A DNA stretch of 64,000 nucleotides from Agromyces mariniharenae (GTDB taxonomy: Bacteria > Actinomycetota > Actinomycetes > Actinomycetales > Microbacteriaceae), in assembly GCF_008122505.1 (NCBI RefSeq), contig NZ_VSSB01000001.1:852891-916890 (forward strand). Direction: 5' to 3'. Below are positions 1 through 64,000 of this stretch, piece by piece. Under the pieces are notes generated by a model. It was not told the DNA's origin. It saw only the letters and a program-made list of their open reading frames with translations, and ran no database searches. How positions within the stretch are numbered: the first letter of the stretch is position 1; each line of letters starts with the position of its first letter. Made by a program: the position numbers and the translations under genes.

Positions 1-502
1 TGCCGTCGTAGGTGTTCTCGAGTCGTTCGGAACCTGAGATCTGGTACGGCCCACCCGGCGACGTCACCTCGGGTCGAGCACCGAAGGCGACCTTCAGCGT
101 GCCGAAGTTGCGATAGGAGCCGAAGCCCATCATGCCGGTGTCGAAGGCCCCGTCGGGCTGGCCCGCGAGGGCGTTGTCGTAGTCGTTGACGCCGCCCCAC
201 AGGCTCTGCTCGTTGAACTGCACGACCTCCTCGTCGGGGTTGCCGAACAGCATCGCGCCGAGCCGGCCGTTGCCGATGGGCAGCGCCTGCGACTCCCAGT
301 CCGTCGCCGGGGCACCGTACCAGAGCGCCTTCGGCGACAGTGCGGGCTGAGGGATGCCGCCCGCTGTCGCGGCGGTTGCGAATCGTCCGGCGACCGCTGC
401 GGTGGCAGGCTGGGCTGCGAGGAACTGTGGGATGAACGGGGCGAGTGCGACGAGGCCGCCGAGTTGGAGCGCGCGACGGCGCGGGAATTCGCGTTCGAGC
501 AT
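1..502 (-). CDS. GH95 family alpha-L-fucosidase-like protein, Tat-exported, 5' part only
   Basis: The frame runs open off the left edge of the window, so only the first 167 codons are visible. The start at 502 has a GGAGG six bases upstream; two in-frame ATGs at 520 and 523 lack one. The N-terminus reads PRRRALQLGGLVALAPF, a twin-arginine signal with a hydrophobic stretch, so export of a folded enzyme is expected. After it comes LWYGAPATDWESQALPIGNG, then RLGAMLFGNPDEEVVQFNEQ and SLWGG, the characteristic N-terminal signature of GH95 enzymes, which cleave alpha-1,2-linked L-fucose or related L-galactose residues. The catalytic (alpha/alpha)6 barrel lies outside the window, so activity cannot be judged. 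A perfect inverted repeat lies 46 bases upstream. Confidence 0.85.
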   Translation of the reverse strand, partial: MLEREFPRRRALQLGGLVALAPFIPQFLAAQPATAAVAGRFATAATAGGIPQPALSPKALWYGAPATDWESQALPIGNGRLGAMLFGNPDEEVVQFNEQSLWGGVNDYDNALAGQPDGAFDTGMMGFGSYRNFGTLKVAFGARPEVTSPGGPYQISGSERLENTYDG

Positions 503-547
503 AGGGACCCTCCGGAGCATCATTGATCTGGTGTTTCGCGAAGTAGA

Positions 548-574
548 TTCGCGATTTCTCAGGAAAATCGCGAA
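548..574. promoter_or_regulatory. Perfect 10-bp inverted repeat upstream of the GH95 gene (putative operator)
   Basis: TTCGCGATTT (548-557) and AAATCGCGAA (565-574) are perfect reverse complements separated by 7 bases. A further palindromic TTCGCGAA lies just to the left at about 534-541, nearer the GH95 start. The arrangement looks like a repressor operator rather than a terminator, since the neighbouring genes diverge from this point and no T-run follows. The cognate regulator is not identifiable from the window. Confidence 0.55.
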
Positions 575-764
575 CGCAGCCCATCATGTCGGATTAAAGA
601 TCCGATGTATAGCCCTCGTCGAGTGCGGTCAAGCGGCAGCGCACTGCGCGAGCACTGGGGCGAGTGCGCGAAGTTCTTCGCATGCGGTGTCGGATCGCGG
701 CATCCGTGTTCGTGGCATCGGTGAGAGGCTGCCCGGAGTGGGCGCCCAGGAGAGGACCACGATC

Positions 765-1364
765 ATGAGGCTGATCACCAACACCCAGATCACCGTCGAC
801 GGCGTGATGCAGGCGAACGGCGGCAACAACCCAGAGTTCGATCCCGGATTCGACCGCGGCGGGTGGGCGCTGCCTCTGGGCGATCAGGAGTCGGTCGACT
901 ACATCGGCGACTACTACCTGCGTGCCGACGCGTTCCTGTTCGGGCGGCGCACCTATGAGCTGTTCGCCGGCTACTGGGGCGTGCAGGACGACGTCGACAA
1001 CCCGTTCGTGCGCTCGCTGAACTCGCGCCCGAAGTACGTCGCGTCCAACACGATCACCGACCCGCACTGGGCCGACACGACCGTGCTCTCGGGCGACCTC
1101 GAGGCGGCGATCCGCGAGCTCAAGGCCCAGCCGGGCGGCGAGCTGCAGGTGCACGGGAGCGGCCAGCTCATCCGCTGGCTGCTCGAGCACGAGCTCGTCG
1201 ACGAGATGACGCTGATCGTCTTCCCGGTGATCGTCGGCGGCGGCACGCGACTCTTCCCCGAGACGGGCCGCGACTTCGCCCTCGAGCTGCTCGAATCGCG
1301 CACGTTCGAGCCGGGCATCACGGTGCAGACCTACCGGCCGAGCGGACGCCCGCAGTACGCATAG
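765..1364 (+). CDS. Dihydrofolate reductase family protein (RibD C-terminal-like)
   Basis: A 199-residue single-domain protein of the RibD C-terminal/DHFR-like superfamily, cytoplasmic NAD(P)H-dependent reductases whose substrates are mostly unknown. Visible signatures are RLITNTQITVDGVMQ at the N-terminus, DAFLFGRRTYELFAGYW near residue 70, and the C-terminal ELVDEMTLIVFPVIVGGG strand-loop of the NADPH fold. The ATG at 765 follows an AGGAGAGG-type Shine-Dalgarno; a longer frame to the left has no such signal. A DGPF/YCII-type gene follows after 51 bases in the same direction, so the two may be co-transcribed. A second family member lies at 6238-6777 on the other strand. Confidence 0.85.
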   Translation: MRLITNTQITVDGVMQANGGNNPEFDPGFDRGGWALPLGDQESVDYIGDYYLRADAFLFGRRTYELFAGYWGVQDDVDNPFVRSLNSRPKYVASNTITDPHWADTTVLSGDLEAAIRELKAQPGGELQVHGSGQLIRWLLEHELVDEMTLIVFPVIVGGGTRLFPETGRDFALELLESRTFEPGITVQTYRPSGRPQYA

Positions 1365-1415
1365 CGGCGGCACGCAGTACACGCAGCGAATGTCCTTGAT
1401 TTCAGGAGGTGTGAG

Positions 1416-1745
1416 ATGCAGTACCTGGTTTCCGTGATCGACGACAAGACCAACTCGGGCACGCCCGAGGAGATGGTCGCGATCGACGAGTTCAACGACC
1501 GCCTCCGCGCGGGTGGCCACTGGGTGTTCGCCGGCGGACTCGCGGCGCCCGAGACGTCGACCGTCATCGACGGACGAGGCGAGAAGCCGGTCTTCACCGA
1601 CGGGCCCTTCATCGAATCGAAGGAGCACATGGCCGGCTTCTGGATCATCGAGGCGCCCGACCTCGACGTCGCGCTCGCGCTCATGGCCGACGGGTCGAGG
1701 GCATGCAACCGGCGGGTCGAGGTGCGGCCGTTCCTGGAGGTGTGA
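1416..1745 (+). CDS. DGPF/YCII-domain protein
   Basis: A 109-residue protein of the YCII-like alpha/beta-barrel family. It contains the literal motif DGPF in KPVFTDGPFIESKEHMAGFW, which defines the DGPF group often found beside ECF42 sigma factors. No ECF42 gene is visible here, so this is an orphan member. A strong AGGAGGTG ribosome site sits just before the ATG. It follows the RibD-like gene by 51 bases and is likely in the same transcript. The biochemical function of the family is unknown; related proteins bind small ligands or act as dehydrochlorinase-like enzymes. Confidence 0.85.
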   Translation: MQYLVSVIDDKTNSGTPEEMVAIDEFNDRLRAGGHWVFAGGLAAPETSTVIDGRGEKPVFTDGPFIESKEHMAGFWIIEAPDLDVALALMADGSRACNRRVEVRPFLEV

Positions 1746-1832
1746 GGTCGACGGGCGCGTCTGGCTCGGAGAGGTCGGACGCGCACTATTCCGAATCGAG
1801 CTCGACCCCGACCATGGTGCTACTGAGAGTAG

Positions 1833-1838
1833 TATTAT
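1833..1838 (+). promoter_or_regulatory. Putative -10 element of the serine hydrolase lipoprotein gene
   Basis: TATTAT lies 12 bases before the ATG at 1851 in an unusually AT-rich patch, and no Shine-Dalgarno is visible. A small inverted repeat CTACT-GAG-AGTAG (1820-1832) sits immediately upstream and could bind a regulator. The mRNA would have a leader of only a few bases. Confidence 0.4.
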
Positions 1839-1850
1839 TGGTCACGAACC

Positions 1851-3032
1851 ATGAGGCAACCGGACCCCGCCAAGCGCCGTCGCACGAACACGTGGGCGTT
1901 CGTCGGGCTGCTCGCCTTCGCCATCCTCGCAGCCGGCTGCACCGGGACGCCGACGCCTCCCGGCGGCCCTGCGTCGTCAGCCTCGGCGCCCACCCTGGAC
2001 CCGGTCCTGCCGGTCGCGACATCCGATGCCGACCTCGCGGTGGATCGGCAGCTGGCCGAGGCGCTGGACGTCGAGTTCGCCTCCGACGCCTACGCCGGAC
2101 TGACCTCCGTCATGGTCCTCGCCGACGGCCGGACCGTCTACGAGCGCTACTTCGACTCCACTGCGACCGACCACCTCCACGTCTGGTCCGTCACCAAGAG
2201 CATCGTCAGCACGCTGGTCGGGATCGCGATCGGCGAGGGGAAGATCCCCGGCGTGGGCGCCATACTCGCCGAGCTGCTGCCCGACCACGCCGAAGACATG
2301 GCACCGGCCGTCGCCGGGATCACCTTGGAACAGCTGCTGACCATGAGCGCCGGCCTCGCAGACGACCTCCCGAGCGCTGACGACGCCGTCGGCTCCATCC
2401 TCGGCCAACAGACCCTCGACCCAACCACAGGATTCTCGTATGCCAACAACAGCGCACACCTCGTCGCGGCGATCCTCGTCGAGGCCACCGGTGTTCCGCT
2501 GCTCGAATACGCCCGCACCGCGCTGTTCGACCCGCTCGGCATCGCGACCCGCCCTGCCGAACAGCCCACGTTCGCCGATTGGGCGGACCTGAACGACCTC
2601 TCGGATTTCGGGTGGTACGTCGATCCCCAGGGAATCAACCTCGGGGGCCTCGGCCTCTGGCTGCGCGCCCAGGACCTGGCCAAGATCGGCCTGCTCTACC
2701 TCGATCATGGAGCCTGGAACGGACGGCAGGTGGTGCCCGCCGACTGGGTGAAGGCGGCCACGACGGAGCACGTGCCGCTCGAGGCGGGCGTCGAAGGATT
2801 CGCTCCGACCGGTGAGGTCGGGTACGGCTACCTGTGGTGGACCAGCCTCGTCGACGGCGCCGCGGCCTTCTCGGCCAACGGAAGCTTCGGGCAGCGGGTC
2901 CTCGTCGTGCCGGCTCGTGATCTCGTCGTCGTGACCCAGGCGAACCTCGTCTCCGCGACCCGGGATTGGGCACCGGTCGACACCGCGATCAACGACGCCA
3001 TCGTCTCCCTGATCGCTCCGGCTCTCAGCTGA
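1851..3032 (+). CDS. Serine hydrolase lipoprotein (beta-lactamase/penicillin-binding-protein fold)
   Basis: A 393-residue exported lipoprotein: a basic N-terminus, a hydrophobic helix and the lipobox LAAGC, so it is anchored on the outer face of the membrane. The class C beta-lactamase-like domain shows the active-site S-x-x-K as SVTK (about S113 and K116), the Y-x-N as YAN (about residues 197-199), and a C-terminal ANGSFGQ in place of the usual K/H-T/S-G strand. Such proteins are esterases, amidases or DD-peptidases rather than true beta-lactamases. The substrate cannot be read from sequence. The gene stands alone, with a convergent SnoaL-like gene after it. Confidence 0.85.
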   Translation: MRQPDPAKRRRTNTWAFVGLLAFAILAAGCTGTPTPPGGPASSASAPTLDPVLPVATSDADLAVDRQLAEALDVEFASDAYAGLTSVMVLADGRTVYERYFDSTATDHLHVWSVTKSIVSTLVGIAIGEGKIPGVGAILAELLPDHAEDMAPAVAGITLEQLLTMSAGLADDLPSADDAVGSILGQQTLDPTTGFSYANNSAHLVAAILVEATGVPLLEYARTALFDPLGIATRPAEQPTFADWADLNDLSDFGWYVDPQGINLGGLGLWLRAQDLAKIGLLYLDHGAWNGRQVVPADWVKAATTEHVPLEAGVEGFAPTGEVGYGYLWWTSLVDGAAAFSANGSFGQRVLVVPARDLVVVTQANLVSATRDWAPVDTAINDAIVSLIAPALS

Positions 3033-3087
3033 CTTCGAGGCACTGCCCTCACGGGGCCACGCACTCCCCACCGCTGAATGCGCGAGT

Positions 3088-3519
3088 TCACTCCGGGCGG
3101 ATGCCGGAGAGACCCGCGACCGCGTCGTCGATGCTCATCGGGTCGAGCTCGACGTCTTCGACGTAGAGCGTTCCGGCGACGATGAGGCCGTCGTGGATCT
3201 GGAAGAGCGTCACGCCACGGACCTCGAACGGCTGTCCATCCGTGCGAGTCCCGTGCCAGGCCCATTCGGACCAGCTCAGCTCGCCGTCCTGCACCGAGCG
3301 GACGATCTCGGCCGCGAAATCGGGCACGCCGGCGAACATCGCGGCCCAGTTCGAGCGGACCTGCTCGCGTCCGACGAAGGCGCGGCCCGGGTGGGCCGGC
3401 TGCCGACTGTCGTAGTCAGGGTGGAAGAGCGCGACCATGCGATCGAGGTCGTGATCGTTGATCGCACGTGCCAGCCGGTCGATCACGACGCTCGCATCGC
3501 GACGCTCCTCCGAAGTCAC
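3088..3519 (-). CDS. SnoaL-like/NTF2-fold protein
   Basis: A small cone-shaped NTF2-like (SnoaL) domain: RLARAINDHDLDRMVALFHP at the start, DYDSRQPAHPGRAFVGREQV in the middle, and a closing EDVELDPMSIDD segment. Family members are ester-cyclases, isomerases or binding proteins. I prefer the GTG at 3519 (143 aa) because a CAGACT-like -10 lies six bases before it, the leaderless arrangement seen at many genes here; an ATG at 3543 would add eight residues without any ribosome site. The product is cytoplasmic with an unknown substrate. Confidence 0.75.
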   Translation of the reverse strand: MTSEERRDASVVIDRLARAINDHDLDRMVALFHPDYDSRQPAHPGRAFVGREQVRSNWAAMFAGVPDFAAEIVRSVQDGELSWSEWAWHGTRTDGQPFEVRGVTLFQIHDGLIVAGTLYVEDVELDPMSIDDAVAGLSGIRPE

Positions 3520-3666
3520 GATTCCAGTCTGACAGAGGGACATTCGGCGGCGGATGCCGCGTGGTGCTGCTCGCGGCATCTCGACCGGTCGACAGTGTCG
3601 GTGCGACCGAGTAGGTTTCGACCGACCGCAGTCGGAGCTGACTCAGAGAACGGGGACCCACACACG

Positions 3667-4242
3667 ATGGCCGACGTACTGCTCTTCCACCACGCACTCG
3701 GACCCACCGATGGCCTGCGCGCGTTCGCCGATGAACTGCGCGAAGCCGGCCACACCGTGCACACGCCCGATCTCTTCGAGGGGCGCACCTTCGGCACGAT
3801 CGAGGAGGGCGTCGGCTACGCGAGGGAGGTCGGCTGGGACGAGATCATGGCGCGCGGCGAGCGCGCGGCGGAGGCGCTGCCGAACGAGCTCGTCTACGGG
3901 GGCTTCTCGCTCGGGGTCATGCCCGCGCAGATGTTGGCGCAGAACCGCCCCGGCGCGCGAGGCGCGCTGTTCTTCTACTCCTGCGTGCCGCCCGAGGAGT
4001 TCGGCGAGTGGCCGACCGGTCTCCCGGCGCAGATCCACGGGGCCGACGCCGACCCGATCTTCATGGAGGAAGGGGACGTCGACGCCGCACGCGCGCTCGT
4101 GGCATCCGTCGACGACGCCGAGCTCTTCCTCTACCCGAGCGACCAGCACTACTTCGCCGACTCCAGCCTGCCGGGTTACGACGCCGACGCGGCGAAGCTG
4201 CTCACGCAGCGCGTGCTCGCATTCCTCGCGCGAACCGACTGA
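3667..4242 (+). CDS. Dienelactone hydrolase family protein
   Basis: A 191-residue alpha/beta hydrolase of the dienelactone hydrolase family. It opens MADVLLFHHALGPTDGLRAF. The nucleophile elbow reads GGFSLG with serine at about residue 81 (classical dienelactone hydrolases use cysteine here). The acid is likely within HGADADP, and the histidine is in SDQHYF (about H161). It probably cleaves small esters or lactones in the cytoplasm. The next gene, a hotdog thioesterase, starts 46 bases downstream in the same direction, suggesting a shared transcript. Confidence 0.85.
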   Translation: MADVLLFHHALGPTDGLRAFADELREAGHTVHTPDLFEGRTFGTIEEGVGYAREVGWDEIMARGERAAEALPNELVYGGFSLGVMPAQMLAQNRPGARGALFFYSCVPPEEFGEWPTGLPAQIHGADADPIFMEEGDVDAARALVASVDDAELFLYPSDQHYFADSSLPGYDADAAKLLTQRVLAFLARTD

Positions 4243-4288
4243 CGACTCGGCCGGCGCTCGCGCCGGGCCGAGCGGAACGGGGGCACCG

Positions 4289-4803
4289 ATGACGAACAAG
4301 CCGGTCGTCTACGAGACGACGCACCGCATCGCCTTCTCCGAACTCGATCCGTTCCAGCACGTGAGCACCGGCAACTACGCCAGGTACTTCACCGACCACC
4401 GCATGGAGGGCCTCGCGAAGTACGCCGGCTGGGACCTCCCCACGCTCGGCACCCTGGGCTTCATGACGTGGATCCGCCGCATGGAGATCGACTTCATCAA
4501 GTCGGTCGGCGCCGATCAGGACATTACGATCACCTCCTTCGTGCGCGAGTTCCGTGGGCCCGACGCCATGATCGAGTGCACGATGACGGATGCCGCGGGC
4601 ACGACCGTCGCGACGTGCCTCATGATCGTGGCCCATGTCGACGCACGAACCCGTCGGGCGACGGACTGGCCGGAGGAGCACGCGGCGCTGTTCTTCGAGG
4701 ACGCGGAGGACCGACCGGGCTGGCCGGGCGTCTCGACGCGCGTCCGCCTGCGGCGGGCGCTCCTCGACGACCCGGTAGGCAGCGGGCGCTGCAGCACTGG
4801 TGA
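4289..4803 (+). pseudogene. Acyl-CoA thioesterase-like gene with an apparent 1-base deletion near its 3' end
   Basis: The protein begins MTNKPVVYETTHRIAFSELD and continues DPFQHVSTGNYARYF, the hotdog-fold signature of 4-hydroxybenzoyl-CoA-type thioesterases, with the catalytic Asp in the ELDPFQH segment. As written, the frame does not stop where the family should (about 170 residues) but runs on to 5281 through the antisense of the next gene. If one base is restored in the C-run at 4771-4773, the frame reads LLDDPGRQRALQHW and stops at 4803, four bases before the end of the convergent SDR gene. I infer either a real frameshift or a sequencing error; the hotdog core itself is intact, so the protein may still work. 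Confidence 0.7.
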
Positions 4804-4806
4804 GGC

Positions 4807-5601
4807 TCAGTCGACGAGCGCGCCTGCCGAGAGGTTCGCGATCGCGCCGGTCATCGAGGCGGCACGATCGGATGCCGCGAACGCGAGGTACTCGGCGACC
4901 TCGTCGAGCACCGGCAGCCGGCCGAGCAAGGTCATGCCGACCAGGCCCGTGAGCCACTCGTCCCAAGGGATCCCGCCGGCGTCGGCGATGCGCCCGAACA
5001 TCTCCTGCGTGTACGAGGTGGCGAGCGCATCCGACATCGCGTGCGGACGCACGCAGACCACCCGCACGCCGTCGGGCCCGAGCTCGCCGGCGAGTGCCCG
5101 CGAGAATCCCTCGAGCGCGGCCGACTGGGCCGCGTTGCCGATGAGCCCGCGCCCAGTGAGTCGCGCACCGGGCGTCGAGATGGTGAGGATCACGCCGCTC
5201 CCTCGCGCGATCATGTGCCGCGACACCGCCTTCGCCGTCACGAAGTTCGTCTGCAGGTACCCGACCACGGGGTGCAGGTAGTCCTCGAGCGACGTCTCGG
5301 CGATCGGCAGGCCCTGCACGTGGTCGAATCCCACGGCGTTCAGGGCGATGTCGATGCGGCCCGCGGCATCCGCCACCTCGTCGACGTGCCGGTCGACCGC
5401 GGCCTGGTCCATCGCGTCGACCACGGCGATCGAGACCTCCGCCCCCTCGGCCCGGGCGACGGATGCCGCAGCCTCGAGTCTCGGCAGGCTCTTCCCCGCG
5501 AGGAACAGCCGTGCCCCCTCGCGGGCGAACACGCGCGCCGCGGTGCCCCCGATCGAGCCGCCACCGCCGTGGATCACGGCCACCTTGTCGTCCAGCAGCA
5601 T
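4807..5601 (-). CDS. SDR-fold protein lacking the catalytic Tyr and Lys
   Basis: A 264-residue short-chain dehydrogenase/reductase fold. The nucleotide-binding turn is HGGGGSIGG (residues 11-19), and the fold continues to the usual ALAGELGPDGVRVVCVRP segment. At the catalytic helix the text is GNAAQSAALEG, so the expected Y-x-x-x-K is replaced by N156 and S160; the preceding Ser (about S142) remains. It may therefore be a non-catalytic or mechanistically altered member. The ATG at 5601 has GGAGG seven bases upstream; a GTG at 5619 has no ribosome site. It is transcribed divergently from the VOC gene across two matched operators. Confidence 0.8.
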   Translation of the reverse strand: MLLDDKVAVIHGGGGSIGGTAARVFAREGARLFLAGKSLPRLEAAASVARAEGAEVSIAVVDAMDQAAVDRHVDEVADAAGRIDIALNAVGFDHVQGLPIAETSLEDYLHPVVGYLQTNFVTAKAVSRHMIARGSGVILTISTPGARLTGRGLIGNAAQSAALEGFSRALAGELGPDGVRVVCVRPHAMSDALATSYTQEMFGRIADAGGIPWDEWLTGLVGMTLLGRLPVLDEVAEYLAFAASDRAASMTGAIANLSAGALVD

Positions 5602-5640
5602 CGCGCCGCCTCCATTCACGTCGTCGTTGGTTCCTTGTTA

Positions 5641-5691
5641 TGCAACCCCATAGTTGCACTTCTTGGAATGACTTGCAACCCTGTGATTGCA
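5641..5691. promoter_or_regulatory. Tandem operators TGCAAC-N6-GTTGCA, 33-bp pitch
   Basis: Two palindromes lie in the gap between the divergent SDR and VOC genes: TGCAAC-CCCATA-GTTGCA at 5641-5658 (perfect) and TGCAAC-CCTGTG-ATTGCA at 5674-5691 (one mismatch). Their starts are 33 bases apart, three helical turns. The same sequence with the same 33-base pitch recurs upstream of the MFS gene at 23544-23594, so one regulator probably controls both loci. None of the regulators in the window is obviously the partner. Confidence 0.75.
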
Positions 5692-5728
5692 CTTTTCGAC
5701 GTCTGCGGTCCTCCGTAGGCTCGGGCGC

Positions 5729-6169
5729 ATGAGCATCCAACGCATGGACAACGTCGCCATCGTCGTCGACGACCTCGACGAAGCCGTCGACTTCTTCACC
5801 GAGCTCGGCATGGAGCTGGAGGGACGCCAGGTGGTCGAGGGGCCCGTCCCCGACCAGACCGTGGGGCTCGACGGCGTCCGCACCGAGATCGCCATGATGC
5901 GGCCCCCCGACGGCCACGGTGGAGTCGAGCTGACCAAGTACCTCGCGCCCGCGGCATCCTGGCCCTCGCCCGCCAGCCCGGCGCCGAACACGCTGGGCCT
6001 GCACCGCGTCATGTTCGCCGTCGACGACCTCGAGGACACCGTCGCTCGCCTGCGACGGTTCGGCAGCGAGCCGCTGGGCGGGGTGGCGAACTACGAGGAC
6101 GTCTACCTGCTCTGCTACCTGCGCGGCCCCGCGGGCATCATCGTCGCGCTGGCCCAGCGGATCGGGTGA
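5729..6169 (+). CDS. VOC family (glyoxalase-like) protein
   Basis: A 146-residue vicinal-oxygen-chelate protein with two beta-alpha-beta-beta-beta modules: MDNVAIVVDDLDEAVDFFTE at the start and LGLHRVMFAVDDLEDTVARL from about residue 91. Members are lyases, dioxygenases or drug-binding proteins; the metal ligands cannot be assigned safely. The ATG at 5729 lies seven bases after TAGGCT, a leaderless-type promoter. It is divergent from the SDR gene and shares its paired TGCAAC operators, so the two are probably co-regulated. Confidence 0.85.
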   Translation: MSIQRMDNVAIVVDDLDEAVDFFTELGMELEGRQVVEGPVPDQTVGLDGVRTEIAMMRPPDGHGGVELTKYLAPAASWPSPASPAPNTLGLHRVMFAVDDLEDTVARLRRFGSEPLGGVANYEDVYLLCYLRGPAGIIVALAQRIG

Positions 6170-6202
6170 GCGCAGCGCTCAACGGAGCTCGACGCGACCG
6201 AG

Positions 6203-6245
6203 CTCAGCGCCCGACGCAGCTCAGCGCCCGACGCAGCTCAGCGCC
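6203..6245. repeat. 17-bp tandem repeat (2.5 copies) over a stop codon
   Basis: The 17-base unit CTCAGCGCCCGACGCAG occurs at 6203-6219 and 6220-6236, then partially at 6237-6245, where it includes the stop codon of the minus-strand RibD-like gene. It lies between two convergent genes. Similar arrays of different period occur at several other gene ends in the window. Confidence 0.85.
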
Positions 6246-6777
6246 GGACCGGCGCGTACTTCGCGGCGATGATGCCCGACTCGTAGGTCTCGAGGCTGAG
6301 GAGCCGCAGGCCCACCGGATGCGGCGTGCGCAGCCGGTCCTTGGCGTTGCCCACCATGAACGGGTGGATGCCGGCGTGCACCTCGTCGACCAGGCCGGCG
6401 TCGACGAGCGTCGCGGCGAGCCCGCCGTAGCCGTGCGAGATGATCGAGTCGTACCGATCGCGCAGCTGCCGCACCGCCTCGGCCACGTCGCCCTCGATGA
6501 GGGTCGCGTTCCAGTCGAGCGGGCCGTTCAGGGTCTTCGACGCGACGTACTTCGGCAGCGCGTTGTAGTGGTCCGCGAAGCCGCGGTCATCGGTCTGCTT
6601 GGGCCAGTACTCGCGGAAGAACTCGTAGCTCTCGCGCCCGAGCAGCACTGCGTCGGCGCCGAAGACGAGTTCGTCCGAGGCCCGCTGCACCCCCGGATCG
6701 TTCTCGTCGAACCACTGGTCCATCTGGTCGAATGCCCCGTCGAGCGTCATCTCGAATGAGATCGTCACCTTTCCCAT
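6238..6777 (-). CDS. Dihydrofolate reductase family protein (RibD C-terminal-like)
   Basis: A 179-residue RibD/DHFR-fold reductase. It begins MGKVTISFEMTLDGAFDQMD, has DAVLLGRESYEFFREYW near residue 50, and ends with a family-typical DEVHAGIHPFMVGNA strand and loop. It resembles the protein at 765-1364 in layout but has clearly diverged. I place the start at the ATG at 6777, where the conserved first strand begins; the frame extends 12 codons further upstream without support. Substrate unknown. It stands as a single gene with its end inside a tandem repeat. Confidence 0.8.
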   Translation of the reverse strand: MGKVTISFEMTLDGAFDQMDQWFDENDPGVQRASDELVFGADAVLLGRESYEFFREYWPKQTDDRGFADHYNALPKYVASKTLNGPLDWNATLIEGDVAEAVRQLRDRYDSIISHGYGGLAATLVDAGLVDEVHAGIHPFMVGNAKDRLRTPHPVGLRLLSLETYESGIIAAKYAPVRR

Positions 6778-6843
6778 GCGCTCCAGCCTGCCCGCTTCGC
6801 CGCCGGATGTCACCGGCTTGCGCGGCGCGGTGGCTTTCCGCCG

Positions 6844-7275
6844 TCACTCGCCCGTCGGAGCGTGGCACAGCTGTTCGCGCACCCACTCCGCGGCATCCGA
6901 TTGGGGCAGCTCGCCGGAACGCACGAGACGGACGAACTCGATGGCCTCGTCGCTGAGTCGCCCGTCCGCGGTGTCAGGCCCATCGCGCAGCACGTGGGTG
7001 GTGAGCCATCGCGTCATCGCTCCACCGAGCCGCGCCGCGACGGCGACGGTCCCGGCGAAGTGCCGCGCCTGCCCGTCGGTGTCGTCGTCCACGGCGGGAC
7101 GGAAGCCACGGCCGCGCAGGCGATCGCGGCCACCGGATGCCGCGTCGAACGGCCAGAGCGGCCCCCGACGCACCCCGGCCGCACGTCCCAACTCCTTCAG
7201 GAACCGCCGGCTCGAGTACCCACGGGCGGCGAGTCGATCGATCGACTCGGCGAGCGCAGCGCAGGCATCCATCAC
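6844..7275 (-). CDS. Hypothetical protein
   Basis: A 143-residue (GTG at 7275) or 142-residue (ATG at 7272) protein of no family I recognise. It is rich in Arg and Asp/Glu, has no signal peptide or membrane span, and contains RHFAGTVAVAARLGGAMTRW in the middle and an acidic C-terminal helix around SDEAIEFVRLVRSGELPQSD. Coding potential is supported by strong third-position G/C and by a clear leaderless promoter: TACAGT six bases before the ATG. That -10 is one arm of a palindrome shared with the divergent lipoprotein gene. Confidence 0.6.
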   Translation of the reverse strand: MMDACAALAESIDRLAARGYSSRRFLKELGRAAGVRRGPLWPFDAASGGRDRLRGRGFRPAVDDDTDGQARHFAGTVAVAARLGGAMTRWLTTHVLRDGPDTADGRLSDEAIEFVRLVRSGELPQSDAAEWVREQLCHAPTGE

Positions 7276-7276
7276 G

Positions 7277-7299
7277 TCACTGTATGGCCGATACAGTGA
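7277..7299. promoter_or_regulatory. Perfect 9-bp palindrome with back-to-back -10 elements
   Basis: TCACTGTAT and ATACAGTGA are perfect reverse complements around GGCCG. Each arm contains TACAGT reading outward, so the palindrome supplies a -10 hexamer for both the minus-strand hypothetical gene (start at 7272/7275) and the plus-strand lipoprotein gene (start at 7336). A protein bound here would cover both promoters at once. TGTAT/ATACA half-sites are typical of TetR or GntR operators, but no such gene is adjacent. Confidence 0.6.
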
Positions 7300-7335
7300 G
7301 CGCAGCCCATTCCCGACCCTGCGAACCGGAGACCG

Positions 7336-8064
7336 ATGAAGCCCACCGTCCGACCGGCCGCTGCGGCGATCGTCGCAGCGACCCTTCTCGCGTTGACCGG
7401 CTGCACCCTCGGAGCCACGCCCACGCCTTCACCGACGGCCGGGCCGTCGACGGCGAGCCCGACTCCGACGGTCGAGCCCGCACCCATCGATCCGCTCACC
7501 ACGGTCACCGAGATCGTCGTGCGTCCCGAGCATCTGGATCTCCTCGACGCACAGGGCGCCGTGGTGACGACTCTCTCCTATGACGCCGACGCTGCGGCGT
7601 TCCTCGGCGCTCTCGAGACCGTCCTCGGCGCGACGCCCGTTCCCACCGAGTACATGGCCAGCATGGAGACGCCGGCGCGAACCGAGTACCAGTGGGACGG
7701 GCTGATGGTGGCGGACGATCATGAAGAGGTCGTGTCCGAGAACGGGCTCGGAGGCTACGGCCAGATCGAGATGAACGTGAGCGTGTACGCCACGGCCCCG
7801 ACCGTGGGCAGCGGGGTGATCGTTCGGACGGTGAACGGCTATCAGCCCGGGGGCGATGCGCAGGCGCTCGCCGCCGAGCTCGGGGAGCCCTGGACTGGCA
7901 ACGGCTACGACCAGGTGCGTGTCGAGACCGGCGAGCCGATCGGCGAGCAGCAGCCCTACAACGAGTACGAGAACGCGTACTCGGTCGCGGTGAACACCTG
8001 GGAGTGGAAGGGCGCGTCGAACACGATCCTCGCACCGTGGAATTTCGGGATCGGGCACGTCTGA
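7336..8064 (+). CDS. Hypothetical lipoprotein
   Basis: A 242-residue exported lipoprotein: a short basic start, a hydrophobic stretch and the lipobox LALTGC, followed by a Pro/Thr/Ser-rich linker to about residue 50. The mature domain has no motif I can assign. It starts with ITEIVVRPEHLDLLDAQG-like text (actual VTEIVVRPEHLDLLDAQG) and ends with repeated aromatic patches such as NTWEWKG. A cell-surface binding or regulatory role is possible but unproven. It is transcribed divergently from the hypothetical gene at 6844-7275 through a shared palindromic promoter. Confidence 0.7.
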   Translation: MKPTVRPAAAAIVAATLLALTGCTLGATPTPSPTAGPSTASPTPTVEPAPIDPLTTVTEIVVRPEHLDLLDAQGAVVTTLSYDADAAAFLGALETVLGATPVPTEYMASMETPARTEYQWDGLMVADDHEEVVSENGLGGYGQIEMNVSVYATAPTVGSGVIVRTVNGYQPGGDAQALAAELGEPWTGNGYDQVRVETGEPIGEQQPYNEYENAYSVAVNTWEWKGASNTILAPWNFGIGHV

Positions 8065-8082
8065 CACGTTCCGATCCTGCGG

Positions 8083-8844
8083 TCAGGATGCCGCGCCGCC
8101 GCCCTCGACCGCGACGATGCGGTGGTCCTCGGCGTGCGTCAGCTCGGTGCGCAGGAACAGCTCGTCGGTCGGCAGGCGCAGGTCGAGGCGGGCGAACGCG
8201 GCCACGCGCAGGTCGCCCGCATCGACCGCGAGCTCGAGCACGTGCCCGCCGAGGCTCCGGTCCTCGCTGAGGAAGTGCACGTGCAGCCCTGCGACCGCGA
8301 TCCCCTGGTAGATCGCGGGCGTCCAGAACCCCACGAGGGTGCCGCGGATGCCGCGCGCCACCGTCTCGACCTGGTGGCTCGTCACCTCCGCGAGCCGCGG
8401 GAGGGGATGGTGCTGCCGCGGCGTCACGCGCACGCGCACCTCCGAGAGGACGCCGTCGAACCGCACCGCATGGAAGAGGTTCCGGCTCGCGAGCGTCCCC
8501 TCGACGGATGCCGCGAAGCTCGCGACGTCCCGCGCGCCCTCGCCGCCGCCCATGCCGACGCCGACGCGGACCGCCGGCACGTCGGGGAATCGGCACACGA
8601 TCGCGAACGGGAGGATCTCGTCACCGCCCATCGCCACCGGCGGACCGTCGAGCGTGCACTCGATCGCGGTGCCGTCGAGGATGACGACCTCGCCGCCGAG
8701 GTGGTCGACGCAGCCGAGCCCGAAGTCGCCGATCGCGGTCGCCTCGTCGACGCGCATGCCCGACTCGTAGGCGCCGGCGAGCAGCGCATCGAGCACCGCG
8801 AACTGCGTCACCGCGGCATCCGTCTCGTGCAGTGGAGTCGTCAC
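8083..8844 (-). CDS. budA: Acetolactate decarboxylase
   Basis: A 253-residue enzyme of the AlsD/BudA family, which decarboxylates 2-acetolactate to acetoin. Family signatures are QFAVLDALLAGAYESGM near the N-terminus, GDFGLGCVDHLGGEVVILDG in the first half, and the metal-site segment GLHVHFLSEDRSLGGHVLEL, with the His-x-His pair and the later His that bind zinc. I choose the GTG at 8844 because TACGCT lies seven bases upstream; the much longer frame to 8997 is not family-like. No acetolactate synthase gene is adjacent, so the gene is an orphan and probably draws on acetolactate from branched-chain amino-acid synthesis. Confidence 0.9.
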   Translation of the reverse strand: MTTPLHETDAAVTQFAVLDALLAGAYESGMRVDEATAIGDFGLGCVDHLGGEVVILDGTAIECTLDGPPVAMGGDEILPFAIVCRFPDVPAVRVGVGMGGGEGARDVASFAASVEGTLASRNLFHAVRFDGVLSEVRVRVTPRQHHPLPRLAEVTSHQVETVARGIRGTLVGFWTPAIYQGIAVAGLHVHFLSEDRSLGGHVLELAVDAGDLRVAAFARLDLRLPTDELFLRTELTHAEDHRIVAVEGGGAAS

Positions 8845-8950
8845 GGTTCGGAGCGTACTCTCGCCCTCGGGTGGCGGGATCACTCGATCACGGCGAGGCA
8901 TCGGCGTAGCGTGGCCGGGGACACGACGCATCCGACGAGGGGGTCGAGCG

Positions 8951-9418
8951 ATGGCCGAGATGACACCGATCCAGCCGTGCCTGTGGTTCGACGACAACGC
9001 CCGCGAGGCGATGGAGTACTACGTCAGCGTGTTTCCGAACTCGCGGATCGAGCGGATCGACGAGTATCCCGACGAGTCGCTCGACGAGCACTTCACGGGG
9101 ATGTCGGGCAAGGTGCTGAACGGCGAGTTCACGCTGAACGGCGTGCGGTTCACGTGCCTCGACGGTGGGCCGCTCTTCCGGTTCAACGAGTCGATCTCGT
9201 TCATCGTCTGGTGCGCCGACCAGGACGAGATCGACTTCTACTGGTCGAAGCTCTCGCACGTGCCCGAGTCGGAGCAGTGCGGCTGGTGCAAGGACCGCTT
9301 CGGCGTGAGCTGGCAGGTCATCCCCCGCATCATGGGCGACCTCACGAGCACCCCGGCGCAGGTCCAGGCCTTCATGCAGCAGAAGAAGATCGTGATCGCG
9401 GAGCTCGAGAACGCCTGA
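8951..9418 (+). CDS. PhnB-like VOC protein (3-demethylubiquinone methyltransferase-like domain)
   Basis: A 155-residue protein. MTPIQPCLWFDDNAREAMEY at the start and the later CGWCKDRFGVSWQVIPRIM segment match the PhnB/3-dmu-9_3-mt VOC domain. The name of that domain is historical; most members have no proven methyltransferase activity. The start follows a GAGGGGG ribosome site. It is a single gene between divergent and convergent neighbours, with no visible regulator. Confidence 0.85.
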   Translation: MAEMTPIQPCLWFDDNAREAMEYYVSVFPNSRIERIDEYPDESLDEHFTGMSGKVLNGEFTLNGVRFTCLDGGPLFRFNESISFIVWCADQDEIDFYWSKLSHVPESEQCGWCKDRFGVSWQVIPRIMGDLTSTPAQVQAFMQQKKIVIAELENA

Positions 9419-9436
9419 CCGCGGTCCCGCGCAGGG

Positions 9437-9484
9437 GATGCCGCAGGCTCCCGATGCCGCGAGCTCCGGATGCCGCGAGCTCCG
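9437..9484. repeat. 16-bp tandem repeat, three copies
   Basis: GATGCCGCGAGCTCCG occurs at 9453-9468 and 9469-9484, with a diverged copy at 9437-9452. It fills most of the gap between two convergent genes and ends three bases before the stop codon of the zinc-ribbon gene. The unit contains the core of the genome-wide decamer CGGATGCCGC. Confidence 0.85.
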
Positions 9485-9487
9485 GCC

Positions 9488-9745
9488 TCAGCGCAGCCGG
9501 CCGCCGTGCGCGGCGAGGTCGGCCGCGCGCTTGGCGAACTCGCGCGTCACTTCCGTGACCGCGCCGCAGTGCTCGCAGACGACGACGTACTGCCGCGAGA
9601 ACGTGAAGAGCGGGAGGAAGAACAGCCAGAGCCGGCTGCCGCTCTCGATGACGTGCTGCTCGGCGTCCTCGTGGCAACGGTCGCAGCGGAAGCGCGCCAC
9701 GGCCAGCTCCCGCTCACGCGGGAACACGCCGATGAACAGGAACAT
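9488..9745 (-). CDS. Small zinc-ribbon protein
   Basis: An 85-residue protein with two CxxC pairs, CDRC near residue 22 and CEHC near residue 57, the pattern of a single zinc ribbon. Between them is a hydrophobic aromatic stretch WLFFLPLFTF, which may be buried or associate with membrane. The ATG at 9745 is six bases after TAGCCT, a leaderless arrangement. No function is known; such proteins are common single genes in Microbacteriaceae. Confidence 0.75.
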   Translation of the reverse strand: MFLFIGVFPRERELAVARFRCDRCHEDAEQHVIESGSRLWLFFLPLFTFSRQYVVVCEHCGAVTEVTREFAKRAADLAAHGGRLR

Positions 9746-9820
9746 GCCTCAAGGCTACGGACCTCACTGCGCGGACGGCACCGTGCAATTGATGTCGGAC
9801 GATCCCGCCAGACTGCGGTC

Positions 9821-10300
9821 ATGCCCGCTTCCGACTTCGACTTCCTGCTCGGCACGTGGGAGGTCGAGCACGACCGGCTCGTCGACCCCCTCGGCCCGCC
9901 CGACGGTCCCCGCATGAGATTCCGGTCGACCGCCGCCGTGCAGCCGATCCTCGATGGCCTCGGCACGGCCGACGAGACTCGTGGCAGGCTGCCCGATGGA
10001 ACCGGGTTCGTCGGGTTCTCGCTCCGGCTCTACGACCCGGCCTCCGATGCGTGGGCGATCTGGTGGGCGTCGAAGGCGCGGCCGGGCGTGCTCGACGACC
10101 CCGTTCGTGGACGCTTCGTCGACGGTCGCGGCACGTTCGTGGGGCCGGCCGAATCCGACGGACGGAGCTTCCTCGCCCGATTCCACTGGCTCGACACGGC
10201 AGGGCCGCACCCGATCTGGGAGCAGGACTTCTCGTTCGACGACGGTGCCACCTGGCAGCCGGTGAACTGGCGCATGGTGCACACGCGCGTCGGCTCGTGA
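9821..10300 (+). CDS. DUF1579-like conserved protein
   Basis: A 159-residue protein beginning MPASDFDFLLGTWEVEHDRL, which matches the lipocalin-like DUF1579 family start (short helix, then GTW and an antiparallel barrel). It has many Trp residues, including AIWWASKARPG in the centre and WQPVNWRMVHTR at the end. No catalytic residues can be assigned. The ATG is six bases after CAGACT, so it is likely leaderless. The oxidase gene begins 45 bases downstream in the same direction and could be co-transcribed or use its own promoter. Confidence 0.7.
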   Translation: MPASDFDFLLGTWEVEHDRLVDPLGPPDGPRMRFRSTAAVQPILDGLGTADETRGRLPDGTGFVGFSLRLYDPASDAWAIWWASKARPGVLDDPVRGRFVDGRGTFVGPAESDGRSFLARFHWLDTAGPHPIWEQDFSFDDGATWQPVNWRMVHTRVGS

Positions 10301-10345
10301 CGACGTCGCCGTGACCCGAGCGTGGTCGCGCGCGACAATCGAAGG

Positions 10346-11539
10346 ATGAGCACCACCAGCGACGACCAGAGCAGCTTCGATGCGGAGGTCGCGGTCATCG
10401 GACTCGGCGCGGTCGGGTCCAGCGCCGCCTGGCGGCTCGCCGCGCGCGGGGTCGACGTGATCGGGTTCGAGCAGTTCGAGCCCGGGAACGCGTGGGGCGG
10501 GTCCACGGGCAGGACGCGCCTCTTCCGGGTAGCGTGCCTGGAGCACCCGGGGCTCACGCCCATCGCGCGGCGCGCCCGCGACCTGTGGCGCGAGCTCGAG
10601 GCATCCGCTGGTCAGGCACTGTTCTTCGAGACCGGCGGCCTCATGATCGGACCGTCCGACTCGCACATCATCGAGGGCACGCTCGCGGCCGCCGAGGCGC
10701 ACGACCTGCCCGTCGAGCGGCTCGACGCCGACGAGATCGCGAGCCGCTTCCCCGCGCACGCCCGCACGAATCCAGGCGACGTCGGCGTCTGGGATCCCGA
10801 GGCCGGCATCTTGCGCCCCGAGGCGGCGATCATCGCGGCGGCCGACGCCGCCCGCGCAGCCGGTGCGCGCATCCTCACCGGCACGCGCGTGGTCGCGATC
10901 GAGCCCGACGCGAACGGCGTCACGGTGCTGACGGAGGTCGCGAAGTACCGCGTGCGGCGGGTCGCCGTGACCTCGGGCCCCTGGATCACCCGCTTCGTGC
11001 CCGAACTGCCGCTCACGCCGCACCGCGTGATCATGACGTGGTTCCGCCCCCGCGAGGGACACGACGCCGACCTCGACGTGCTGCCGGTGTTCATCCGCAG
11101 CGTGCCCGGGCACGACACGTGGATCTGGGGCCACGGCGTCGTGCCGGCGTCGGGCCCCGGCTCGAAGGAGGGGTTCGGCGGCTTCGACGCGAAGGTCGGA
11201 CCCGAGTTCGACGGCCCGTTCGTGGCCGACGACCCCGATGCGATCGACCGCGTCGTGCATCCCGGCGAGACCGACGGCATCCGCGACCTCGTCGCCGCGA
11301 CGTTCCCCGACCTCGAGCCCGAGCCGTCGGGCGTGACGACCTGCATCATGACGCACACGCCCGACCAGCTGTTCGTCGTCGGGGTCACGGACCATCCGCG
11401 GGTCGTCGTCGGCGGCGGCTGCTCGGGTCACTCGTTCAAGCACGCGTCGGCGCTCGGCGAGCTCGTCGCGCAGTCGGTCGTCGGCGAGGAGCACTTCACG
11501 GATGCCGCGTTCCTCGACCCGCGGCGGTTCAGCGGCTGA
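10346..11539 (+). CDS. solA: N-methyl-L-tryptophan oxidase / monomeric sarcosine oxidase family protein
   Basis: A 397-residue FAD amine oxidase. The dinucleotide motif VAVIGLGAVGSSAAWRLAAR is at residues 14-33, followed by a GGSTGRTRLFRVA segment typical of the MSOX/SolA group. The C-terminal part contains TCIMTHTPDQLF, whose Cys (about residue 333) aligns with the cysteine that binds FAD covalently in this family, and a GGCSGHSFKHASALGELVA segment. The expected reaction is oxidative N-demethylation of a secondary amino acid, giving formaldehyde and hydrogen peroxide. Substrate preference cannot be told from sequence, so the symbol is tentative. The ATG follows GACAAT by six bases. Confidence 0.8.
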   Translation: MSTTSDDQSSFDAEVAVIGLGAVGSSAAWRLAARGVDVIGFEQFEPGNAWGGSTGRTRLFRVACLEHPGLTPIARRARDLWRELEASAGQALFFETGGLMIGPSDSHIIEGTLAAAEAHDLPVERLDADEIASRFPAHARTNPGDVGVWDPEAGILRPEAAIIAAADAARAAGARILTGTRVVAIEPDANGVTVLTEVAKYRVRRVAVTSGPWITRFVPELPLTPHRVIMTWFRPREGHDADLDVLPVFIRSVPGHDTWIWGHGVVPASGPGSKEGFGGFDAKVGPEFDGPFVADDPDAIDRVVHPGETDGIRDLVAATFPDLEPEPSGVTTCIMTHTPDQLFVVGVTDHPRVVVGGGCSGHSFKHASALGELVAQSVVGEEHFTDAAFLDPRRFSG

Positions 11540-11674
11540 CGGGCAGGACGCCCGAGCTCACCGCGCCTGCATCCGTGGGAACACCGCCCCGCCGCACCCG
11601 ACGCCGCCGCGCCAGTCAACCTCTGGCCCCGCCCCATGCCCGAGCGTAGATTGGCCACGAACGAGGAGGTTCGC

Positions 11675-13690
11675 GTGACCACCATCCGAGAGTCCACCGT
11701 TCCCCCGGGCGAGGGCGTCGACGTGCCGCAGCCGCATGCCAACGGACAGCACGGCGACGCGCAGCCGCCGCACGTCGACGAGCAGCAGTCGCGCGCCGTC
11801 GCCGAGGCGGCGCGCGAGCAGGAATGGCGGAAGCCGAGCTTCGCGAAGGGCCTGTACCTCGGCCAGTTCGACCTCGACCTCATCCATCCGCACCCCAGGC
11901 CGGCTCCCGATCGCCGCGACCGCGGCGAGCACTTCATGGCGGACCTCGAGGCGTACCTGCGCACGGTCGACGGGGCGCAGATCGAGCGCGATGCGCGCAT
12001 CCCCGACGAGGTCTACCAGGGGCTGGCCGAGCTCGGATGCTTCGGCATGAAGATCCCCGTCGAGTACGGCGGCCTCGGGCTCGGGCAGTACTACTACAAC
12101 CACGCCCTGACGATGATCGGCACCGTGAGCCCGGCCGTCGTCGCACTGCTCTCGGCGCACCAGTCGGTCGGACTCCCCGAACCGCTCGTGCTCGCGGGCA
12201 CCGAGGAGCAGAAGCGGCAGTACCTGCCGCGTTGCGCGACGGGTGCGATCAGCGCGTTCCTGCTCACCGAGCCCGAGGTCGGCTCCGACCCGGCCCGGTT
12301 GCGCGCGACCGCGGTGCCGAGCGAGGACGGCTCCGAGTACGTGATCGACGGCACCAAGCTCTGGACCACCAACGGCGTCGTCGCCGAGCTGCTCGTGGTG
12401 ATGGCCCGCGTCCCGAGGTCCGATGAGCACCGCGGCGGCATCAGCGCCTTCATCGTCGAAGCGGATGCCCCGGGCATCACCGTGCACCGACGGAACTCCT
12501 TCATGGGGTTGCGCGGCCTCGAGAACGGGCTGACGTCGCTGCGCGAGGTGCGCGTGCCGAAGGAGAACCTCATCGGCCGCGAGGGCGAGGGACTCAAGAT
12601 CGCGCTGACCACCCTCAACGCCGGACGGCTCGCGATCCCCGCGATCTGCGCAGGCGCCGGCAAGTGGAGCCTCAAGATCGCGCGCGAGTGGTCGAAGGCA
12701 CGCGTGCAGTGGGGGAAGCCGATCGGCGAGCACGCCGCCGTGGCGCACAAGATCGCGTTCATCGCCGCGACGACGTTCGCGCTCGAGGCCGTCGTCGACC
12801 TGTCGGGCGTACTCGCCGACGAGGGACGCAAGGACATCCGCATCGAGGCGGCGCTCGCCAAGCTCTGGGCGTCGGAGATGGCGTGGAAGATCGCCGACGA
12901 CCTCGTGCAGATCCGTGGCGGCCGCGGGTTCGAGACGGCCCCGTCGCTCGCCGCGCGCGGCGAGCGCGCGGTGCCCGCCGAGCAGATGCTCCGCGACCTC
13001 CGCATCAACCGCATCTTCGAGGGCTCGAGCGAGATCATGCGCCTCCTGATCGCACGCGAGGCCGTCGACGCCCACCTCAAGGCGGCCGGCGACCTGATCG
13101 ACCCGCACCAGGACCTGGCCGGCAAGCTCAAGGCCGCCGTCTCGGCGAGCGGGTTCTACGCCCGCTGGTTGCCGCAGCTCGTCGCCGGCAAGGGCGACAT
13201 CCCCACGGCGTTCGACGAGTTCGGCGCGCTCGCGACCCACCTGCGCTACGTCGAGCGAACGAGTCGCAAGCTCGCCCGCGAGACCTTCTACGGCATGGCT
13301 CGCTGGCAGGGCGGCCTCGAGCACAAGCAGGGCTTCCTCGCCCGAGTCGTCGACATCGGCGCCGAGCTGTTCGCCGTCTCCGCGTCGTGCGTGCGCGCGA
13401 TGATGATCGCCGCCGACTCCCCCGAGGACGGCAAGGCGGCGTACCAGCTCGCCGCCACCTTCGCCGAGCAGTCGCGCCACCGCACCGAGCGCCTGCTCGA
13501 CGAGCTCTGGCACAACACGGATGCCACGGACGAACGCCTCGCCGAGCGCGTGCTCGACGGCCGCTACACCTGGCTCGAGCAGGGCATCGTCGACGTGAGC
13601 GAGGGCACCGGACCCTGGATCACCGAGGAGATCCCGGCCGACGCGGCCGAGAACGTGGCGCGGCGGGTCATCCGGCCGACGACGGCGTAG
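11675..13690 (+). CDS. Acyl-CoA dehydrogenase, long form
   Basis: A 671-residue flavoprotein that introduces the alpha,beta double bond in acyl-CoA. The first 60 residues are a low-complexity lead. The dehydrogenase core shows FLLTEPEVGSDPARL, a long helical region with WGKPIGEHAAVAHKIA, GGRGFETAPSLAARGE, and the catalytic Glu in RIFEGSSEIMRL (about E449). About 200 extra C-terminal residues make it longer than a standard 380-residue enzyme, resembling the very-long-chain or FadE-type layout. The GTG at 11675 has AGGAGG five bases upstream; an ATG at 11636 is in frame but lacks one. Its 3' end overlaps the convergent AlkZ-like gene by 23 bases. Confidence 0.9.
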   Translation: MTTIRESTVPPGEGVDVPQPHANGQHGDAQPPHVDEQQSRAVAEAAREQEWRKPSFAKGLYLGQFDLDLIHPHPRPAPDRRDRGEHFMADLEAYLRTVDGAQIERDARIPDEVYQGLAELGCFGMKIPVEYGGLGLGQYYYNHALTMIGTVSPAVVALLSAHQSVGLPEPLVLAGTEEQKRQYLPRCATGAISAFLLTEPEVGSDPARLRATAVPSEDGSEYVIDGTKLWTTNGVVAELLVVMARVPRSDEHRGGISAFIVEADAPGITVHRRNSFMGLRGLENGLTSLREVRVPKENLIGREGEGLKIALTTLNAGRLAIPAICAGAGKWSLKIAREWSKARVQWGKPIGEHAAVAHKIAFIAATTFALEAVVDLSGVLADEGRKDIRIEAALAKLWASEMAWKIADDLVQIRGGRGFETAPSLAARGERAVPAEQMLRDLRINRIFEGSSEIMRLLIAREAVDAHLKAAGDLIDPHQDLAGKLKAAVSASGFYARWLPQLVAGKGDIPTAFDEFGALATHLRYVERTSRKLARETFYGMARWQGGLEHKQGFLARVVDIGAELFAVSASCVRAMMIAADSPEDGKAAYQLAATFAEQSRHRTERLLDELWHNTDATDERLAERVLDGRYTWLEQGIVDVSEGTGPWITEEIPADAAENVARRVIRPTTA

Positions 13691-14756
13691 GGCGTTCCTC
13701 GAGCTCGACCTGCGGTTCGAGGCCGAGGAAGTCGGCGTACCGGTCGGCCGCGTCGTGGATCGACTCGAGTTCGCGTGGGCGCAGGGGTCGGTGCGGGTAC
13801 AGCGAGAACGTGACCGCGGTCGGCCCGACGGTTCGTCGCATGCCGGCGACGAGCTGCGCATCGACCAGCGCCATGCCGATCGCGGTCTCGCGCCCGCGCG
13901 AGGCGAGGCCCTCGGTGTCGATCAGCCATCGCGAATCCTGGTAGCCCCGGTACATCTCGTCGAGCACCTGGAGCAGGTGGCCGGCCGGCTCGGCGGAGTC
14001 GGGGACGTCGCCGGGCGCGTTCCAGTACGTGCGGCCGTCGTGCTCGAACGACTCGAGCCGGTCGCCGACGCCGGCGATGCCGCGGCGCACGTCGGTCAGC
14101 GTGAGCGTGGCCCAGTAGGCGAGGTCGCGCTCCGTGGCGGGGCCGTGCGAGGTGAAGTAGCGGAGGGCGAGCTCGGCCAGGGCCGCGTCGCGGTCGAACG
14201 GCCGACCGGCGGGCACGCGATCGTCGAACAGCGCGTACGTGTGCTCGCCGTCGTGGGGCGCGCCGCTGCACACCACGACGTGCAGCTCGAGGTGGGCGAG
14301 GAGCAGCATCAGCTGCTGGCCCGTGAGCTCGTGGCCGCGGTCGGCCAATTCGCTCGCGAGGTCGCTGCGCGTGCGGCCGGGGGTGCTCGCGAGGATCTGC
14401 GTCACGGCATCGGTGAGCTGCGGCATCCGCTCGCCCAGCGGCCGAAGCTGCTGGTCGATGACGGGCAGCACCCGCGGCGCCGTGAGCTCGAGGAGCCACC
14501 GCGCGTCGTCCGCGTGGACGTAGTGCCACGTCGGACGCAGCACGTGGGTGCGCAGCACACGCCCGTCGGCGAGCGCCCCGGCCAGGTCGTGCCGGCTGGG
14601 CGCGGTGGTGCGCGTCGCGACCGCCCACGCCGACTGCGACGGGTTCTCGGCCTGCACGGCGAGGAGCGAGGACACCGCCTGCTCGGCGGCGGCGACCGGC
14701 GCGGCGAGGTGCTGCGAGTGCAGCCGCCAGCGCGCGAGGTCGCGGTCGGTCGTCAC
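13668..14756 (-). CDS. Winged-helix DNA-binding protein, AlkZ/YcaQ-like
   Basis: A 362-residue member of the HTH_42 (AlkZ/YcaQ) superfamily, whose studied members are DNA glycosylases that unhook crosslinks or remove alkylated bases. It shows SSLLAVQAENPSQSAWAVAT, corresponding to the catalytic loop where AlkZ enzymes carry a Q-x-Q or Q-x-D; here the text is Q-A-E, so the subfamily is uncertain. Several winged-helix repeats follow. The GTG start at 14756 overlaps the stop of the upstream gene as GTGA, so translation is probably coupled to the recombinase-like partner. Confidence 0.75.
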   Translation of the reverse strand: MTTDRDLARWRLHSQHLAAPVAAAEQAVSSLLAVQAENPSQSAWAVATRTTAPSRHDLAGALADGRVLRTHVLRPTWHYVHADDARWLLELTAPRVLPVIDQQLRPLGERMPQLTDAVTQILASTPGRTRSDLASELADRGHELTGQQLMLLLAHLELHVVVCSGAPHDGEHTYALFDDRVPAGRPFDRDAALAELALRYFTSHGPATERDLAYWATLTLTDVRRGIAGVGDRLESFEHDGRTYWNAPGDVPDSAEPAGHLLQVLDEMYRGYQDSRWLIDTEGLASRGRETAIGMALVDAQLVAGMRRTVGPTAVTFSLYPHRPLRPRELESIHDAADRYADFLGLEPQVELEERPTPSSAG

Positions 14757-15232
14757 GCCCGCGCATCCTCCAGGTGCGGCGCGCCGCGGCCGAGCACCTT
14801 CACGACGAGGTCGTGCCGGCGCAGCGTGCGGATCGTGCGCGCGACCTCGTCGGGGGTGCGACCGAGCGCGCGCTCGTTCGAGACGACGAGCACGTCACCG
14901 GCCTGGAGCGTCTCGAACAGGCGGCCGAGCCGCTGCTCCCAGGTCTCGGGCATCTCGGGCGCCGGGTGCTTGAAGTCGAGGATCGCGACGCCGAAGCGGG
15001 TCAGGTCGTTCCGCTGCTCGACCACCGAGGGCATGTCGGGGCGAGGCACCACGAGGCCGACGAGTCGGGAGCCCTCGGGGCGCGCCTTCCACCAGTCGTG
15101 GTTCTGCTGCAGCTCCTCGAAGCACTCGGGGCATCCGATCGCGTAGTGCGCGTGGTCGTGTGCGGCCGCCTCGGTCTCGGTCGGCGCCGGCGCCGCGGCA
15201 TCCGTCGTCGAATCGGTCACGTGCTCAGCCAT
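14753..15232 (-). CDS. Serine-recombinase (resolvase)-fold protein lacking the catalytic serine
   Basis: A 159-residue protein. Residues 1-30 are an acidic, Ala/Thr-rich lead. A CPEC pair lies at 34-37, and from about residue 56 the text follows the resolvase catalytic domain: RLVGLVVPRPDMPSVVEQRN, then GDVLVVSNERALGRTPDEVA and a closing LRRHDLVVKVLGRG strand. In true resolvases the first strand ends in a catalytic Ser (YxRVS); here the equivalent is VPRP. No C-terminal DNA-binding domain is present. I infer a non-recombining adaptor or regulator. It is translationally coupled to the AlkZ-like gene. Confidence 0.65.
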   Translation of the reverse strand: MAEHVTDSTTDAAAPAPTETEAAAHDHAHYAIGCPECFEELQQNHDWWKARPEGSRLVGLVVPRPDMPSVVEQRNDLTRFGVAILDFKHPAPEMPETWEQRLGRLFETLQAGDVLVVSNERALGRTPDEVARTIRTLRRHDLVVKVLGRGAPHLEDARA

Positions 15233-15314
15233 GTCCACACCCCTCGTCCTCGGGTTCCATTCTCGCGCAGTCGTCCAGCCTGCAGCCACGTGGCCGACGT
15301 CCGCCGCCCCTGTC

Positions 15315-15397
15315 GCCGGATGCAGGAAGTTCGGGTGCGCCGACGGCGATTCTGATCCCGACACGCCGAGCGGCCGACGATTCTTCCTGCATCCGGC
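15315..15397. repeat. Perfect 15-bp inverted repeat with a 53-base spacer
   Basis: GCCGGATGCAGGAAG at 15315-15329 and CTTCCTGCATCCGGC at 15383-15397 are exact reverse complements. They sit in the 247-base gap between the divergent recombinase-like gene and the quinone reductase gene. The spacer has no coding sign. The pair could be two binding sites for one protein, or the remnant ends of a very small element. Confidence 0.8.
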
Positions 15398-15479
15398 CAC
15401 GCGGCGGCCTCGCGTCCGTCGGGAGGCCGGATCGACACGAGCGCGGAAGAAGGACCGCCGCCGAGGCGTTGCCACCAGC

Positions 15480-16526
15480 ATGAGAGCGATCGCGTACTCG
15501 CACACCGGCCCGTCGTCCGTCCTGCAGCTCGTCGAGCGCGACCTCACCGAGCCGGGACCCGGCGACGTGCGCGTCCGCGTCGTCGTGTCGGGGGTGAACC
15601 CGACGGACTGGAAGGCCCGCGCCGGGGCCGGCGCAGGGCGGGCGGCGCCGTTCCCCGAGGTCGTGCCGAACCAGGACGGCGCGGGCGTCGTCGACGCGGT
15701 CGGCGAGGGCGTCACGGGGTTCGCGGTCGGCGACCGGGTGTGGGTGTTCCTCGCGGCGCACGAGCGTCCGACCGGCACGGCGCAGGAGTTCGCGGTGCTG
15801 CCGGCCGCGCGGGTCGTGCACCTGCCGGATGCCGCGGGCTTCGAGCTCGGGGCATCCCTCGGCGTGCCGGCGATGACCGCGCATCGAGCACTCAGCGTGC
15901 ACGAGGACGGCCCGACTCGACTCGGACCCGGCGCCCTCGACGGACGCATCGTGCTCGTCGCGGGCGGCGCCGGCGCGGTCGGGCACGCGGCGATCCAGCT
16001 CGCGCGCTGGTCGGGCGCGCAGGTCATCACCACGGTGAGCTCGCCCGAGAAGGCCGCGCTCGCCACCGCGGCCGGCGCGCACCACGTCGTGGACTACCGC
16101 ACGGATGACGCGGCGAAGGCCATCCGCGCGATCGCGCCCCACGGGGTCGACCAGGTCGTCGAGGTCTCCCCCGCGCGCAACGGCGAACTCAACGGCCGGA
16201 TCCTCGCGAACCACGGATCCGTCTCGGTCTACGCGACCGATGGCGGCACCGAGATGACGCTCGACGTCCGCCGGCACTTCTCCCTCAACGTGCGGTACCA
16301 GTTCCTGCTGCTCTACACCGTCGGCGATGCCGCGCTCGCAGCGGCGGCCGAGGACATCACGCGGGCCGTCGCGGACGGCGCGCTGCCCGTCGGCGACGAC
16401 GCGGGCCTGCCGCTCACGCGCTTCCCGCTCGAGCGCACCGCCGAGGCCCACGACGCGGTCGAGGCGGGCACGGTCGGCAAGGTCCTCATCGACGTCGCAG
16501 CGGATGCCGCGAAGGCGGCCTCGTAG
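15480..16526 (+). CDS. NADPH:quinone reductase-like zinc-independent MDR protein
   Basis: A 348-residue medium-chain dehydrogenase/reductase. The N-terminal GroES-like domain starts MRAIAYSHTGPSSVLQLVER. The nucleotide-binding domain has AGGAGAVGHAAIQLARWSG at about residue 160. The zinc-binding cysteines of classical alcohol dehydrogenases are absent, which places it in the quinone oxidoreductase (QOR) group, reducing quinones or enones with NADPH. It is preceded by the long inverted repeat at 15315-15397 and followed closely by a convergent hydrolase gene. Confidence 0.85.
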   Translation: MRAIAYSHTGPSSVLQLVERDLTEPGPGDVRVRVVVSGVNPTDWKARAGAGAGRAAPFPEVVPNQDGAGVVDAVGEGVTGFAVGDRVWVFLAAHERPTGTAQEFAVLPAARVVHLPDAAGFELGASLGVPAMTAHRALSVHEDGPTRLGPGALDGRIVLVAGGAGAVGHAAIQLARWSGAQVITTVSSPEKAALATAAGAHHVVDYRTDDAAKAIRAIAPHGVDQVVEVSPARNGELNGRILANHGSVSVYATDGGTEMTLDVRRHFSLNVRYQFLLLYTVGDAALAAAAEDITRAVADGALPVGDDAGLPLTRFPLERTAEAHDAVEAGTVGKVLIDVAADAAKAAS

Positions 16527-16538
16527 GCCGGCCGAAGC

Positions 16539-17459
16539 TCAACGCGGCGACGCGACGGCGTCGACGACCGCACGCCACGCCCGCGGCGGCAGCTCGTGCC
16601 CGACGCCCGGCATCCACGCGAATCGCGCGCCGGGGATCTCGCGAGCGAGCGCCTCGCCGTTCCCGAGCGGGAACAACGGATCCGCGGTGCCGTGCAGCAC
16701 CGTCGTCGGCACGCGCAGCGAGCCCAGTCGTTCCCGCCAGCGCACCGTCGCGTCGAACACGTCGGCACCGCCCTCGTCGCGGTGCATCCCGGGTGATCGA
16801 CGCACGGTCGCGGTCCAGATCGCCCGCTCGTGCTCCTCGTCGAACTCGTCGCCCGCGTAGTCGCGATCGACGTCGACGAGGTGGTCGACGACGGCCGCCT
16901 CGTCGGTCCAGTCGGGCTCGGGCCGCGGATGCGCCCACGTCGCCGCCAGTCGATCGGCGACCGCGGGCAGGTCGGGGTCGGCCGACCCCGGGCCCGTCGG
17001 CCGCGTCGAGATGAGCGTCAGCGACCGGACGCGATCGGGATGGTCGAGCGCCGCGAGCTGCGCGACCCACCCGCCGGCCGAGAACGCGACCCAGTGCGCG
17101 TCGGCGCGCGCGTCGGCGGCCGTGCCGGCGGCGGGCCCGGAGCCCGCGGCAGCCGCGTCGATCGCCTGTGCCGCGTCGAGCACGGCGAGCGCGTCGCCGA
17201 GCGCCGTCGGCAGCCCCTCGCGCCGCGTGCCGCGAGGGCCGAGCGTCGTCTCCCCCGTGCCGCGCTGGTCGTAGCGGATCACGCGGAGCCCGAGCGCGAC
17301 GAGCTCGGCGCAGAACTCGGGCCGCCACCAATCCATCGAGCAGTCCGCGCCGGCCACGAGGAGCAGCAGCGGATGGCCAGCCTCGCCGATCACCTCGGCC
17401 GCCAGCTCGGCCCCGTCGGACCGCGAGACTCGCATGCGCTGCACGTCGCTCCGCGTCAT
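16539..17459 (-). CDS. Alpha/beta hydrolase
   Basis: A 306-residue alpha/beta-hydrolase-fold protein. The oxyanion region is LLLLVAGADCSMDWWRPEF, the nucleophile elbow is AFSAGGW, and the acid and base are visible in HGTADPLFPLGNGEAL and GVGHELPPRAW. Between the elbow and the acid is an acidic cap region. It is likely an esterase or haloperoxidase-like enzyme; the substrate is unknown. I choose the ATG at 17459, which lies six bases after CAGACT, over a longer frame to 17525. It is convergent with the quinone reductase gene. Confidence 0.8.
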   Translation of the reverse strand: MTRSDVQRMRVSRSDGAELAAEVIGEAGHPLLLLVAGADCSMDWWRPEFCAELVALGLRVIRYDQRGTGETTLGPRGTRREGLPTALGDALAVLDAAQAIDAAAAGSGPAAGTAADARADAHWVAFSAGGWVAQLAALDHPDRVRSLTLISTRPTGPGSADPDLPAVADRLAATWAHPRPEPDWTDEAAVVDHLVDVDRDYAGDEFDEEHERAIWTATVRRSPGMHRDEGGADVFDATVRWRERLGSLRVPTTVLHGTADPLFPLGNGEALAREIPGARFAWMPGVGHELPPRAWRAVVDAVASPR

Positions 17460-17586
17460 CCGCTCAGTCTGCCCCGACCCGCCCACACCCGTGCATCGAA
17501 CGGACCCGGCGAGCCGCTCGCTCACCGACCGCGCATCCCGGGCGTGGCAGGCCGGCGCGCCACCCGCGATCGACGAGACTTGCGAC

Positions 17587-18531
17587 GTGCTTCACGTCCG
17601 GCTGATCGTCCCGCCCGAACTCCGCGGCGCGGTCGACGCCGTGATCGCCGACACCGCCCATGAGGTCACGAACCTCGTCGTGCATCCGGGTGCCGGGGTG
17701 TCGCCGGCCGGCGACGTGGTGCTGTTCGATGTCGATCGCACCGAGGCGAGCGACCTGCTCGAGCGGCTGGAGGCCGTCGGGCTCGGCGAGTCGGGCTCCA
17801 TCTCGGCCGAGCACCTCGACCTCAGGATCGATGGCCGCAGCAGCCGGGAGGAGGACTTCGGCGGCGAGGACGACGCCGTCGTCTGGGAGGAGGTCGAGGC
17901 CCGCACGAGCGACGAGGTGCGCCTCTCGGCGACGTTCCTCACGTTCATGTCGATCGCGACGATGATCGCCGCGGTGGGCGTCGTGATCGACCAGCCGATC
18001 CTCATCGTCGGGGCGATGGTGGTCGGACCCGAGTTCGGACCGCTCGCAGCGATCGCGGTCGGCATCGTGCGGCGTCGGCCGCGCATCGCATGGCGCTCGG
18101 TCATGACGCTCCTCACCGGATTCGCGTTCGCCATCGTGGTGACGATCGCCTTCGGGGCGATCCTGCGGTCGGTCGGCGTGTTCCGGGGGAACCCGTTCGT
18201 GGAGGCGCATCCGTCGACCGAGTTCATCTGGTCGCCCGACGCGCTCAGCTGGATCGTGGCCTTCCTGGCGGGCATCGCCGGCATCCTCTCGCTCACGTCC
18301 GCGAAGTCGGGCGCCCTGATCGGCGTGCTCATCTCGGTGACCACGATCCCCGCGGCCGCGGCGATCGCGGTCGCCGTGTCCGTCGGCGCGTGGGAGGAGG
18401 CCGGGCCTGCGACCCTGCAGCTGCTGATCAACCTGACCTCGATCGTCGTCGCCGGCTCGCTCACCCTGACGGTGCAGCTCGCCGCGCAGCGGATGTCGCG
18501 GACGCGCCAGCGAACTCGAATGCAGTCCTGA
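17587..18531 (+). CDS. DUF389 (TIGR00341-type) membrane protein
   Basis: A 314-residue protein with a soluble N-terminal domain (residues 1 to about 110, starting VLHVRLIVPPELRGAVDAVI) and five or six membrane helices beginning at ATFLTFMSIATMIAAVGVVI. The segment QPILIVGAMVVGPEFGPLAA is the hallmark DUF389 loop. Function is unknown. The GTG at 17587 is six bases after GAGACT, the leaderless pattern; no Shine-Dalgarno is visible. Confidence 0.85.
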   Translation: MLHVRLIVPPELRGAVDAVIADTAHEVTNLVVHPGAGVSPAGDVVLFDVDRTEASDLLERLEAVGLGESGSISAEHLDLRIDGRSSREEDFGGEDDAVVWEEVEARTSDEVRLSATFLTFMSIATMIAAVGVVIDQPILIVGAMVVGPEFGPLAAIAVGIVRRRPRIAWRSVMTLLTGFAFAIVVTIAFGAILRSVGVFRGNPFVEAHPSTEFIWSPDALSWIVAFLAGIAGILSLTSAKSGALIGVLISVTTIPAAAAIAVAVSVGAWEEAGPATLQLLINLTSIVVAGSLTLTVQLAAQRMSRTRQRTRMQS

Positions 18532-18615
18532 CCCGGACAACGATCGGCAAGTCCTCACCGACGCCGCAACGGATGCCGCGGGGCCGCCGCCGGTTCGTAC
18601 GCCCTGTCTCGTTCC

Positions 18616-19113
18616 TCACCGCGCCGGGCAGCTGATGCCGACGGCGGCGAGGTCCTGCTTCCAGGTCGTGGCCGCGACCGCCTCGCCGTACTCGTCCACA
18701 GCGGCCTCGAACGTCGCCGTATCGCCCGTCTCCGCCGCGGCGGCGATTTTCGCCTCGGCATCATCGGACCACGCGCGGTACGCATCGAAGAGGTCGGCCG
18801 CATCCTGCTCGGTTTCGGCGACCGGAATCGACTCGACCGCGTCGTCGAAGGCCGTGCGCAGCCTGACGCGCTCGGACTTCAGGTCGAGATAGCTCTCGAG
18901 CGACAGCTCGGCGCCGCCGCGAACGGCGATGGAATCCGCGACGAGCGCACGGCACAGCTCATTCACCCTCAGGACGTAGTCATCGCCGCTCGACGGGTTC
19001 GACGCCGCGCTGGTGCTGTCCGAGTCGGACTCGAGAGGCTCGGATGTGCCGGCGCACCCGGTGATGCCGGCGATCGCCGCCGCCGCGGCGATCAGGATCG
19101 ACCATCGCCGCAC
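18616..19113 (-). CDS. Hypothetical lipoprotein
   Basis: A 165-residue exported lipoprotein: VRRWSILIAAAAAIAGITGC gives a signal peptide with lipobox GITGC, then a Ser/Asp-rich linker. The mature part is mostly helical and acidic, with YVLRVNELCRALVADSIAVR and a second Cys near the C-terminus (GISCPAR) that could form a disulfide. No family recognised. The GTG at 19113 is favoured because the signal peptide begins there; an upstream ATG at 19161 would give an unusually long positive N-region. Confidence 0.65.
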   Translation of the reverse strand: MRRWSILIAAAAAIAGITGCAGTSEPLESDSDSTSAASNPSSGDDYVLRVNELCRALVADSIAVRGGAELSLESYLDLKSERVRLRTAFDDAVESIPVAETEQDAADLFDAYRAWSDDAEAKIAAAAETGDTATFEAAVDEYGEAVAATTWKQDLAAVGISCPAR

Positions 19114-19219
19114 GGAACCGATCCTCGTCCGCGACCAGCGGAGCGTCAAGCGACCCGCCATGCGGAACACCGGCCCATCGGCCTGCCCCGACCCGCCCAC
19201 AGGGAGACCGCCGGAGCGC

Positions 19220-20302
19220 TCACCCGAACGTGAAGCAGTACGCCTCGACGTCGGCCTCGAGGAAGTCGATCTCGATCACGCGATCGGCGACCCGGCCCGC
19301 CTGGCGGACGAGCTGGTACGTGTTCTGCTCGGTGACCACGCCCCGGCCGTCGTCGTCGACGTCGGTCCCACCCGACCGTCCCGCGGCCTGACCGTCGAGC
19401 GTGACCCGGAACGGCACGGAGGCTCCGGGATCCACCGGTCCCATGACGAGGTTGACGTCTCGGGCGTGGAAGGCGAACGAGATCCGGCCGCCCGGCTCGT
19501 TGAGGACCGCGGCGTGGCTCGCGACCGTCCAGTCGCCCGTGAGGTCCCACGTGTTGGTGAGCAGCCGGCGCCCGCCCGAGTACACGTGCCGGCGGTCGTA
19601 GTACTCCCCGTGCTCCGAGAGGAACCCGCTGCTCTGCCGGTAGCCGAGGTAGGTCTCGGGGCTCCGCAGCGAACGCCAGTCGGCCGCCACCTCGAGACCC
19701 TGCGGCTCCACCAGGACGAGGTCGGTGTCGAGGTCTCGCGCCCCCGCCTCGACGAGGAGCTGCTGGATCGCCATCTCGGTCATGGCGTACTCGCCCTCGC
19801 CGAAGTGGTGGAACCGCAGCCGGCCGCTCGCGTCGGCGAGGTAGATCGCCGGCCAGTAGCGGTTCGCGAACTCGTTCCAGACGCCGTAGTCGCTGTCGAC
19901 CGCGACCGGGTAGCGGATCCCGAGGTTCCGGGTCTGCGCCATCACGTTCCGCAGGTCGGCCTCGAACCCGAACTCGGGGGTGTGCACGCCGACGATGGTC
20001 AACCCGGCGTCCTGGTACTTCTCGGCCCAGGCCCGCAGGTAGGGCAGGGTCCGCAGCCAGTTGACGCAGGTGTAGGTCCAGAAGTCGACGAGCACGACCC
20101 GGCCGCGAAGGGCCTCTGGCGTCAGCGGCTCGGAGTTGAGCCAGCTCGTCGCGCGGCCGAACGAGGGCAGGCGCCCCTCGTCGGGCAGCACGTCGTGGTC
20201 GCCCGCCAGCCGGTGGGCGAGCGAGCGGAACAGGCCGCCGCGGCCCTCCCGCGCGATCACGGCGTCGGCGGCGGATGCGTCGCCGCGGTCGTCATCGGAC
20301 AT
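19220..20302 (-). CDS. DipZ C-terminal-like redoxin with the resolving Cys replaced
   Basis: A 360-residue soluble protein that matches the periplasmic half of DipZ-type proteins: a thioredoxin domain (about residues 45-200) followed by a carbohydrate-binding-like beta domain. DipZ proteins have C-x-x-C in the thioredoxin active site; here the text is FWTYTCVNWLRTLPYL, so the second Cys is Trp. Only one active-site Cys remains, plus one near the C-terminus (AYCFTFG). There is no signal peptide, so it is cytoplasmic as annotated. The ATG at 20302 has GGGAGG five bases upstream. Confidence 0.8.
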   Translation of the reverse strand: MSDDDRGDASAADAVIAREGRGGLFRSLAHRLAGDHDVLPDEGRLPSFGRATSWLNSEPLTPEALRGRVVLVDFWTYTCVNWLRTLPYLRAWAEKYQDAGLTIVGVHTPEFGFEADLRNVMAQTRNLGIRYPVAVDSDYGVWNEFANRYWPAIYLADASGRLRFHHFGEGEYAMTEMAIQQLLVEAGARDLDTDLVLVEPQGLEVAADWRSLRSPETYLGYRQSSGFLSEHGEYYDRRHVYSGGRRLLTNTWDLTGDWTVASHAAVLNEPGGRISFAFHARDVNLVMGPVDPGASVPFRVTLDGQAAGRSGGTDVDDDGRGVVTEQNTYQLVRQAGRVADRVIEIDFLEADVEAYCFTFG

Positions 20303-20405
20303 GTGAGCCTCCCGTGCTGATGGTCGGTCGCCCGGGTCATGGTCGATCGTCGTCCCGCCACGCGGCTTCCGCAAGGTGCGCCCGCGCGGCCCGGGGCGGT
20401 GGGGA

Positions 20406-20858
20406 TCAGGCGCCGGAGTCCCCCGCGTCCGCCAGGCCCGCGTACTCGGGGTTCCCGGCGATGAACGCGGCCACGACCGGGCAGAGCACGGTGAAGCGCG
20501 TGCCCTGCTCGCGGAGGTCGTCGAGCGCGTCGGCGATGAGGTCGGTCGCGATGCCGCGGCCTCGGAACTCGGGTTGGACCGTCGTGGTGATGAGGGTGAT
20601 CCGGTCGCCGTCGAGGTCGTAGCGGATGGTCGCGATCTCCCTGCCCTCGAGCGTCGCGGCGAAGACGCCCCGTTCGTCGTCGCGGCGCACCTCGATCTCG
20701 GCGTCGGCGTCCTCCGACGGCGTGTCGACCGCGCGCAGCGCGTCGGCGGTCACCTCGTCGACGAGTGCCGCGGTGCCCTCGTCGAGGGTGCCGCTCCCGT
20801 CGGGATACCCCGCGGCATCCGGATACTCGAACCGCTCGGAATCATCGCCGGTGTTCAT
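20406..20858 (-). CDS. GNAT-fold N-acetyltransferase-like protein (Gcn5-like, YjdJ type)
   Basis: A 150-residue protein. Residues 1-60 are an acidic lead with no assigned domain. From EIEVRRDDERGVFAATLEGR onward it follows the small YjdJ-type GNAT domain, with acetyl-CoA-binding QPEFRGRGIATDLIADALDD and the final TVLCPVVAAFIAGNPEYAGL. The Cys and the NPEY segment are typical of this subgroup. The substrate is unknown. The ATG at 20858 has a strong GGAGGGG ribosome site. Confidence 0.8.
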   Translation of the reverse strand: MNTGDDSERFEYPDAAGYPDGSGTLDEGTAALVDEVTADALRAVDTPSEDADAEIEVRRDDERGVFAATLEGREIATIRYDLDGDRITLITTTVQPEFRGRGIATDLIADALDDLREQGTRFTVLCPVVAAFIAGNPEYAGLADAGDSGA

Positions 20859-20991
20859 CGCGCCCCTCCGCTCCGTTCTCGGCTCGGTCGAGCCGCTCAT
20901 GAACGAGGACCAGTCAGGTCCCGCCATTGTGACAGCGCCACGCCGGTGCCACCACGGCCTGGTTTCCGAGACTGAGGTTTCCTCATGTCCA

Positions 20992-21020
20992 TTGACGCCC
21001 CACCGGCGTGGGCGTAGACC
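20992..21020 (+). promoter_or_regulatory. Sigma-70-type promoter of the ACT-domain gene
   Basis: TTGACG (20992-20997) and TAGACC (21015-21020) are separated by exactly 17 bases and lie 28 bases before the ATG at 21048. The spacer contains the small inverted repeat CCACCGGCGTGG. A direct repeat of GGTTTCC lies just upstream. Confidence 0.6.
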
Positions 21021-21047
21021 TGAGGTCACTGGGAAGGAGGTGCCGAA

Positions 21048-21443
21048 ATGGCGAAGGATCTCTACCTGACCCTCGAGGACAAGCCCGGTGAAGCGGCACG
21101 ACTCGGCGAGGCGCTCGGCAACGCGGGCGTCAACATCGAGGGGCTGTGCGCAATGGCCGACGGAGGGCGGAGCACGGTGCACATCCTCGTCGACGACGCC
21201 GCACGTGCTCGGACCGCACTCGAGGGAGCGGGCATCACGGTCGATCGCGAGACCGAGGTGCTCATCAGTCCGCCGCTCGGCGAGGAGTGGGTCGCCACGC
21301 CAGGTGGATTCGGCAGGATGGCGCGAGCGCTGGCCGAGGCCGACGTGAACATCTCGTTCGTCTATGTGGCCGGCGACAGTCGCCTCGTGCTCTCGACGAG
21401 CGACGACGCCAAGACCGCGGAGCTGCTGCAGGCGATGATGTAG
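21048..21443 (+). CDS. Tandem ACT-domain amino-acid-binding protein
   Basis: A 131-residue protein made of two ACT domains: MAKDLYLTLEDKPGEAARLG with VNIEGLCAMADGGRSTVHIL, then GGFGRMARALAEADVNISFV ending at LQAMM. ACT domains bind amino acids or other small ligands as sensory modules; no enzyme or DNA-binding domain is attached. The ribosome site GGAAGGAGG lies six bases before the ATG. It probably acts as a stand-alone sensor whose partner is not evident here. Confidence 0.85.
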   Translation: MAKDLYLTLEDKPGEAARLGEALGNAGVNIEGLCAMADGGRSTVHILVDDAARARTALEGAGITVDRETEVLISPPLGEEWVATPGGFGRMARALAEADVNISFVYVAGDSRLVLSTSDDAKTAELLQAMM

Positions 21444-21462
21444 GCCGCGGCCCGCACCGAAC

Positions 21463-21777
21463 TCAGAGCCCCTCGGCGAGCTCCTTGATCGCGGCGAGCC
21501 GGCGGTCCCACTCGGCGCCGATGGCGTCGAGGCGGCGCGCGGTGTCGCTGAGCTGCGAGCCGATCACGCGGTAGCGCACCTCGCGACCGACCCGCACGGG
21601 CTCGACGAGGCCGACCTCCTGCAGCACGGCGAGGTGCTTGGCGATGGCCTGGCGGGTGACGGGCAGGCGCCCGGCGAGGGCGGACGCCGACGCGTCGCCC
21701 TCGCCGAGTGCCGCCAGGATGCTCCACCGGGTCTCGTCGCCGAGTGCGGCGAACACGGGGACCAGCGCCTGGGTCAT
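21463..21777 (-). CDS. ArsR/SmtB family transcriptional regulator
   Basis: A 104-residue winged-helix protein. VFAALGDETRWSILAALGEG opens the fold, the recognition helix is around RLPVTRQAIAKHLAVLQEVG, and the wing is EPVRVGREVRYRVI. No metal-binding Cys cluster is visible, so a metal sensor role is unlikely. Its ATG overlaps the stop of the upstream SRPBCC gene by four bases (ATGA). This ArsR plus SRPBCC pair is a common two-gene unit in actinobacteria, in which the SRPBCC protein may bind the ligand. Confidence 0.85.
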   Translation of the reverse strand: MTQALVPVFAALGDETRWSILAALGEGDASASALAGRLPVTRQAIAKHLAVLQEVGLVEPVRVGREVRYRVIGSQLSDTARRLDAIGAEWDRRLAAIKELAEGL

Positions 21778-22253
21778 GCGCTGCCCTCGAGCAGGGCGAC
21801 CAGCTTGTCGAGCTCGCCGTCCCAGCCCGCGCGGTGCGCTTCCATGTTCGCGGCCGGGTCGGACGTCATGTCGAACCCGGTCTCCACGACGGTGAGCTGG
21901 GTGCCGTTCGACACGGACTCGAGGGTGAAGGTGAACACGGTCGCATGGTCGTCGAGCTGCTCGGGCACCACGCCGCTCGCGTCGTCGTTGCCCCAGCGGT
22001 ACGAGACCATGCGCGGCGCGTCGATCGCCTCGATGCGCACCGGCACGGCGCCGTTGCCATCGAAGGTCAGCGTGCCCGTCGCGCCGACGCCGGCGCCGCC
22101 GAATTCGGCTCGGCCGAACCACTTCGAGATGTGCTCGGGCTCGGTCACCGCCGACCAGACCTTCTCGACGGGGGCGGAGATGTGGATCGTGCGCCGCACG
22201 GTGAACTGGCCCTCGTCGATGACGGATGCCGGGTTGTCGGTCATGTGCTCCAT
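21774..22253 (-). CDS. SRPBCC (AHSA1/START-like) domain protein
   Basis: A 159-residue START/AHSA1-type protein with a hydrophobic ligand cavity. Motifs are FTVRRTIHISAPVEKVWSAV at the start, EPEHISKWFG after it, and the closing GFDMTSDPAANMEAHRAGWD helix. The ATG at 22253 has AAAGGA six bases upstream; the earlier ATG at 22268 has none. Translationally coupled to the ArsR gene. The MFS gene ends 27 bases upstream in the same direction, so all three may share a transcript and the TGCAAC operators. Confidence 0.85.
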   Translation of the reverse strand: MEHMTDNPASVIDEGQFTVRRTIHISAPVEKVWSAVTEPEHISKWFGRAEFGGAGVGATGTLTFDGNGAVPVRIEAIDAPRMVSYRWGNDDASGVVPEQLDDHATVFTFTLESVSNGTQLTVVETGFDMTSDPAANMEAHRAGWDGELDKLVALLEGSA

Positions 22254-22280
22254 GATGGTTCCTTTCATTGGGATGTGCCG

Positions 22281-23516
22281 TCACCGGGTCGGAGGTTCGG
22301 TGACGGATGCCGCGTGAGCGGGTACGGTGACGGATGCCGCGGCCGTGGGCCTCAGCGCGCTCGTCGCCCACGCGGCGGCGATCGCGACGACGGCGATGGC
22401 GATGCCGGCGACGACGGCGAGCCGGACGCCCCCGCCGTCGATCGCCAGGCCGCCCGCGAACGCGCCGAACGCGATGCCGGCGTTCACCGCGGAGGCGGGC
22501 AGCGACGACGCGAGCGGCGCGCCGGGTCCGGCGAGGCTCACGACGCGATGCTGGATCGACGGCCCCGTGGCCATGCCGAACAGGCCGATGCCGAGCACGG
22601 CGAGCGCCGTGCCGATCGCGTTCGATCCGAAGGCGAGCAGGGCGACGAGCGACGCCGACACGCCGATGGCGCCGACGATGAGCATGCGCGATGCGTTCGC
22701 ATCCGCGAACCGGCCGCCGCCGAACGAGCCGACGGCCGTCGCGACGCCGTAGACGAGGAGGTAGATCGAGACCGCCGGCCCCGAGACATCCGTGACCTGG
22801 TCGAGGAACGGCACGAGGTAGGTGATCGCGGCGAGCATGGCCGCGAACGTCAGGAAGCTCACCGCGAGCACCGCGAGGACGCGCGGCGCGAACGCGTGCC
22901 GCGCCTGGCCCATCGCACCGCTGCCGCGGGGCGTGGGCACCGACGGCAGCACGATGACGGCGAGCACGAGCACGACGGCGCCCGCCACGACGACGGCGAC
23001 GAAGGAGCCGCGCCAGCCGACCGCCTGCCCCAGCAGCGTGCCGATCGGCAGCCCGAGCGCGCTCGACATCGCGAAGCCCGAGATGATGACCGCCATCGCC
23101 CGGCCGGTGCGCTCGGGCGGCACGATCGAGGTCGCGGTGACCATCGCCGCGGCGATGAACAGTCCCTGCACGGCGCCGATCACGACGCGGGCGCCGACGA
23201 AGACCGGGTAGTCGGCCATGAGCGCGGGCAGCAGGTTCGCCAGCACGAACACGGCGGTCGCTGCGATCAGCACGTGCCGACGGTCGAAGCGCGTCACGAG
23301 GAACGTGAGCAGCGGTCCGCCGATCGCGAGCCCCAGTGCGTTCGCCGTGACGAGCACGCCCGCCATGGGCACCGAGACGGCGAGGTCGGCGGCGATCAGG
23401 TCGATCATGCCGACGACGAGCATCTCGGCGCAGCCCATGGTGAACGCGCCCGCGAACAGGACGGCGAGCACGGTGGTGGCCCGGGTGGTCGGCTGCGGCG
23501 CTGCGGTGATCGTCAT
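22281..23516 (-). CDS. MFS efflux transporter (DHA1-type)
   Basis: A 411-residue protein with 12 predicted membrane helices, starting LAVLFAGAFTMGCAEMLVVG. The cytoplasmic loop 2-3 reads TFLVTRFDRRHVLIAATAVF and helix 5 contains SSALGLPIGTLLGQAVGWRG, the drug/H+ antiporter motif C region of the DHA1 group. It is likely an exporter of a sugar or drug. The ribosome site GAGGAG lies five bases before the ATG. Two tandem TGCAAC palindromes lie 28-78 bases upstream and presumably control it. The C-terminal tail repeats AASVT twice through a 27-base DNA repeat. Confidence 0.85.
   Translation of the reverse strand: MTITAAPQPTTRATTVLAVLFAGAFTMGCAEMLVVGMIDLIAADLAVSVPMAGVLVTANALGLAIGGPLLTFLVTRFDRRHVLIAATAVFVLANLLPALMADYPVFVGARVVIGAVQGLFIAAAMVTATSIVPPERTGRAMAVIISGFAMSSALGLPIGTLLGQAVGWRGSFVAVVVAGAVVLVLAVIVLPSVPTPRGSGAMGQARHAFAPRVLAVLAVSFLTFAAMLAAITYLVPFLDQVTDVSGPAVSIYLLVYGVATAVGSFGGGRFADANASRMLIVGAIGVSASLVALLAFGSNAIGTALAVLGIGLFGMATGPSIQHRVVSLAGPGAPLASSLPASAVNAGIAFGAFAGGLAIDGGGVRLAVVAGIAIAVVAIAAAWATSALRPTAAASVTVPAHAASVTEPPTR
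22298..22341. repeat. 17-bp direct repeat, 27-base period, in the 3' end of the MFS gene
   Basis: CGGTGACGGATGCCGCG occurs at 22298-22314 and 22325-22341. It encodes an in-frame nine-residue repeat at the C-terminus of the MFS protein and includes the decamer CGGATGCCGC in both copies. It resembles the short arrays at other minus-strand gene ends. Confidence 0.75.
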
Positions 23517-23543
23517 GTCGGCTCCTCGTCTGCCTCGAAGTTC

Positions 23544-23594
23544 TGCAACCCTAGAGTTGCATATCGATCAGACCCATGCAACCCCTGAGTTGCA
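23544..23594. promoter_or_regulatory. Tandem operators TGCAAC-N6-GTTGCA, 33-bp pitch
   Basis: Two perfect palindromes, TGCAAC-CCTAGA-GTTGCA (23544-23561) and TGCAAC-CCCTGA-GTTGCA (23577-23594), lie just upstream of the MFS start at 23516. The starts are 33 bases apart, as at 5641-5691. The gap is AT-rich and would carry the MFS promoter, so repression by a protein bound at both sites is the simplest reading. Confidence 0.8.
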
Positions 23595-23612
23595 TATTGG
23601 AAGCCGTACGGT

Positions 23613-26363
<2,751 letters not shown>

Positions 26364-26375
26364 AAGATTCCGGAC

Positions 26376-27032
26376 ATGGTGTCAAGCCCTGCGACGTCAC
26401 GCGTCCGGAAGCAGCCCGAGGAGCGCCGCGCCGAGATCGTGGGCGAGGCCGCGCGCATCGCACTGGCCGACGGGCTCGAGGGCATCACGGTGCGCGCCGT
26501 CGCCGAGGGGCTCGGCGTGCGCCCCGGGTTGATCTCCCACTACTTCCCCATCACCGAGGGCCTCGTGATCGAGGCGTTCGTTCGCGCGGTCACCGATGAG
26601 CGCGAGCTGCTCGTGCCTGAGGACGGCGATCCGATGACCCGCATGGCGCACCTGGTCGCCTATGCCGAGGGCGACGCCGGCCGGGATGCCGCGCGCCTCT
26701 GGCTGAACGCGCGCCACCTGTGCCGGTTCACCCCGGCCCTCGGCGACGCCCTGCTCGAGCAGGAGGAGCTCGACCGGAATCGCCTCACGGCGCTCATCGA
26801 GGCGGGTGTCGCCGCGGGCGAGTTCCGCACCGACGACCCGTTCGGCGCGTGCGTGCGGATCCTCGTGGCGGTCGACGGCGTCGGCGCCTACGCGAACAAC
26901 GTCGGCACCTTCACCGACGAGTCGTTCACCCGGTTCGTGACGGATGTCGCCGAGCAATCGCTCGGCCTGCACGCGCGCGAGCTGCACGCCGTCGCGGCCC
27001 CGCTGCGAGGGAGCGCGACCGACGAGGGGTGA
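26376..27032 (+). CDS. TetR/AcrR family regulator
   Basis: A 218-residue TetR-type repressor. The N-terminal HTH is AARIALADGLEGITVRAVAE followed by LGVRPGLISHYFPITEGL (about residues 20-60). The C-terminal part is helical, as expected for the ligand domain. It starts seven bases after TAAGAT, with no ribosome site, so the mRNA is probably leaderless. Its position divergent from a permease/hydrolase operon across two palindromes implies that it responds to the transported amide or a breakdown product. Confidence 0.9.
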   Translation: MVSSPATSRVRKQPEERRAEIVGEAARIALADGLEGITVRAVAEGLGVRPGLISHYFPITEGLVIEAFVRAVTDERELLVPEDGDPMTRMAHLVAYAEGDAGRDAARLWLNARHLCRFTPALGDALLEQEELDRNRLTALIEAGVAAGEFRTDDPFGACVRILVAVDGVGAYANNVGTFTDESFTRFVTDVAEQSLGLHARELHAVAAPLRGSATDEG

Positions 27033-27048
27033 GTCCTAGGATCGTGCA

Positions 27049-27432
27049 ATGGCACGCGATCCGAACATCCCCGACGCGTTCGACGTCTACACGCTCGTGG
27101 TGCTGCGGCGGCCGGTCGATGCGCCCGACCTGCCCGAGGCGGAGCTCGACGCGCTGCAGTCGGAGCACCTCGCCTACCGCGCCGACCTGCGGCGCCGCGG
27201 CATCCTCGTCGTGAACGGGCCCTTCGACCGGCAGAGCGACGAGTCGTATCGCGGAATGTCGATCTTCGCGTGCGACCCCGACGAGGCCGCGCGCCTCTCG
27301 GACGCCGACCCGTCGGTGATCGCCGGGCGGCTGGCGTACGACGTCATGGAGTGGTGGGTCGCCGCCGACTCGCTCGCGTTCCCGAAGGCCGGGAGCCCCG
27401 TGGGCGACCGCCGCGCGATGCCCGACGACTGA
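27049..27432 (+). CDS. YciI family protein
   Basis: A 127-residue YCII-like domain: FDVYTLVVLRRPVDAPDLPE at the start, LDALQSEHLAYRADLRRRGI in the middle, and LVVNGPFDRQSDESYRGMSI, with the His and Asp-like positions of the YciI active-site cleft. The domain function is unknown. The ATG is six bases after TAGGAT, 16 bases past the TetR stop, so this small gene probably has its own leaderless promoter. Confidence 0.85.
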   Translation: MARDPNIPDAFDVYTLVVLRRPVDAPDLPEAELDALQSEHLAYRADLRRRGILVVNGPFDRQSDESYRGMSIFACDPDEAARLSDADPSVIAGRLAYDVMEWWVAADSLAFPKAGSPVGDRRAMPDD

Positions 27433-27471
27433 CGCGCGAGGCGCCCCGCAGCGCCGCCGCGTGCGCGACCG

Positions 27472-28131
27472 TCACGCGGTCACGAAGTGCGAGACCTGCT
27501 CGGCGACGAGCCAGACGGCGAGCACGACCATCGCCGCGCCCGAGACCCGCGACAGGATGCGCATCGCCGACGGCCGCGCGCGCAGCACGGCCCGGGCGCT
27601 CACGCCCACGACCGAGTACACGAGCGCGCAGCTCGCGACGAAGATCAGTCCCAGCACGGCGAGCTGCACCGGGATCGGCCAGGCGCTCGCCGCGTCGGTG
27701 AACTGCGGCAGCAGCACGACGAGCACGAGCAGCCCCTTGGGGTTCAGGCCGCTCACGCCGGCACCCTGCACGAGCCGCAGCCACGGCCGATCGGATGCCG
27801 CAGCAGCACCTGCGCCCTCGACCGACGCGGTGGACGCCTCGCCCGAGACCACCGGCGGATGCCGCAGGACCTTGACGCCCAGGTAGGCCAGGTACGTCGC
27901 GGCCGAGAACGTGAGCGCGACCAGCACCCACGGCAGCGCCGCCACCGCCGCGCCGACGCCCACGGCGACGGCGGCCACCGCCGCGAGGTACCCGACGAGG
28001 ATGCCGGCGAGCGATGGGACGAGGGTGCGCTCCTGCATGCCCGCCGAGATGATGTAGGCCCAGTCGGGACCGGGGACGACCACCATGAGCGTCATCATGC
28101 CCCAGCACGCGAGCAGCAGCTCGAGGTTCAT
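27472..28131 (-). CDS. LysE/RhtB-type amino-acid exporter
   Basis: A 219-residue membrane protein with six helices. It starts MNLELLLACWGMMTLMVVVP and continues PGPDWAYIISAGMQERTLVP, the characteristic LysE-family N-terminus. The internal GVSGLNPKGLLVLVVLLPQF is the second family motif. It exports amino acids or derivatives by proton antiport. An Lrp-type regulator is divergently transcribed and is the expected activator. The ribosome site is weak. Confidence 0.9.
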   Translation of the reverse strand: MNLELLLACWGMMTLMVVVPGPDWAYIISAGMQERTLVPSLAGILVGYLAAVAAVAVGVGAAVAALPWVLVALTFSAATYLAYLGVKVLRHPPVVSGEASTASVEGAGAAAASDRPWLRLVQGAGVSGLNPKGLLVLVVLLPQFTDAASAWPIPVQLAVLGLIFVASCALVYSVVGVSARAVLRARPSAMRILSRVSGAAMVVLAVWLVAEQVSHFVTA

Positions 28132-28217
28132 GGGAGGGTCCTTCCCGTTCGTTCACGATGAACCTACGGAAGGACGGCCGGAATAGGCTTCCAACTTCGT
28201 CCCAGAATGGGGCCTCC

Positions 28218-28233
28218 AGTGGAAGAATCCACT
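28218..28233. promoter_or_regulatory. Palindrome next to the Lrp start
   Basis: AGTGGA-AGAA-TCCACT is a perfect 6-bp inverted repeat that ends one base before the Lrp ATG. It lies in the divergent lysE-lrp gap and could be an Lrp binding site. Confidence 0.45.
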
Positions 28234-28234
28234 C

Positions 28235-28687
28235 ATGGACGCCATCGATCGGAGAATCCTCACCGAGCTGCAGCAGGACGGCCGCCTGAGCCTCACCGAC
28301 CTCGCGGCGCGCGTGCAGCTGAGCATGTCGCCCACCCATCGCCGACTGCACGCGCTCGAGGCATCCGGTGCCATCTCGGGCTATCGCGCCGTCATCGACC
28401 CCGAGGTCGTCGGACTCGGGTTCGGCGCCCTCGTGTTCGTCACCATGGAGCAGGCGAACAAGGCGACCATCCCGGCGTTCGACGCGGCGGTCGCCGAGAT
28501 CCCCGAGGTGATCCAGGCGCTGCGCCTCTTCGGCAACCCCGACTACCTGCTGCGGGTCGCGGTGCGCGACCTCGCCGCCTACCAGCGGCTGTGGGACGAG
28601 AAGCTCGCGGCCCTGCCCGGCGTGCAGCGCGTCGAGTCCACGCTCGTCATGAAGACGATCGTCGACGATCGCCCGCTGCCGATCTGA
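28235..28687 (+). CDS. Lrp/AsnC family transcriptional regulator
   Basis: A 150-residue Lrp-type protein. MDAIDRRILTELQQDGRLSL and TDLAARVQLSMSPTHRRLHA form the HTH (residues 1-45); the RAM ligand-binding domain follows, ending ESTLVMKTIVDDRPLPI. It is divergent from the lysE-like gene, the usual arrangement for an amino-acid-responsive activator of export. The ATG is six bases after an AAGAAT, so the transcript may be leaderless. Confidence 0.9.
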   Translation: MDAIDRRILTELQQDGRLSLTDLAARVQLSMSPTHRRLHALEASGAISGYRAVIDPEVVGLGFGALVFVTMEQANKATIPAFDAAVAEIPEVIQALRLFGNPDYLLRVAVRDLAAYQRLWDEKLAALPGVQRVESTLVMKTIVDDRPLPI

Positions 28688-28756
28688 CGCGGGATCCGCG
28701 GCATCCGACCGCCCGCGACCCCGGGACTGCAAGCGCTGTCACATTTCACGCTCCTA

Positions 28757-28784
28757 TTCGGTCTTAACGGGTAGAAGGACCGAA
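28757..28784 (+). promoter_or_regulatory. 7-bp inverted repeat in the leader of the NADH dehydrogenase gene
   Basis: TTCGGTC (28757-28763) and GACCGAA (28778-28784) are exact reverse complements 14 bases apart, and the second arm touches the ribosome site AAAGGAGC. It could be an operator or a leader hairpin that affects translation. No other evidence. Confidence 0.4.
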
Positions 28785-28798
28785 AGGAGCACCAGCTC

Positions 28799-30172
28799 AT
28801 GCGAAGGATCGTGATCGTCGGAGGCGGCTACGCCGGCTTCTACACGGCGTGGAAGCTCGAGAAGCAGCTGTCGCCGCACGAGGCGGAGCTGGTGATCATC
28901 GACCCCCGCCCCTACATGACCTACCAGCCGTTCCTCCCCGAGGTGAGCGCCGGCTCCATCGAGGCGCGGCACGCGGCGGTCTCGCTGCGCAAGCACCTCG
29001 AGCGCACGAAGGTGGTCGCGGGCACCGTGACGAGCATCGAGCACGCGACGAAGACCGTCACGGTGCGCCCCGCGGATGCCCCGGACTACGCGCTCCCGTA
29101 CGACGTGATCGTCGTCACGGCCGGCGCCGTCACGCGCAAGCTCCCGGTGCCGGGCGCCGACGACGTGGCCATCGGCATGAAGCACGTCGAGGAGGCGGTC
29201 GCGATCCGGGACCGGCTGCTCACGGCGTTCGACCGGGCGGCCGCGCTGCCCGACGGGCCCGAGCGGCGCCGACTGCTGACCGTCGTCTTCGTGGGCGGCG
29301 GGTTCTCGGGCGTCGAGGGCTTCTCGGAGCTGCTCTCGCTTGCGACCGACCTGCTGCGGCAGTACCCCGAGCTCTCGTTCTCCGACCTGTCGTTCCACCT
29401 CGTCGAGGCGAACCAGCGGATCCTGCCCGAGGTCACCGACCGACCGGGCGCGTGGGTGGTGCGCCACCTCGAGCAGCGCGGCGGGCGCATCCACCTCGGT
29501 GCGCGGGCGGTCTCGCTCGAGGGGGGCCACGTCGTGCTGTCGAACGGCGAGGAGTTCGACGCGAACCTCATCGTCTGGACCGCCGGCAACGGCGCGCACC
29601 CGGTGATCGCGAAGCACACCGACCTGCCCATCGACGAGCGCGGACGCATCGTCGTGCGCCCCGACCTGCGGGTCGGCACCGAGGACGCCCCGGTCGAGGA
29701 CGCCTGGGCCGCCGGCGACAACGCCGCCGTGCCCGACCTCGCGGTGGCGGGCGCGACCACCGTGCCGAACGCGCAGCACGCCGTGCGCCAGGGCAAGCGC
29801 CTGGCGGCGAACATCGTCGCCGTGCTCGACGGACGGCGGCCGCGCCCCTACCGCCACGCGAGCCTGGGCGCCGTCGCGACGCTCGGCCTGGGCCGCGGGA
29901 TCTTCCAGTACAAGGGCCTCGTCATCACCGGGCTCCTCGCCTGGGTCATGCACCGCGGCTACCACGTGCTCGCCATCCCGACCTGGGAGCGCAAGTTCCG
30001 CGTGCTCCTCGTCTGGATCAGCGCCCTGTTCGCCGGCCGCGACATCGTGTCGCTGCTGTCGGTGCAGACCCCGCGCGAGGCGTTCGTCGCCGCGGGCGTG
30101 CCGAGTGTCGCCCCGGTGACGCGAGCGCAGGCTCCGCGGGATTCGCACGAGCCGTCGGCCCGCGCGGCCTAG
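28799..30172 (+). CDS. ndh: Type II NADH dehydrogenase (NDH-2 family)
   Basis: A 457-residue FAD enzyme of the respiratory chain. It has the FAD motif RIVIVGGGYAGFYTAWKLEK at residues 3-22, the NAD-binding motif LLTVVFVGGGFSGVEGFSEL near residue 160, and the AWAAGDNAAVPDL FAD segment near residue 302. The C-terminal region (about 380-430, FQYKGLVITGLLAWVMHRGY) is amphipathic and would attach the protein to the membrane. It oxidises NADH and reduces menaquinone without pumping protons. An AAAGGAG ribosome site precedes the ATG. Confidence 0.85.
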   Translation: MRRIVIVGGGYAGFYTAWKLEKQLSPHEAELVIIDPRPYMTYQPFLPEVSAGSIEARHAAVSLRKHLERTKVVAGTVTSIEHATKTVTVRPADAPDYALPYDVIVVTAGAVTRKLPVPGADDVAIGMKHVEEAVAIRDRLLTAFDRAAALPDGPERRRLLTVVFVGGGFSGVEGFSELLSLATDLLRQYPELSFSDLSFHLVEANQRILPEVTDRPGAWVVRHLEQRGGRIHLGARAVSLEGGHVVLSNGEEFDANLIVWTAGNGAHPVIAKHTDLPIDERGRIVVRPDLRVGTEDAPVEDAWAAGDNAAVPDLAVAGATTVPNAQHAVRQGKRLAANIVAVLDGRRPRPYRHASLGAVATLGLGRGIFQYKGLVITGLLAWVMHRGYHVLAIPTWERKFRVLLVWISALFAGRDIVSLLSVQTPREAFVAAGVPSVAPVTRAQAPRDSHEPSARAA

Positions 30173-30191
30173 GTGCGAGCGGATGCCGCCG

Positions 30192-30302
30192 GCCCGCCGC
30201 CAGGCGTGCTCGTCGGGCCGTCGGCGCTGCCCGCCGTCATGGGTGCTCGTCGGGCTGTCAGCCCGGCCCGCCGTCAGGCGTGCTCGTCCTCGGGCTGGCC
30301 GC
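30192..30302. repeat. 37-bp tandem repeat, three diverged copies
   Basis: Units start at 30192, 30229 and 30266, exactly 37 bases apart, each opening GCCCGCCG and sharing TGCTCGTCGGGC-like text. The third copy contains the stop codon and last codons of the minus-strand cupin gene; the first two look like decayed duplications of that gene end. Confidence 0.8.
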
Positions 30303-30753
30303 CCTCGGGCTCGGCGGCCCACGACGGCGGCTCGTCGCGGCCCGACTGCTCGTCGCGCTCCGCATCGTCGGCGGTGGCCTGCACGATCCCGGCCGCGTGA
30401 TGCACGGGCGCGTACACGACGTAGAGGCGCAGCGGCTCGTCGCCGGTGTTCTCGACGTCGTGCCACGTGCCGGCCGGCACCTGGATGCTCCACCCGTCCG
30501 AGACGTCCTGCTGGAACGTGAGCTCGTCCTTCGACGGCCCCATCTTGGCCCGGCCGCGGCCGGCGTCGAGGCGCAGGAACTGGTCGGTCTCGGGGTGCGC
30601 CTCGAGGCCGATCGACTCGCCGACCGGGATCGACATGAGGGTCACCTGGAGGTACTTCCCACTCCAGGCGACCGTCCGGTAGGTGTCGTTCTCCTTCGTC
30701 GCCCGCTCGATGTCGAACGCGTTCGGCTCCGGCCCGTTGTCGGTGATGTCCAT
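30274..30753 (-). CDS. Cupin-domain protein
   Basis: A 159-residue single cupin. The first motif is SIGLEAHPETDQFLRLDAGR (His and Glu ligands) and the second is QVPAGTWHDVENTGDEPLRL, with the conserved His after the P-G turn. A charged, disordered tail of about 35 residues follows. It is likely a metal-dependent isomerase or binding protein; the exact role is unknown. The ATG at 30753 follows GAGGGGG by about ten bases. Confidence 0.85.
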   Translation of the reverse strand: MDITDNGPEPNAFDIERATKENDTYRTVAWSGKYLQVTLMSIPVGESIGLEAHPETDQFLRLDAGRGRAKMGPSKDELTFQQDVSDGWSIQVPAGTWHDVENTGDEPLRLYVVYAPVHHAAGIVQATADDAERDEQSGRDEPPSWAAEPEGGQPEDEHA

Positions 30754-30871
30754 GTGGTCGCGACCCCCTCGTCTGGCCCGGCGATCGGATGACGCCGACC
30801 GGCCCGCTCTCAGGCTAGACCGGCGACGCATCCGTGAAGGAGGGGGTGGACACGGAGCCCGTCGACGTGGC

Positions 30872-31537
30872 TCACGCGCTCGAGCTCTGCAGGAACGCGA
30901 GCACGGCGGCCACCCGCCGGTGGACGCCCGTCTCGGGCAGGCGCAGCTTCGTGAAGATCGCGTTGACGTGCTTCTCCACGGTCGACGACGAGAGGAAGAG
31001 CGCCTGCTCGATGCCGGCGTTGGTCTTGCCGGCCGCCATCTCGCGCAGCACCTCGAGCTCGCGCGGGGAGAGCGCCGCGAGCGGGCTCGCGGCCCCCGCC
31101 GCGCTGCGGCGCCGCACGAGCGTGTCCACGATCTGCGGGTCGATGACCGACCCGCCGGCGCGCACCTCGCGCAGGGCGTGCACGAGGTCCTCGAGCTCGC
31201 CGATCCGGTCCTTGAGCAGGTAGCCGAGCCCCGCCGACCCGTCGTCGAAGAGCGCGAGGGCGTAGCTCTCGTCGGCGTGCTGCGACAGCACGACCACGCC
31301 CGTGTCGGGCGACGCCGCGCGGATCGCATGGGCGGCCTCGATGCCCTCCATGTGGTGGCCCGGCGGCATCCGGATGTCGGTGAGCACGGCGTCGGGGCCG
31401 AGCCGGCGCACCGCGTCGAGCAGTTCGACGCCGTTCCCGACCGAGGCGATCACGTCGATCTCGCCCGAGTCCTCGAGCAGTCGCCGCAGCCCCTCGCGCA
31501 CGAGGTAGTTGTCCTCGGCGATCACGACGCGCAGCAC
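30872..31537 (-). CDS. NarL/LuxR-type response regulator
   Basis: A 221-residue two-component response regulator. The receiver domain starts VLRVVIAEDNYLVREGLRRL with the acidic pair, has the phosphoacceptor Asp in DAVLTDIRMPP, and a Lys in YLLKDRIGE. The C-terminal LuxR HTH reads LSPRELEVLREMAAGKTNAG then SSSTVEKHVNAIFTKLRLPE. I choose the GTG at 31537, which gives the typical N-terminus; the next upstream candidates lie inside the kinase gene. It sits 7 bases after the stop of the first histidine kinase and probably serves both kinases. Confidence 0.9.
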   Translation of the reverse strand: MLRVVIAEDNYLVREGLRRLLEDSGEIDVIASVGNGVELLDAVRRLGPDAVLTDIRMPPGHHMEGIEAAHAIRAASPDTGVVVLSQHADESYALALFDDGSAGLGYLLKDRIGELEDLVHALREVRAGGSVIDPQIVDTLVRRRSAAGAASPLAALSPRELEVLREMAAGKTNAGIEQALFLSSSTVEKHVNAIFTKLRLPETGVHRRVAAVLAFLQSSSA

Positions 31538-31544
31538 GCCCGTG

Positions 31545-33614
31545 TCATCCAACGCGATCACCCACCGGCAGGTCCACGAGCACGGTCGTTCCGCTCGCCG
31601 ATCCGTCGGCCGGCGCGACCCGCACGGTCCCGCGCAGCGCGGCGACGCGGTCGCGGATGTTCGCGAGCCCGCCGTGCGACGCCGCTGCGGCCGTCGCGGC
31701 CTCCGTCGCCGACGCGCCGATGCCGCAGCCGTCGTCGGTGATCGCGATGCGCAGGTGCCCGTTCGACCGGGCGAGCTCGACCGACGCGTGCGTCGCGTTC
31801 GCGTGCTTGGCGGTGTTCGCGAGCGCCTCGCGCACGACGTAGTACGCCGTGGTCTCGACGTCGTCGGGATAGCGCTCGGCGCGCACCGCGGCATCCGCCT
31901 CGACCGAGAGCGGGATCGGGAACCGGGCGACGCCCGACTCCACGGCGGCGACGAGCCCGTTGTCGCTCAGCACCGGCGGGTGGATGCCCTGCGCCAGCTC
32001 GCGCAGGTCGGTGAGCGTCTCGCGGGCCTGGTCCTGCAGCTCGTTGAGCTCGGCGGGCGTGAGCTCCCCGCGCTGCAAGCGGTTGCGGGCGAGGCGCAGT
32101 CCCGCGATCTGGGCGACCACGTTCTGCTGGATCCCGTCGTGCAGGTCGCGCTCGAGGCGACGGCGCTCGTCGTCCTGCGCGGCCACGAGCCGCTCGCGCG
32201 ACGCGGTCAGCTCCACGAGCTGCTCGGCGAGCTGCGCGGTGAGGCGCACGTTGGCCACGGATGCCGCGGCCTGGCCCGCGACGGTGCGCAGCAGCATCCG
32301 CTCGGCGTCGTTGTACTCGCCGTGATGACGCGGACCCACCTCGATGCGGCCGAGCGTCTCGTCGCCGCGAACCAGGTCGGCGGTGAGCGCCGGCTCGGTC
32401 GACGGGTCGGCCTCGCCCGCCACCCCGACGGGCGACGCGGCGAGCGCGCCCTCGGGCGTCGCCAACCGGATCCGCACCCATGCGGCTCCCAGGCCGTCGC
32501 GCACGGCCTCGGCGAGCCGGGTGAGCAGGTCGCGCGGCTCGCCGGCCTCCTCGAGGCTCGCGCCGAGTTCGCCGAGGAGCTCGAGCTGCCGCTCGCGGTC
32601 GCCGAAGAGCCGGCGGTGGATCCACCGCTGCACCCAGCTGCGCACGGGCAGCAGGGCGACCGCGACCAGGGTCGTGATGATGACCGCGGGCACGACCCGG
32701 ATCCGCCCCGACAGGAGGATCGCCGGCGTCGCGACCGCGATGGCGTAGAAGACCGTGATGAGCAGGTTCGCGGAGCGCGCGGCATTGCGCCCGCCGTCGC
32801 CGAGCGCGACGTCGAACGCGCCGTACTTGAAGATGCCGTGCACGGCGGCGATCGGCAGGGCGACGAGCGCCCCGTAGACGATGAACTGCCCGACCTCGGG
32901 CCACGGGAGGATCGGCCAGATCGCGAACGCCGCCGCGGCCGCGGCGATCGTGATCGCCATGACCCGCGTCCGCGCCCGCACCGCCGGCGTCCCGAACAGT
33001 GCGCGGGTGCCGAGCACGACGAGCCCGAGGATCACGGCGGGCCACGCCTGGAAGAACATGACGGTGACGATGGGCTCCGCCCACTCCAGCCAGGGCACGA
33101 CGTAGGGGTTGGGGATGCCCTCACCGCTGATGCCGATCCACGGCGACATCACGACATGCGGCGTGGTGAGGAGCGTCAGCGGCCCCATGAGCAGCGGGGT
33201 CCACAGGAAGCCGACGGCGATCCGCTGCCACCGGTGCTCGACGGTGCCGTCGGGGAACGTCGCGAACACGATGAGGAACGCCGAGGTCGCGACGGCGTCC
33301 GAGGTCAGGCCGATCAGGTTGAAGAGCGGGAACCACGGCTCCGCCATGATCTCGATGTTGCGGAAGAGGAAGGTCTCGTAGGCGGAACCGACGAGGATCG
33401 CCGTCGCGGCGAGCGCGATGAGCACGGCGATGAGCGACCTCGTCACGGTGAGGAGCCACATCCCGAGGACGAACAGCGGCAGCGCGCCGAGGATCGGCCA
33501 CGCGAGCCCGTGGTCGGCGTCGGCCTCGATGAATCCCCGCACGACGACGATGTAGACGAGGGCGGCGACCCCGATCGGGCCGAGCAACGCCAGGCACACC
33601 CACCTGCGGTTCAC
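31545..33614 (-). CDS. Membrane sensor histidine kinase (HisKA_3), first paralogue
   Basis: A 689-residue kinase. Residues 1 to about 330 form nine or ten membrane helices. A GAF-like domain follows (about 350-480, from RQLELLGELGASLEEAGEP), then HisKA_3 with the phospho-His in RRRLERDLHDGIQQNVVAQI, and an HATPase domain with REALANTAKHANAT, ITDDGCGIG and GGLANIRDRVAALRG. It phosphorylates a NarL-type regulator, here the adjacent one. The GTG at 33614 is chosen because the first helix begins there; the ribosome site GGAGG is 11 bases away. It is closely paralogous to the next gene. Confidence 0.85.
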   Translation of the reverse strand: MNRRWVCLALLGPIGVAALVYIVVVRGFIEADADHGLAWPILGALPLFVLGMWLLTVTRSLIAVLIALAATAILVGSAYETFLFRNIEIMAEPWFPLFNLIGLTSDAVATSAFLIVFATFPDGTVEHRWQRIAVGFLWTPLLMGPLTLLTTPHVVMSPWIGISGEGIPNPYVVPWLEWAEPIVTVMFFQAWPAVILGLVVLGTRALFGTPAVRARTRVMAITIAAAAAAFAIWPILPWPEVGQFIVYGALVALPIAAVHGIFKYGAFDVALGDGGRNAARSANLLITVFYAIAVATPAILLSGRIRVVPAVIITTLVAVALLPVRSWVQRWIHRRLFGDRERQLELLGELGASLEEAGEPRDLLTRLAEAVRDGLGAAWVRIRLATPEGALAASPVGVAGEADPSTEPALTADLVRGDETLGRIEVGPRHHGEYNDAERMLLRTVAGQAAASVANVRLTAQLAEQLVELTASRERLVAAQDDERRRLERDLHDGIQQNVVAQIAGLRLARNRLQRGELTPAELNELQDQARETLTDLRELAQGIHPPVLSDNGLVAAVESGVARFPIPLSVEADAAVRAERYPDDVETTAYYVVREALANTAKHANATHASVELARSNGHLRIAITDDGCGIGASATEAATAAAASHGGLANIRDRVAALRGTVRVAPADGSASGTTVLVDLPVGDRVG

Positions 33615-33718
33615 GGTTCCATGGTCCTCCTGCGCGGGCGTCCGCGGGAGAGGGCCTTCCGTGTCCTCGCGTGGAGGCTGACCCCCACCCGTTCGAGCAC
33701 GCCGCCGACCGGGGAGGG

Positions 33719-35776
33719 TCATCGTGCTCCCTCGGCGCCGACGGGCAGGTCGACGTCGACCGTCGTGCCCGTGCCAGAGGGCTCGGCGGCCGAGATGCGG
33801 ACCGTGCCCCGGAGGGCGGCGACGCGGTCGCGGATGTTCGCGAGTCCGCCGCTCGTCGCCGACGCCGTCGACGACGCGTTCGGGCCGACGCCGCACCCGT
33901 CATCGCTGATGGAGACGCGCAGGTGCCCGTTCGACCGTGCGAGGGCGACCGACGCGCGGGTCGCGTGCGCATGCTTCGCCGTGTTCGCGAGCGCCTCCCG
34001 CACCACGTAGTAGGCGGTCGTCTCGACCTCGACCGGATACCGTTCGGCACGCACCCGCGCGTCTGCATGCACCATGAGCGGGATCGGGTACCGCGCGGCG
34101 CCCGACTCGATCGCGGCCACCAGCCCGTTGTCGCTGAGCACCGGCGGGTGGATGCCGTGCGCGAGCTCGCGCAGGTCGGTCAGGGTCTGGCGCGCCAGAT
34201 CCTGCAGCTCCGTCAGTTCGGCCGCTGAGAGCTGGCCGCGCTCGAGCCGGTTCCGTGCCAGTCGGAGTCCGGCGATCTGCGCCACGATGTCCTGCTGGAT
34301 GCCGTCGTGCAGGTCGCGTTCGAGGCGCCGGCGCTCGTCGTCCTGCGCGGCCACGAGGCGCTCCCGCGAGGCGGTGAGCTCGGCGAGCTGCTGGGCGAGC
34401 CGTGCCGTGAGGCGCACGTTGGCGACGGATGCCGCGGCCTGGCCGGCGACCGTGCGCAGCAGCGTCCGCTCGGCCTCGCTGTACTCCCCGCGGTGGCGCG
34501 GGCCGACGTCGATACGGCCGAGGAACTCCTCCGCATGCACGAGGTCGGCTCCCTCGACCGCATCGCCCACCACGTCGCCGGCGACCCCCGCGGGCGAGTC
34601 GGCGAGCGCGGCATCCGAGGTCGCAAGGCGGATGCGCACCCAGGTCGCGCCCAGTCCGTCGGCGACCGCGGTCGCGAGGTGCGTCAGGAGGTCGCCGGGG
34701 TCGGCGGAGCGCTCCAGCTCCGCGCCGAGCTCGCTGAGCATCGCGAGCTGGCGGTCGCGGTCGCCGAACACGACCCGATGGATCCACCGCTGGAGCCATC
34801 CCCGCACGGGAAGCAGGGCGACCGCGACGATCGCCGTGAGGAAGGCGATGCCGAGCGGGGTCATCCGATCGACGAGCAGCACGGCGGGCGCGACGGCGGC
34901 GATGCCGTAGAGCACGGTGATGAGCACGTTCGAGGACCGCGTGACCGAGCGCGCACGGTCCGCCGCGGCGACGTCGAACGCGCCGTAGCGGAGGATGCCG
35001 TGGATCGCCACGAGCGGGACCGCCGTGAGGATCACGAGCACCACGGCGTTGAGCAGCACGTTGTCGGGCAGGAACAGCGTGAGCGAGTAGCTCACGAAGA
35101 TCGCGAAGGTCAGCCAGGCCATCAGGCGGGTGCGGGCCTGCACCTCGGGATCCCCGAAGAACGCCCGCGAGATCAGCACCGCGAGGGCGAGGAACACCGC
35201 CGGCCACGAGTAGACGATCCACGACACGATCGGGCTGGCCCAGGCGAGGGCCGGCAGGGCGAACGGGTTCGGGATGCCCTCGCCCTGCTCGGCGTGCACC
35301 TGCACCGTGAGGACGTGCGGCACGACGAGCAGCGAGAGCGGGACGACGACGACCGGGACCCAGAACAGGCCGACCGAGATCCGCTGCCAGCGCCGCTCGG
35401 GGATCCCCGTCGGGAACGTCGCGAACGTGCTCACGAAGGCGGCGGACGCGACCGTCGAGGCGGTCAGCTCGACGAGGTTGAAGAACGGGTACCACGGCTC
35501 CCCGATCACGTCGGGGTTGGTCAACCTGAACGTCTCGAAGGCCGAGCCGATCGCCATCGCCGTCGCCGCCCACGCGAGGAACAGGGCCGAGCGTGCCGTC
35601 GACACCGTGAGCAGCCACATGCTGAACGCGAACAGGGGCAGGATGCCGAGCAGGGGCCAGCCGAGGCTGGGATCCGCCGCCGCTCCGGCGAGGAATCCGC
35701 GCGCCACCACGACGTACAGCAGGGACGCCGCTCCCAGCGGCGCCAGTGCTGCGAACCATCCCCACCTGCGGAGCAC
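33719..35776 (-). CDS. Membrane sensor histidine kinase (HisKA_3), second paralogue
   Basis: A 685-residue kinase with the same layout as its neighbour: about nine membrane helices, a GAF-like domain, RRRLERDLHDGIQQDIVAQI with the phospho-His, and the HATPase motifs REALANTAKHAHAT, ISDDGCGVG and GGLANIRDRVAALRG. The two proteins are nearly identical around the kinase core and diverge in the membrane part, which suggests different inputs. The leader region before the GTG at 35776 also matches the leader of the first kinase gene, so the duplication included its 5' region. No response regulator lies between them. Confidence 0.85.
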   Translation of the reverse strand: MLRRWGWFAALAPLGAASLLYVVVARGFLAGAAADPSLGWPLLGILPLFAFSMWLLTVSTARSALFLAWAATAMAIGSAFETFRLTNPDVIGEPWYPFFNLVELTASTVASAAFVSTFATFPTGIPERRWQRISVGLFWVPVVVVPLSLLVVPHVLTVQVHAEQGEGIPNPFALPALAWASPIVSWIVYSWPAVFLALAVLISRAFFGDPEVQARTRLMAWLTFAIFVSYSLTLFLPDNVLLNAVVLVILTAVPLVAIHGILRYGAFDVAAADRARSVTRSSNVLITVLYGIAAVAPAVLLVDRMTPLGIAFLTAIVAVALLPVRGWLQRWIHRVVFGDRDRQLAMLSELGAELERSADPGDLLTHLATAVADGLGATWVRIRLATSDAALADSPAGVAGDVVGDAVEGADLVHAEEFLGRIDVGPRHRGEYSEAERTLLRTVAGQAAASVANVRLTARLAQQLAELTASRERLVAAQDDERRRLERDLHDGIQQDIVAQIAGLRLARNRLERGQLSAAELTELQDLARQTLTDLRELAHGIHPPVLSDNGLVAAIESGAARYPIPLMVHADARVRAERYPVEVETTAYYVVREALANTAKHAHATRASVALARSNGHLRVSISDDGCGVGPNASSTASATSGGLANIRDRVAALRGTVRISAAEPSGTGTTVDVDLPVGAEGAR

Positions 35777-35976
35777 ACCCCCATCGTCCTCCTCATGGCG
35801 CGCCGGCGGGAGAGGGGCAATCCGTACCACCCCTTGGCGGCCAGCCCCCATGCGGTGTGCGGCGCACCGCCACAGAGGTTCCGGGCCTGCTGGGTTCCGG
35901 CGCCGCTGCGCCTGCGCGAGCCTCGAGGGCGAGCGGATGCCACGACGGCGCGCCGCACCGAACAGGGAGTCACCTC

Positions 35977-36462
35977 ATGCGCAAGGTCTACACGGCTCTG
36001 GCCTGGATCATCGCCGGCGGTGTGGTCGTGCAGGCCGCTGCCATCGCGTTCGCCTTCGGCGGCGTGCTCAACCGGGTGTCGAACGGCGACGTCGTCGACA
36101 AGGCGCTGCTCGAGAGCGGCGGCGCAGGCGGCTCGGGCGAGCTCGGCTTCTGGATCCACGGGATCGTCGGCGGCGTCGTGCTGCCGCTGCTCGCGGTCGC
36201 CCTGCTCGTCGTGTCGTTCTTCGTCCGCGCCCGCGGCGCGAAGCTCTGGGCGGCGATCACGCTCGCGCTCATCGTGCTGCAGGTGACACTCGGCTTCTCG
36301 ATCACCGACGTCCCCTACCTCGGCCTCATCCACGGCGCCAACGCGCTCGCGATCGTCGTCGCGGCCGTGATCGCCGCGTTCCGCGGACGGGCGGCGCGCT
36401 CGAGCGCCGACACGACCGAGGCGTCCTCGAAGGAGGCGACGAGCGATGCCGTCTCGGCGTGA
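35977..36462 (+). CDS. Four-helix membrane protein (DUF6220-like)
   Basis: A 161-residue membrane protein with four helices: ALAWIIAGGVVVQAAAIAFA, then HGIVGGVVLPLLAVALLVVS, AAITLALIVLQVTLGFSI and LIHGANALAIVVAAVIAAFR. The paired His residues in helices 2 and 4 (WIHG and LIHG) suggest heme or quinone contact, as in CtaA-like bundles, but that is inference. The 3' end overlaps the start of the multicopper oxidase gene by 17 bases, so the two are one operon. Confidence 0.75.
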   Translation: MRKVYTALAWIIAGGVVVQAAAIAFAFGGVLNRVSNGDVVDKALLESGGAGGSGELGFWIHGIVGGVVLPLLAVALLVVSFFVRARGAKLWAAITLALIVLQVTLGFSITDVPYLGLIHGANALAIVVAAVIAAFRGRAARSSADTTEASSKEATSDAVSA

Positions 36463-38002
36463 TCTCCTGCGGTGCGCCGTCGTCGGCGTCGCGGTCACGA
36501 CCGCGCTCGGCGCCGGCGCGCTCGCGTGGAGTTCCACGCTGCTCGGCGAGTACTCGGTCATGGACATGGGTGCTGGAGGCGGGAGCGACGGCGGCCACGA
36601 CGGGCACGGCAGCCCGGCGGGATCGGGCGCGTCCACCGCATCCGCCGGCGTCGGAACCGGCGCCGTCGACGTCACGGCGCTCACGGCCGACCCCGACCGC
36701 GCGCCCGACGTGCGCGTCGAGCTCACCGCCCGGCAGGGCACCATCGACGTGCCCGGCGGCCGGCCGGTCGAGGGCTACACCGTGAACGGCACCTCGCCGG
36801 GGCCCGAGCTCCGCGCGCACCAGGGCGACCTCGTCGAGGTGACGTTCGTGAACGAGTCGGTCGACGCCGGGGCGACGCTGCACTGGCACGGCATCGACGT
36901 GCCCAACTCGGCCGACGGCGTCGCCGGCATCACGCAGGACGCCGTGCCCGTCGGCGGCAGCTACGTCTACCGCTTCGAGGCGACGGACGCCGGCACGTAC
37001 TGGTACCACTCCCACCAGGTGTCGCACGAGCAGGTCGTCGGCGGGCTGCTCGGCGCGATCGTGATCGAGCCGGCCGCCGTCGCACCCGCCTCGACGACCG
37101 CGTCGACGGATGCCGCGCACGCGCCGGTCGCCGTGACCGACGTCACCGCCCTGCTGCACGTCTACGGCGGGCAGCACACGCTCAACGGCGCGGCCGGCGA
37201 CGAGCGCGTCGACGCCGCCCCCGGATCGACCGTGCGCCTCCGCGTCATCAACACCGACCAGGGCACCGCCTCGGTGTGGTCGGATGCCCCGTTCCGCGTC
37301 GTCGCGACCGACGGGCACGACGTGAACGCGCCCGCCGAGGTCGCGGGGCAGCGCGTCCTCATCCCTGCGGGCGGCCGCGCGGATGTCGCGGTGCGGGCGC
37401 CGGCACGCGGCGAGCTTGTGCGACTGCACACGGGCGGCGCGCGCAGCGTGCTCATCGGGGACCCGCGGGCGCCGGAGGCATCCGCCCCGCCCGTGCCGCA
37501 GCCCTCGACGACGCTCGACCTGCTCGCCTACGGCGCACGGGCGGCGCTCGACTTCGACCCGACCCGGCCCGACCGCTCGTACGACTACGTCATCGCCCGG
37601 CGCTTCGGCATCATCGACGGGCGCCCGGGCAACTTCTGGACGATCAACGGGCGCATGTTCCCCGACGTGCCGATGTTCGACGTGCGCGAGGGCGACGTCG
37701 TCGTGATGCACCTGCGCAACGACTCGGGCGACGTGCACCCCATGCACCTGCACGGGCATCACGTTGTGGTGCTGTCACGTGACGGGGTCGCGGCATCCGG
37801 CAGCCCCTGGCTCGTCGACTCGCTCGACGTGCACCCGGGCGAGTCCTACGACATCGCGTTCGTCGCCGACAACCCCGGCATCTGGAGCGACCACTGCCAC
37901 ACGCTCCCCCATGCGGTCGACGGGCTCGTCGCGCACGTCATGTACGAGGGCGTGACGACGCCGTTCACGATCAACGGCGACGCGGGGAACCGGCCGGAGT
38001 GA
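36446..38002 (+). CDS. Multicopper oxidase, Tat-exported
   Basis: A 518-residue laccase-like enzyme. PSRRDLLRCAVVGVAVTTAL is a twin-arginine signal. All copper sites are visible: HWHGID at about H146, WYHSHQ at about H188, HPMHLHGHH at about H431 and DHCHTLPHAVDGL at about H483, giving the type 1 Cys-His pair and the trinuclear centre. It oxidises phenols, metals or other donors outside the membrane with reduction of oxygen to water. A His/Gly-rich stretch (GGHDGHG) follows the signal and could bind copper. It is translationally linked to the four-helix membrane protein. Confidence 0.9.
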   Translation: MPSRRDLLRCAVVGVAVTTALGAGALAWSSTLLGEYSVMDMGAGGGSDGGHDGHGSPAGSGASTASAGVGTGAVDVTALTADPDRAPDVRVELTARQGTIDVPGGRPVEGYTVNGTSPGPELRAHQGDLVEVTFVNESVDAGATLHWHGIDVPNSADGVAGITQDAVPVGGSYVYRFEATDAGTYWYHSHQVSHEQVVGGLLGAIVIEPAAVAPASTTASTDAAHAPVAVTDVTALLHVYGGQHTLNGAAGDERVDAAPGSTVRLRVINTDQGTASVWSDAPFRVVATDGHDVNAPAEVAGQRVLIPAGGRADVAVRAPARGELVRLHTGGARSVLIGDPRAPEASAPPVPQPSTTLDLLAYGARAALDFDPTRPDRSYDYVIARRFGIIDGRPGNFWTINGRMFPDVPMFDVREGDVVVMHLRNDSGDVHPMHLHGHHVVVLSRDGVAASGSPWLVDSLDVHPGESYDIAFVADNPGIWSDHCHTLPHAVDGLVAHVMYEGVTTPFTINGDAGNRPE

Positions 38003-38214
38003 GGTCGGGATGTCACAGATGAGCGTGCTGGTCGGTCCACATAGTGAGAGAGATTCGGTCGAGTCGTGAGGTAAGAGCGGGAGCACTGGGTTTCAGGCGG
38101 CCTGTCCCTACGGGGTTGCGCCAAGCAGACCACGGCTGGTCCCACCCGCCGCCGGATCGTCACTCTCCCCCGCGCCGGCGACGCCACGGCCCGATCGGGC
38201 GCGGCGAACCCCCG
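38003..38214. other. 212-base gap without a recognised gene
   Basis: This stretch lies between the ends of two convergent genes. It is less G+C-rich than its surroundings, especially 38020-38100, contains short stop-dense text on both strands, and shows no ORF, tRNA or terminator. TGTCACAGATGA at about 38030 resembles sequence sometimes seen near actinobacterial IS481-type ends, but I cannot show an element here. Confidence 0.4.
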
Positions 38215-38865
38215 TCAGGCCGGCCGCACCGGCTGGCGCAGCACGGTCTTCAACTTCTCGGGCGCGGTGCGACCCGGGTCGCTGAGGTAGATCTCGTGGT
38301 GCGGTCCGTTGAAGGCGAGGCCGCGCTGCGGCATCCACTCGTCGTGCAGCCGCGCGAGCGTCGGCGACTCGTCCTCGTACGAGCCGACGTGCAGGATCTG
38401 CGCCGATGCGCCCTCGGTCAGGTGCGCGAGGCGCACGAGGTCGAGCGCCGGGTTCGCCGGGTCGCCGGCCTTCGCCGCCTTCGCGCGCACCGCGGCCACG
38501 GCCTCGGCGACCGCGGCGTCGTCGATCCAGTCGGGCTGGGCGATGAGCATCGTCCAGCTCCAGGCGCCCTTGTCGCGTGCCGCGAACGCGCGCGGGTCCT
38601 CGGCCCACCAGAGTCCCTCGAGCGGGGCGACGACGAAGTCGCGCCCGAGGGCCCGCTTGCTGGCGAACTTCACGGTGTACGCCACGCCGTAGAGGGCCTG
38701 CACCGCCTCCCGGTACGACCGCGCGGTGTTCGGATCGCCGTGCCCGTCGACGGCGAGGTACCGCATCGACGGCACCTCGACGATCGCGAAGTCCTTCGCC
38801 GAGGGCGCGTAGAGGTCGCGGTGCTCGCGCTTGACGTCGTACTTCGCAGTCGTCGACTCGGCCAT
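38215..38865 (-). CDS. GyrI-like small-molecule-binding protein
   Basis: A 216-residue protein of the GyrI-like ligand-binding superfamily: DFAIVEVPSMRYLAVDGHGD at the start, ALYGVAYTVKFASKRALGRD next, and PLEGLWWAEDPRAF then IAQPDWIDDA. It lacks an HTH, so it is a stand-alone binding or hydrolytic domain. The ATG at 38865 is six bases after TACGCT, a leaderless promoter, even though the SRPBCC gene ends 25 bases upstream in the same direction. Confidence 0.85.
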   Translation of the reverse strand: MAESTTAKYDVKREHRDLYAPSAKDFAIVEVPSMRYLAVDGHGDPNTARSYREAVQALYGVAYTVKFASKRALGRDFVVAPLEGLWWAEDPRAFAARDKGAWSWTMLIAQPDWIDDAAVAEAVAAVRAKAAKAGDPANPALDLVRLAHLTEGASAQILHVGSYEDESPTLARLHDEWMPQRGLAFNGPHHEIYLSDPGRTAPEKLKTVLRQPVRPA

Positions 38866-38890
38866 GCCGCGAGCGTACGCCGACCCTTGG

Positions 38891-39358
38891 TCAGTTCCCG
38901 GCCGGATGCCCCGCGGGCGCGGCTGCGCCCTCGAGTCGCTGCCGGAGCCGTTCGAGGCTCGCCGGGGCATCCGTGCGGGCCCCCCGAGCGGCCATCACCC
39001 GGATGAGCCGGCCGATGCCGTGGCCCTCGAACCGGATCCGGTAGCCGACCTGCGTCGCGGCGTCGCCGCTGGGGGCCAGCGAGATCGACACGTGCGCGCG
39101 CACCGGACCGTCGATGCCCTCGACCGCCCACCGCGCGCCGGGTTCGCATTCCGTGACCCGCCACCGGATGCGCCGCGGGCCGCCGGGCACGCGTCGGACC
39201 TCGTAGCCGATCATGCCGACCTGCCGGATGCCGGGCGGTTCGGCGCCCGCCTCCTCGACCGTCGGCTGCCACTCGGGGAGCCGAGCGGCATCACTGACGT
39301 AATCGAAGACCTCACGGGGCGTGCGTGCGATCTGCGTGCTGGCCTCGATGACCTTCAT
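38891..39358 (-). CDS. SRPBCC family protein
   Basis: A 155-residue polyketide-cyclase/START-type domain: MKVIEASTQIARTPREVFDY at the start, VGYRIRFEGHGIGRLIRVMA near the C-terminal helix. It is a small lipid- or aromatic-binding protein of unknown role. The ATG at 39358 follows GGGAGGTG by about eight bases; a GTG three codons earlier is possible. A TetR gene diverges from it across a short gap, making it the likely target of that regulator. Confidence 0.8.
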   Translation of the reverse strand: MKVIEASTQIARTPREVFDYVSDAARLPEWQPTVEEAGAEPPGIRQVGMIGYEVRRVPGGPRRIRWRVTECEPGARWAVEGIDGPVRAHVSISLAPSGDAATQVGYRIRFEGHGIGRLIRVMAARGARTDAPASLERLRQRLEGAAAPAGHPAGN

Positions 39359-39429
39359 GGCGGCCACCTCCCGATCGACCGGCGCGTCGATGCGCCGATC
39401 CCATATTCATGCCAGTATCATTCTCTTTA

Positions 39430-40101
39430 ATGTCAGAGGTGTCAAGACGCCAGTACGACGCCACGCGTCGACGCGAGCAGGCGGCCGGCACGCGCCGTCG
39501 GATCATCGACGCCGCCGCGCGGCTGTTCGTGGAGCGCGGGTACGCGGGCACCACGATCCCCGCGATCGCCGCGGAGGCGGGCGTGGCCGTCGAGACGGTC
39601 TACCGGTCGGCGAGCGGCAAGGCCGGACTGCTGGCCGACGCGGTGCATGCCGCCGTCGCGGGCGGCACCGAGCGCGCCGAGGTTCCGGTGCGCGAGCGAC
39701 CGGCGATCCGGCGGATCGACGAGGAACCCGACCCGGCGCGTCAGTTGCAGCTCTACGCGGCGACGCAGCCCGGGATCTGGTCCCGCGTCGGCCCGCTCCT
39801 CCGCGTCCTCGACGCCGCGGCGAACGGCGACGCCTCGCTCGTCGACCTGCGCGATCGCCTCGCCGCGGAGCGGCGACACGGGCTGCGCGACGGGTTCGGG
39901 CGCATGCTCGCCGGGCGCGGCGTGCTGCGCGAGGGCATGACGGCCGAACGCGCCGGCGATATCGTCTACGCGGTGTGCGGTCGGGCCAACTACGAGGCAC
40001 TGGTCGGCGACTGCGGCTGGAGCGAAGCGGAGTACGAGGCCTGGCTCGCGGAGACGCTCGTCGCCGCGCTCCTCCCGCCGACGATGCATCCCACGACCTG
40101 A
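39430..40101 (+). CDS. TetR/AcrR family regulator
   Basis: A 223-residue TetR-type repressor. The HTH region is RRRIIDAAARLFVERGYAGT followed by AIAAEAGVAVETVYRSASGK (about residues 20-65). The ligand-binding part is helical and contains a single Cys pair region (VYAVCGRANYEALVGDCGW). The ATG at 39430 lies eight bases after TATCAT in an AT-rich patch, so a leaderless start is likely; an in-frame ATG at 39409 would precede that -10. It is divergent from the SRPBCC/GyrI genes. Confidence 0.85.
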   Translation: MSEVSRRQYDATRRREQAAGTRRRIIDAAARLFVERGYAGTTIPAIAAEAGVAVETVYRSASGKAGLLADAVHAAVAGGTERAEVPVRERPAIRRIDEEPDPARQLQLYAATQPGIWSRVGPLLRVLDAAANGDASLVDLRDRLAAERRHGLRDGFGRMLAGRGVLREGMTAERAGDIVYAVCGRANYEALVGDCGWSEAEYEAWLAETLVAALLPPTMHPTT

Positions 40102-40110
40102 CTGCCGATC

Positions 40111-40134
40111 GGCCACCGCTCAGGCCACCGCTCA
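40111..40134. repeat. 12-bp tandem repeat over a stop codon
   Basis: GGCCACCGCTCA occurs twice without a gap (40111-40122 and 40123-40134) and continues into a diverged third copy. The second copy ends in the stop codon of the minus-strand LLM gene. It lies between two convergent genes. Confidence 0.8.
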
Positions 40135-41079
40135 GGCCGCCGTCGTGCTCGCGCCCGACTCGCCCGCGCCCGACTCGCGCGCCCCGCGCTCGCGCGCCAC
40201 GAGCTCGCGGACCGCGGGCGCGATCTCGGCGCCGAGCCGCTCCGCCACCACGGGATCGTCGCCCGCGACGAGGAACGCGCTCATGCCGTGGTCGAGCGCC
40301 AGCGCGGCGAGGTCGTCGACCCACTGCTCGGGCGGCCCCGAGAGGAGCCCGCGCGACACCGGCGAGAGCTCGACGCGCATGAAGTTGAGCAGTCGACGCA
40401 CGTCGCGCGGCGAGCGGCCGGCGGCGAGCGCGGCGTCGTCGATGCGCGTGTTCGACGGGTCGAGCGACGCCACGCCGCGGTCGAGGTACTCGAGCGACGG
40501 CAGCCAGCCGTCGCCGACCTCGCCGGTGAGCGCGAGCATCCGCGGCTTGTACGCGCCGACCCTGACCCCGATGTCGTGCGCGGGTCGCGGCCCGCGCTTC
40601 GCCCCGGCCACGTCGTAGTACCGCCCGTGGTGCGACACCCGGCCCGGGGCATCCACGTCCCACAGGTCGCGGATGATCGCGATGCCCTCGCGCAGCGCGT
40701 CGACGCCCTGGCCCGGCGTGAGCCGACGGCCGCCCATCGCGGCGATGCCGTCCCAGAACGCGCCGGCGCCGATGCCGAGCTCGAACCGGCCGCCGCTCAG
40801 CACGTCGAGGGATGCCGCGGCGCGGGCGAGCACCGCCGGCGGCCGCAGCGGCAGGCTCGCGACGTTCGCGCTCAGGTGCACCCGCTCGGTGCGCGCCGCC
40901 ACGTACGCGAGCAGCGTCGACGTGTCGAGGAACGACGCCTGGTACGGGTGGTCCTGGAACGTCACGAGGTCGAGCCCGGCGCGATCGGATGCCTCGGCGA
41001 GCTCCACGGCGCGCCGGGCGCCCTGCGCCGAGGGGGTGATGAAGGTGCCGAACCGCAGGTCGTGTCCGTAGTCGGTCAT
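40132..41079 (-). CDS. LLM class flavin-dependent oxidoreductase
   Basis: A 315-residue luciferase-like TIM-barrel enzyme. Signatures are DLRFGTFITPSAQGARRAVE, TFQDHPYQASFLDTSTLLAY, AAASLDVLSGGRFELGIGAG and the YYDVAGAKRGPRP segment. Many actinobacterial members use F420, others FMN; the cofactor cannot be settled here. The C-terminal tail has a degenerate Glu-Ser-Gly-Ala repeat. Its ATG overlaps the stop of the upstream flavoenzyme gene (ATGA), so the two are translated together. Confidence 0.85.
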   Translation of the reverse strand: MTDYGHDLRFGTFITPSAQGARRAVELAEASDRAGLDLVTFQDHPYQASFLDTSTLLAYVAARTERVHLSANVASLPLRPPAVLARAAASLDVLSGGRFELGIGAGAFWDGIAAMGGRRLTPGQGVDALREGIAIIRDLWDVDAPGRVSHHGRYYDVAGAKRGPRPAHDIGVRVGAYKPRMLALTGEVGDGWLPSLEYLDRGVASLDPSNTRIDDAALAAGRSPRDVRRLLNFMRVELSPVSRGLLSGPPEQWVDDLAALALDHGMSAFLVAGDDPVVAERLGAEIAPAVRELVARERGARESGAGESGASTTAA

Positions 41080-43040
41080 GATGCCGCCTCCCAGCGGGTC
41101 TCGTGAGATCCGACGGATGCCGCGGCGACCGTCGGGTCGATGTTGAAGTTGTCGCGGAAGCGGTTCTCCGGGTCGTACCGGCGCTTCAGGGCACGCAGCC
41201 GGCCGAGCACGGGCTCGGGGAACGCGTCGAGCAGCCGCTCGGGGCTGCGGTCGGTCTCGAAGCTCAGGTAGAGCCCGTCGAAGTGGTGCCGCAGGCCGTC
41301 CCACCCGGCGGTGAGCGCGGCGGCGTCGGCCCCCATCGCGGTCACCTGGAAGGCGGGCGACCGGTGCGGGAACGCCATGGCGTCGGACGCGACGTCGGCG
41401 ATCGCCCCGCCCATCGTGCGGAGCTCGAAGAAGTGCACGAGGCCGGTCTCGAGGAGCGCCGCGGCATCCGCTGCGAACTCGGGCGTGAGCACCGGGAGGA
41501 ACGCCGAGCGCGACACCGGCTCGCCGAAGCCGCGGTGCCCGTCGGGTCCGACGTCGGCGGCCTGCGCCATCACGTCGCGGTACGGCACGACGGCGGCCTC
41601 CTGCTGGGCCAGCACGCCGACGCCCGTGAACGGCGTGAGCCGCTCGACGACGACCTCGGGATCGGCGTCGTCGACGATCGCGAAGAGCTGGATCACCGAC
41701 TGCCCCTCCTGCGGGCGCCCGGTCACGAGGAACGCCGTGGTGTCGCGAGCCGCCGTGCTCGCGATGCGTCCGAAGTCGAGCAGGCTGCCCTCGAGGTCGG
41801 GCGTGACGAGCGCGAGCTTCGCCCAGCCGACGTCGTCGACCTCGTCGACCTCGAACTCGAAGGCCGTCGCGATGCCGAAGTTCGCACCGGCGCCCCGCAC
41901 GGCCCAGAACAGATCGGGGTGCTCGTCGGCGGAGGCCCGCACGCTCCTCCCGTCGGCGAGCACGAGCTCGACCGCGCGCAGGTGGTCGATCGTGAGCCCG
42001 TGCTGCCGCGAGAGCAGGCCGATGCCGCCCGCCGTCGCGAGCCCGCCGACGCCCACGCCGCCGTAGTCGCCCGACCCGAGCGCCCAGCCGAACGGATGCA
42101 GCGCCGCGGCCACCTGCTTCCACGTCGCGCCCGGTCCGATGCGCACGAGCCGCCGTTCGCGGTCCAGCACCTCGATCGTATTCATACGACCGACGTCGAT
42201 GACGAGGCCGCCGCGGCTCGTCGAACGGCCGCTGATGCCGTGGCCGCCGCTGCGGATGCCGAGCGCCAGGTCGGGGTGACGACGCGCGAACGCGAGCGCG
42301 TCGGCCACCTCGTCGACCGTGCGCGGGCGGAGCACCAGGCCGGGCGCGCCGCCCCGCAGGTAGGTCGATGAGACGCTGCGGTACGCCGCATCGCCCGGCT
42401 CCACCGCGGCGTCCATGAGCGATTCGGGGACGCCGTCGTAGTCGATGCCGGCCGCGCGGCGGGCGCGTGCCGCCGCCGAGCGACTGGGCCGGGACGGCGC
42501 GAGCCCGCGGAGCTCCTCGGCGAGCGCGGCGATGCGCTCCACGTCGGCGGGCGTGTCCGCCGGCACGACGACGGGGACGCCGTCGGCGGCGAGCGCGGTC
42601 AGGTCGTCGAGGGTCGCGCCGGCCGGTGCGGTGCGCCACGGCGGTGGGCTCGCGGCATCCGCACGACCACCGCCGCCGGCGCCCGCCGTGCTGGGCGCCC
42701 CGGCCCCGAGGAGCCGCGAGGGTGCGAGGACGTCGAGGCTGTCGTGGGCGCGGCCGATGACGCTCGCGATCGGGCGTTCGGCGTCGCGCGGGTCGGGCGC
42801 CTCGTCGCGCAGGCCGAACGCCGCGCCGCGCGGAGCCCGCGCGGGCTCGTCGACGCCGACCGCGATGCGCGCCGTGCGGCCGGCCAGCCAGGCGGCGGTC
42901 GTCCATGGGTCGAGCGGCGCATGGTCGACGTCGCGTCGCGCGCCGACGACGACGAGGTCGAGCCCTCTCGCCTCGGCGACGGCGGCCAGGTCGGCCGCGT
43001 CGGCGGCCGGCTCGATCCGGATTCCGATCTCGATGGTCAT
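41076..43040 (-). CDS. Fusion of a degenerate LLM domain and a BBE-type FAD-linked oxidoreductase
   Basis: A 654-residue protein. Residues 1 to about 190 read like a reduced luciferase-like barrel (IGIRIEPAADAADLAAVAEA, VIGRAHDSLDVLAPSRLLGA, LDDLTALAADGVPVVVPADT). From about residue 200 it is a berberine-bridge-type flavoprotein: LGIRSGGHGISGRSTSRGGL holds the histidine that often binds FAD covalently, YGGVGVGGLATAGGIGLLSR follows, and the BBE end is RYDPENRFRDNFNI. Typical BBE proteins are about 450 residues, so the extra domain is clear. TTGGAGGAAC precedes the ATG. It is divergent from a MarR gene. Confidence 0.85.
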   Translation of the reverse strand: MTIEIGIRIEPAADAADLAAVAEARGLDLVVVGARRDVDHAPLDPWTTAAWLAGRTARIAVGVDEPARAPRGAAFGLRDEAPDPRDAERPIASVIGRAHDSLDVLAPSRLLGAGAPSTAGAGGGGRADAASPPPWRTAPAGATLDDLTALAADGVPVVVPADTPADVERIAALAEELRGLAPSRPSRSAAARARRAAGIDYDGVPESLMDAAVEPGDAAYRSVSSTYLRGGAPGLVLRPRTVDEVADALAFARRHPDLALGIRSGGHGISGRSTSRGGLVIDVGRMNTIEVLDRERRLVRIGPGATWKQVAAALHPFGWALGSGDYGGVGVGGLATAGGIGLLSRQHGLTIDHLRAVELVLADGRSVRASADEHPDLFWAVRGAGANFGIATAFEFEVDEVDDVGWAKLALVTPDLEGSLLDFGRIASTAARDTTAFLVTGRPQEGQSVIQLFAIVDDADPEVVVERLTPFTGVGVLAQQEAAVVPYRDVMAQAADVGPDGHRGFGEPVSRSAFLPVLTPEFAADAAALLETGLVHFFELRTMGGAIADVASDAMAFPHRSPAFQVTAMGADAAALTAGWDGLRHHFDGLYLSFETDRSPERLLDAFPEPVLGRLRALKRRYDPENRFRDNFNIDPTVAAASVGSHETRWEAAS

Positions 43041-43120
43041 GTTCCTCCAAACGTGCTGCATCGATGATAATCGGTACTGCAGATGATTTATTCCACAGAA
43101 GGAGCGGTAGAATCGACGGC

Positions 43121-43618
43121 ATGAGCGATGCGATGCGAACGGATGCCCCGGCACCCGCGTTCGACCTCGGCGACGACTTCGGCTGGGCCCTCGGCGTGCT
43201 GCTGCGCGGCTATCGGGATCGGGTGAAGCATGCCCTCGGCGAATTCCCGCACGGCACCCGCGGCTACGAGACCATGGCCGAGGTGCTGCGCGGCACGCAG
43301 CCCAGCCAACTGGCGCTCGCGAACCACCTCGGCATCGATCGCACGGTCATGACCTACCTCGTCGACGACCTCGAGCAGGAGGGGCTCGTCGAGCGCCGGG
43401 CGAACCCCACGGATCGGCGCCAGCGCATGGTCGTCGCGACCGACAAGGGGCGCGAGCTCGTCGAGACCGCGTGCCGTCGCGTGGTCGAGGCGCAGGACGA
43501 GCTGCTCGGCACCCTCGACGGCTCCGAGCGCTCCGCCCTGCGGCAGCTGCTGAACAAGGCGGCCGCCGGCACCGGAGACGACGTCGACGACCCGTGCGAG
43601 GTCGCCGACGAGGCCTGA
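43121..43618 (+). CDS. MarR family transcriptional regulator
   Basis: A 165-residue MarR-type winged-helix protein. The DNA-binding part is QPSQLALANHLGIDRTVMTY with LVDDLEQEGLVERRANPTDR and the wing RRQRMVVATDKGRELV. The ATG is seven bases after TAGAAT, so the mRNA is probably leaderless. The 80-base AT-rich gap to the divergent flavoenzyme operon carries repeated GATGAT text and presumably its operator. The ligand is likely an aromatic substrate of the flavoenzymes, which is inference. Confidence 0.9.
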   Translation: MSDAMRTDAPAPAFDLGDDFGWALGVLLRGYRDRVKHALGEFPHGTRGYETMAEVLRGTQPSQLALANHLGIDRTVMTYLVDDLEQEGLVERRANPTDRRQRMVVATDKGRELVETACRRVVEAQDELLGTLDGSERSALRQLLNKAAAGTGDDVDDPCEVADEA

Positions 43619-43642
43619 GGCAGGTCGGCTCGTGCCCGTCGC

Positions 43643-44104
43643 TCAGGCGTCGCCGCGCGGCGTGAGCCGGATGACGGGGATCTCCCGATCGGTGATGCGC
43701 TCGTAGCGGGCGAAGCCCCGCGCCTCGGTCGTGATGCGCCGCCACGCCGCGGCGCGCTCGTCGCCGTGCAGCTGCGACGCGGTCACGTCGATGCGCTGCC
43801 CGGCGTACTCGATCCGCACCCGCTCGGGGTTCGCCGCGATGTTGTAGTACCACGACGGGTTGCGGGGGGCGCCGTTCGCCGACGCCACGATGAGCCGCGA
43901 GCCGTCGGGTTCGGGGAAGGACCGCACCGGGTTCATCCGCTCCCGGCCGGTGCGCTTGCCCATCGTCACGAGCACCACCTGGCGGTCGTCCTTCGCGCCC
44001 TTGCGACGGATGCGCTCGACCATCCAGCGGTTGCCCCGCTGCTCGATGCGGCTGCGGCCGGGCTGCCGCGCGCCTCGGGTGCCGTTCGGTGTGTCGAATG
44101 CCAT
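43643..44104 (-). CDS. Deazaflavin (F420)-dependent nitroreductase family protein
   Basis: A 153-residue split-barrel protein of the Ddn/FDOR family. It shows VVLVTMGKRTGRERMNPVRS then IVASANGAPRNPSWYYNIAA and NPERVRIEYAGQRIDVTASQ, the standard family text. Members use F420H2 to reduce nitro compounds, quinones or coumarins. The ATG at 44104 has GAGGAGG eight bases upstream. Divergent from the ectB-like gene; no operon partner. Confidence 0.85.
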   Translation of the reverse strand: MAFDTPNGTRGARQPGRSRIEQRGNRWMVERIRRKGAKDDRQVVLVTMGKRTGRERMNPVRSFPEPDGSRLIVASANGAPRNPSWYYNIAANPERVRIEYAGQRIDVTASQLHGDERAAAWRRITTEARGFARYERITDREIPVIRLTPRGDA

Positions 44105-44235
44105 GGCGTCGCCTCCTCGGGGTGGCGATCTCTGCCTCCATCATCCCGCCGTTCGCCCGCCCCGTGCACGGAACGCCCGGCTTGAGGACGTAGGGTCGAT
44201 TCACCGTCCCCCGCCTCGAGAGGAGTCCGCCTGCC

Positions 44236-45510
44236 ATGAGCAGCGTCGCAGCCCTGGAAGTCTTCGACCGCCGAGAGTCCGAGGTGCGCGGGTACATCCG
44301 CGCGTTCCCGACCGTGTTCGACCGGGCCACCGGCTCGACCCTCGTCGACGCGGAGGGCCGCGAATACCTGGACTTCTTCGCCGGCGCGGGCGTGCTCAAC
44401 TACGGGCACAACAACCCCGCGTTCACGCGGGCGCTCATCGCGTATCTCGAGCGCGACGGCATCATCCACGGCCTCGACATGGCCACCTCCGCGAAGCAGG
44501 CGTTCATCGAGGCGTTCGAGCGCATCGTGCTGCAGCCGCGCGGCCTCGACCACAAGCTGCAGTTCACCGGTCCGACGGGCGCGAACGCGGTCGAGGCCGC
44601 GCTCAAGGTGGCGCGCCAGGCGACCGGCCGCTCGACGGTCGTGGCGTTCACGAACGCCTTCCACGGACTGAGCCTCGGCTCCCTCGCCGCGACGGGCAAC
44701 AGCCACTACCGCACGGCCGCCGGGGTCGGCCTCGACGACGTCGCGCGCCTCCCCTACGACGGCTACCTCGGCGCCGACGTCGACACGCTCGACCTGCTCG
44801 AGAAGATGCTCGACGACCCGGGCTCGGGGCTCGACCTCCCCGCGGCCGTGATCGTCGAGGCGGTACAGGGCGAGGGCGGCATCAACGTCGCGCGCGCCTC
44901 CTGGCTGCAGCGCCTGCGCGAGCTGACGGCGGCGCGCGGCATCCTGCTGATCCTCGACGAGATCCAGGCCGGCGTCGGCCGCACGGGGGCGTTCTTCGCG
45001 TTCGAGGAGTCGGGCATCGTCCCCGACATCGTGACGGTCTCGAAGTCGATCTCGGGCTCGGGCCTGCCGATGTCGCTCGTGCTGCTGCGGCCCGAGGTGG
45101 ACGTGTGGAAGCCGGGCGCCCACACCGGCACCTTCCGCGGCAACAACCTCGCGTTCGTGTCGGCCCGGGTCGCGCTCGAGACCTACTGGGCGGACTCGGC
45201 GTTCACCGACGCGATCGCCGCGAAGTCGGCGCTCCTGCGCGAGGAGCTCGAGCGCATCGCCGCCGACCACCCCGAGCAGGGCTTCGTCGTGCGCGGCCGC
45301 GGCCTCATGTACGGACTCGCCTGCGATGGCGACCGCACGCTCGCCGGTCGCATCTCGAAGGCGGCGTTCGGACGCGGGCTCGTGATCGAGACGTCGGGCG
45401 CATTCGACGAGGTGCTGAAGTTCCTGCCCGCGCTGACGATCGAGGAGGACGAGCTCCGCCGCGGCCTTGCGATCGTGCGGGAGAGCCTCGACGCCGTGCT
45501 CGCCGGCTGA
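44236..45510 (+). CDS. ectB: Diaminobutyrate--2-oxoglutarate aminotransferase (EctB-like), orphan
   Basis: A 424-residue class III PLP aminotransferase. It begins FDRRESEVRGYIRAFPTVFD, as in EctB proteins, with LQFTGPTGANAVEAALKVAR for the PLP phosphate, ILLILDEIQAGVGRTGAFFA with the PLP-contact Asp, and the Schiff-base Lys in VTVSKSISGSGLPM (about K270). It makes L-2,4-diaminobutyrate from aspartate semialdehyde. In ectoine producers ectA and ectC are adjacent; neither is present here, so ectoine synthesis is not implied. Supply of diaminobutyrate for the peptidoglycan or another product is an alternative. Confidence 0.8.
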   Translation: MSSVAALEVFDRRESEVRGYIRAFPTVFDRATGSTLVDAEGREYLDFFAGAGVLNYGHNNPAFTRALIAYLERDGIIHGLDMATSAKQAFIEAFERIVLQPRGLDHKLQFTGPTGANAVEAALKVARQATGRSTVVAFTNAFHGLSLGSLAATGNSHYRTAAGVGLDDVARLPYDGYLGADVDTLDLLEKMLDDPGSGLDLPAAVIVEAVQGEGGINVARASWLQRLRELTAARGILLILDEIQAGVGRTGAFFAFEESGIVPDIVTVSKSISGSGLPMSLVLLRPEVDVWKPGAHTGTFRGNNLAFVSARVALETYWADSAFTDAIAAKSALLREELERIAADHPEQGFVVRGRGLMYGLACDGDRTLAGRISKAAFGRGLVIETSGAFDEVLKFLPALTIEEDELRRGLAIVRESLDAVLAG

Positions 45511-45552
45511 TCCGGCCAGGTCAGGAGCGCACAGCGGGAGGACGACGCTCGC

Positions 45553-46167
45553 TCAGCTCGACGGTCGTGGCGGCCTGACGGCCGACTCGAGCGCATCGAG
45601 GTCGCCGTCCTGTGCGGCGAGGAACGCGTCGTGCAGCCGGTGCCGGTCGGCCGACGGCACCGACGCGTGGCGTCGGCGGGCGATGTGCCGGCGGGCCCGG
45701 CTGACGAGTTGCCGCGCGTTCGCGTCGGTCGTCTGCACGACCTCGGCGATGCGCTCGTAGGGGTACGCGAACGCCTCGCGCAGCACGTACGCCGCGCGCT
45801 CGGTCGGCGACAGCCGCTCGAGCAGCAGCAGCACGGCGTACTCGACCGCCTCGTCGCGCTCCGCCGCGAGCTCGGGGTCGGCGCCCGTGTCGATCGGCTC
45901 CGGCAGCCACGGGCCGACGTACGCCTCGCGGCGCACTCGGGCGGACTGCAGCTCGTTGATGGCGAGCCGGGCGGTCGTCGTGGCCAGGAACGCGGCCGGC
46001 TCGCGCACGGCCGATCGGTCGTACTCCTGCCACCGGATCCACGCGTCCTGCACGACGTCGTCCGCGTCGGCGACGCTTCCGAGCATGCGGTAGGCGATGC
46101 CGAACAGGCGCGGGCGGAGCTCCGAGAACGTGGCGGCCGCCTCATCCAGGTCTGATGCGGATGGCAC
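45553..46167 (-). CDS. ECF41-type sigma factor lacking the C-terminal SnoaL domain
   Basis: A 204-residue extracytoplasmic-function sigma factor. Region 2 is RPRLFGIAYRMLGSVADADD with VVQDAWIRWQEYD, and region 4 is RLSPTERAAYVLREAFAYPY followed by ANARQLVSRARRHIARRR. Full-length ECF41 proteins are about 290 residues with a SnoaL-like regulatory domain; this one stops at DGDLDALESAVRPPRPSS, exactly where that domain should begin. I choose the GTG at 46167, which follows TATGGT by seven bases. It is divergent from the FAD oxidoreductase gene. Confidence 0.85.
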   Translation of the reverse strand: MPSASDLDEAAATFSELRPRLFGIAYRMLGSVADADDVVQDAWIRWQEYDRSAVREPAAFLATTTARLAINELQSARVRREAYVGPWLPEPIDTGADPELAAERDEAVEYAVLLLLERLSPTERAAYVLREAFAYPYERIAEVVQTTDANARQLVSRARRHIARRRHASVPSADRHRLHDAFLAAQDGDLDALESAVRPPRPSS

Positions 46168-46280
46168 GCCCCTCACCATACGCTCGCCCAGCCGCCGACC
46201 GACAGGGTGGGACGGCGCATCCCTTCCCCACCGTCGGCGGCGGACGATACGGTGGGCCCCGGACCGAATGGGGGATGACG

Positions 46281-47642
46281 ATGTCCGTTTCCGACCGCGC
46301 TGCACTCGAACGACTGCGCTCCGACCTGCACGGCACGATCGTGCTCGAGGGCGATCCCGACTACGACACGGCACGCCAGCCGTGGAACCTCGCCGTCGAC
46401 CAGCGGCCCGCGGCCGTCGCCACGCCGGCGGATGTCGCGGACGTGCAGGCGATCATCGCCGCCGCCCGCGAGGGCGGCTACGGCGTGACGACGCAGCCCA
46501 ACGGCCACGGCGCCGGCGGCGACCTCGCCGGCGTCATCCTGATCCGACCGTCGCGGTTCGACGAGATCGTCGTCGACACCGAGGCGCGCCTGCTCCGCGT
46601 CGGCGCAGGCGTGAACTGGGGGCGCGCGCTCGAGCGCCTCGACGGCACGGGCCTCATCGGGCTGGCCGGCTCCAACCCCGAGGTGAACGTCGTCGGGCTC
46701 ACGATCAACGGCGGGCAGTCGATGTTCAGCCGTCGCTACGGCATCCCCGCGCGCTCGATCGTCGCGGTCGAACTCGTCGACGCCGCGGGCGACGTGCGCC
46801 GGGTCACCGACTCCGACGACGCCGAACTCGCCTGGGCGCTCCGCGGCGGCGGCGGGTTGTTCGGCGTGATCACGGCCATCGAGCTCGCGCTGTATCCGGG
46901 CGACGCGCTCCTCGGCGGCAGCCTCGCCTTCCCGGCGCGGAACGCGGTCGACGTCATCTCGGCCGCCTTCGAGCTCGGGCGCGACGTCCCCGAGCTCGGG
47001 CTCGACGTCGGCATGATGCAGTTCCCCGACATGCCGCTCGTGCCGCCTCCGCTGCGCGGCCAGACCGTCGCGACCGTCGCGCTCGTGCACGTCGGCGACG
47101 AGGCGACCGGGCGCTCCTACGCCGACCGACTCATCTCGGTGGCCGAGCCGATCGCCGACACGCTCACGGTGTTCACGATCGGGTCGCTCGCGGCCGTCGC
47201 CGCCGAGCCGGTCGACCCGATGCCGAACGCCGACTTCGGCGGCGCGGTCGACACACTCGATGCCGCGTTCGCCCGGGAGTTCGTGGACGCGTTCCTGGCG
47301 GGCGCCGGGCACGGCCTCATGCGCTGCAGCGTGCGCACCCTCGGCGGCGCGATCGCCGACGACCTGGGCGCCGAGTCCTCGGTCGTGGGCGCGGTGCACG
47401 CGGGCGGTTTCCTCAACGCGGGCGTGCTGCTCATGGACCCGTCGCTCGACCCGGTCGCCGCGCTGCAGCCGATGCGCGACCTCGTCGCACGGCATCGGGG
47501 CGACACCACCGTGCCCACCTTCCTCGGACTCGGCACGACGCTCGCCGACGCCTACTCCGCCGAGGTGGTCGATCGGCTGGCGGCCGTGAAGCGCCGCGTC
47601 GACCCCGACGGGATCATCCGCAGCAACCGCCCGCTCGCGTAG
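46281..47642 (+). CDS. FAD-binding oxidoreductase (BBE/VAO type)
   Basis: A 453-residue flavoprotein with the PCMH FAD domain: GYGVTTQPNGHGAGGDLAGV holds the histidine position, VNWGRALERLDGTGLIGLAG and LTINGGQSMFSRRYGIPARS follow, and LAWALRGGGGLFGVITAIE closes the FAD part. The C-terminal BBE element is VKRRVDPDGIIRSNRPLA. It oxidises an alcohol or sugar-like substrate, unknown here. ATG 46281 has GGGGG six bases upstream; an ATG at 46275 is in frame. It faces the truncated ECF41 gene and is its most likely partner. Confidence 0.8.
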   Translation: MSVSDRAALERLRSDLHGTIVLEGDPDYDTARQPWNLAVDQRPAAVATPADVADVQAIIAAAREGGYGVTTQPNGHGAGGDLAGVILIRPSRFDEIVVDTEARLLRVGAGVNWGRALERLDGTGLIGLAGSNPEVNVVGLTINGGQSMFSRRYGIPARSIVAVELVDAAGDVRRVTDSDDAELAWALRGGGGLFGVITAIELALYPGDALLGGSLAFPARNAVDVISAAFELGRDVPELGLDVGMMQFPDMPLVPPPLRGQTVATVALVHVGDEATGRSYADRLISVAEPIADTLTVFTIGSLAAVAAEPVDPMPNADFGGAVDTLDAAFAREFVDAFLAGAGHGLMRCSVRTLGGAIADDLGAESSVVGAVHAGGFLNAGVLLMDPSLDPVAALQPMRDLVARHRGDTTVPTFLGLGTTLADAYSAEVVDRLAAVKRRVDPDGIIRSNRPLA

Positions 47643-47689
47643 GCGCCGCGCGCTCGACGGCGATCACCGACACGCACCTCGATCGAGCC

Positions 47690-47716
47690 CGTCACAGTTC
47701 GGCGTCCCATCCGGTC
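47690..47716 (+). promoter_or_regulatory. ECF41-type promoter candidate upstream of the full-length sigma gene
   Basis: CGTCACA and GGTC are separated by 16 bases, close to the published ECF41 consensus TGTCACA-N16-18-CGTC. It precedes the sigma gene start at 47769 and would give autoregulation. Two positions differ from consensus. Confidence 0.5.
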
Positions 47717-47768
47717 TCAGCACGTGGAGGCGAATGCGCCGCCGCCGGCCGACCGACAGGATGGGCAG

Positions 47769-48647
47769 ATGGACGAGAACCTCGACGACGCGCTCGCCGT
47801 CTTCCAATCGGTGCGCCGACGGCTCTTCGGCATCGCGTACCGGATGCTCGGCAGCGCCTCGGAGGCGGAGGACATCGTGCAGGAGGCGTGGCTGCGCTGG
47901 CAGGGCACCGACCGCTCGGTCGTGCAGGATCCGCCGGCGTTCCTCGCCACGACCACCACCCGCCTCGCCATCAACGCCCTGCAGTCCGCGCGTGCGCGTC
48001 GCGAGACCTACATCGGTCCGTGGCTTCCCGAGCCCGTCGACACGAGCCAGGACCCGACGCTCGGCGCCGAGCGCACCGAGGCCCTGGGCTACGCGGTGCT
48101 GGTCATGCTCGAGCGATTGACACCGACCGAGCGCGCCGCCTACGTGCTGCGCGAGGCGTTCGGCTACTCGTACGCGCAGCTCCACGAGATCATCGGGGTC
48201 TCCGAGACCGCCGCACGCCAGCTCGTGAGCCGTGCGCGCAAGCACCTCGCCGGGGAGCGCCGACGCGACGTCTCGGAATCCGAGCAGCGACGCCTGCTCA
48301 CCGCGTTCGTGAGCGCCGCGCAGACCGGCGACCTCGAGCAGCTCGAGCGCCTCTTCGCCGAGGACGTCGTGTCGTACTCCGACGGCGGCGGCGTGGTGCG
48401 GGCCTCGAAGTTCCCGGTGCGCGGACGGGTCACCGTCGCGAAGTTCGTCCGGGCGTTCCATACGCACTTCTGGGCGGGCGTGACGGTGACCGAGACCGAG
48501 ACGAACGGGCAGCCCTCGGTGCTGCTCGCCAAGGACGGGACGACGTTCGCCGTGCTCGCCGTCGTCGCATCCGATCAGGGCATCGACCAGGTGCTCTGGA
48601 TGATGAACCCCGACAAGCTCAGTGGCGTGACGTCCCGTGCAGCCTGA
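47769..48647 (+). CDS. ECF41-type sigma factor with C-terminal SnoaL domain
   Basis: A 292-residue sigma factor: VRRRLFGIAYRMLGSASEAE (region 2), RLTPTERAAYVLREAFGYSY and TAARQLVSRARKHLAG (region 4), then a SnoaL-like domain from about residue 175 with DVVSYSDGGGVVRASKFPV, whose DGGG motif is typical of ECF41. The domain modulates activity in studied members. The ATG at 47769 is six bases after CAGGAT; an in-frame GTG at 47724 is possible. A small SnoaL-like gene overlaps its 3' end by 11 bases. Confidence 0.9.
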   Translation: MDENLDDALAVFQSVRRRLFGIAYRMLGSASEAEDIVQEAWLRWQGTDRSVVQDPPAFLATTTTRLAINALQSARARRETYIGPWLPEPVDTSQDPTLGAERTEALGYAVLVMLERLTPTERAAYVLREAFGYSYAQLHEIIGVSETAARQLVSRARKHLAGERRRDVSESEQRRLLTAFVSAAQTGDLEQLERLFAEDVVSYSDGGGVVRASKFPVRGRVTVAKFVRAFHTHFWAGVTVTETETNGQPSVLLAKDGTTFAVLAVVASDQGIDQVLWMMNPDKLSGVTSRAA

Positions 48648-49008
48648 TGCCCTCGTCGCCGGCCTCCTCGCCGCGCTCGAACGACGCGACGACCTCGCCG
48701 AGGCGGGCCTGCTCGACCCCGACTGCCGCATCGTGGTCGACACGGGCGACCCGAGCGGCGCCGAACTGCGCGGCCGGGTGCACGTGGCGAGCGCGCTCGA
48801 CGACCTGCGGGTGCGGCATCCGGATGCCGCGTTCGCGACCGTGCACGTCAACGGCGCGCCCGGGCTCGCGTTGCGCTCGCACGACGGCACGGTCGTCGGC
48901 GTCCTCGTCGTCGACCTCGGACGGGACGGGACGATCCGCGAGCTCTGGCTCTCGGCGGCGCCGGGCAAGCTCGTGCACTGGAACGCGCGCCGCCCGGCCG
49001 AGGGCTGA
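48637..49008 (+). CDS. SnoaL-like/NTF2-fold protein
   Basis: A 123-residue NTF2-type domain starting MQPDALVAGLLAALERRDDL, with RVHVASALDDLRVRHPDAAF and a final RELWLSAAPGKLVHWNARRP. The GTG start lies inside the 3' end of the sigma factor gene (11-base overlap), so translation is coupled. It may be a ligand-binding partner of the sigma factor, or a free-standing version of the SnoaL domain missing from the ECF41 protein at 45553-46167. Both are inference. Confidence 0.7.
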   Translation: MQPDALVAGLLAALERRDDLAEAGLLDPDCRIVVDTGDPSGAELRGRVHVASALDDLRVRHPDAAFATVHVNGAPGLALRSHDGTVVGVLVVDLGRDGTIRELWLSAAPGKLVHWNARRPAEG

Positions 49009-49043
49009 ACCCCCGCAACCGGGCGGCGCGGCATCCGCCTCGC

Positions 49044-49919
49044 TCACCGCGTGATGGCCGACTCCGCGTCGAGCCGCTCGAGCTTCTCGGGGTTCGCGAC
49101 CGAGAAGATCTGCGTGATGCGGCCGTGCTCGATCGTGAAGCTCAGCGCGGCGACGAGCGTGCCGTCGACCTCGACCCGCGCACCCGGTCCGCCGTTGACC
49201 CACGCCGGCGTCGCCACCGGCGTGACGCCGAACTTCGCGAGCCCGCCGCGCACGTAGGCCACGAGCTTCGCGGCGCCCACGATGGGCCGCCGGGCCGCAC
49301 CGCGCACCTTCCCACCACCGTCGGCGACCGCGACCACGTCGGGTGCGAGCGCGTCCATGAGGCCCTGCAGGTCGCCGGTGTTGAACGCGGCGAGGAACCG
49401 CTCGACCACCTGCTCCTGCTCGGCCGGGTCGACCTCGACCCGCGGCCGGCGCGCCGCGACGTGCTCCTTCGCGCGGTGCGCGATCTGCCGCACCGCGGCG
49501 GGCGTCTTGCCGACGGCCTCCGCGATCTCGTCGTAGGGCACGTCGAACACCTCGCGCAGCACGAACACCGCCCGCTCGGTGGGTCCGAGCGTCTCGAGCA
49601 CCGTGAGCATGGCCATCGAGAGGCTCTCGGCGAGCTCGACGTCCTCGGCGACATCGGGGCTCGTGATGAGCGGCTCGGGCAGCCACTCCCCCACGTACTC
49701 CTCTCGCCGACGCGACGCCGTGCGCAGCTGGTTCAGCGCCTGCCGCGTGACGATGCGCACGAGGTAGGCACGCGGCTCCCGCACCTGCGACTGGTCGACC
49801 TGCGACCAGCGCAGCCACGACTCCTGCAGCACGTCCTCGGCGTCGGCGGCCGAGCCGAGCAGCTCGTATGCGACCGTGAAGAGCAGGCCGCGGTGGACGA
49901 CGAACGGGTCGGTGCTCAT
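49044..49919 (-). CDS. ECF41-type sigma factor (SigJ-like) with C-terminal SnoaL domain
   Basis: A 291-residue sigma factor. Region 2 is HRGLLFTVAYELLGSAADAE with DVLQESWLRWSQVD, region 4 is TLGPTERAVFVLREVFDVPY with TPAAVRQIAHRAKEHVAARR, and a SnoaL domain with VVAVADGGGKVRGAARRPI follows. The ATG overlaps the stop of the carboxymuconolactone decarboxylase gene (ATGA). This sigma plus CMD arrangement is the standard ECF41 neighbourhood, in which the sigma factor controls its own operon. Confidence 0.9.
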   Translation of the reverse strand: MSTDPFVVHRGLLFTVAYELLGSAADAEDVLQESWLRWSQVDQSQVREPRAYLVRIVTRQALNQLRTASRRREEYVGEWLPEPLITSPDVAEDVELAESLSMAMLTVLETLGPTERAVFVLREVFDVPYDEIAEAVGKTPAAVRQIAHRAKEHVAARRPRVEVDPAEQEQVVERFLAAFNTGDLQGLMDALAPDVVAVADGGGKVRGAARRPIVGAAKLVAYVRGGLAKFGVTPVATPAWVNGGPGARVEVDGTLVAALSFTIEHGRITQIFSVANPEKLERLDAESAITR

Positions 49920-50512
49920 GCGTGCGAGCCTATGTCGGCCGGCGAGCGCTCCGCGAGCGGCGGAAGCCCGCAGCTGGCCGAGAACTCGGCCGAGCGGATG
50001 CCGAGGGCGATGTTGCTGCGCGCGGTCGCGTTCATCAGCCCCACGCGCGCCGCGAGCTCGACGATCGCGCCCGGCCCGAGCGCCTCGAGCAGCTCGGCCG
50101 ACAGCTCGTCGGTCACCGTGACCGGGGTCGTGCTCATCGCCTCGGCGTACTCCATGACCCGGCGCTCGAGGGGCGTGAACACCGTGGACTCGCGCCACCG
50201 CGGCACCTCGCGGGCCTTCGCCTCGTCGAGGCCGTGGTCGTGCGCCAGGAAGTAGTGCAGGTCGAGGCAGAAGCTGCAGCCGACGTAGGCCGCCGACGCC
50301 ATGGTCGCGTAGGTGGCGAGGTTCGGGTCGAGCGCGTTCCACTTCTCGGCCTTGCGTCCGAGCGATGTCAGGTCCTTGAGCACGGCGGGCTGGTGCCACA
50401 GCACGCCGATGGAGTCGGGGACCTCGCCCAGCATCCGCTTGGCGAACACCTTGATCGCCATGCCGTACAGGCCGGTGAGCTCGGTCGCGGGAACCCTCGT
50501 TCCGGTGGTCAT
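49916..50512 (-). CDS. Carboxymuconolactone decarboxylase family protein (AhpD-like)
   Basis: A 198-residue CMD-fold protein. The key segment is AAYVGCSFCLDLHYFLAHDH, with the CxxC-x3-H motif of AhpD-type redox proteins. Classical carboxymuconolactone decarboxylases lack these cysteines, so a peroxide- or thiol-linked role is more likely. GGAGGAGAC precedes the ATG. It leads an operon with the ECF41 gene and carries an ECF41-type promoter 43 bases upstream, so it is the predicted main target. Confidence 0.9.
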   Translation of the reverse strand: MTTGTRVPATELTGLYGMAIKVFAKRMLGEVPDSIGVLWHQPAVLKDLTSLGRKAEKWNALDPNLATYATMASAAYVGCSFCLDLHYFLAHDHGLDEAKAREVPRWRESTVFTPLERRVMEYAEAMSTTPVTVTDELSAELLEALGPGAIVELAARVGLMNATARSNIALGIRSAEFSASCGLPPLAERSPADIGSHA

Positions 50513-50554
50513 GTCTCCTCCAGTGACTCGTGCGTCGTGTGCCTTCGTCATGGA

Positions 50555-50581
50555 GACACCGCTCGCGAGCGGCGTGTGACA
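50555..50581 (-). promoter_or_regulatory. ECF41-type promoter of the CMD/sigma operon
   Basis: On the minus strand TGTCACA (50581 to 50575) and TGTC (50558 to 50555) are separated by 16 bases, matching the published ECF41 consensus TGTCACA-N16-18-CGTC in all but one position. It lies 43 bases before the CMD start at 50512. Confidence 0.75.
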
Positions 50582-50602
50582 CGTGCCGGGCGCGAGGTGC
50601 GG

Positions 50603-50647
50603 CGGATGCCTCGGATGCCTCGGATGCCTCGGATGCCTCGGATGCCT
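50603..50647. repeat. 9-bp tandem repeat, five perfect copies
   Basis: CGGATGCCT is repeated five times without interruption and ends on the first base of the stop codon of the minus-strand gene at 50647-51042. The unit is the core of the dispersed decamer. A perfect short array like this is prone to copy-number change. Confidence 0.9.
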
Positions 50648-51042
50648 CAGCGTCGCGTGAGCACGAGGGCGGCCGGGAACCGCCGCACCATCGGGCGGAA
50701 GGGCGGCTTCGACATCGCGGAAGCGACCTCCGGCCCCACGATGCGCGGCTCGTCGACCACCTCGATCCGGCCATGCCATGAGAGCACCGCACGGCCCGCG
50801 GCCTGCACGTTCCGGGCCCATTCGGTCGTCGCGCCCCAGGGCAGGCCGATGAGCACGACCTCGGATGCCACGGTGGGCACGATCGCGATGGGCGTGTCGT
50901 ACTCCGTGCCGCTGCGCCGCCCTCGATGGTGCACGACGGCCCAGAGCGGAAACCAGCGGCGCCCGGCGAGCGCGAGCGCGATCGGGTCGCTCGCCCGCAG
51001 GAGCCAGCGGGGCGGCTTCCGTGGTCGACGAGGTGCGGCCAT
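50647..51042 (-). CDS. Deazaflavin-dependent oxidoreductase-like (nitroreductase/quinone reductase) protein
   Basis: A 131-residue split-barrel protein. FPLWAVVHHRGRRSGTEYDT and PIAIVPTVASEVVLIGLPWG, then WARNVQAAGRAVLSWHGRIE, match the DUF385/FDOR family that binds F420. It is shorter than the Ddn-like protein at 43643-44104. The ATG at 51042 is chosen as the first before the conserved part. Its stop codon touches the 9-bp array, so changes in that array would alter only the downstream region. Confidence 0.75.
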   Translation of the reverse strand: MAAPRRPRKPPRWLLRASDPIALALAGRRWFPLWAVVHHRGRRSGTEYDTPIAIVPTVASEVVLIGLPWGATTEWARNVQAAGRAVLSWHGRIEVVDEPRIVGPEVASAMSKPPFRPMVRRFPAALVLTRR

Positions 51043-51172
51043 GCCTCCAGCATGCGCCTGGCCGCGCGAGCACGACACCCGTCGGGGTCCACGCCGTGCG
51101 TGCTCGCACCACTACCGTGAGAGCGGGGCATCCGTCACGAGACGGCCGCCGACGGCGACATCAGGGGGAACG

Positions 51173-52051
51173 ATGACCGACACGACCACCGCACGCACCT
51201 CGGGCTGGAAGGCGTTCTGGAACCGAGGCGGCTGGTGGAAGGCGTTCGGGCTGGCGGTCGTCTACCTCGCGGTGTACCAGCTGCTGCCCTTCACGGCGCT
51301 GCCGTTCACGCAGGGTGTCGTCGACCCCCGGGACGTGTTCGCGACGCCCGGCAGCGTCTTCGTCGCCCTCGCCCTCCCGGTCGTCCTCGGCTCGGTGGTG
51401 CTGCTCGCGTTCGCGTGGTCGATCGGCTGGCTGCCGAAGCCGCTGTTCGCCCGCCAGCCGGTGACGGGCCGATGGTGGATGTGGATCGCGCCGGTCGTCG
51501 TGGCGATCCCGATCCTGCTGCGGCTCTTCGGGATCGATTACGGCGCCTACTCGGCCGGCGTGATCGCGATGACGTTCGTCGCCGGAGCGTTCATCGGCCT
51601 CTCCGAGGAGCTCCTCACGCGCGGCCTCGCCGTGACGCTCCTGCGCCGGTGCGGCTACAACGAGTGGGTCGTCGCCGCGCTGTCGACGCTCATCTTCGCC
51701 GTGCTGCACAGCGTGAACCTGTTCACCGGACAGTCGATCGCGACGGTCGGCTTCACCCTGCTCTACACCTTCGCGTTCGGCATCCTGATGTACCTCACGC
51801 TGCGCGTGACCGGCAACCTCATCTGGCCGATCATCCTGCACGCGCTGACCGACCCCACGACGTTCCTCGCGAGCGGCGGCATCGACGAGACGAACGCGGC
51901 GTCGCAGAACCCGCTGCTCGCGCTCGCGGGTCCGGCCACGTTCCTCCTCATCGCCGCCGGGTTCGTGCTGCTCATCTTCATCCGCGGGAACGCGCACGGG
52001 CACGCCTCGGCGGAGGAGGCGGAGCGGGATTCGCAGCCGACGACCGCCTGA
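51173..52051 (+). CDS. CPBP family intramembrane metalloprotease
   Basis: A 292-residue membrane protein with about seven helices. The CPBP (Abi/CAAX-like) motifs are GAFIGLSEELLTRGLAVTLL (EExxxR), STLIFAVLHSVNLFTG (His and Asn) and IWPIILHALTDPTTFLAS (HxxxD), giving the metal site. Members cleave membrane substrates or act in bacteriocin self-protection; nothing here indicates the latter. GGGGGAACG precedes the ATG. Confidence 0.9.
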   Translation: MTDTTTARTSGWKAFWNRGGWWKAFGLAVVYLAVYQLLPFTALPFTQGVVDPRDVFATPGSVFVALALPVVLGSVVLLAFAWSIGWLPKPLFARQPVTGRWWMWIAPVVVAIPILLRLFGIDYGAYSAGVIAMTFVAGAFIGLSEELLTRGLAVTLLRRCGYNEWVVAALSTLIFAVLHSVNLFTGQSIATVGFTLLYTFAFGILMYLTLRVTGNLIWPIILHALTDPTTFLASGGIDETNAASQNPLLALAGPATFLLIAAGFVLLIFIRGNAHGHASAEEAERDSQPTTA

Positions 52052-52108
52052 GCACCCGTGGGGCGTGAGCCGAGGGGCGGAGCCGTCGCGGCATCCGGCC
52101 CCTCGAAC

Positions 52109-52477
52109 TCACCACTCGGGGAGTTCGACCGTGTACGAGACGATCTCGCTGATGCGCCCGTCGACGAAGTCGTAGACGTCGCAGGAGGCGACGATCGAGA
52201 CGCTCCCGTCGGCCTCGCTGTAGCGGGCGAGGCTGTCGACCACGACGCTGTCCTCGCCGACCACGGTGCGGAAGCGCTGGAACTCGGTGGTGACCTCCGC
52301 GAGGTCGTGGGCCGTGGCCTTGCACGCCTTCTCCACCTTCTTGCGGCCGAGCAACGGCTTTTCACCAACCTGCGTCCAGACGACGTCGTCGGCGAGATGC
52401 GGCAGCGCGACGTCGAACCGATGGCTCGAGAATGCGCGTGCGATCTTCTCGGTCGTGAGGTCGGTCGTGAGCTCCAT
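52109..52477 (-). CDS. SnoaL-like/nuclear transport factor 2 fold protein
   Basis: A 122-residue NTF2-type domain: KIARAFSSHRFDVALPHLAD then DDVVWTQVGEKPLLGRKKVE, and a closing DFVDGRISEIVSYTVELPEW. It is a small cytoplasmic protein of unknown ligand. The ATG at 52477 follows GGGGAGG by eight bases. It is convergent with the CPBP gene and is a single gene. Confidence 0.8.
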   Translation of the reverse strand: MELTTDLTTEKIARAFSSHRFDVALPHLADDVVWTQVGEKPLLGRKKVEKACKATAHDLAEVTTEFQRFRTVVGEDSVVVDSLARYSEADGSVSIVASCDVYDFVDGRISEIVSYTVELPEW

Positions 52478-52583
52478 TGCTGTTGCCTCCCCGCGCGGCA
52501 TCCCGCGCTACGGCGGATGATGATGCGCTCAGCCTACGCGCGCAGCTTCCGCGGGCGCGAGCACGGATGCAAGGCGTCCCGGC

Positions 52584-53255
52584 TCAGCGCGTGCCGGCGC
52601 GCGGACCGTAGGCGGCGAGGAAGACGCGCACCGCGTCCGCCACGTGACGCCGTCGCTGCGCCGGCTCGGGGATGCTGCCCTCGCCGAGCAGCATCGCCCG
52701 GTTGACCGGCTCCCCCATGACGAGCCAGTTGAAGTGCGTCGCCGCGACGAGCGGGTCGTCGACGGTCAGCCGACCGCTCGCATCGAGCTGCGCGAAGACC
52801 GCCGCGAGCGACTCGATCGCCCGCTTCGGGCCGCGGTCGTGGAGCGCCTCGGCGAGCTCGGGGAAGCGGCCGACCTCGCCGATCACGAGCCGACGGAGCT
52901 GGAGCAGCCGCGGCGTCATCACGATCTCGAGCTGCCGGTCGGCGTACGCCTCGAGGTAGGCGCGCACGTCGACGACGCCGGCGGGATCGAGGGCGTCGCG
53001 GTGCACGCGATCGCCCGCGGCATCCGTCATCGAGGTCACGAGCTCGACGAACAGCGCCTCCTTGCTGCCGAAGTGCTTGTAGACCGTCTGCTTCGATACC
53101 TGGGAGCGCGCGGCGAGCTCGTCCATGTTGGTGCCGAGGTAGCCGCTCGCCAGGAACATCTCCTCGGCCGCCTCGAGGATCGCGCGGTGCTTCCGCTCGG
53201 TGCGGCCGATGGGCCTCGCACCCGCGGTGTCGTTCGCCGCCGTATCGTTCGCCAT
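52584..53255 (-). CDS. TetR/AcrR family regulator
   Basis: A 223-residue repressor. Its HTH is RAILEAAEEMFLASGYLGTN with MDELAARSQVSKQTVYKHFG (about residues 25-70). A TetR_C-type ligand domain follows (RHVADAVRVFLAAYGPRAG at the end). GGGAGG precedes the ATG. It is divergent from the alpha/beta hydrolase, with a palindromic ACTGATCAGT in the gap, and probably controls both genes. Confidence 0.9.
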   Translation of the reverse strand: MANDTAANDTAGARPIGRTERKHRAILEAAEEMFLASGYLGTNMDELAARSQVSKQTVYKHFGSKEALFVELVTSMTDAAGDRVHRDALDPAGVVDVRAYLEAYADRQLEIVMTPRLLQLRRLVIGEVGRFPELAEALHDRGPKRAIESLAAVFAQLDASGRLTVDDPLVAATHFNWLVMGEPVNRAMLLGEGSIPEPAQRRRHVADAVRVFLAAYGPRAGTR

Positions 53256-53265
53256 CGAGCCTCCC

Positions 53266-53294
53266 TTGACGTCCAGTACTGATCAGTCTAGTCT
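53266..53294 (+). promoter_or_regulatory. Sigma-70-type promoter with an operator in its spacer
   Basis: TTGACG (53266-53271) and TAGTCT (53289-53294) are 17 bases apart, reading toward the hydrolase gene at 53362. The palindrome ACTGATCAGT (53278-53287) occupies the spacer, the classical place for a TetR operator. A second GTCTAGT copy lies at about 53316. Confidence 0.65.
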
Positions 53295-53361
53295 CGTCGA
53301 CAACGGAACTATACGGTCTAGTTTGATTCGAGTTCGACCACGACACGAACGGATGCCGCGC

Positions 53362-54162
53362 ATGAGCGAGTACGTCACCACCACCTCCGGCGACCGCGTC
53401 GCCTACGACCGCCGGGGCTCCGGTCCCGCCCTGGTCTTCGTCGCGGGCGCGGGCCCGTATCGCGCCATCGACCCCTGGACGACCGAGACGGCGGAGCTCA
53501 TGGCCGAGACGGGCGTGCAGACCGTCGTCTACGACCGCCTCGGCCGCGGCGAGAGCCCGGCCGAGGGGCGCATCGACCTCGACCGCGACCTCGCCGCTCT
53601 CGAAGCGCTCATCGAGGTCGTCGGCGGCAGCGCCGTGCTCTGCGGGCACTCGTCGGGCTGCTCCATCTCGCTGATGGCGGCGGTACGCGGCCTGCCGGTC
53701 ACGGGTCTCGTGCTCTGGGAGCCGCCGTTCGGCGCCGTCGACGGCGGTGCCCGCGAGTGGGCCGACGAGGTCGAGCGCCGGATCGACTCGGGCGACCTCG
53801 AGGGCGCGCTCGAGCACTACATGAAGGACATGCCGCCCGAGTGGCTCGAGGGCGCACGGCGGTCGCCCGACTATCCGCTGTATGTCTCGCAGGTCGTGAG
53901 CTACCGGGCCGACGGCGCGTCCCTCGCCTGGGTCGAGTCGGCGCCGCTCGGAGACCTCCTCGGAGACCTCAGGATGCCGGTGGAGGTGCTGCTCGGCGAG
54001 GAGACCTTCCCCGAGCTGTTCGGCGCGGCCGAGGCGATCGTCGCGGCCGTTCCGGGAGCCCGGTGGCGCCAGGTGCCGGGAGCCGACCATTCGTGGGAGC
54101 CCGGAGCCATGGCCCGGGAGCTCACGGAGTTCGTGACGTCGGTCGCCCGAACGCGGGCGTGA
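53362..54162 (+). CDS. Alpha/beta hydrolase
   Basis: A 266-residue alpha/beta hydrolase. It begins MSEYVTTTSGDRVAYDRRGS with the oxyanion segment LVFVAGAGPYRAIDPW, the nucleophile elbow GHSSGCS, and a C-terminal GADHSWEPGAMARELTEFV with the His. It resembles proline iminopeptidase/haloperoxidase-type hydrolases. An ATG three codons earlier (53353) is possible. It is under the divergent TetR and likely acts on the ligand or a related ester. Confidence 0.85.
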   Translation: MSEYVTTTSGDRVAYDRRGSGPALVFVAGAGPYRAIDPWTTETAELMAETGVQTVVYDRLGRGESPAEGRIDLDRDLAALEALIEVVGGSAVLCGHSSGCSISLMAAVRGLPVTGLVLWEPPFGAVDGGAREWADEVERRIDSGDLEGALEHYMKDMPPEWLEGARRSPDYPLYVSQVVSYRADGASLAWVESAPLGDLLGDLRMPVEVLLGEETFPELFGAAEAIVAAVPGARWRQVPGADHSWEPGAMARELTEFVTSVARTRA

Positions 54163-54216
54163 CGCGCGGCCGAACGCCGCAATCGACCGCTGCAGCCGTC
54201 GCGACCCCCGACACGG

Positions 54217-54248
54217 CGGTGCCCCGGTTCGATCGAACCGGGGCACCG
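54217..54248. terminator. 32-base perfect palindrome between convergent genes
   Basis: The right arm (54233-54248) is the exact reverse complement of the left (54217-54232), giving a 16-bp stem with essentially no loop; the centre is TTCGATCGAA and the base is CGGTGCC/GGCACCG. It lies between the ends of the hydrolase and L36 genes, so it can serve both strands as a factor-independent-like terminator. No T-run follows, as is usual in high-GC actinobacteria. Confidence 0.75.
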
Positions 54249-54271
54249 GATGAGCCGTTCGAGGCGCCGCG

Positions 54272-54394
54272 TCAGCCCTGACGGGCCTTCATGCGCGGGT
54301 TCGACGGGTTGATCACGAACGTGCGACCGCGCCGACGCACCACCTTCGCACCACGCTGGGCGGCGAGCGACTTGATCGATGCGCGTACCTTCAT
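54272..54394 (-). CDS. rpmJ: 50S ribosomal protein L36, cysteine-free paralogue
   Basis: A 40-residue L36: [20 protein letters not shown] followed by [20 protein letters not shown]. Standard L36 carries three Cys and one His that hold a zinc ion; here those positions are Ala, Gly, Asn and Arg, so it is a zinc-independent C-minus form. Such paralogues replace the zinc form when zinc is scarce. AGGAGG lies four bases before the ATG, and a Zur-like box lies 18 bases further upstream. Confidence 0.9.
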
Positions 54395-54411
54395 GGGGAC
54401 CTCCTCTACGT

Positions 54412-54430
54412 TATCGAAAACCATTCTCAA
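54412..54430 (-). promoter_or_regulatory. Zur-box-like sequence upstream of L36
   Basis: On the minus strand the text is TTGAGAATGGTTTTCGATA, close to actinobacterial Zur operators of the form TGAnAATGATTTTCA. The palindrome is imperfect. With a zinc-free L36 directly downstream, zinc-dependent repression is the obvious reading. Confidence 0.6.
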
Positions 54431-54468
54431 CAACGTGAGGGAGGTCGCGGGTATTCCCCAGCCGAGCA

Positions 54469-56493
54469 TCAGGAGCGGACGATCGCCACCCCCTGCGACG
54501 GCAGTTCGAGACCGGATGCCGCGGCCCCGCTCAGCACGTCGGTGCCGTCGAGGCGCAGCTCCGCGGCATCCGGCCCGTGGTTGATGACGAACGTGAGCTC
54601 GCCCCGGCGCACGACCTCGACGTCGCCCGCGCGTGACGGCGACGCGGTCGGCGACGGCGGCACCGCGACGCCGGCGTCCTCGAGCACCCGGGGCACGAGC
54701 CGGGCGAGTCCGTCGCGGTCGGGCAGGGTCGCCACGTACCAGGCGGCGCCATCGCCCTCACCGACGTCGCGCCGGGTCACCGCGGGCCACCCGGCGAGCG
54801 CGCCCTCGGTGAAGGTCGCGAGCGTCTCGGCGTCGTCGACACGCACGACCTCTGCCCACACCGAACCGGATGCCGCGCCGCCGACCACGTCGCCCTCGAG
54901 TGCGACCGTCGGCGCCGCTCCCCCGCCGACCGCCCCGAGGTCGGGTGCGGCGGGCGGTGCGAACTCCTCGATCCAGACGCCGAGCGCACGACGCAGCGGC
55001 TCGCCGAGGTAGCCGCCGAGCCGCACGTGCAGGTGCTCGTCGGTGATCGCCGTGCCGAAGCCGACGACGAGCGTGCCGCCCGCCTCGGCGAACGCCGCGA
55101 GCGACGCGACCTGGGCGTCGGTCGCGACGAAGTGCGCGGGCGCGACGACGACGCGGTAGGCCGAGAGGTCGCCGTCGGCGCGAACGAAGTCGACCGCGAG
55201 GCCGAGCGACGTGAACGCGCGATGCCACGCGAAGAGCGCCTGCACGTACGAGACCGAGGTGGGCGAGGCGGGCTGCTCGATCGCCCACCAGCTGTCCCAG
55301 TCGAGCGCGATGGCCACGCTCGACGGCACGCGACTGCCCTCGAGGCCGACTGCGGGCTCCGACAGCCGCCGCAGCTCGCCGCCGAGCTGCTCGATCTCGT
55401 GCCAGACCCGGGTGTCGGTGCCGCCGTGCGGCACCATGCCCGAGTGGAACTTCTCCGAGCCGGCCGCCGACTGCCGCCACTGGAAGAACAGGATGCCGTC
55501 GGCCCCGCGCGCGACCGACTGGTACGACCACGCGCGCATCATGCCGGGTGCCTTCGGCGCGTTGCGCTGCCGCCAGTTCACGGCGCTCGGCGACTGCTCC
55601 ATGAGGAGCCACGGCGCGCCGCCGCCGAGGGAGCGCATGAGATCGCGCACCATCGCCGCGTACGCCGGCGAGTCGGGATCGGCGGGGTCGGGATACGTGT
55701 CGTCGGACACGATGTCGACGTGCGGAGCCCACGACCAGTAGTCGACGGGCTTGAAGAAGCCCATGAAGTTCGTCGTGATCGGCACGTCGGATGCCGCGCG
55801 GATGACCTCGACCTCGGCCCGGTGCAGGGCGAGCAGCTCGTCGCTCGAGAACCGGTCGAAGTCGAGCAGCTGCGTCGGGTTGCGGAACGACGGCGCGGCC
55901 CGCGGCGGCTCGACCTCGTCGAACGCGTCGTAGCGCTGCGACCAGAACGCGGTGCCCCACGCGCGGTTGAGCTCCTCGATCGTGCCGTACCGCGCCTCGA
56001 GCCAGGTGCGGAACGCCGCGGCCGACACGTCGCAGTAGCAGCGGCTGACGTGGCATCCGTACTCGTTGTTGACGTGCCAGAGCTCGAGCGCAGGATGCCC
56101 CGCGTACCGCTCGACCATGCGCTCGACCAGGCGCCGCGCGTGCTCGCGGTAGACCGGCGAGCTCGGGCAGTACTGCTGCCGGCTGCCGACGGCCAAGCGC
56201 ACGCCGTCCTCGGTCACGGGCAGGGTCTCGGGATGCCGCTTCGCCAGCCACGGCGGCGGCGACGCGGTGGCCGTGGCGAGGTCGACGCGGATGCCGCCCG
56301 CGTGCAGCGTGTCGAGCACGTCGTCGAGCCAGGCGAAGTCGTACTCGCCGGGACGCGGCTCGAGGCGGGCCCACGAGAACACGGCCACCGTGGCGAGGTT
56401 GATCCCGCCGCGCTGCATGAGGCGCACGTCCTCGTCCCACACGTCTCGCGGCCATTGCTCGGGGTTGTAGTCGCCGCCGTACGTGAGGCTCAT
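54469..56493 (-). CDS. GH42 beta-galactosidase, zinc-cluster type
   Basis: A 674-residue GH42 enzyme. It starts [20 protein letters not shown]. The acid/base Glu is E144 in [17 protein letters not shown], and the nucleophile is E299 in [14 protein letters not shown]. Cys at about 109, 147, 152 and 154 form the structural zinc cluster of this subgroup. The beta-galactosidase trimerisation domain and small C-terminal domain follow. There is no signal peptide, so it acts on imported galactosides. Its ATG overlaps the stop of the upstream permease gene; it is the last gene of the operon. Confidence 0.9.
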
Positions 56494-57419
56494 CCCTTCA
56501 CGCTCCCCGTGGCCAGGCCGCTCTGCCAGTAGCGCTGCAGGAACAGGAAGGCGATGATGAGCGGCACCACGGCCACGAACGACCCGGTGATCACCGTGGA
56601 GAACAGCGCCTGTGCACCGCCGCCCGCCGACGCGGCCGCCTGGATCTGCGCGAGGCCGACCGTGAGCGGGTAGAGCTCCGAGCTGTTCAGCATGATCAGG
56701 GGCAGGAAGTAGTTGTTCCAGGTGCCGACGAGCGAGAACAGGAACACGGTGACGAGTCCCGGTCCCAGCAGGCGCAGGCCGACCTGCCAGAAGATGCGGA
56801 ACTCCCCCGCCCCGTCGACGCGCGCCGCCTCGATGAGGCTGTCGTCGATCGCGTCGGCCGAGTACACGCGCATCAGGTAGACGCCGAACGGACTCACGAA
56901 CGACGGGATGATGATCGCCCAGGGGGTGTCCGTGAGGCCGGCCGATGCGAACAGCAGGTAGGTCGGGATCGCCAGCGCGGTGAGCGGGATCATGATCGCG
57001 CCCAGCGTGACGCTGAACAGCGCCTTGCGCCCGGGGAAGTCGAACTTCGCGAATGCGTAGCCCGCCATCGCCGCGAGGAGCGTCGCGCCGGTCGCCGACA
57101 CGAGCGCGTACACGATCGTGTTGAGCACCCACCGCAGGTAGATGCCGTCTCGCACCGTGAACAGCGTCTGCAGGTTCTCGAGCAGCGAGAAGTCGCCGCC
57201 GAACCAGAGGCCGAAGGTGGAGAACAGCGCCGCGTTCGACTTCGTCGACGAGACGAACAGCCACCACAGCGGGAGCACGAAGTACAGCACGCAGAGCCAG
57301 AGCACCACCGTGAGCAGTATGCTCCGGCGCTTCTCCGGCACGTAGGGCCGGCCGGCACGGCGTCGATTGCCCGTCGCGTCGCCGATGGTCACGGCGGCTC
57401 GGGTGTCGAGGTCGGTCAT
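56490..57419 (-). CDS. Carbohydrate ABC transporter permease (MalG-type)
   Basis: A 309-residue inner-membrane permease with six helices, starting ILLTVVLWLCVLYFVLPLWW. The EAA loop that contacts the ATPase reads IEAARVDGAGEFRIFWQVGL. It pairs with the MalF-type protein encoded just upstream, whose stop overlaps its start (ATGA). A GSVKG-type tail ends the protein, as in many MalG homologues. No ATPase gene is in the operon. Confidence 0.9.
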   Translation of the reverse strand: MTDLDTRAAVTIGDATGNRRRAGRPYVPEKRRSILLTVVLWLCVLYFVLPLWWLFVSSTKSNAALFSTFGLWFGGDFSLLENLQTLFTVRDGIYLRWVLNTIVYALVSATGATLLAAMAGYAFAKFDFPGRKALFSVTLGAIMIPLTALAIPTYLLFASAGLTDTPWAIIIPSFVSPFGVYLMRVYSADAIDDSLIEAARVDGAGEFRIFWQVGLRLLGPGLVTVFLFSLVGTWNNYFLPLIMLNSSELYPLTVGLAQIQAAASAGGGAQALFSTVITGSFVAVVPLIIAFLFLQRYWQSGLATGSVKG

Positions 57420-58375
57420 GTCCAGTTCCTTTCACGACGCTCGCGACGCTCGGCGCTGAGCTGGACGATGTACGAGACCACGGCGATCACGATCCCGAGG
57501 AGGAATGCGAGTGCCGCGGCGTAGTTGATCTCCTGGTTGATGAACGCCACGTTGTACGCGTAGTAGTTCGGCAGGATGTCGTTCGTGATCGCATTGCCCG
57601 CGATCGCGTTGAGCAGGCTGGGCTCGCTGAAGAGCTGGAACGTGCCGATCACCGAGAAGATCACGGTCAGCAGGATCGCCGGTCGGATCGACGGGATCTT
57701 CACGCTCCACGCCACCCGGAACTGCCCCGCGCCGTCGATCTCGGCCGCCTCGTAGAGCTCCGACGGGATCGACCGCAGCGCGGCGTACATGATGATCATG
57801 TTGTAGCCGATGAACTCCCACGTGACGATGTTCATCATCGAGTAGAGGATCGTCTCCGGGGTCAGGAACTCGGGCGTCCCGAGTCCGATCGCGCGCGAGA
57901 CCTGGGCGATCGGGCCGAAGTCGGGGCCGTAGAGGTAGCCCCACATGAGGGTGGCGACCACGGCCGGCACCGCGTAGGGCATGAAGATCAGCAGGCGGAT
58001 GGCCTTCGAGCCGCGCGCCCGCCGGCTGTCGAGCGCGAGCGCGAAGAACAGCGACAGGGCGAGCATGATCGGCACCTGGATGATGAAGAACAGGACGGCC
58101 CGGCCGAGGCTCCCGAGGAAGTTCGGGTCGGTGAGCGCTCGGACGTAGTTGCCGAGCCCGGTGAAGACCTCGCCGCCGATGAGCTTCGACTCGAAGAGGC
58201 TGAGGTAGCCCGCGTAGGCCAGCGGCACGATGAGCATCGCGATGAACACGACCATGAACGGGAGGATGAACAGGTAGGCCGCGACGTTCTGCTTGCGCTT
58301 GGTCGTAGACCCATGGCGTCTCGGCGGTGCTGTGGCGGTGGGGCGCTCGACGGTGAGCGCCGAGGATGACGACAC
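57416..58375 (-). CDS. Carbohydrate ABC transporter permease (MalF-type)
   Basis: A 319-residue permease with six helices: AAYLFILPFMVVFIAMLIVP first, and the EAA loop YEAAEIDGAGQFRVAWSVKI. Residues 1-30 are a hydrophilic lead. The GTG at 58375 lacks a strong ribosome site; the solute-binding protein gene ends 81 bases upstream. It forms the membrane channel with the MalG-type partner. Confidence 0.9.
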   Translation of the reverse strand: MSSSSALTVERPTATAPPRRHGSTTKRKQNVAAYLFILPFMVVFIAMLIVPLAYAGYLSLFESKLIGGEVFTGLGNYVRALTDPNFLGSLGRAVLFFIIQVPIMLALSLFFALALDSRRARGSKAIRLLIFMPYAVPAVVATLMWGYLYGPDFGPIAQVSRAIGLGTPEFLTPETILYSMMNIVTWEFIGYNMIIMYAALRSIPSELYEAAEIDGAGQFRVAWSVKIPSIRPAILLTVIFSVIGTFQLFSEPSLLNAIAGNAITNDILPNYYAYNVAFINQEINYAAALAFLLGIVIAVVSYIVQLSAERRERRERNWT

Positions 58376-58456
58376 GGCAGGCTCCTGACTCTTGATGGTG
58401 GACGGGGGAAGGTGACGGGGCGTCCGCCGTTGCCGTGCGGCGGACGCCCCGCGGGC

Positions 58457-59809
58457 TCACTCGACGGTGAAGCCCTGGTCCTCCGCGTACTTCACGAGCT
58501 GGTCCTGCCACGTGTCGAGGGCGGCCGCGATGTCGCCCTTGTCGGCGATCACCGTGCCCATCGTCTCCTCGTAGCTGGAGTACACGTAGTCCATGAACGG
58601 CAGCCACTGGAAGTCGGTGTCCACGGTCGTCGAGATCTCGGCGAACAGCTTGTTCACCTGCTGGCCGCCGTAGAACTCCGACTCCTGGTCGGCGAAGGTC
58701 GGGTCCTCGAGCACCGAGACCTGCGGCGGGAACAGGAACTGCTCCGTCGCCAGCATCATCGCGGACGCCTGGTCGGTGTTGATGAACTTCGCGAGCTCGT
58801 AGGCCGCGATCGGGTTCTCGCTCGAGGCGAGCACCGCGTCCGACGAGCCGCCCCAGTTGCCCGAGACCTCCTCACCGGCATCCCACTGCGGCAGCGGCGC
58901 CGCGCGCCACAGGCCCGAAGTGGTCTCGGCCGTGCCCTGGAGGAAGATCGGCCCCCAGGCCGCGGTGAGCCACCCGGCGTACTTGCCGTTCGCGAGGCCC
59001 TGGTACCACTGGTCGTTGAAGTCGACGTCGGTCGAGATGAGGTCCTGCTGGATCAGGTCGGTCCAGTAGGTCGCGACCTCCTTGGCCTCGTCGCTGTTGA
59101 CGGCGATCCGCACGGTCTCCTGGCCGTCGTACCCGAACGGCTTGACCCCGCGCTGCCAGAAGAAGCCGATCATCTGGCCGGCCTGGGTGGCGCCGACGTT
59201 GGAGATGTAGGACCCCGTGGCATCCTTCACCGCCTTCGCGGCCGTCGCGTAGTCGTCCCAGGTGGCGGGCGGCTCGGTGATGCCGGCCGCCGCGAGCAGG
59301 TCCTCGCGATAGAGGTTGCCCATGGGGCCGACGTCCTGCGGCACCGCCCACACCTCCTCGTCGGGCGAGACCTGGTTCCAGGCCCAGTCGACGAAGTCGC
59401 CCGAGAGATCGTCGCCGCCGTAGGGCGTCAGGTCGAGCAGGGACTCGGGGAGCACGAACGACGGGATGTACTGGTACTCGATCTGCGCGACATCCGGTGC
59501 GCCCTCGCCCGCCTCGATGGCGCTGCGGAGCTTCTGGTAGTGCGGCAGGCCCTGGCCGACGTTCTCGACCTTGACGTCGATCGCGGGGTACTGCTCCTCG
59601 AAGAGCTTCACCTCGTTCTCGATGTCGGGGACCCAGGTCCAGAAGGTGAGCTCGGTGGGCGTGTTGAGCGCCTCCTCGCGCTGCTCGTCGGTGATCGGCT
59701 CGGTCTGGCCGCCGTCGTTCCCGCCGCCGGGAGTGCAGCCGGAGAGGACCAGTGCCGTGACGAATGCGCCGGCGCCCAGCGCCAGTGCTGCTCTTGGTGT
59801 CTTCCTCAT
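58457..59809 (-). CDS. Sugar ABC transporter solute-binding lipoprotein
   Basis: A 450-residue family 1 solute-binding protein. The signal peptide LALGAGAFVTALVLSGC ends in lipobox LSGC. The mature domain opens TELTFWTWVPDIENEVKLFE, typical of sugar-binding proteins, and has the hinge and C-lobe text DTWQDQLVKYAEDQGFTV at the end. It captures oligosaccharide at the membrane face and delivers it to the two permeases. AGAAGGAC precedes the ATG. Confidence 0.9.
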   Translation of the reverse strand: MRKTPRAALALGAGAFVTALVLSGCTPGGGNDGGQTEPITDEQREEALNTPTELTFWTWVPDIENEVKLFEEQYPAIDVKVENVGQGLPHYQKLRSAIEAGEGAPDVAQIEYQYIPSFVLPESLLDLTPYGGDDLSGDFVDWAWNQVSPDEEVWAVPQDVGPMGNLYREDLLAAAGITEPPATWDDYATAAKAVKDATGSYISNVGATQAGQMIGFFWQRGVKPFGYDGQETVRIAVNSDEAKEVATYWTDLIQQDLISTDVDFNDQWYQGLANGKYAGWLTAAWGPIFLQGTAETTSGLWRAAPLPQWDAGEEVSGNWGGSSDAVLASSENPIAAYELAKFINTDQASAMMLATEQFLFPPQVSVLEDPTFADQESEFYGGQQVNKLFAEISTTVDTDFQWLPFMDYVYSSYEETMGTVIADKGDIAAALDTWQDQLVKYAEDQGFTVE

Positions 59810-59901
59810 GTCCTTCTTCTTCCTCTGGTGGTGCTTGCCTGTACTGGTGGTGCGTGTCTGTTCGGTATTCGGTTCGGTGGTGACCGGCGTCGCCGGTCGC
59901 C

Positions 59902-62007
59902 TCACCCGTCGATGAGGGTCAGCGTCGACCATGCAGCGAGCGGGAGTTCGGTGCCGGCCGCGTGCGCGGCGGCGGAGACCGCGTCGGTGACGTCGCGGTC
60001 GAGGGTGATGGTCGTCTCGGCCCAGCTCCAGTTGAAGACGAACCAGGCGCGGCGGCCGTCGGGCAGGGAGCCGGACGCCACGGTGACGGGCAGTGCGCGG
60101 TCGACGGCGAGCTCGTCGGCGATGGGCGACGGCGCGGCCCACCGCACGAGGTCGGCGGCGAGCTCGGGCGACGGCACCGTGCCCACGACGGTGATGCGGC
60201 CCGAGCCGTGCGCGTTCGTCGTGATCGCGGGGAAGTCGCCGAAGCGCGGGTGCTCGTAGCGTGCGAGCACGTCGGCCCCGTCGACGATGAGGCCGTCGGC
60301 CCACAACCGGGCGACGGCGCCACCGGATGCCTCGAACGGCGCGGTCGCGGCCACCGCGAGGTCGTGGCGCAGGTTGGAGAACTCGTCGTAGTGCACGCCG
60401 GCCGCGTCGGCGAGTCGCGCGGGGGCGACCTCGACCCGTGCCCGGGCCTCCTCGTCGCCGTAGCCCGTGCGGATGCCGACGATGAGGTGCCCGCCGGCGG
60501 CCGCGTAGTCGCGGAGCAGGTCGAGGTCGGCATCGGATGCCGCGTACAGCGCCGGTGCGACGAGCACCGGGAACCGGCTCGCGAGCTCCGCGGCGCCGAG
60601 GTCGTTCGCCTGGGCGACGTGCACGATGCGGGACTGCGCGCCCGCGTCGACGACGCCCCGATGGAACGCGTCGACGATGCGCTGGTACGCCGTGCGGTCG
60701 GGCGTGCCGTCGGCGGTCGCGAGCGGCGGGAAGAACTCGAGCGCGAACCGGCTGTCGTTCGACCACAGGATCGCGACGTCGGCGTCGGGCTGGTACCCGT
60801 CGAGGGCGTCGCCGATGGCGCCGAGGTCGGCGCCCACGCCGGCGAGCTCGTGGTAGACGCGACCGGGCTCCAGGCTGTGCGGCAGGACGCCGCCCCAATA
60901 GGTCTCGGTGCCGTAGGGCAGGGTGTGCCAGTGCCAGTACTCGATCATGGCCGCGCCGCGTGAGATGAACGCGAACGCCGCCTGCCTGAGCTGGCCGGGG
61001 TACGGCGGGAGGTTGAACTCGGGTCCGCCGATCGACTGCGCGTCGGTCTCGGTCACGAGGAACCGGGACTGTTTGGAGGAGTACATGCGGTCGGCCTGGC
61101 GGAGCAGCGCCGCGACGCCCGAGGTGGTCCACGGCGTGACCGGCTCGAGGTCGAGGGTGGCGTCGAGGTGGTCCTGCATCGCGTAGTACGGGTTGCCGGC
61201 GGTCACGTCGATCGCCTCGACGAGCTGCTCGTCGGCGAGGGCCGGGCGCGGGTAGGCGATGCAGGTCGTGACGAACTGCCCGGGCCGTGCGTACTCGCGT
61301 ACGAGCGAGGCCTGCCAGGCGATGAACTCGGTCGTGAGGTCGGCCTGGTAGCGCCGCCACGCGAGGTCGTACTGCGGCAGCGTGTTGCCGTCGGGCGTCC
61401 ACAGGTCGGACCAGTCCGACAGGCGGTGCGACCAGTAGGTGAGGCCCCACTCGCGGTTCAACGTCTCGACGTCGCCGTACTGCGCCTTCAGCCGACGCAC
61501 GAAGCGCTGGAACGTTCCGCGGTTGTGGAAGAGCAGCATGCCCGGCTCGTTGTCGACCTGGTAGCCGATCACGGCCGGGTGGTCGGCGTAGCGGGCGACG
61601 ACGGCGCGGATCACGCGCTCAGCGTGGAACCGGAACGCCGGGTGCGAGTAGTCCACCTCCTGGCGGGCGCCCCACGGCATCGGCTCCCCGGTGCGGACCT
61701 CGCCGGCGATCTCGGGATGGGCCGTCTGCAGCCACGGCGGCACCGCGTACGTCGGCGTGCCGAGGATGACCGAGATCCCCCGCTCATGCGCGCCGTCGAG
61801 CACCGGCGCCAGCCAGTCGAGGTCGAACTCCCCGTCGCGCGGCTCCCACGTCGACCACACCGACTCCCCCACGCGGATCACCGTGAAGCCCGCCTCCTGC
61901 ATGAGGTCGAGGTCGGTCTCGGTGCGCTCATCGCGGTGGTACTCGGCGTAGTAGGCGGCTCCGAAGAGGATGCCGCTCGGGAACGGTGCGGGCTGGGGGG
62001 AAGGCAT
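59902..62007 (-). CDS. GH42 beta-galactosidase, second type
   Basis: A 701-residue GH42 enzyme. It starts FPSGILFGAAYYAEYHRDER; the acid/base is E154 in YQVDNEPG and the nucleophile is E320 in FLVTETDAQSIGG. It lacks the cysteine zinc cluster of the other GH42 in this operon, so the two probably differ in substrate or linkage. The ATG at 62007 is the first consistent with the conserved start; upstream in-frame text runs through the operators. It is the first gene of the operon, 92 bases before the solute-binding protein gene. Confidence 0.9.
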   Translation of the reverse strand: MPSPQPAPFPSGILFGAAYYAEYHRDERTETDLDLMQEAGFTVIRVGESVWSTWEPRDGEFDLDWLAPVLDGAHERGISVILGTPTYAVPPWLQTAHPEIAGEVRTGEPMPWGARQEVDYSHPAFRFHAERVIRAVVARYADHPAVIGYQVDNEPGMLLFHNRGTFQRFVRRLKAQYGDVETLNREWGLTYWSHRLSDWSDLWTPDGNTLPQYDLAWRRYQADLTTEFIAWQASLVREYARPGQFVTTCIAYPRPALADEQLVEAIDVTAGNPYYAMQDHLDATLDLEPVTPWTTSGVAALLRQADRMYSSKQSRFLVTETDAQSIGGPEFNLPPYPGQLRQAAFAFISRGAAMIEYWHWHTLPYGTETYWGGVLPHSLEPGRVYHELAGVGADLGAIGDALDGYQPDADVAILWSNDSRFALEFFPPLATADGTPDRTAYQRIVDAFHRGVVDAGAQSRIVHVAQANDLGAAELASRFPVLVAPALYAASDADLDLLRDYAAAGGHLIVGIRTGYGDEEARARVEVAPARLADAAGVHYDEFSNLRHDLAVAATAPFEASGGAVARLWADGLIVDGADVLARYEHPRFGDFPAITTNAHGSGRITVVGTVPSPELAADLVRWAAPSPIADELAVDRALPVTVASGSLPDGRRAWFVFNWSWAETTITLDRDVTDAVSAAAHAAGTELPLAAWSTLTLIDG

Positions 62008-62061
62008 CTGCTGCGTACTCCGTTGTCGGCGAGCCGGGTGACCCTGGGTCTGCGAAGTCAG

Positions 62062-62110
62062 GATGTTTTCGACAACATCTGACGGAATCCAGAATGTTGC
62101 CGATAACATC
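62062..62110. promoter_or_regulatory. Two LacI-type operators in the galactoside operon/regulator gap
   Basis: ATGTTTTC-GACAACAT is centred at 62070/62071 and ATGTTGCC-GATAACAT at 62101/62102, both with the ATGTT/AACAT arms and central CG of LacI-family operators. The centres are 31 bases apart, three helical turns. They lie between the GH42 start at 62007 and the LacI start at 62201, so both promoters can be controlled. Confidence 0.8.
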
Positions 62111-62200
62111 GTCTTGTCAAGCAACATTTCGGCATCGTGACGAATGGCCCTCGTTCCGGGTGTCGTGATGCCGCACGTGATTCGGGGAGGATCGGGGGAT

Positions 62201-63244
62201 ATGAGCGAGAGCACGGCCTCGGCGGAGCGGACGCCGGGCGCACCGCCCCACAAGCCCGCGACGATCTACGACGTCGCGCAGGCCGCCGGCGTCTCGCACC
62301 AGACGGTCAGCCGCTTCCTCAAGGGCTTCGAGGGCATCCGCCCCGCGACCAGGGAACGCGTCGAGCGCGCGCTCGGCGAACTCGACTACCGCCCCAACCT
62401 GACGGCACGCAGTCTCAAGTCGGGTCGCTCCCACCGCATCGGCGCGCTCACCCACGACCTCTCCCAGGTGGGACCGAGCCGCGTCGCCGAGGGTGCGAGC
62501 GCGGCCGCGCGCGAGGCCGGCTACGTGCTCGACCTCATCTCGCTCGACGCGCGCAATCCGCGGGCGATCGAGGAGTCGCTGGACCTGCTCACCCAGCACG
62601 ACCTCGCGGGCGTGCTGGCGCTCTCGAACACCGACGAGATGACGCGGGCGTTCGAGACGAGCGAGTTCCGCGTTCCCGCGTACGTCCACACCGAGGCCGA
62701 CGACGCCGTCACGGGGCATCCGTCGGACCTCACCGGGGTCGGCATCCCGGCGCTCATCGACCACCTCGCGGACCTGGGCCACCGCAGGCTGCTCCACATC
62801 GCGGGCCCGGGCAACTGGTCGGCGAGTCGCAACCGGATTCTCGCCTTCGAGGCGGGCGTGGAACGCGCCGGTCTCGCGTCGGCGGGCATCCTCGCCGGCG
62901 ACTGGTCGGCGAGGTCGGGCTACGAGGCCGTCCGGTCGCTCCCCGAGGTCCCCGCCACGGCGATCCTCGCGGCCAACGACCAGACGGCGCTCGGGGCGAT
63001 GCTCGCCCTGAAGGAGCGCGGGCTCCGCGTTCCCGAGGACGTGAGCGTCGTCGGGATCGACGACATCCCCGAGGCCGCGTACTACGACCCGCCGCTCACC
63101 ACCGTGCGCATCGACTTCGAGAGCCGGGGGCGCCAGACCCTGCTCACGCTGCTCGCGCGGATCGAGCGCACCGAGGTCCGCGCGATCGACGTGCCCCCGC
63201 CCGAGCTCGTCGTGCGGCGATCGTCGGGGCCGGCATCCGCCTGA
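62201..63244 (+). CDS. LacI family transcriptional regulator
   Basis: A 347-residue regulator. The HTH and hinge are [40 protein letters not shown] and [20 protein letters not shown]. The periplasmic-binding-like sensor follows, ending [21 protein letters not shown] 23-residue lead precedes the HTH. The ATG at 62201 follows GGGGAGG; the longer frame from 62144 has no ribosome site. Divergent from the GH42/ABC operon and separated by two matching operators, it is the operon repressor, with galactose or a galactoside as the likely inducer. Confidence 0.9.
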
Positions 63245-63369
63245 GGAGGCGTCAGTCGCAGGTGCGACTCGCTCCGGCCGAGCCTTCGGCGGGGCGGGTC
63301 GACTTCGGTGGCGGCATCCGCCACAGTGGACCCCGGGACGGCTCCCCTACGACCGAATCGAGGCATCCG

Positions 63370-63771
63370 ATGACGAGTGCGACCTATTCCACCGAGCTCA
63401 CCATGGCCCCCACGATGACACCCCCGACCGAACCCGTGATCGTGTCCGGCGACTCCCTGCGCCTCGGCTCCGGGCGCACGCGCCGGTTCGTGGGTCGCGA
63501 CCACGGCGCGGGGATCTCGTACTTCTACGTCGACAACGACCCCGGCGAGGGACCCGGCCTGCACTGGCACCCCTACGCCGAGACCTGGGTCGTCATCGAG
63601 GGCACCGCGCGCATCACCATCGGCGACCACGAGCTCATCGCGAACGCGGGCGACACCTCGACGGTGCCCGCTGGCGTGTGGCACGGGTTCAAGAACGCCG
63701 GCACCGGGCCGCTCCGGGTGCTCTGCATCCACGCGTCCGATGTCATCGTCCAGACCTGGGCCGAGGAGTAG
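63370..63771 (+). CDS. Cupin-domain protein
   Basis: A 133-residue single cupin. The first motif is GEGPGLHWHPYAETWVVIEG with two His and a Glu ligand, and the second is TSTVPAGVWHGFKNAGTGPL with the third His. Residues 1-25 are a Thr/Pro-rich lead. It is a small metal-binding protein, possibly a dioxygenase or isomerase. GAGG lies seven bases before the ATG. It is separated from the LacI gene by 125 bases and is probably an independent gene. Confidence 0.85.
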   Translation: MTSATYSTELTMAPTMTPPTEPVIVSGDSLRLGSGRTRRFVGRDHGAGISYFYVDNDPGEGPGLHWHPYAETWVVIEGTARITIGDHELIANAGDTSTVPAGVWHGFKNAGTGPLRVLCIHASDVIVQTWAEE

Positions 63772-63826
63772 GGCGGCGGTCGTCCACCCCGTTGCCGGTG
63801 TCGGCGGCCGCTGGCAGGGTGGCGGT

Positions 63827-64000
63827 ATGGGGATCCAGGTGCGGCCGGCGACGAGGTTCGTCGACGTGCGTGCGGTGGTCGGGCCCAAGCGGCCCGACGC
63901 CAACGTGTGCTGGTGCCTGAGCTATCGACTCACGTCGTCGAAGGAGAACCTGTCGCTGAAGGGTCCTGATCGCGGCGAGCGCGTGAAGCAGCTGGTGCGA
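63827..64000 (+). CDS. GNAT family acetyltransferase, 5' part only
   Basis: The frame is open to the right edge after 58 codons. MGIQVRPATRFVDVRAVVGP and KRPDANVCWCLSYRL match the start of a group of actinobacterial GNAT proteins that carry this CWCLSYR segment. The acetyl-CoA site lies outside the window. The ATG follows CAGGGT by six bases, so a leaderless mRNA is likely. Confidence 0.7.
   Translation, partial: MGIQVRPATRFVDVRAVVGPKRPDANVCWCLSYRLTSSKENLSLKGPDRGERVKQLVR

Follow-up and report, generated by a model that had tools for sequence, protein, structure and literature searches.

Related regulators and promoters

Tandem palindromes that lie over core promoter elements, such as tetO1 and tetO2 of Tn10 and similar operator pairs, serve repression. 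In mycobacteria, Rv2034 of the Rv2034-Rv2035-Rv2036 operon is an ArsR-type autorepressor that the tested metals do not inhibit, and the operon includes a Polyketide_cyc2 (SRPBCC-like) gene (PMC3338718). According to the accessible part of that report, the promoter of Rv2034 carries a palindromic operator, CCGTAAGT-N4-ACTTACGG, and about 33 bp are protected in the footprint; this promoter is itself repressed, and some other targets are reported to be activated (PMC3338718). A separate class of bidirectional promoters is built of pseudo-symmetric DNA to which RNA polymerase binds in either orientation, the two being mutually exclusive (PMC12825309).

Two loci in the window, the 64,000-nucleotide stretch of DNA analysed here, each carry two copies of TGCAAC-N6-GTTGCA, whereas Rv2034 has a single site, and the copies are not of the Rv2034 operator form. 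In a sequence comparison, TTRCR lies in the half-site in the same register, counted from the dyad, as in the footprinted site of Rv2034. An SRPBCC gene in the operon, here a predicted one, is common to both systems, and an ArsR and an AHSA1/SRPBCC gene occur together at 104 of the 122 listed loci with such a pair. The ArsR gene is the last of its row here but is apparently the first in the Rv2034 operon, and the pair is predicted to be embedded in a promoter, an arrangement that the accessible part of the Rv2034 report does not note (PMC3338718). Compared with the tetO pairs, the regulator is of another family, and the arms of the palindromes would be used directly as -35 and -10 elements. The bidirectional promoters, as far as they are described in the accessible text, share one symmetric -10 (PMC12825309), whereas the divergent locus of the window has two separate predicted -10s (5650-5655 on the minus strand and 5677-5682 on the plus strand), with 27 bp between their centres; each would overlap the -35 of the other direction and lie inside a putative repressor palindrome. 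Among the matches listed in a literature search, none describes the TGCAAC-N6-GTTGCA motif for an ArsR protein.

The palindrome pairs of Agromyces mariniharenae

The preliminary description of this DNA reported two copies in the gap between divergent SDR and VOC genes and two ahead of an MFS gene, with starts 33 bases apart in both pairs, and each of these points was confirmed. Pair 1 occupies 5641..5658 and 5674..5691, and pair 2 occupies 23544..23561 (gene-proximal) and 23577..23594 (gene-distal), with no strand assigned. Three of the sites match all 12 specified bases, and the site at 5674 has one mismatch. The three copies described as perfect palindromes do have perfect inverted-repeat arms, but their 6-bp cores are not palindromic. 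With up to two mismatches permitted, the window holds only these four sites, against 0.66 expected, and none of 100 shuffles reached four.

Agromyces mariniharenae is a soil bacterium, and its 4,082,539-base genome has three perfect copies of the motif, all inside the window, against none for the reversed control pattern. The expectation that a genome scan would set the motif apart from chance holds for perfect copies but fails at up to two mismatches, where motif and control each match 26 places. Therefore, nothing notable stands out beyond the four window sites and one additional one-mismatch site on contig C2, and a wide regulon in this genome was rejected.

Pair 1 lies between an SDR oxidoreductase gene (4807..5601, minus strand, with ATG at 5601 and GTG at 5619 as an alternative start) and a divergent gene for a VOC/glyoxalase-like protein (5729..6169, plus strand). 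The SDR family of the window adjoins a pair in eight of the loci listed, the window included. The gene on the opposite side varies among the SDR-pair loci compared, and a conserved partnership with VOC is unsupported. Pair 2 heads a predicted operon on the minus strand (21463-23516), which begins with the MFS transporter gene (22281..23516), whose product scores 222 bits against the Cmx/CmrA model, under the cut-off of 400. After a 27-bp gap follows the AHSA1/SRPBCC gene (21774..22253), for which the start at 22253 was picked from the ribosome site, the listed reading frame starting at 22268. The third gene, overlapping AHSA1 at ATGA, encodes an ArsR-type winged-helix regulator (HTH_20; 21463..21777).

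The two pair loci of the window are separated by 18 kb; in five further Agromyces genomes the distance is 26-38 kb. Each window pair lies at its own predicted promoter, and no sign calling for joint looping was seen.

Pitch and the predicted embedded sigma-70 promoter

A scan of 398 family genomes that permitted pitches of 21 to 51 gave 17 exact pairs, 15 at pitch 33, two at pitch 34 and none at any other, and no control match. The 33-bp pitch is not chance, and the spacing is non-random, as had been proposed. A relaxed pattern applied phylum-wide matched 12 places in 10 of 396 genomes and was excluded from the counts; the control pattern matched once, in one genome. Half of the 12 places are a different repeat, with TTTGCAA-type boxes at pitch 28, and the remainder are the two window pairs and single pairs at pitches 33, 34, 41 (in G429, outside the pitch classes defined below) and 45 (in G443).

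The pitch appears to fit the geometry of a sigma-70 promoter, with the -35 in one palindrome, the -10 in the other and a 17-bp spacer between them. In the orientation of the gene, a -35 match (TTGCAN) is given by the right arm of the first, upstream palindrome; an extended -10 match (TGCAACNNT; TG-C-AACNNT) is given by the second, downstream palindrome, from its left arm and the three bases that follow. The predicted VOC promoter thus has its -35, TTGCAC, at 5654..5659 and, after a 17-bp spacer, its extended -10, TGC-AACCCT, at 5674..5682, both on the plus strand. The predicted SDR promoter reads the same two palindromes on the minus strand, with TTGCAA at 5673..5678 and TGC-AACTAT at 5650..5658. 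For the MFS/AHSA1/ArsR operon, the gene-distal palindrome would supply the -35 (TTGCAT, 23576..23581) and the gene-proximal one the extended -10 (TGC-AACTCT, 23553..23561), again on the minus strand. These sequences have the -35 TTG, the 17-18 bp spacer, the TG, the A at -11 and the T at -7 of sigma-70 extended -10 promoters. The embedded -10 has A at -12 rather than the usual T, so the promoter may be weak, and 48 of 101 of the loci listed have the complete TRTG extension.

The T at -7 is not demanded by the palindrome. Among the loci listed, it is present in all 101 that are oriented toward AHSA1, and its mirror base in 47 of the 101. For pairs not directly before AHSA1, 27 gene starts were listed by hand, and the T is directed toward the gene in 19/19 within 100 bp and in 5/8 farther away; this selection omits sides judged implausible (for example L066 plus, L067 plus, L087 plus, L089 minus and WB plus) and the AHSA1 loci L031 and L048. 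With a rough gene caller applied to 235 sides (L046 excluded), the T is found without a called gene on 48 and a called gene without the T on nine. In the window, the MFS promoter has the T, and the opposite strand of pair 2 has neither the T nor a called gene. The T is found on both strands of the SDR/VOC pair, and each palindrome is therefore predicted to be a -35 in one direction and an extended -10 in the other. It is fairly likely that a single base, the -7 T of one strand or the other, sets whether the pair fires one way, the other way or both, the pair being a symmetric operator-promoter of a widespread actinobacterial ArsR clade.

On the regulator side, the loci fall into pitch classes of 33 (47 loci, 17-bp spacer), 34 (34 loci, 18-bp spacer) and 45-48 (11 loci), and the spacer of the embedded elements would determine the pitch in the first two. 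A at -11 and T at -7 are present in 47/47, 30/34 and 11/11 of these loci, respectively. Two of the four exceptions at pitch 34 have the T one base earlier, which gives back 17 bp, and the other two (L222 and L254) have T at neither base 8 nor base 9. At pitch 45-48 the -10 falls outside both palindromes, and the distance of A(-11) and T(-7) from the -35 is unchanged; comparable A...T pairs occur at other inter-site offsets in only 3 of 246 cases. At these loci the predicted promoter stays put and the second site lies farther downstream.

Alternatively, two ArsR dimers that bind about three turns apart, and so on one face of the helix, might set the pitch by touching each other, and the T would then reflect a preference of the dimer nearer the gene for a certain DNA shape. 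Such contact would suit a pitch of 33-34 bp, near three turns, and a third site 23 bp beyond the pair, about one turn less, in two loci (L199 and L203); given the roughly 33 bp protected by Rv2034, adjacent dimers would also abut (PMC3338718). However, pitch 34 is almost as frequent as 33 among the regulator-side loci, 45-48 is out of phase with 33, and at L202, with pitch 56, the middle-site position holds TGCCATCCT and the right arm is absent. The T, moreover, follows the direction of the gene, and its distance from the -35 is unchanged where it lies outside the palindromes. Dimer contact is thus an unlikely source of the pitch. Strict helical phasing as its main cause was set aside because pitches of 34 and 45-48 exist; the three helical turns first offered as its basis are unneeded, since the 17-bp sigma-70 spacer accounts for 33 and 34 is common too.

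The ArsR clade as the proposed regulator

The window ArsR scores 41.3 bits against PF12840 (cut-off 27) and 63.9 against NF033788 (cut-off 55), as expected of an ArsR-type winged-helix domain. Of 36 aligned members, 31, among them the window ArsR, lack cysteine and the other five have a single one, with no invariant position. Membership in the ArsR/SmtB fold stands, and the metal-sensor label fails. The closest solved structure is PDB 2OQG (E 3.8e-39; profile E 1.6e-47), an ArsR family protein whose entry gives no function. By visual comparison it is almost the same protein as the ArsR at L126, a pair-bearing locus of Rhodococcus. A literature search returned no paper naming 2OQG together with ArsR, and hence no operator or ligand for it.

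Pair loci number at least 122, of which 120 were listed from the scan and two are in the window; the loci share descent, so that the counts are not independent events. A related ArsR gene is present at 105 of those listed (five of these calls, L028, L084, L085, L116 and L133, are weak, with E > 1e-20) and an AHSA1 gene at 106 (two weak calls, L031 and L133). Fifteen have neither gene within the stretch examined. Most of these carry genes such as SDR or MFS and would be consistent with a regulator encoded elsewhere; L046, from Bacteroidales, is an unrelated tandem repeat that is still counted among the 122. A pitch-33 pair occurs in 41 of the 398 family genomes, and a close ArsR is encoded in 40 of those 41, compared with 80 of 398 overall.

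From the regulator side, 108 of 155 listed ArsR places were sampled, the other 47 all scoring low (at most 117.3 bits). A pair with up to four mismatches, the predicted palindromic operator at the regulator's own operon that is typical of ArsR/SmtB proteins, lies upstream in 95/108, that is, in 95/101 better-scoring and 0/7 low-scoring loci, and in 0/2160 mononucleotide-shuffled upstream regions. Since all seven low-scoring loci are pairless and the remaining 47 also score low, an upstream pair is a trait of one clade and is not shared by all ArsR hits. Among the 13 pairless loci, three (the window, G240 and G364) have the MFS gene between and a pair about 2 kb upstream, one is at a contig end, three have a single perfect palindrome, three have a two-mismatch palindrome and three have none. 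The recognition-helix residues do not tell the two groups apart, with RQA in 94/95 and 11/13, respectively. The genome encodes one high-scoring ArsR of this kind; the second-best of the 11 hits has 41% identity.

Both window pairs are very probably operators of the ArsR encoded at 21463-21777, each fused to the promoter that it controls. The preliminary description saw no clear partner in the window and looked elsewhere for an HxlR- or MarR-type regulator; the most likely partner is this third gene of the predicted MFS operon. Its idea of a single two-site regulator linking SDR, VOC and MFS is supported by the comparison, and side-by-side binding is plausible on sequence grounds. Looping across so short a distance as 33 bp is unlikely; the pitch of 33-34 in the window pairs and most relatives is not that of a DNA-looping operator pair. 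Without inducer, one ArsR dimer would sit on each palindrome, and since the dimers would cover both the -35 and the -10, the SDR gene, the VOC gene and the MFS/AHSA1/ArsR operon would be off while ArsR is bound. A signal, probably not a metal, would release ArsR and allow an autoregulated efflux and modification response. The SDR-VOC pair would act as a symmetric core promoter firing in both directions, with each palindrome changing between the -35 and -10 roles according to direction.

That ArsR activates at the pair sites is very unlikely: Rv2034 is reported to activate some targets, but its own promoter is repressed (PMC3338718), and the pair sites overlie the predicted -35 and -10, a placement suited to repression. 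Least probable of all is that ArsR is a frequent neighbour and that a different regulator of HxlR, MarR or TetR type binds the pairs, a reading that could draw on the 15 loci without ArsR and AHSA1 and on ArsR binding being something that we infer, but that is opposed by the gene content of most of those loci and the unrelated repeat at L046, by the ArsR in 40 of the 41 motif genomes, by the shared register with the footprinted Rv2034 half-site (PMC3338718; our comparison), and by the other regulator-like clusters, named by eye among the 40 largest protein clusters around the pairs, which comprise at most four loci each and never lie within 250 bp of a pair.

With repression by ArsR as the preferred reading, a clade whose closest solved structure, 2OQG, had no function that we could find gains a predicted operator, a predicted promoter and a small set of predicted target genes, namely SDR, MFS efflux, VOC and others. 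The findings also suggest that RNA polymerase geometry, rather than contacts between repressors, can dictate how far apart tandem operators lie.

Proposed operator pairs and the genes beside them

Four TGCAAC-N6-GTTGCA sites occur in the window, starting at 5641, 5674, 23544 and 23577; three match 12 of the 12 specified bases and the fourth carries a single mismatch. As the preliminary description claimed, they form the same tandem pair at two loci, each with a pitch (the distance between palindrome starts) of exactly 33 bp. Pair 1 (5641-5658 and 5674-5691) lies between the SDR gene (4807-5601, minus strand) and the VOC gene (5729-6169, plus strand), and pair 2 (23544-23561 and 23577-23594) lies ahead of an MFS gene. 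The 4.08-Mb genome contains no further perfect copy beyond the window, and with up to two mismatches the motif occurs 26 times versus 26 for its reversed pattern, the control; the motif therefore marks two places only.

Pair 2 heads a minus-strand row, predicted to be one operon, of a Cmx-like MFS (22281-23516; family model score under its cut-off), an AHSA1 gene (21774-22253) and an ArsR-type gene (21463-21777) that overlaps AHSA1 by ATGA. The last of these supplies the candidate partner regulator that the preliminary description could not clearly find in the window. Its product matches HTH_20 and an ArsR/SmtB subfamily model, and its nearest solved structure is 2OQG. Given that cysteine is absent from 31 of 36 aligned ArsR members, thiolate metal sensing is unlikely, judging from the alignment. 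A gene for a beta-lactamase-fold serine hydrolase (23613-24740, minus strand) reads toward pair 2 from its far side.

Among the matches listed, this SDR gene adjoins the pair in eight loci, seven from Agromyces (window included) and one from an actinobacterial MAG. Downstream of VOC is a gene for a RibD_C-type reductase (6238-6777). At L035 the SDR pair likewise has a RibD_C gene on its flank, and at L087 the SDR pair is about 3 kb away from a gene related to the window reductase. The ten sampled Agromyces genomes contain two pairs (four genomes), one (four) or none (two). In six Agromyces genomes two pairs are separated by 18-38 kb: 18 kb in the window, 26 kb in G240, 26.5 kb in G280, 32 kb in G393 and, computed from match positions, 32 kb in A. 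ramosus and 38 kb in A. tardus. In the five genomes checked for it (the window's, G280, G393, A. ramosus and A. tardus), the SDR pair is one of the two.

Distribution of the pair and its ArsR clade

A pitch-33 pair with at most three mismatches was found in 41 of 398 family genomes (control, 0), and a close ArsR (E <= 1e-25) in 80, which include 40 of the 41 pair genomes. The sole exception, G196, is 59% complete and has a 3-mismatch site. In G021, a 3-mismatch pair lies away from the ArsR gene, and another pair, with a pitch of 47, lies 1.7 kb upstream of it. Starting from the regulator, 108 of 155 distinct listed places were examined, the other 47 all scoring at or below 117.3 bits. An upstream pair with at most four mismatches is present at 95 of these 108 loci, compared to 0 of 2160 mononucleotide-shuffled upstream regions. 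Since the pair accompanies 95 of 101 ArsR genes above the 117.3-bit level and 0 of 7 below it, it is a trait of one ArsR clade. The residues RQA open the presumed recognition helix in 94 of 95 loci that have the pair and in 11 of the 13 that lack it, and so do not explain its presence or absence. Three ArsR genes (L266, L285 and L289) have only one perfect palindrome upstream, which may represent an ancestral or a reduced one-site form; at L285, TTGCG is left at the -35 position and the rest of the upstream palindrome is missing.

Searching species genomes for pitch-33 pairs yielded at least 120 stretches, or 122 with the window's two loci. By record title all are from Actinobacteria except L046 (Bacteroidales), an unrelated tandem repeat that is included in the 122. 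Genera among the matches listed include Agromyces, Microbacterium, Leifsonia, Streptomyces, Rhodococcus, Mycolicibacterium, Gordonia and Nocardioides. Among these matches and the window, an ArsR-type gene is present at 105 of 122 loci, an AHSA1/SRPBCC gene at 106, both at 104 and neither at 15, counts that include five weak ArsR and two weak AHSA1 calls; the commonest order is pair, AHSA1, ArsR. Of the 100 oriented loci in which a start with a ribosome-site-like stretch was found, 72 have the first such start 20-31 bp beyond the pair.

The arrangement in A. ramosus (L061) is identical to that of the pair 2 row, and G240 and G364 have a window-like MFS gene between pair and ArsR. In Microbacterium (L056, L066 and L089) an MFS gene has its own pair, and the roughly 3.5 kb around it contain no such ArsR; L133 is similar except for a weak ArsR hit. 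Ten proteins encoded beside pairs that lack AHSA1 were scanned, giving YCII, RibD_C, glyoxalase-like, 3-dmu-9_3-mt, DUF899, aminotransferase and further MFS families, with one protein assigned to no family; this suggests a flavour of detoxification and efflux.

Pitch and promoter geometry

The spacing is not random across the family: when the pitch could take any value from 21 to 51, the 17 exact pairs fell at 33 (15) or 34 (2) only. At the 95 ArsR-side loci, the pitch is 33 in 47, 34 in 34, 45-48 in 11 and another value in 3. Two three-site loci, L199 and L203 (sites at 0, 33 and 56), were entered under their 33-bp pair; their third palindrome, 23 bp on from the second, falls slightly downstream of where the transcript is predicted to begin, and upstream of ArsR.

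A distance filter kept 101 of 106 AHSA1 loci, which were then oriented toward the gene. All 101 have T at base 42, position nine of the gene-proximal palindrome, which the search left free as N; the mirror position is A in just 47. In the predicted promoter, A38 and T42 correspond to A(-11) and T(-7), T34-G35 to the TG of an extended -10 and TTGCAN at 14-19 to the -35, with a 17-bp spacer; TRTG is present in 48 of 101 loci. A pitch of 34 gives an 18-bp spacer, with the T in 30 of 34 loci; of the exceptions, L181 and L225 have the T shifted one base upstream, which brings the spacer back to 17 bp, and L222 and L254 have it at neither place. The decisive class is that of pitch 45-48, in which the second palindrome is farther downstream and the -10 is outside any palindrome. 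A and T nevertheless keep their offset from the -35 in 11 of 11 loci (full TANNNT in five), versus 3 of 246 for A...T pairs at other inter-site offsets. At L202 the middle-site place reads TGCCATCCT, its right arm missing. On this evidence, promoter geometry is the best explanation of the 33-bp pitch.

The -7 T also tends to track gene direction. It is present on both strands of pair 1 and solely on the MFS strand of pair 2. A hand-made list covers 27 gene starts next to pairs that do not immediately precede AHSA1: where the start is within 100 bp, the T points its way in 19 of 19 cases, and at larger distances in 5 of 8. T and called genes are associated across 235 sides longer than 450 bp: 125 have both, 48 the T alone, 9 the gene alone and 53 neither (Fisher p 2e-15).

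Related systems and proposed regulation

The best-studied analogue found for the window ArsR is Rv2034, described in PMC3338718 as an autorepressor beside a Polyketide_cyc2 gene and not inhibited by the metals tested. Its site there is CCGTAAGT-N4-ACTTACGG; by our own comparison, TTRCR occupies positions 5-9 from the dyad in its half-sites and in those of the window. No description of the present motif was found in the literature searched, among the matches listed. The relaxed pattern also matched another recurrent arrangement, TTTGCAA-type boxes with a 28-bp pitch (genome:contig:position G142:C2:1059972, G106:C1:1903165, G405:C11:437552, G558:C50:12362 and G590:C1:7513111), apparently the operator of a different regulator.

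That repressor sites can overlie core promoters is well known; what differs here is that both palindromes themselves would make up the promoter, in either direction. Building on the observed sites, pitch classes, gene linkage and invariant T, two ArsR dimers may cover the -35 and -10 and repress transcription, and the ArsR would be autoregulated. The SDR/VOC pair would be a symmetric two-way promoter, the two orientations of which should exclude each other. Release of ArsR by a ligand would then switch on export, by the Cmx-like MFS, together with modifying enzymes.
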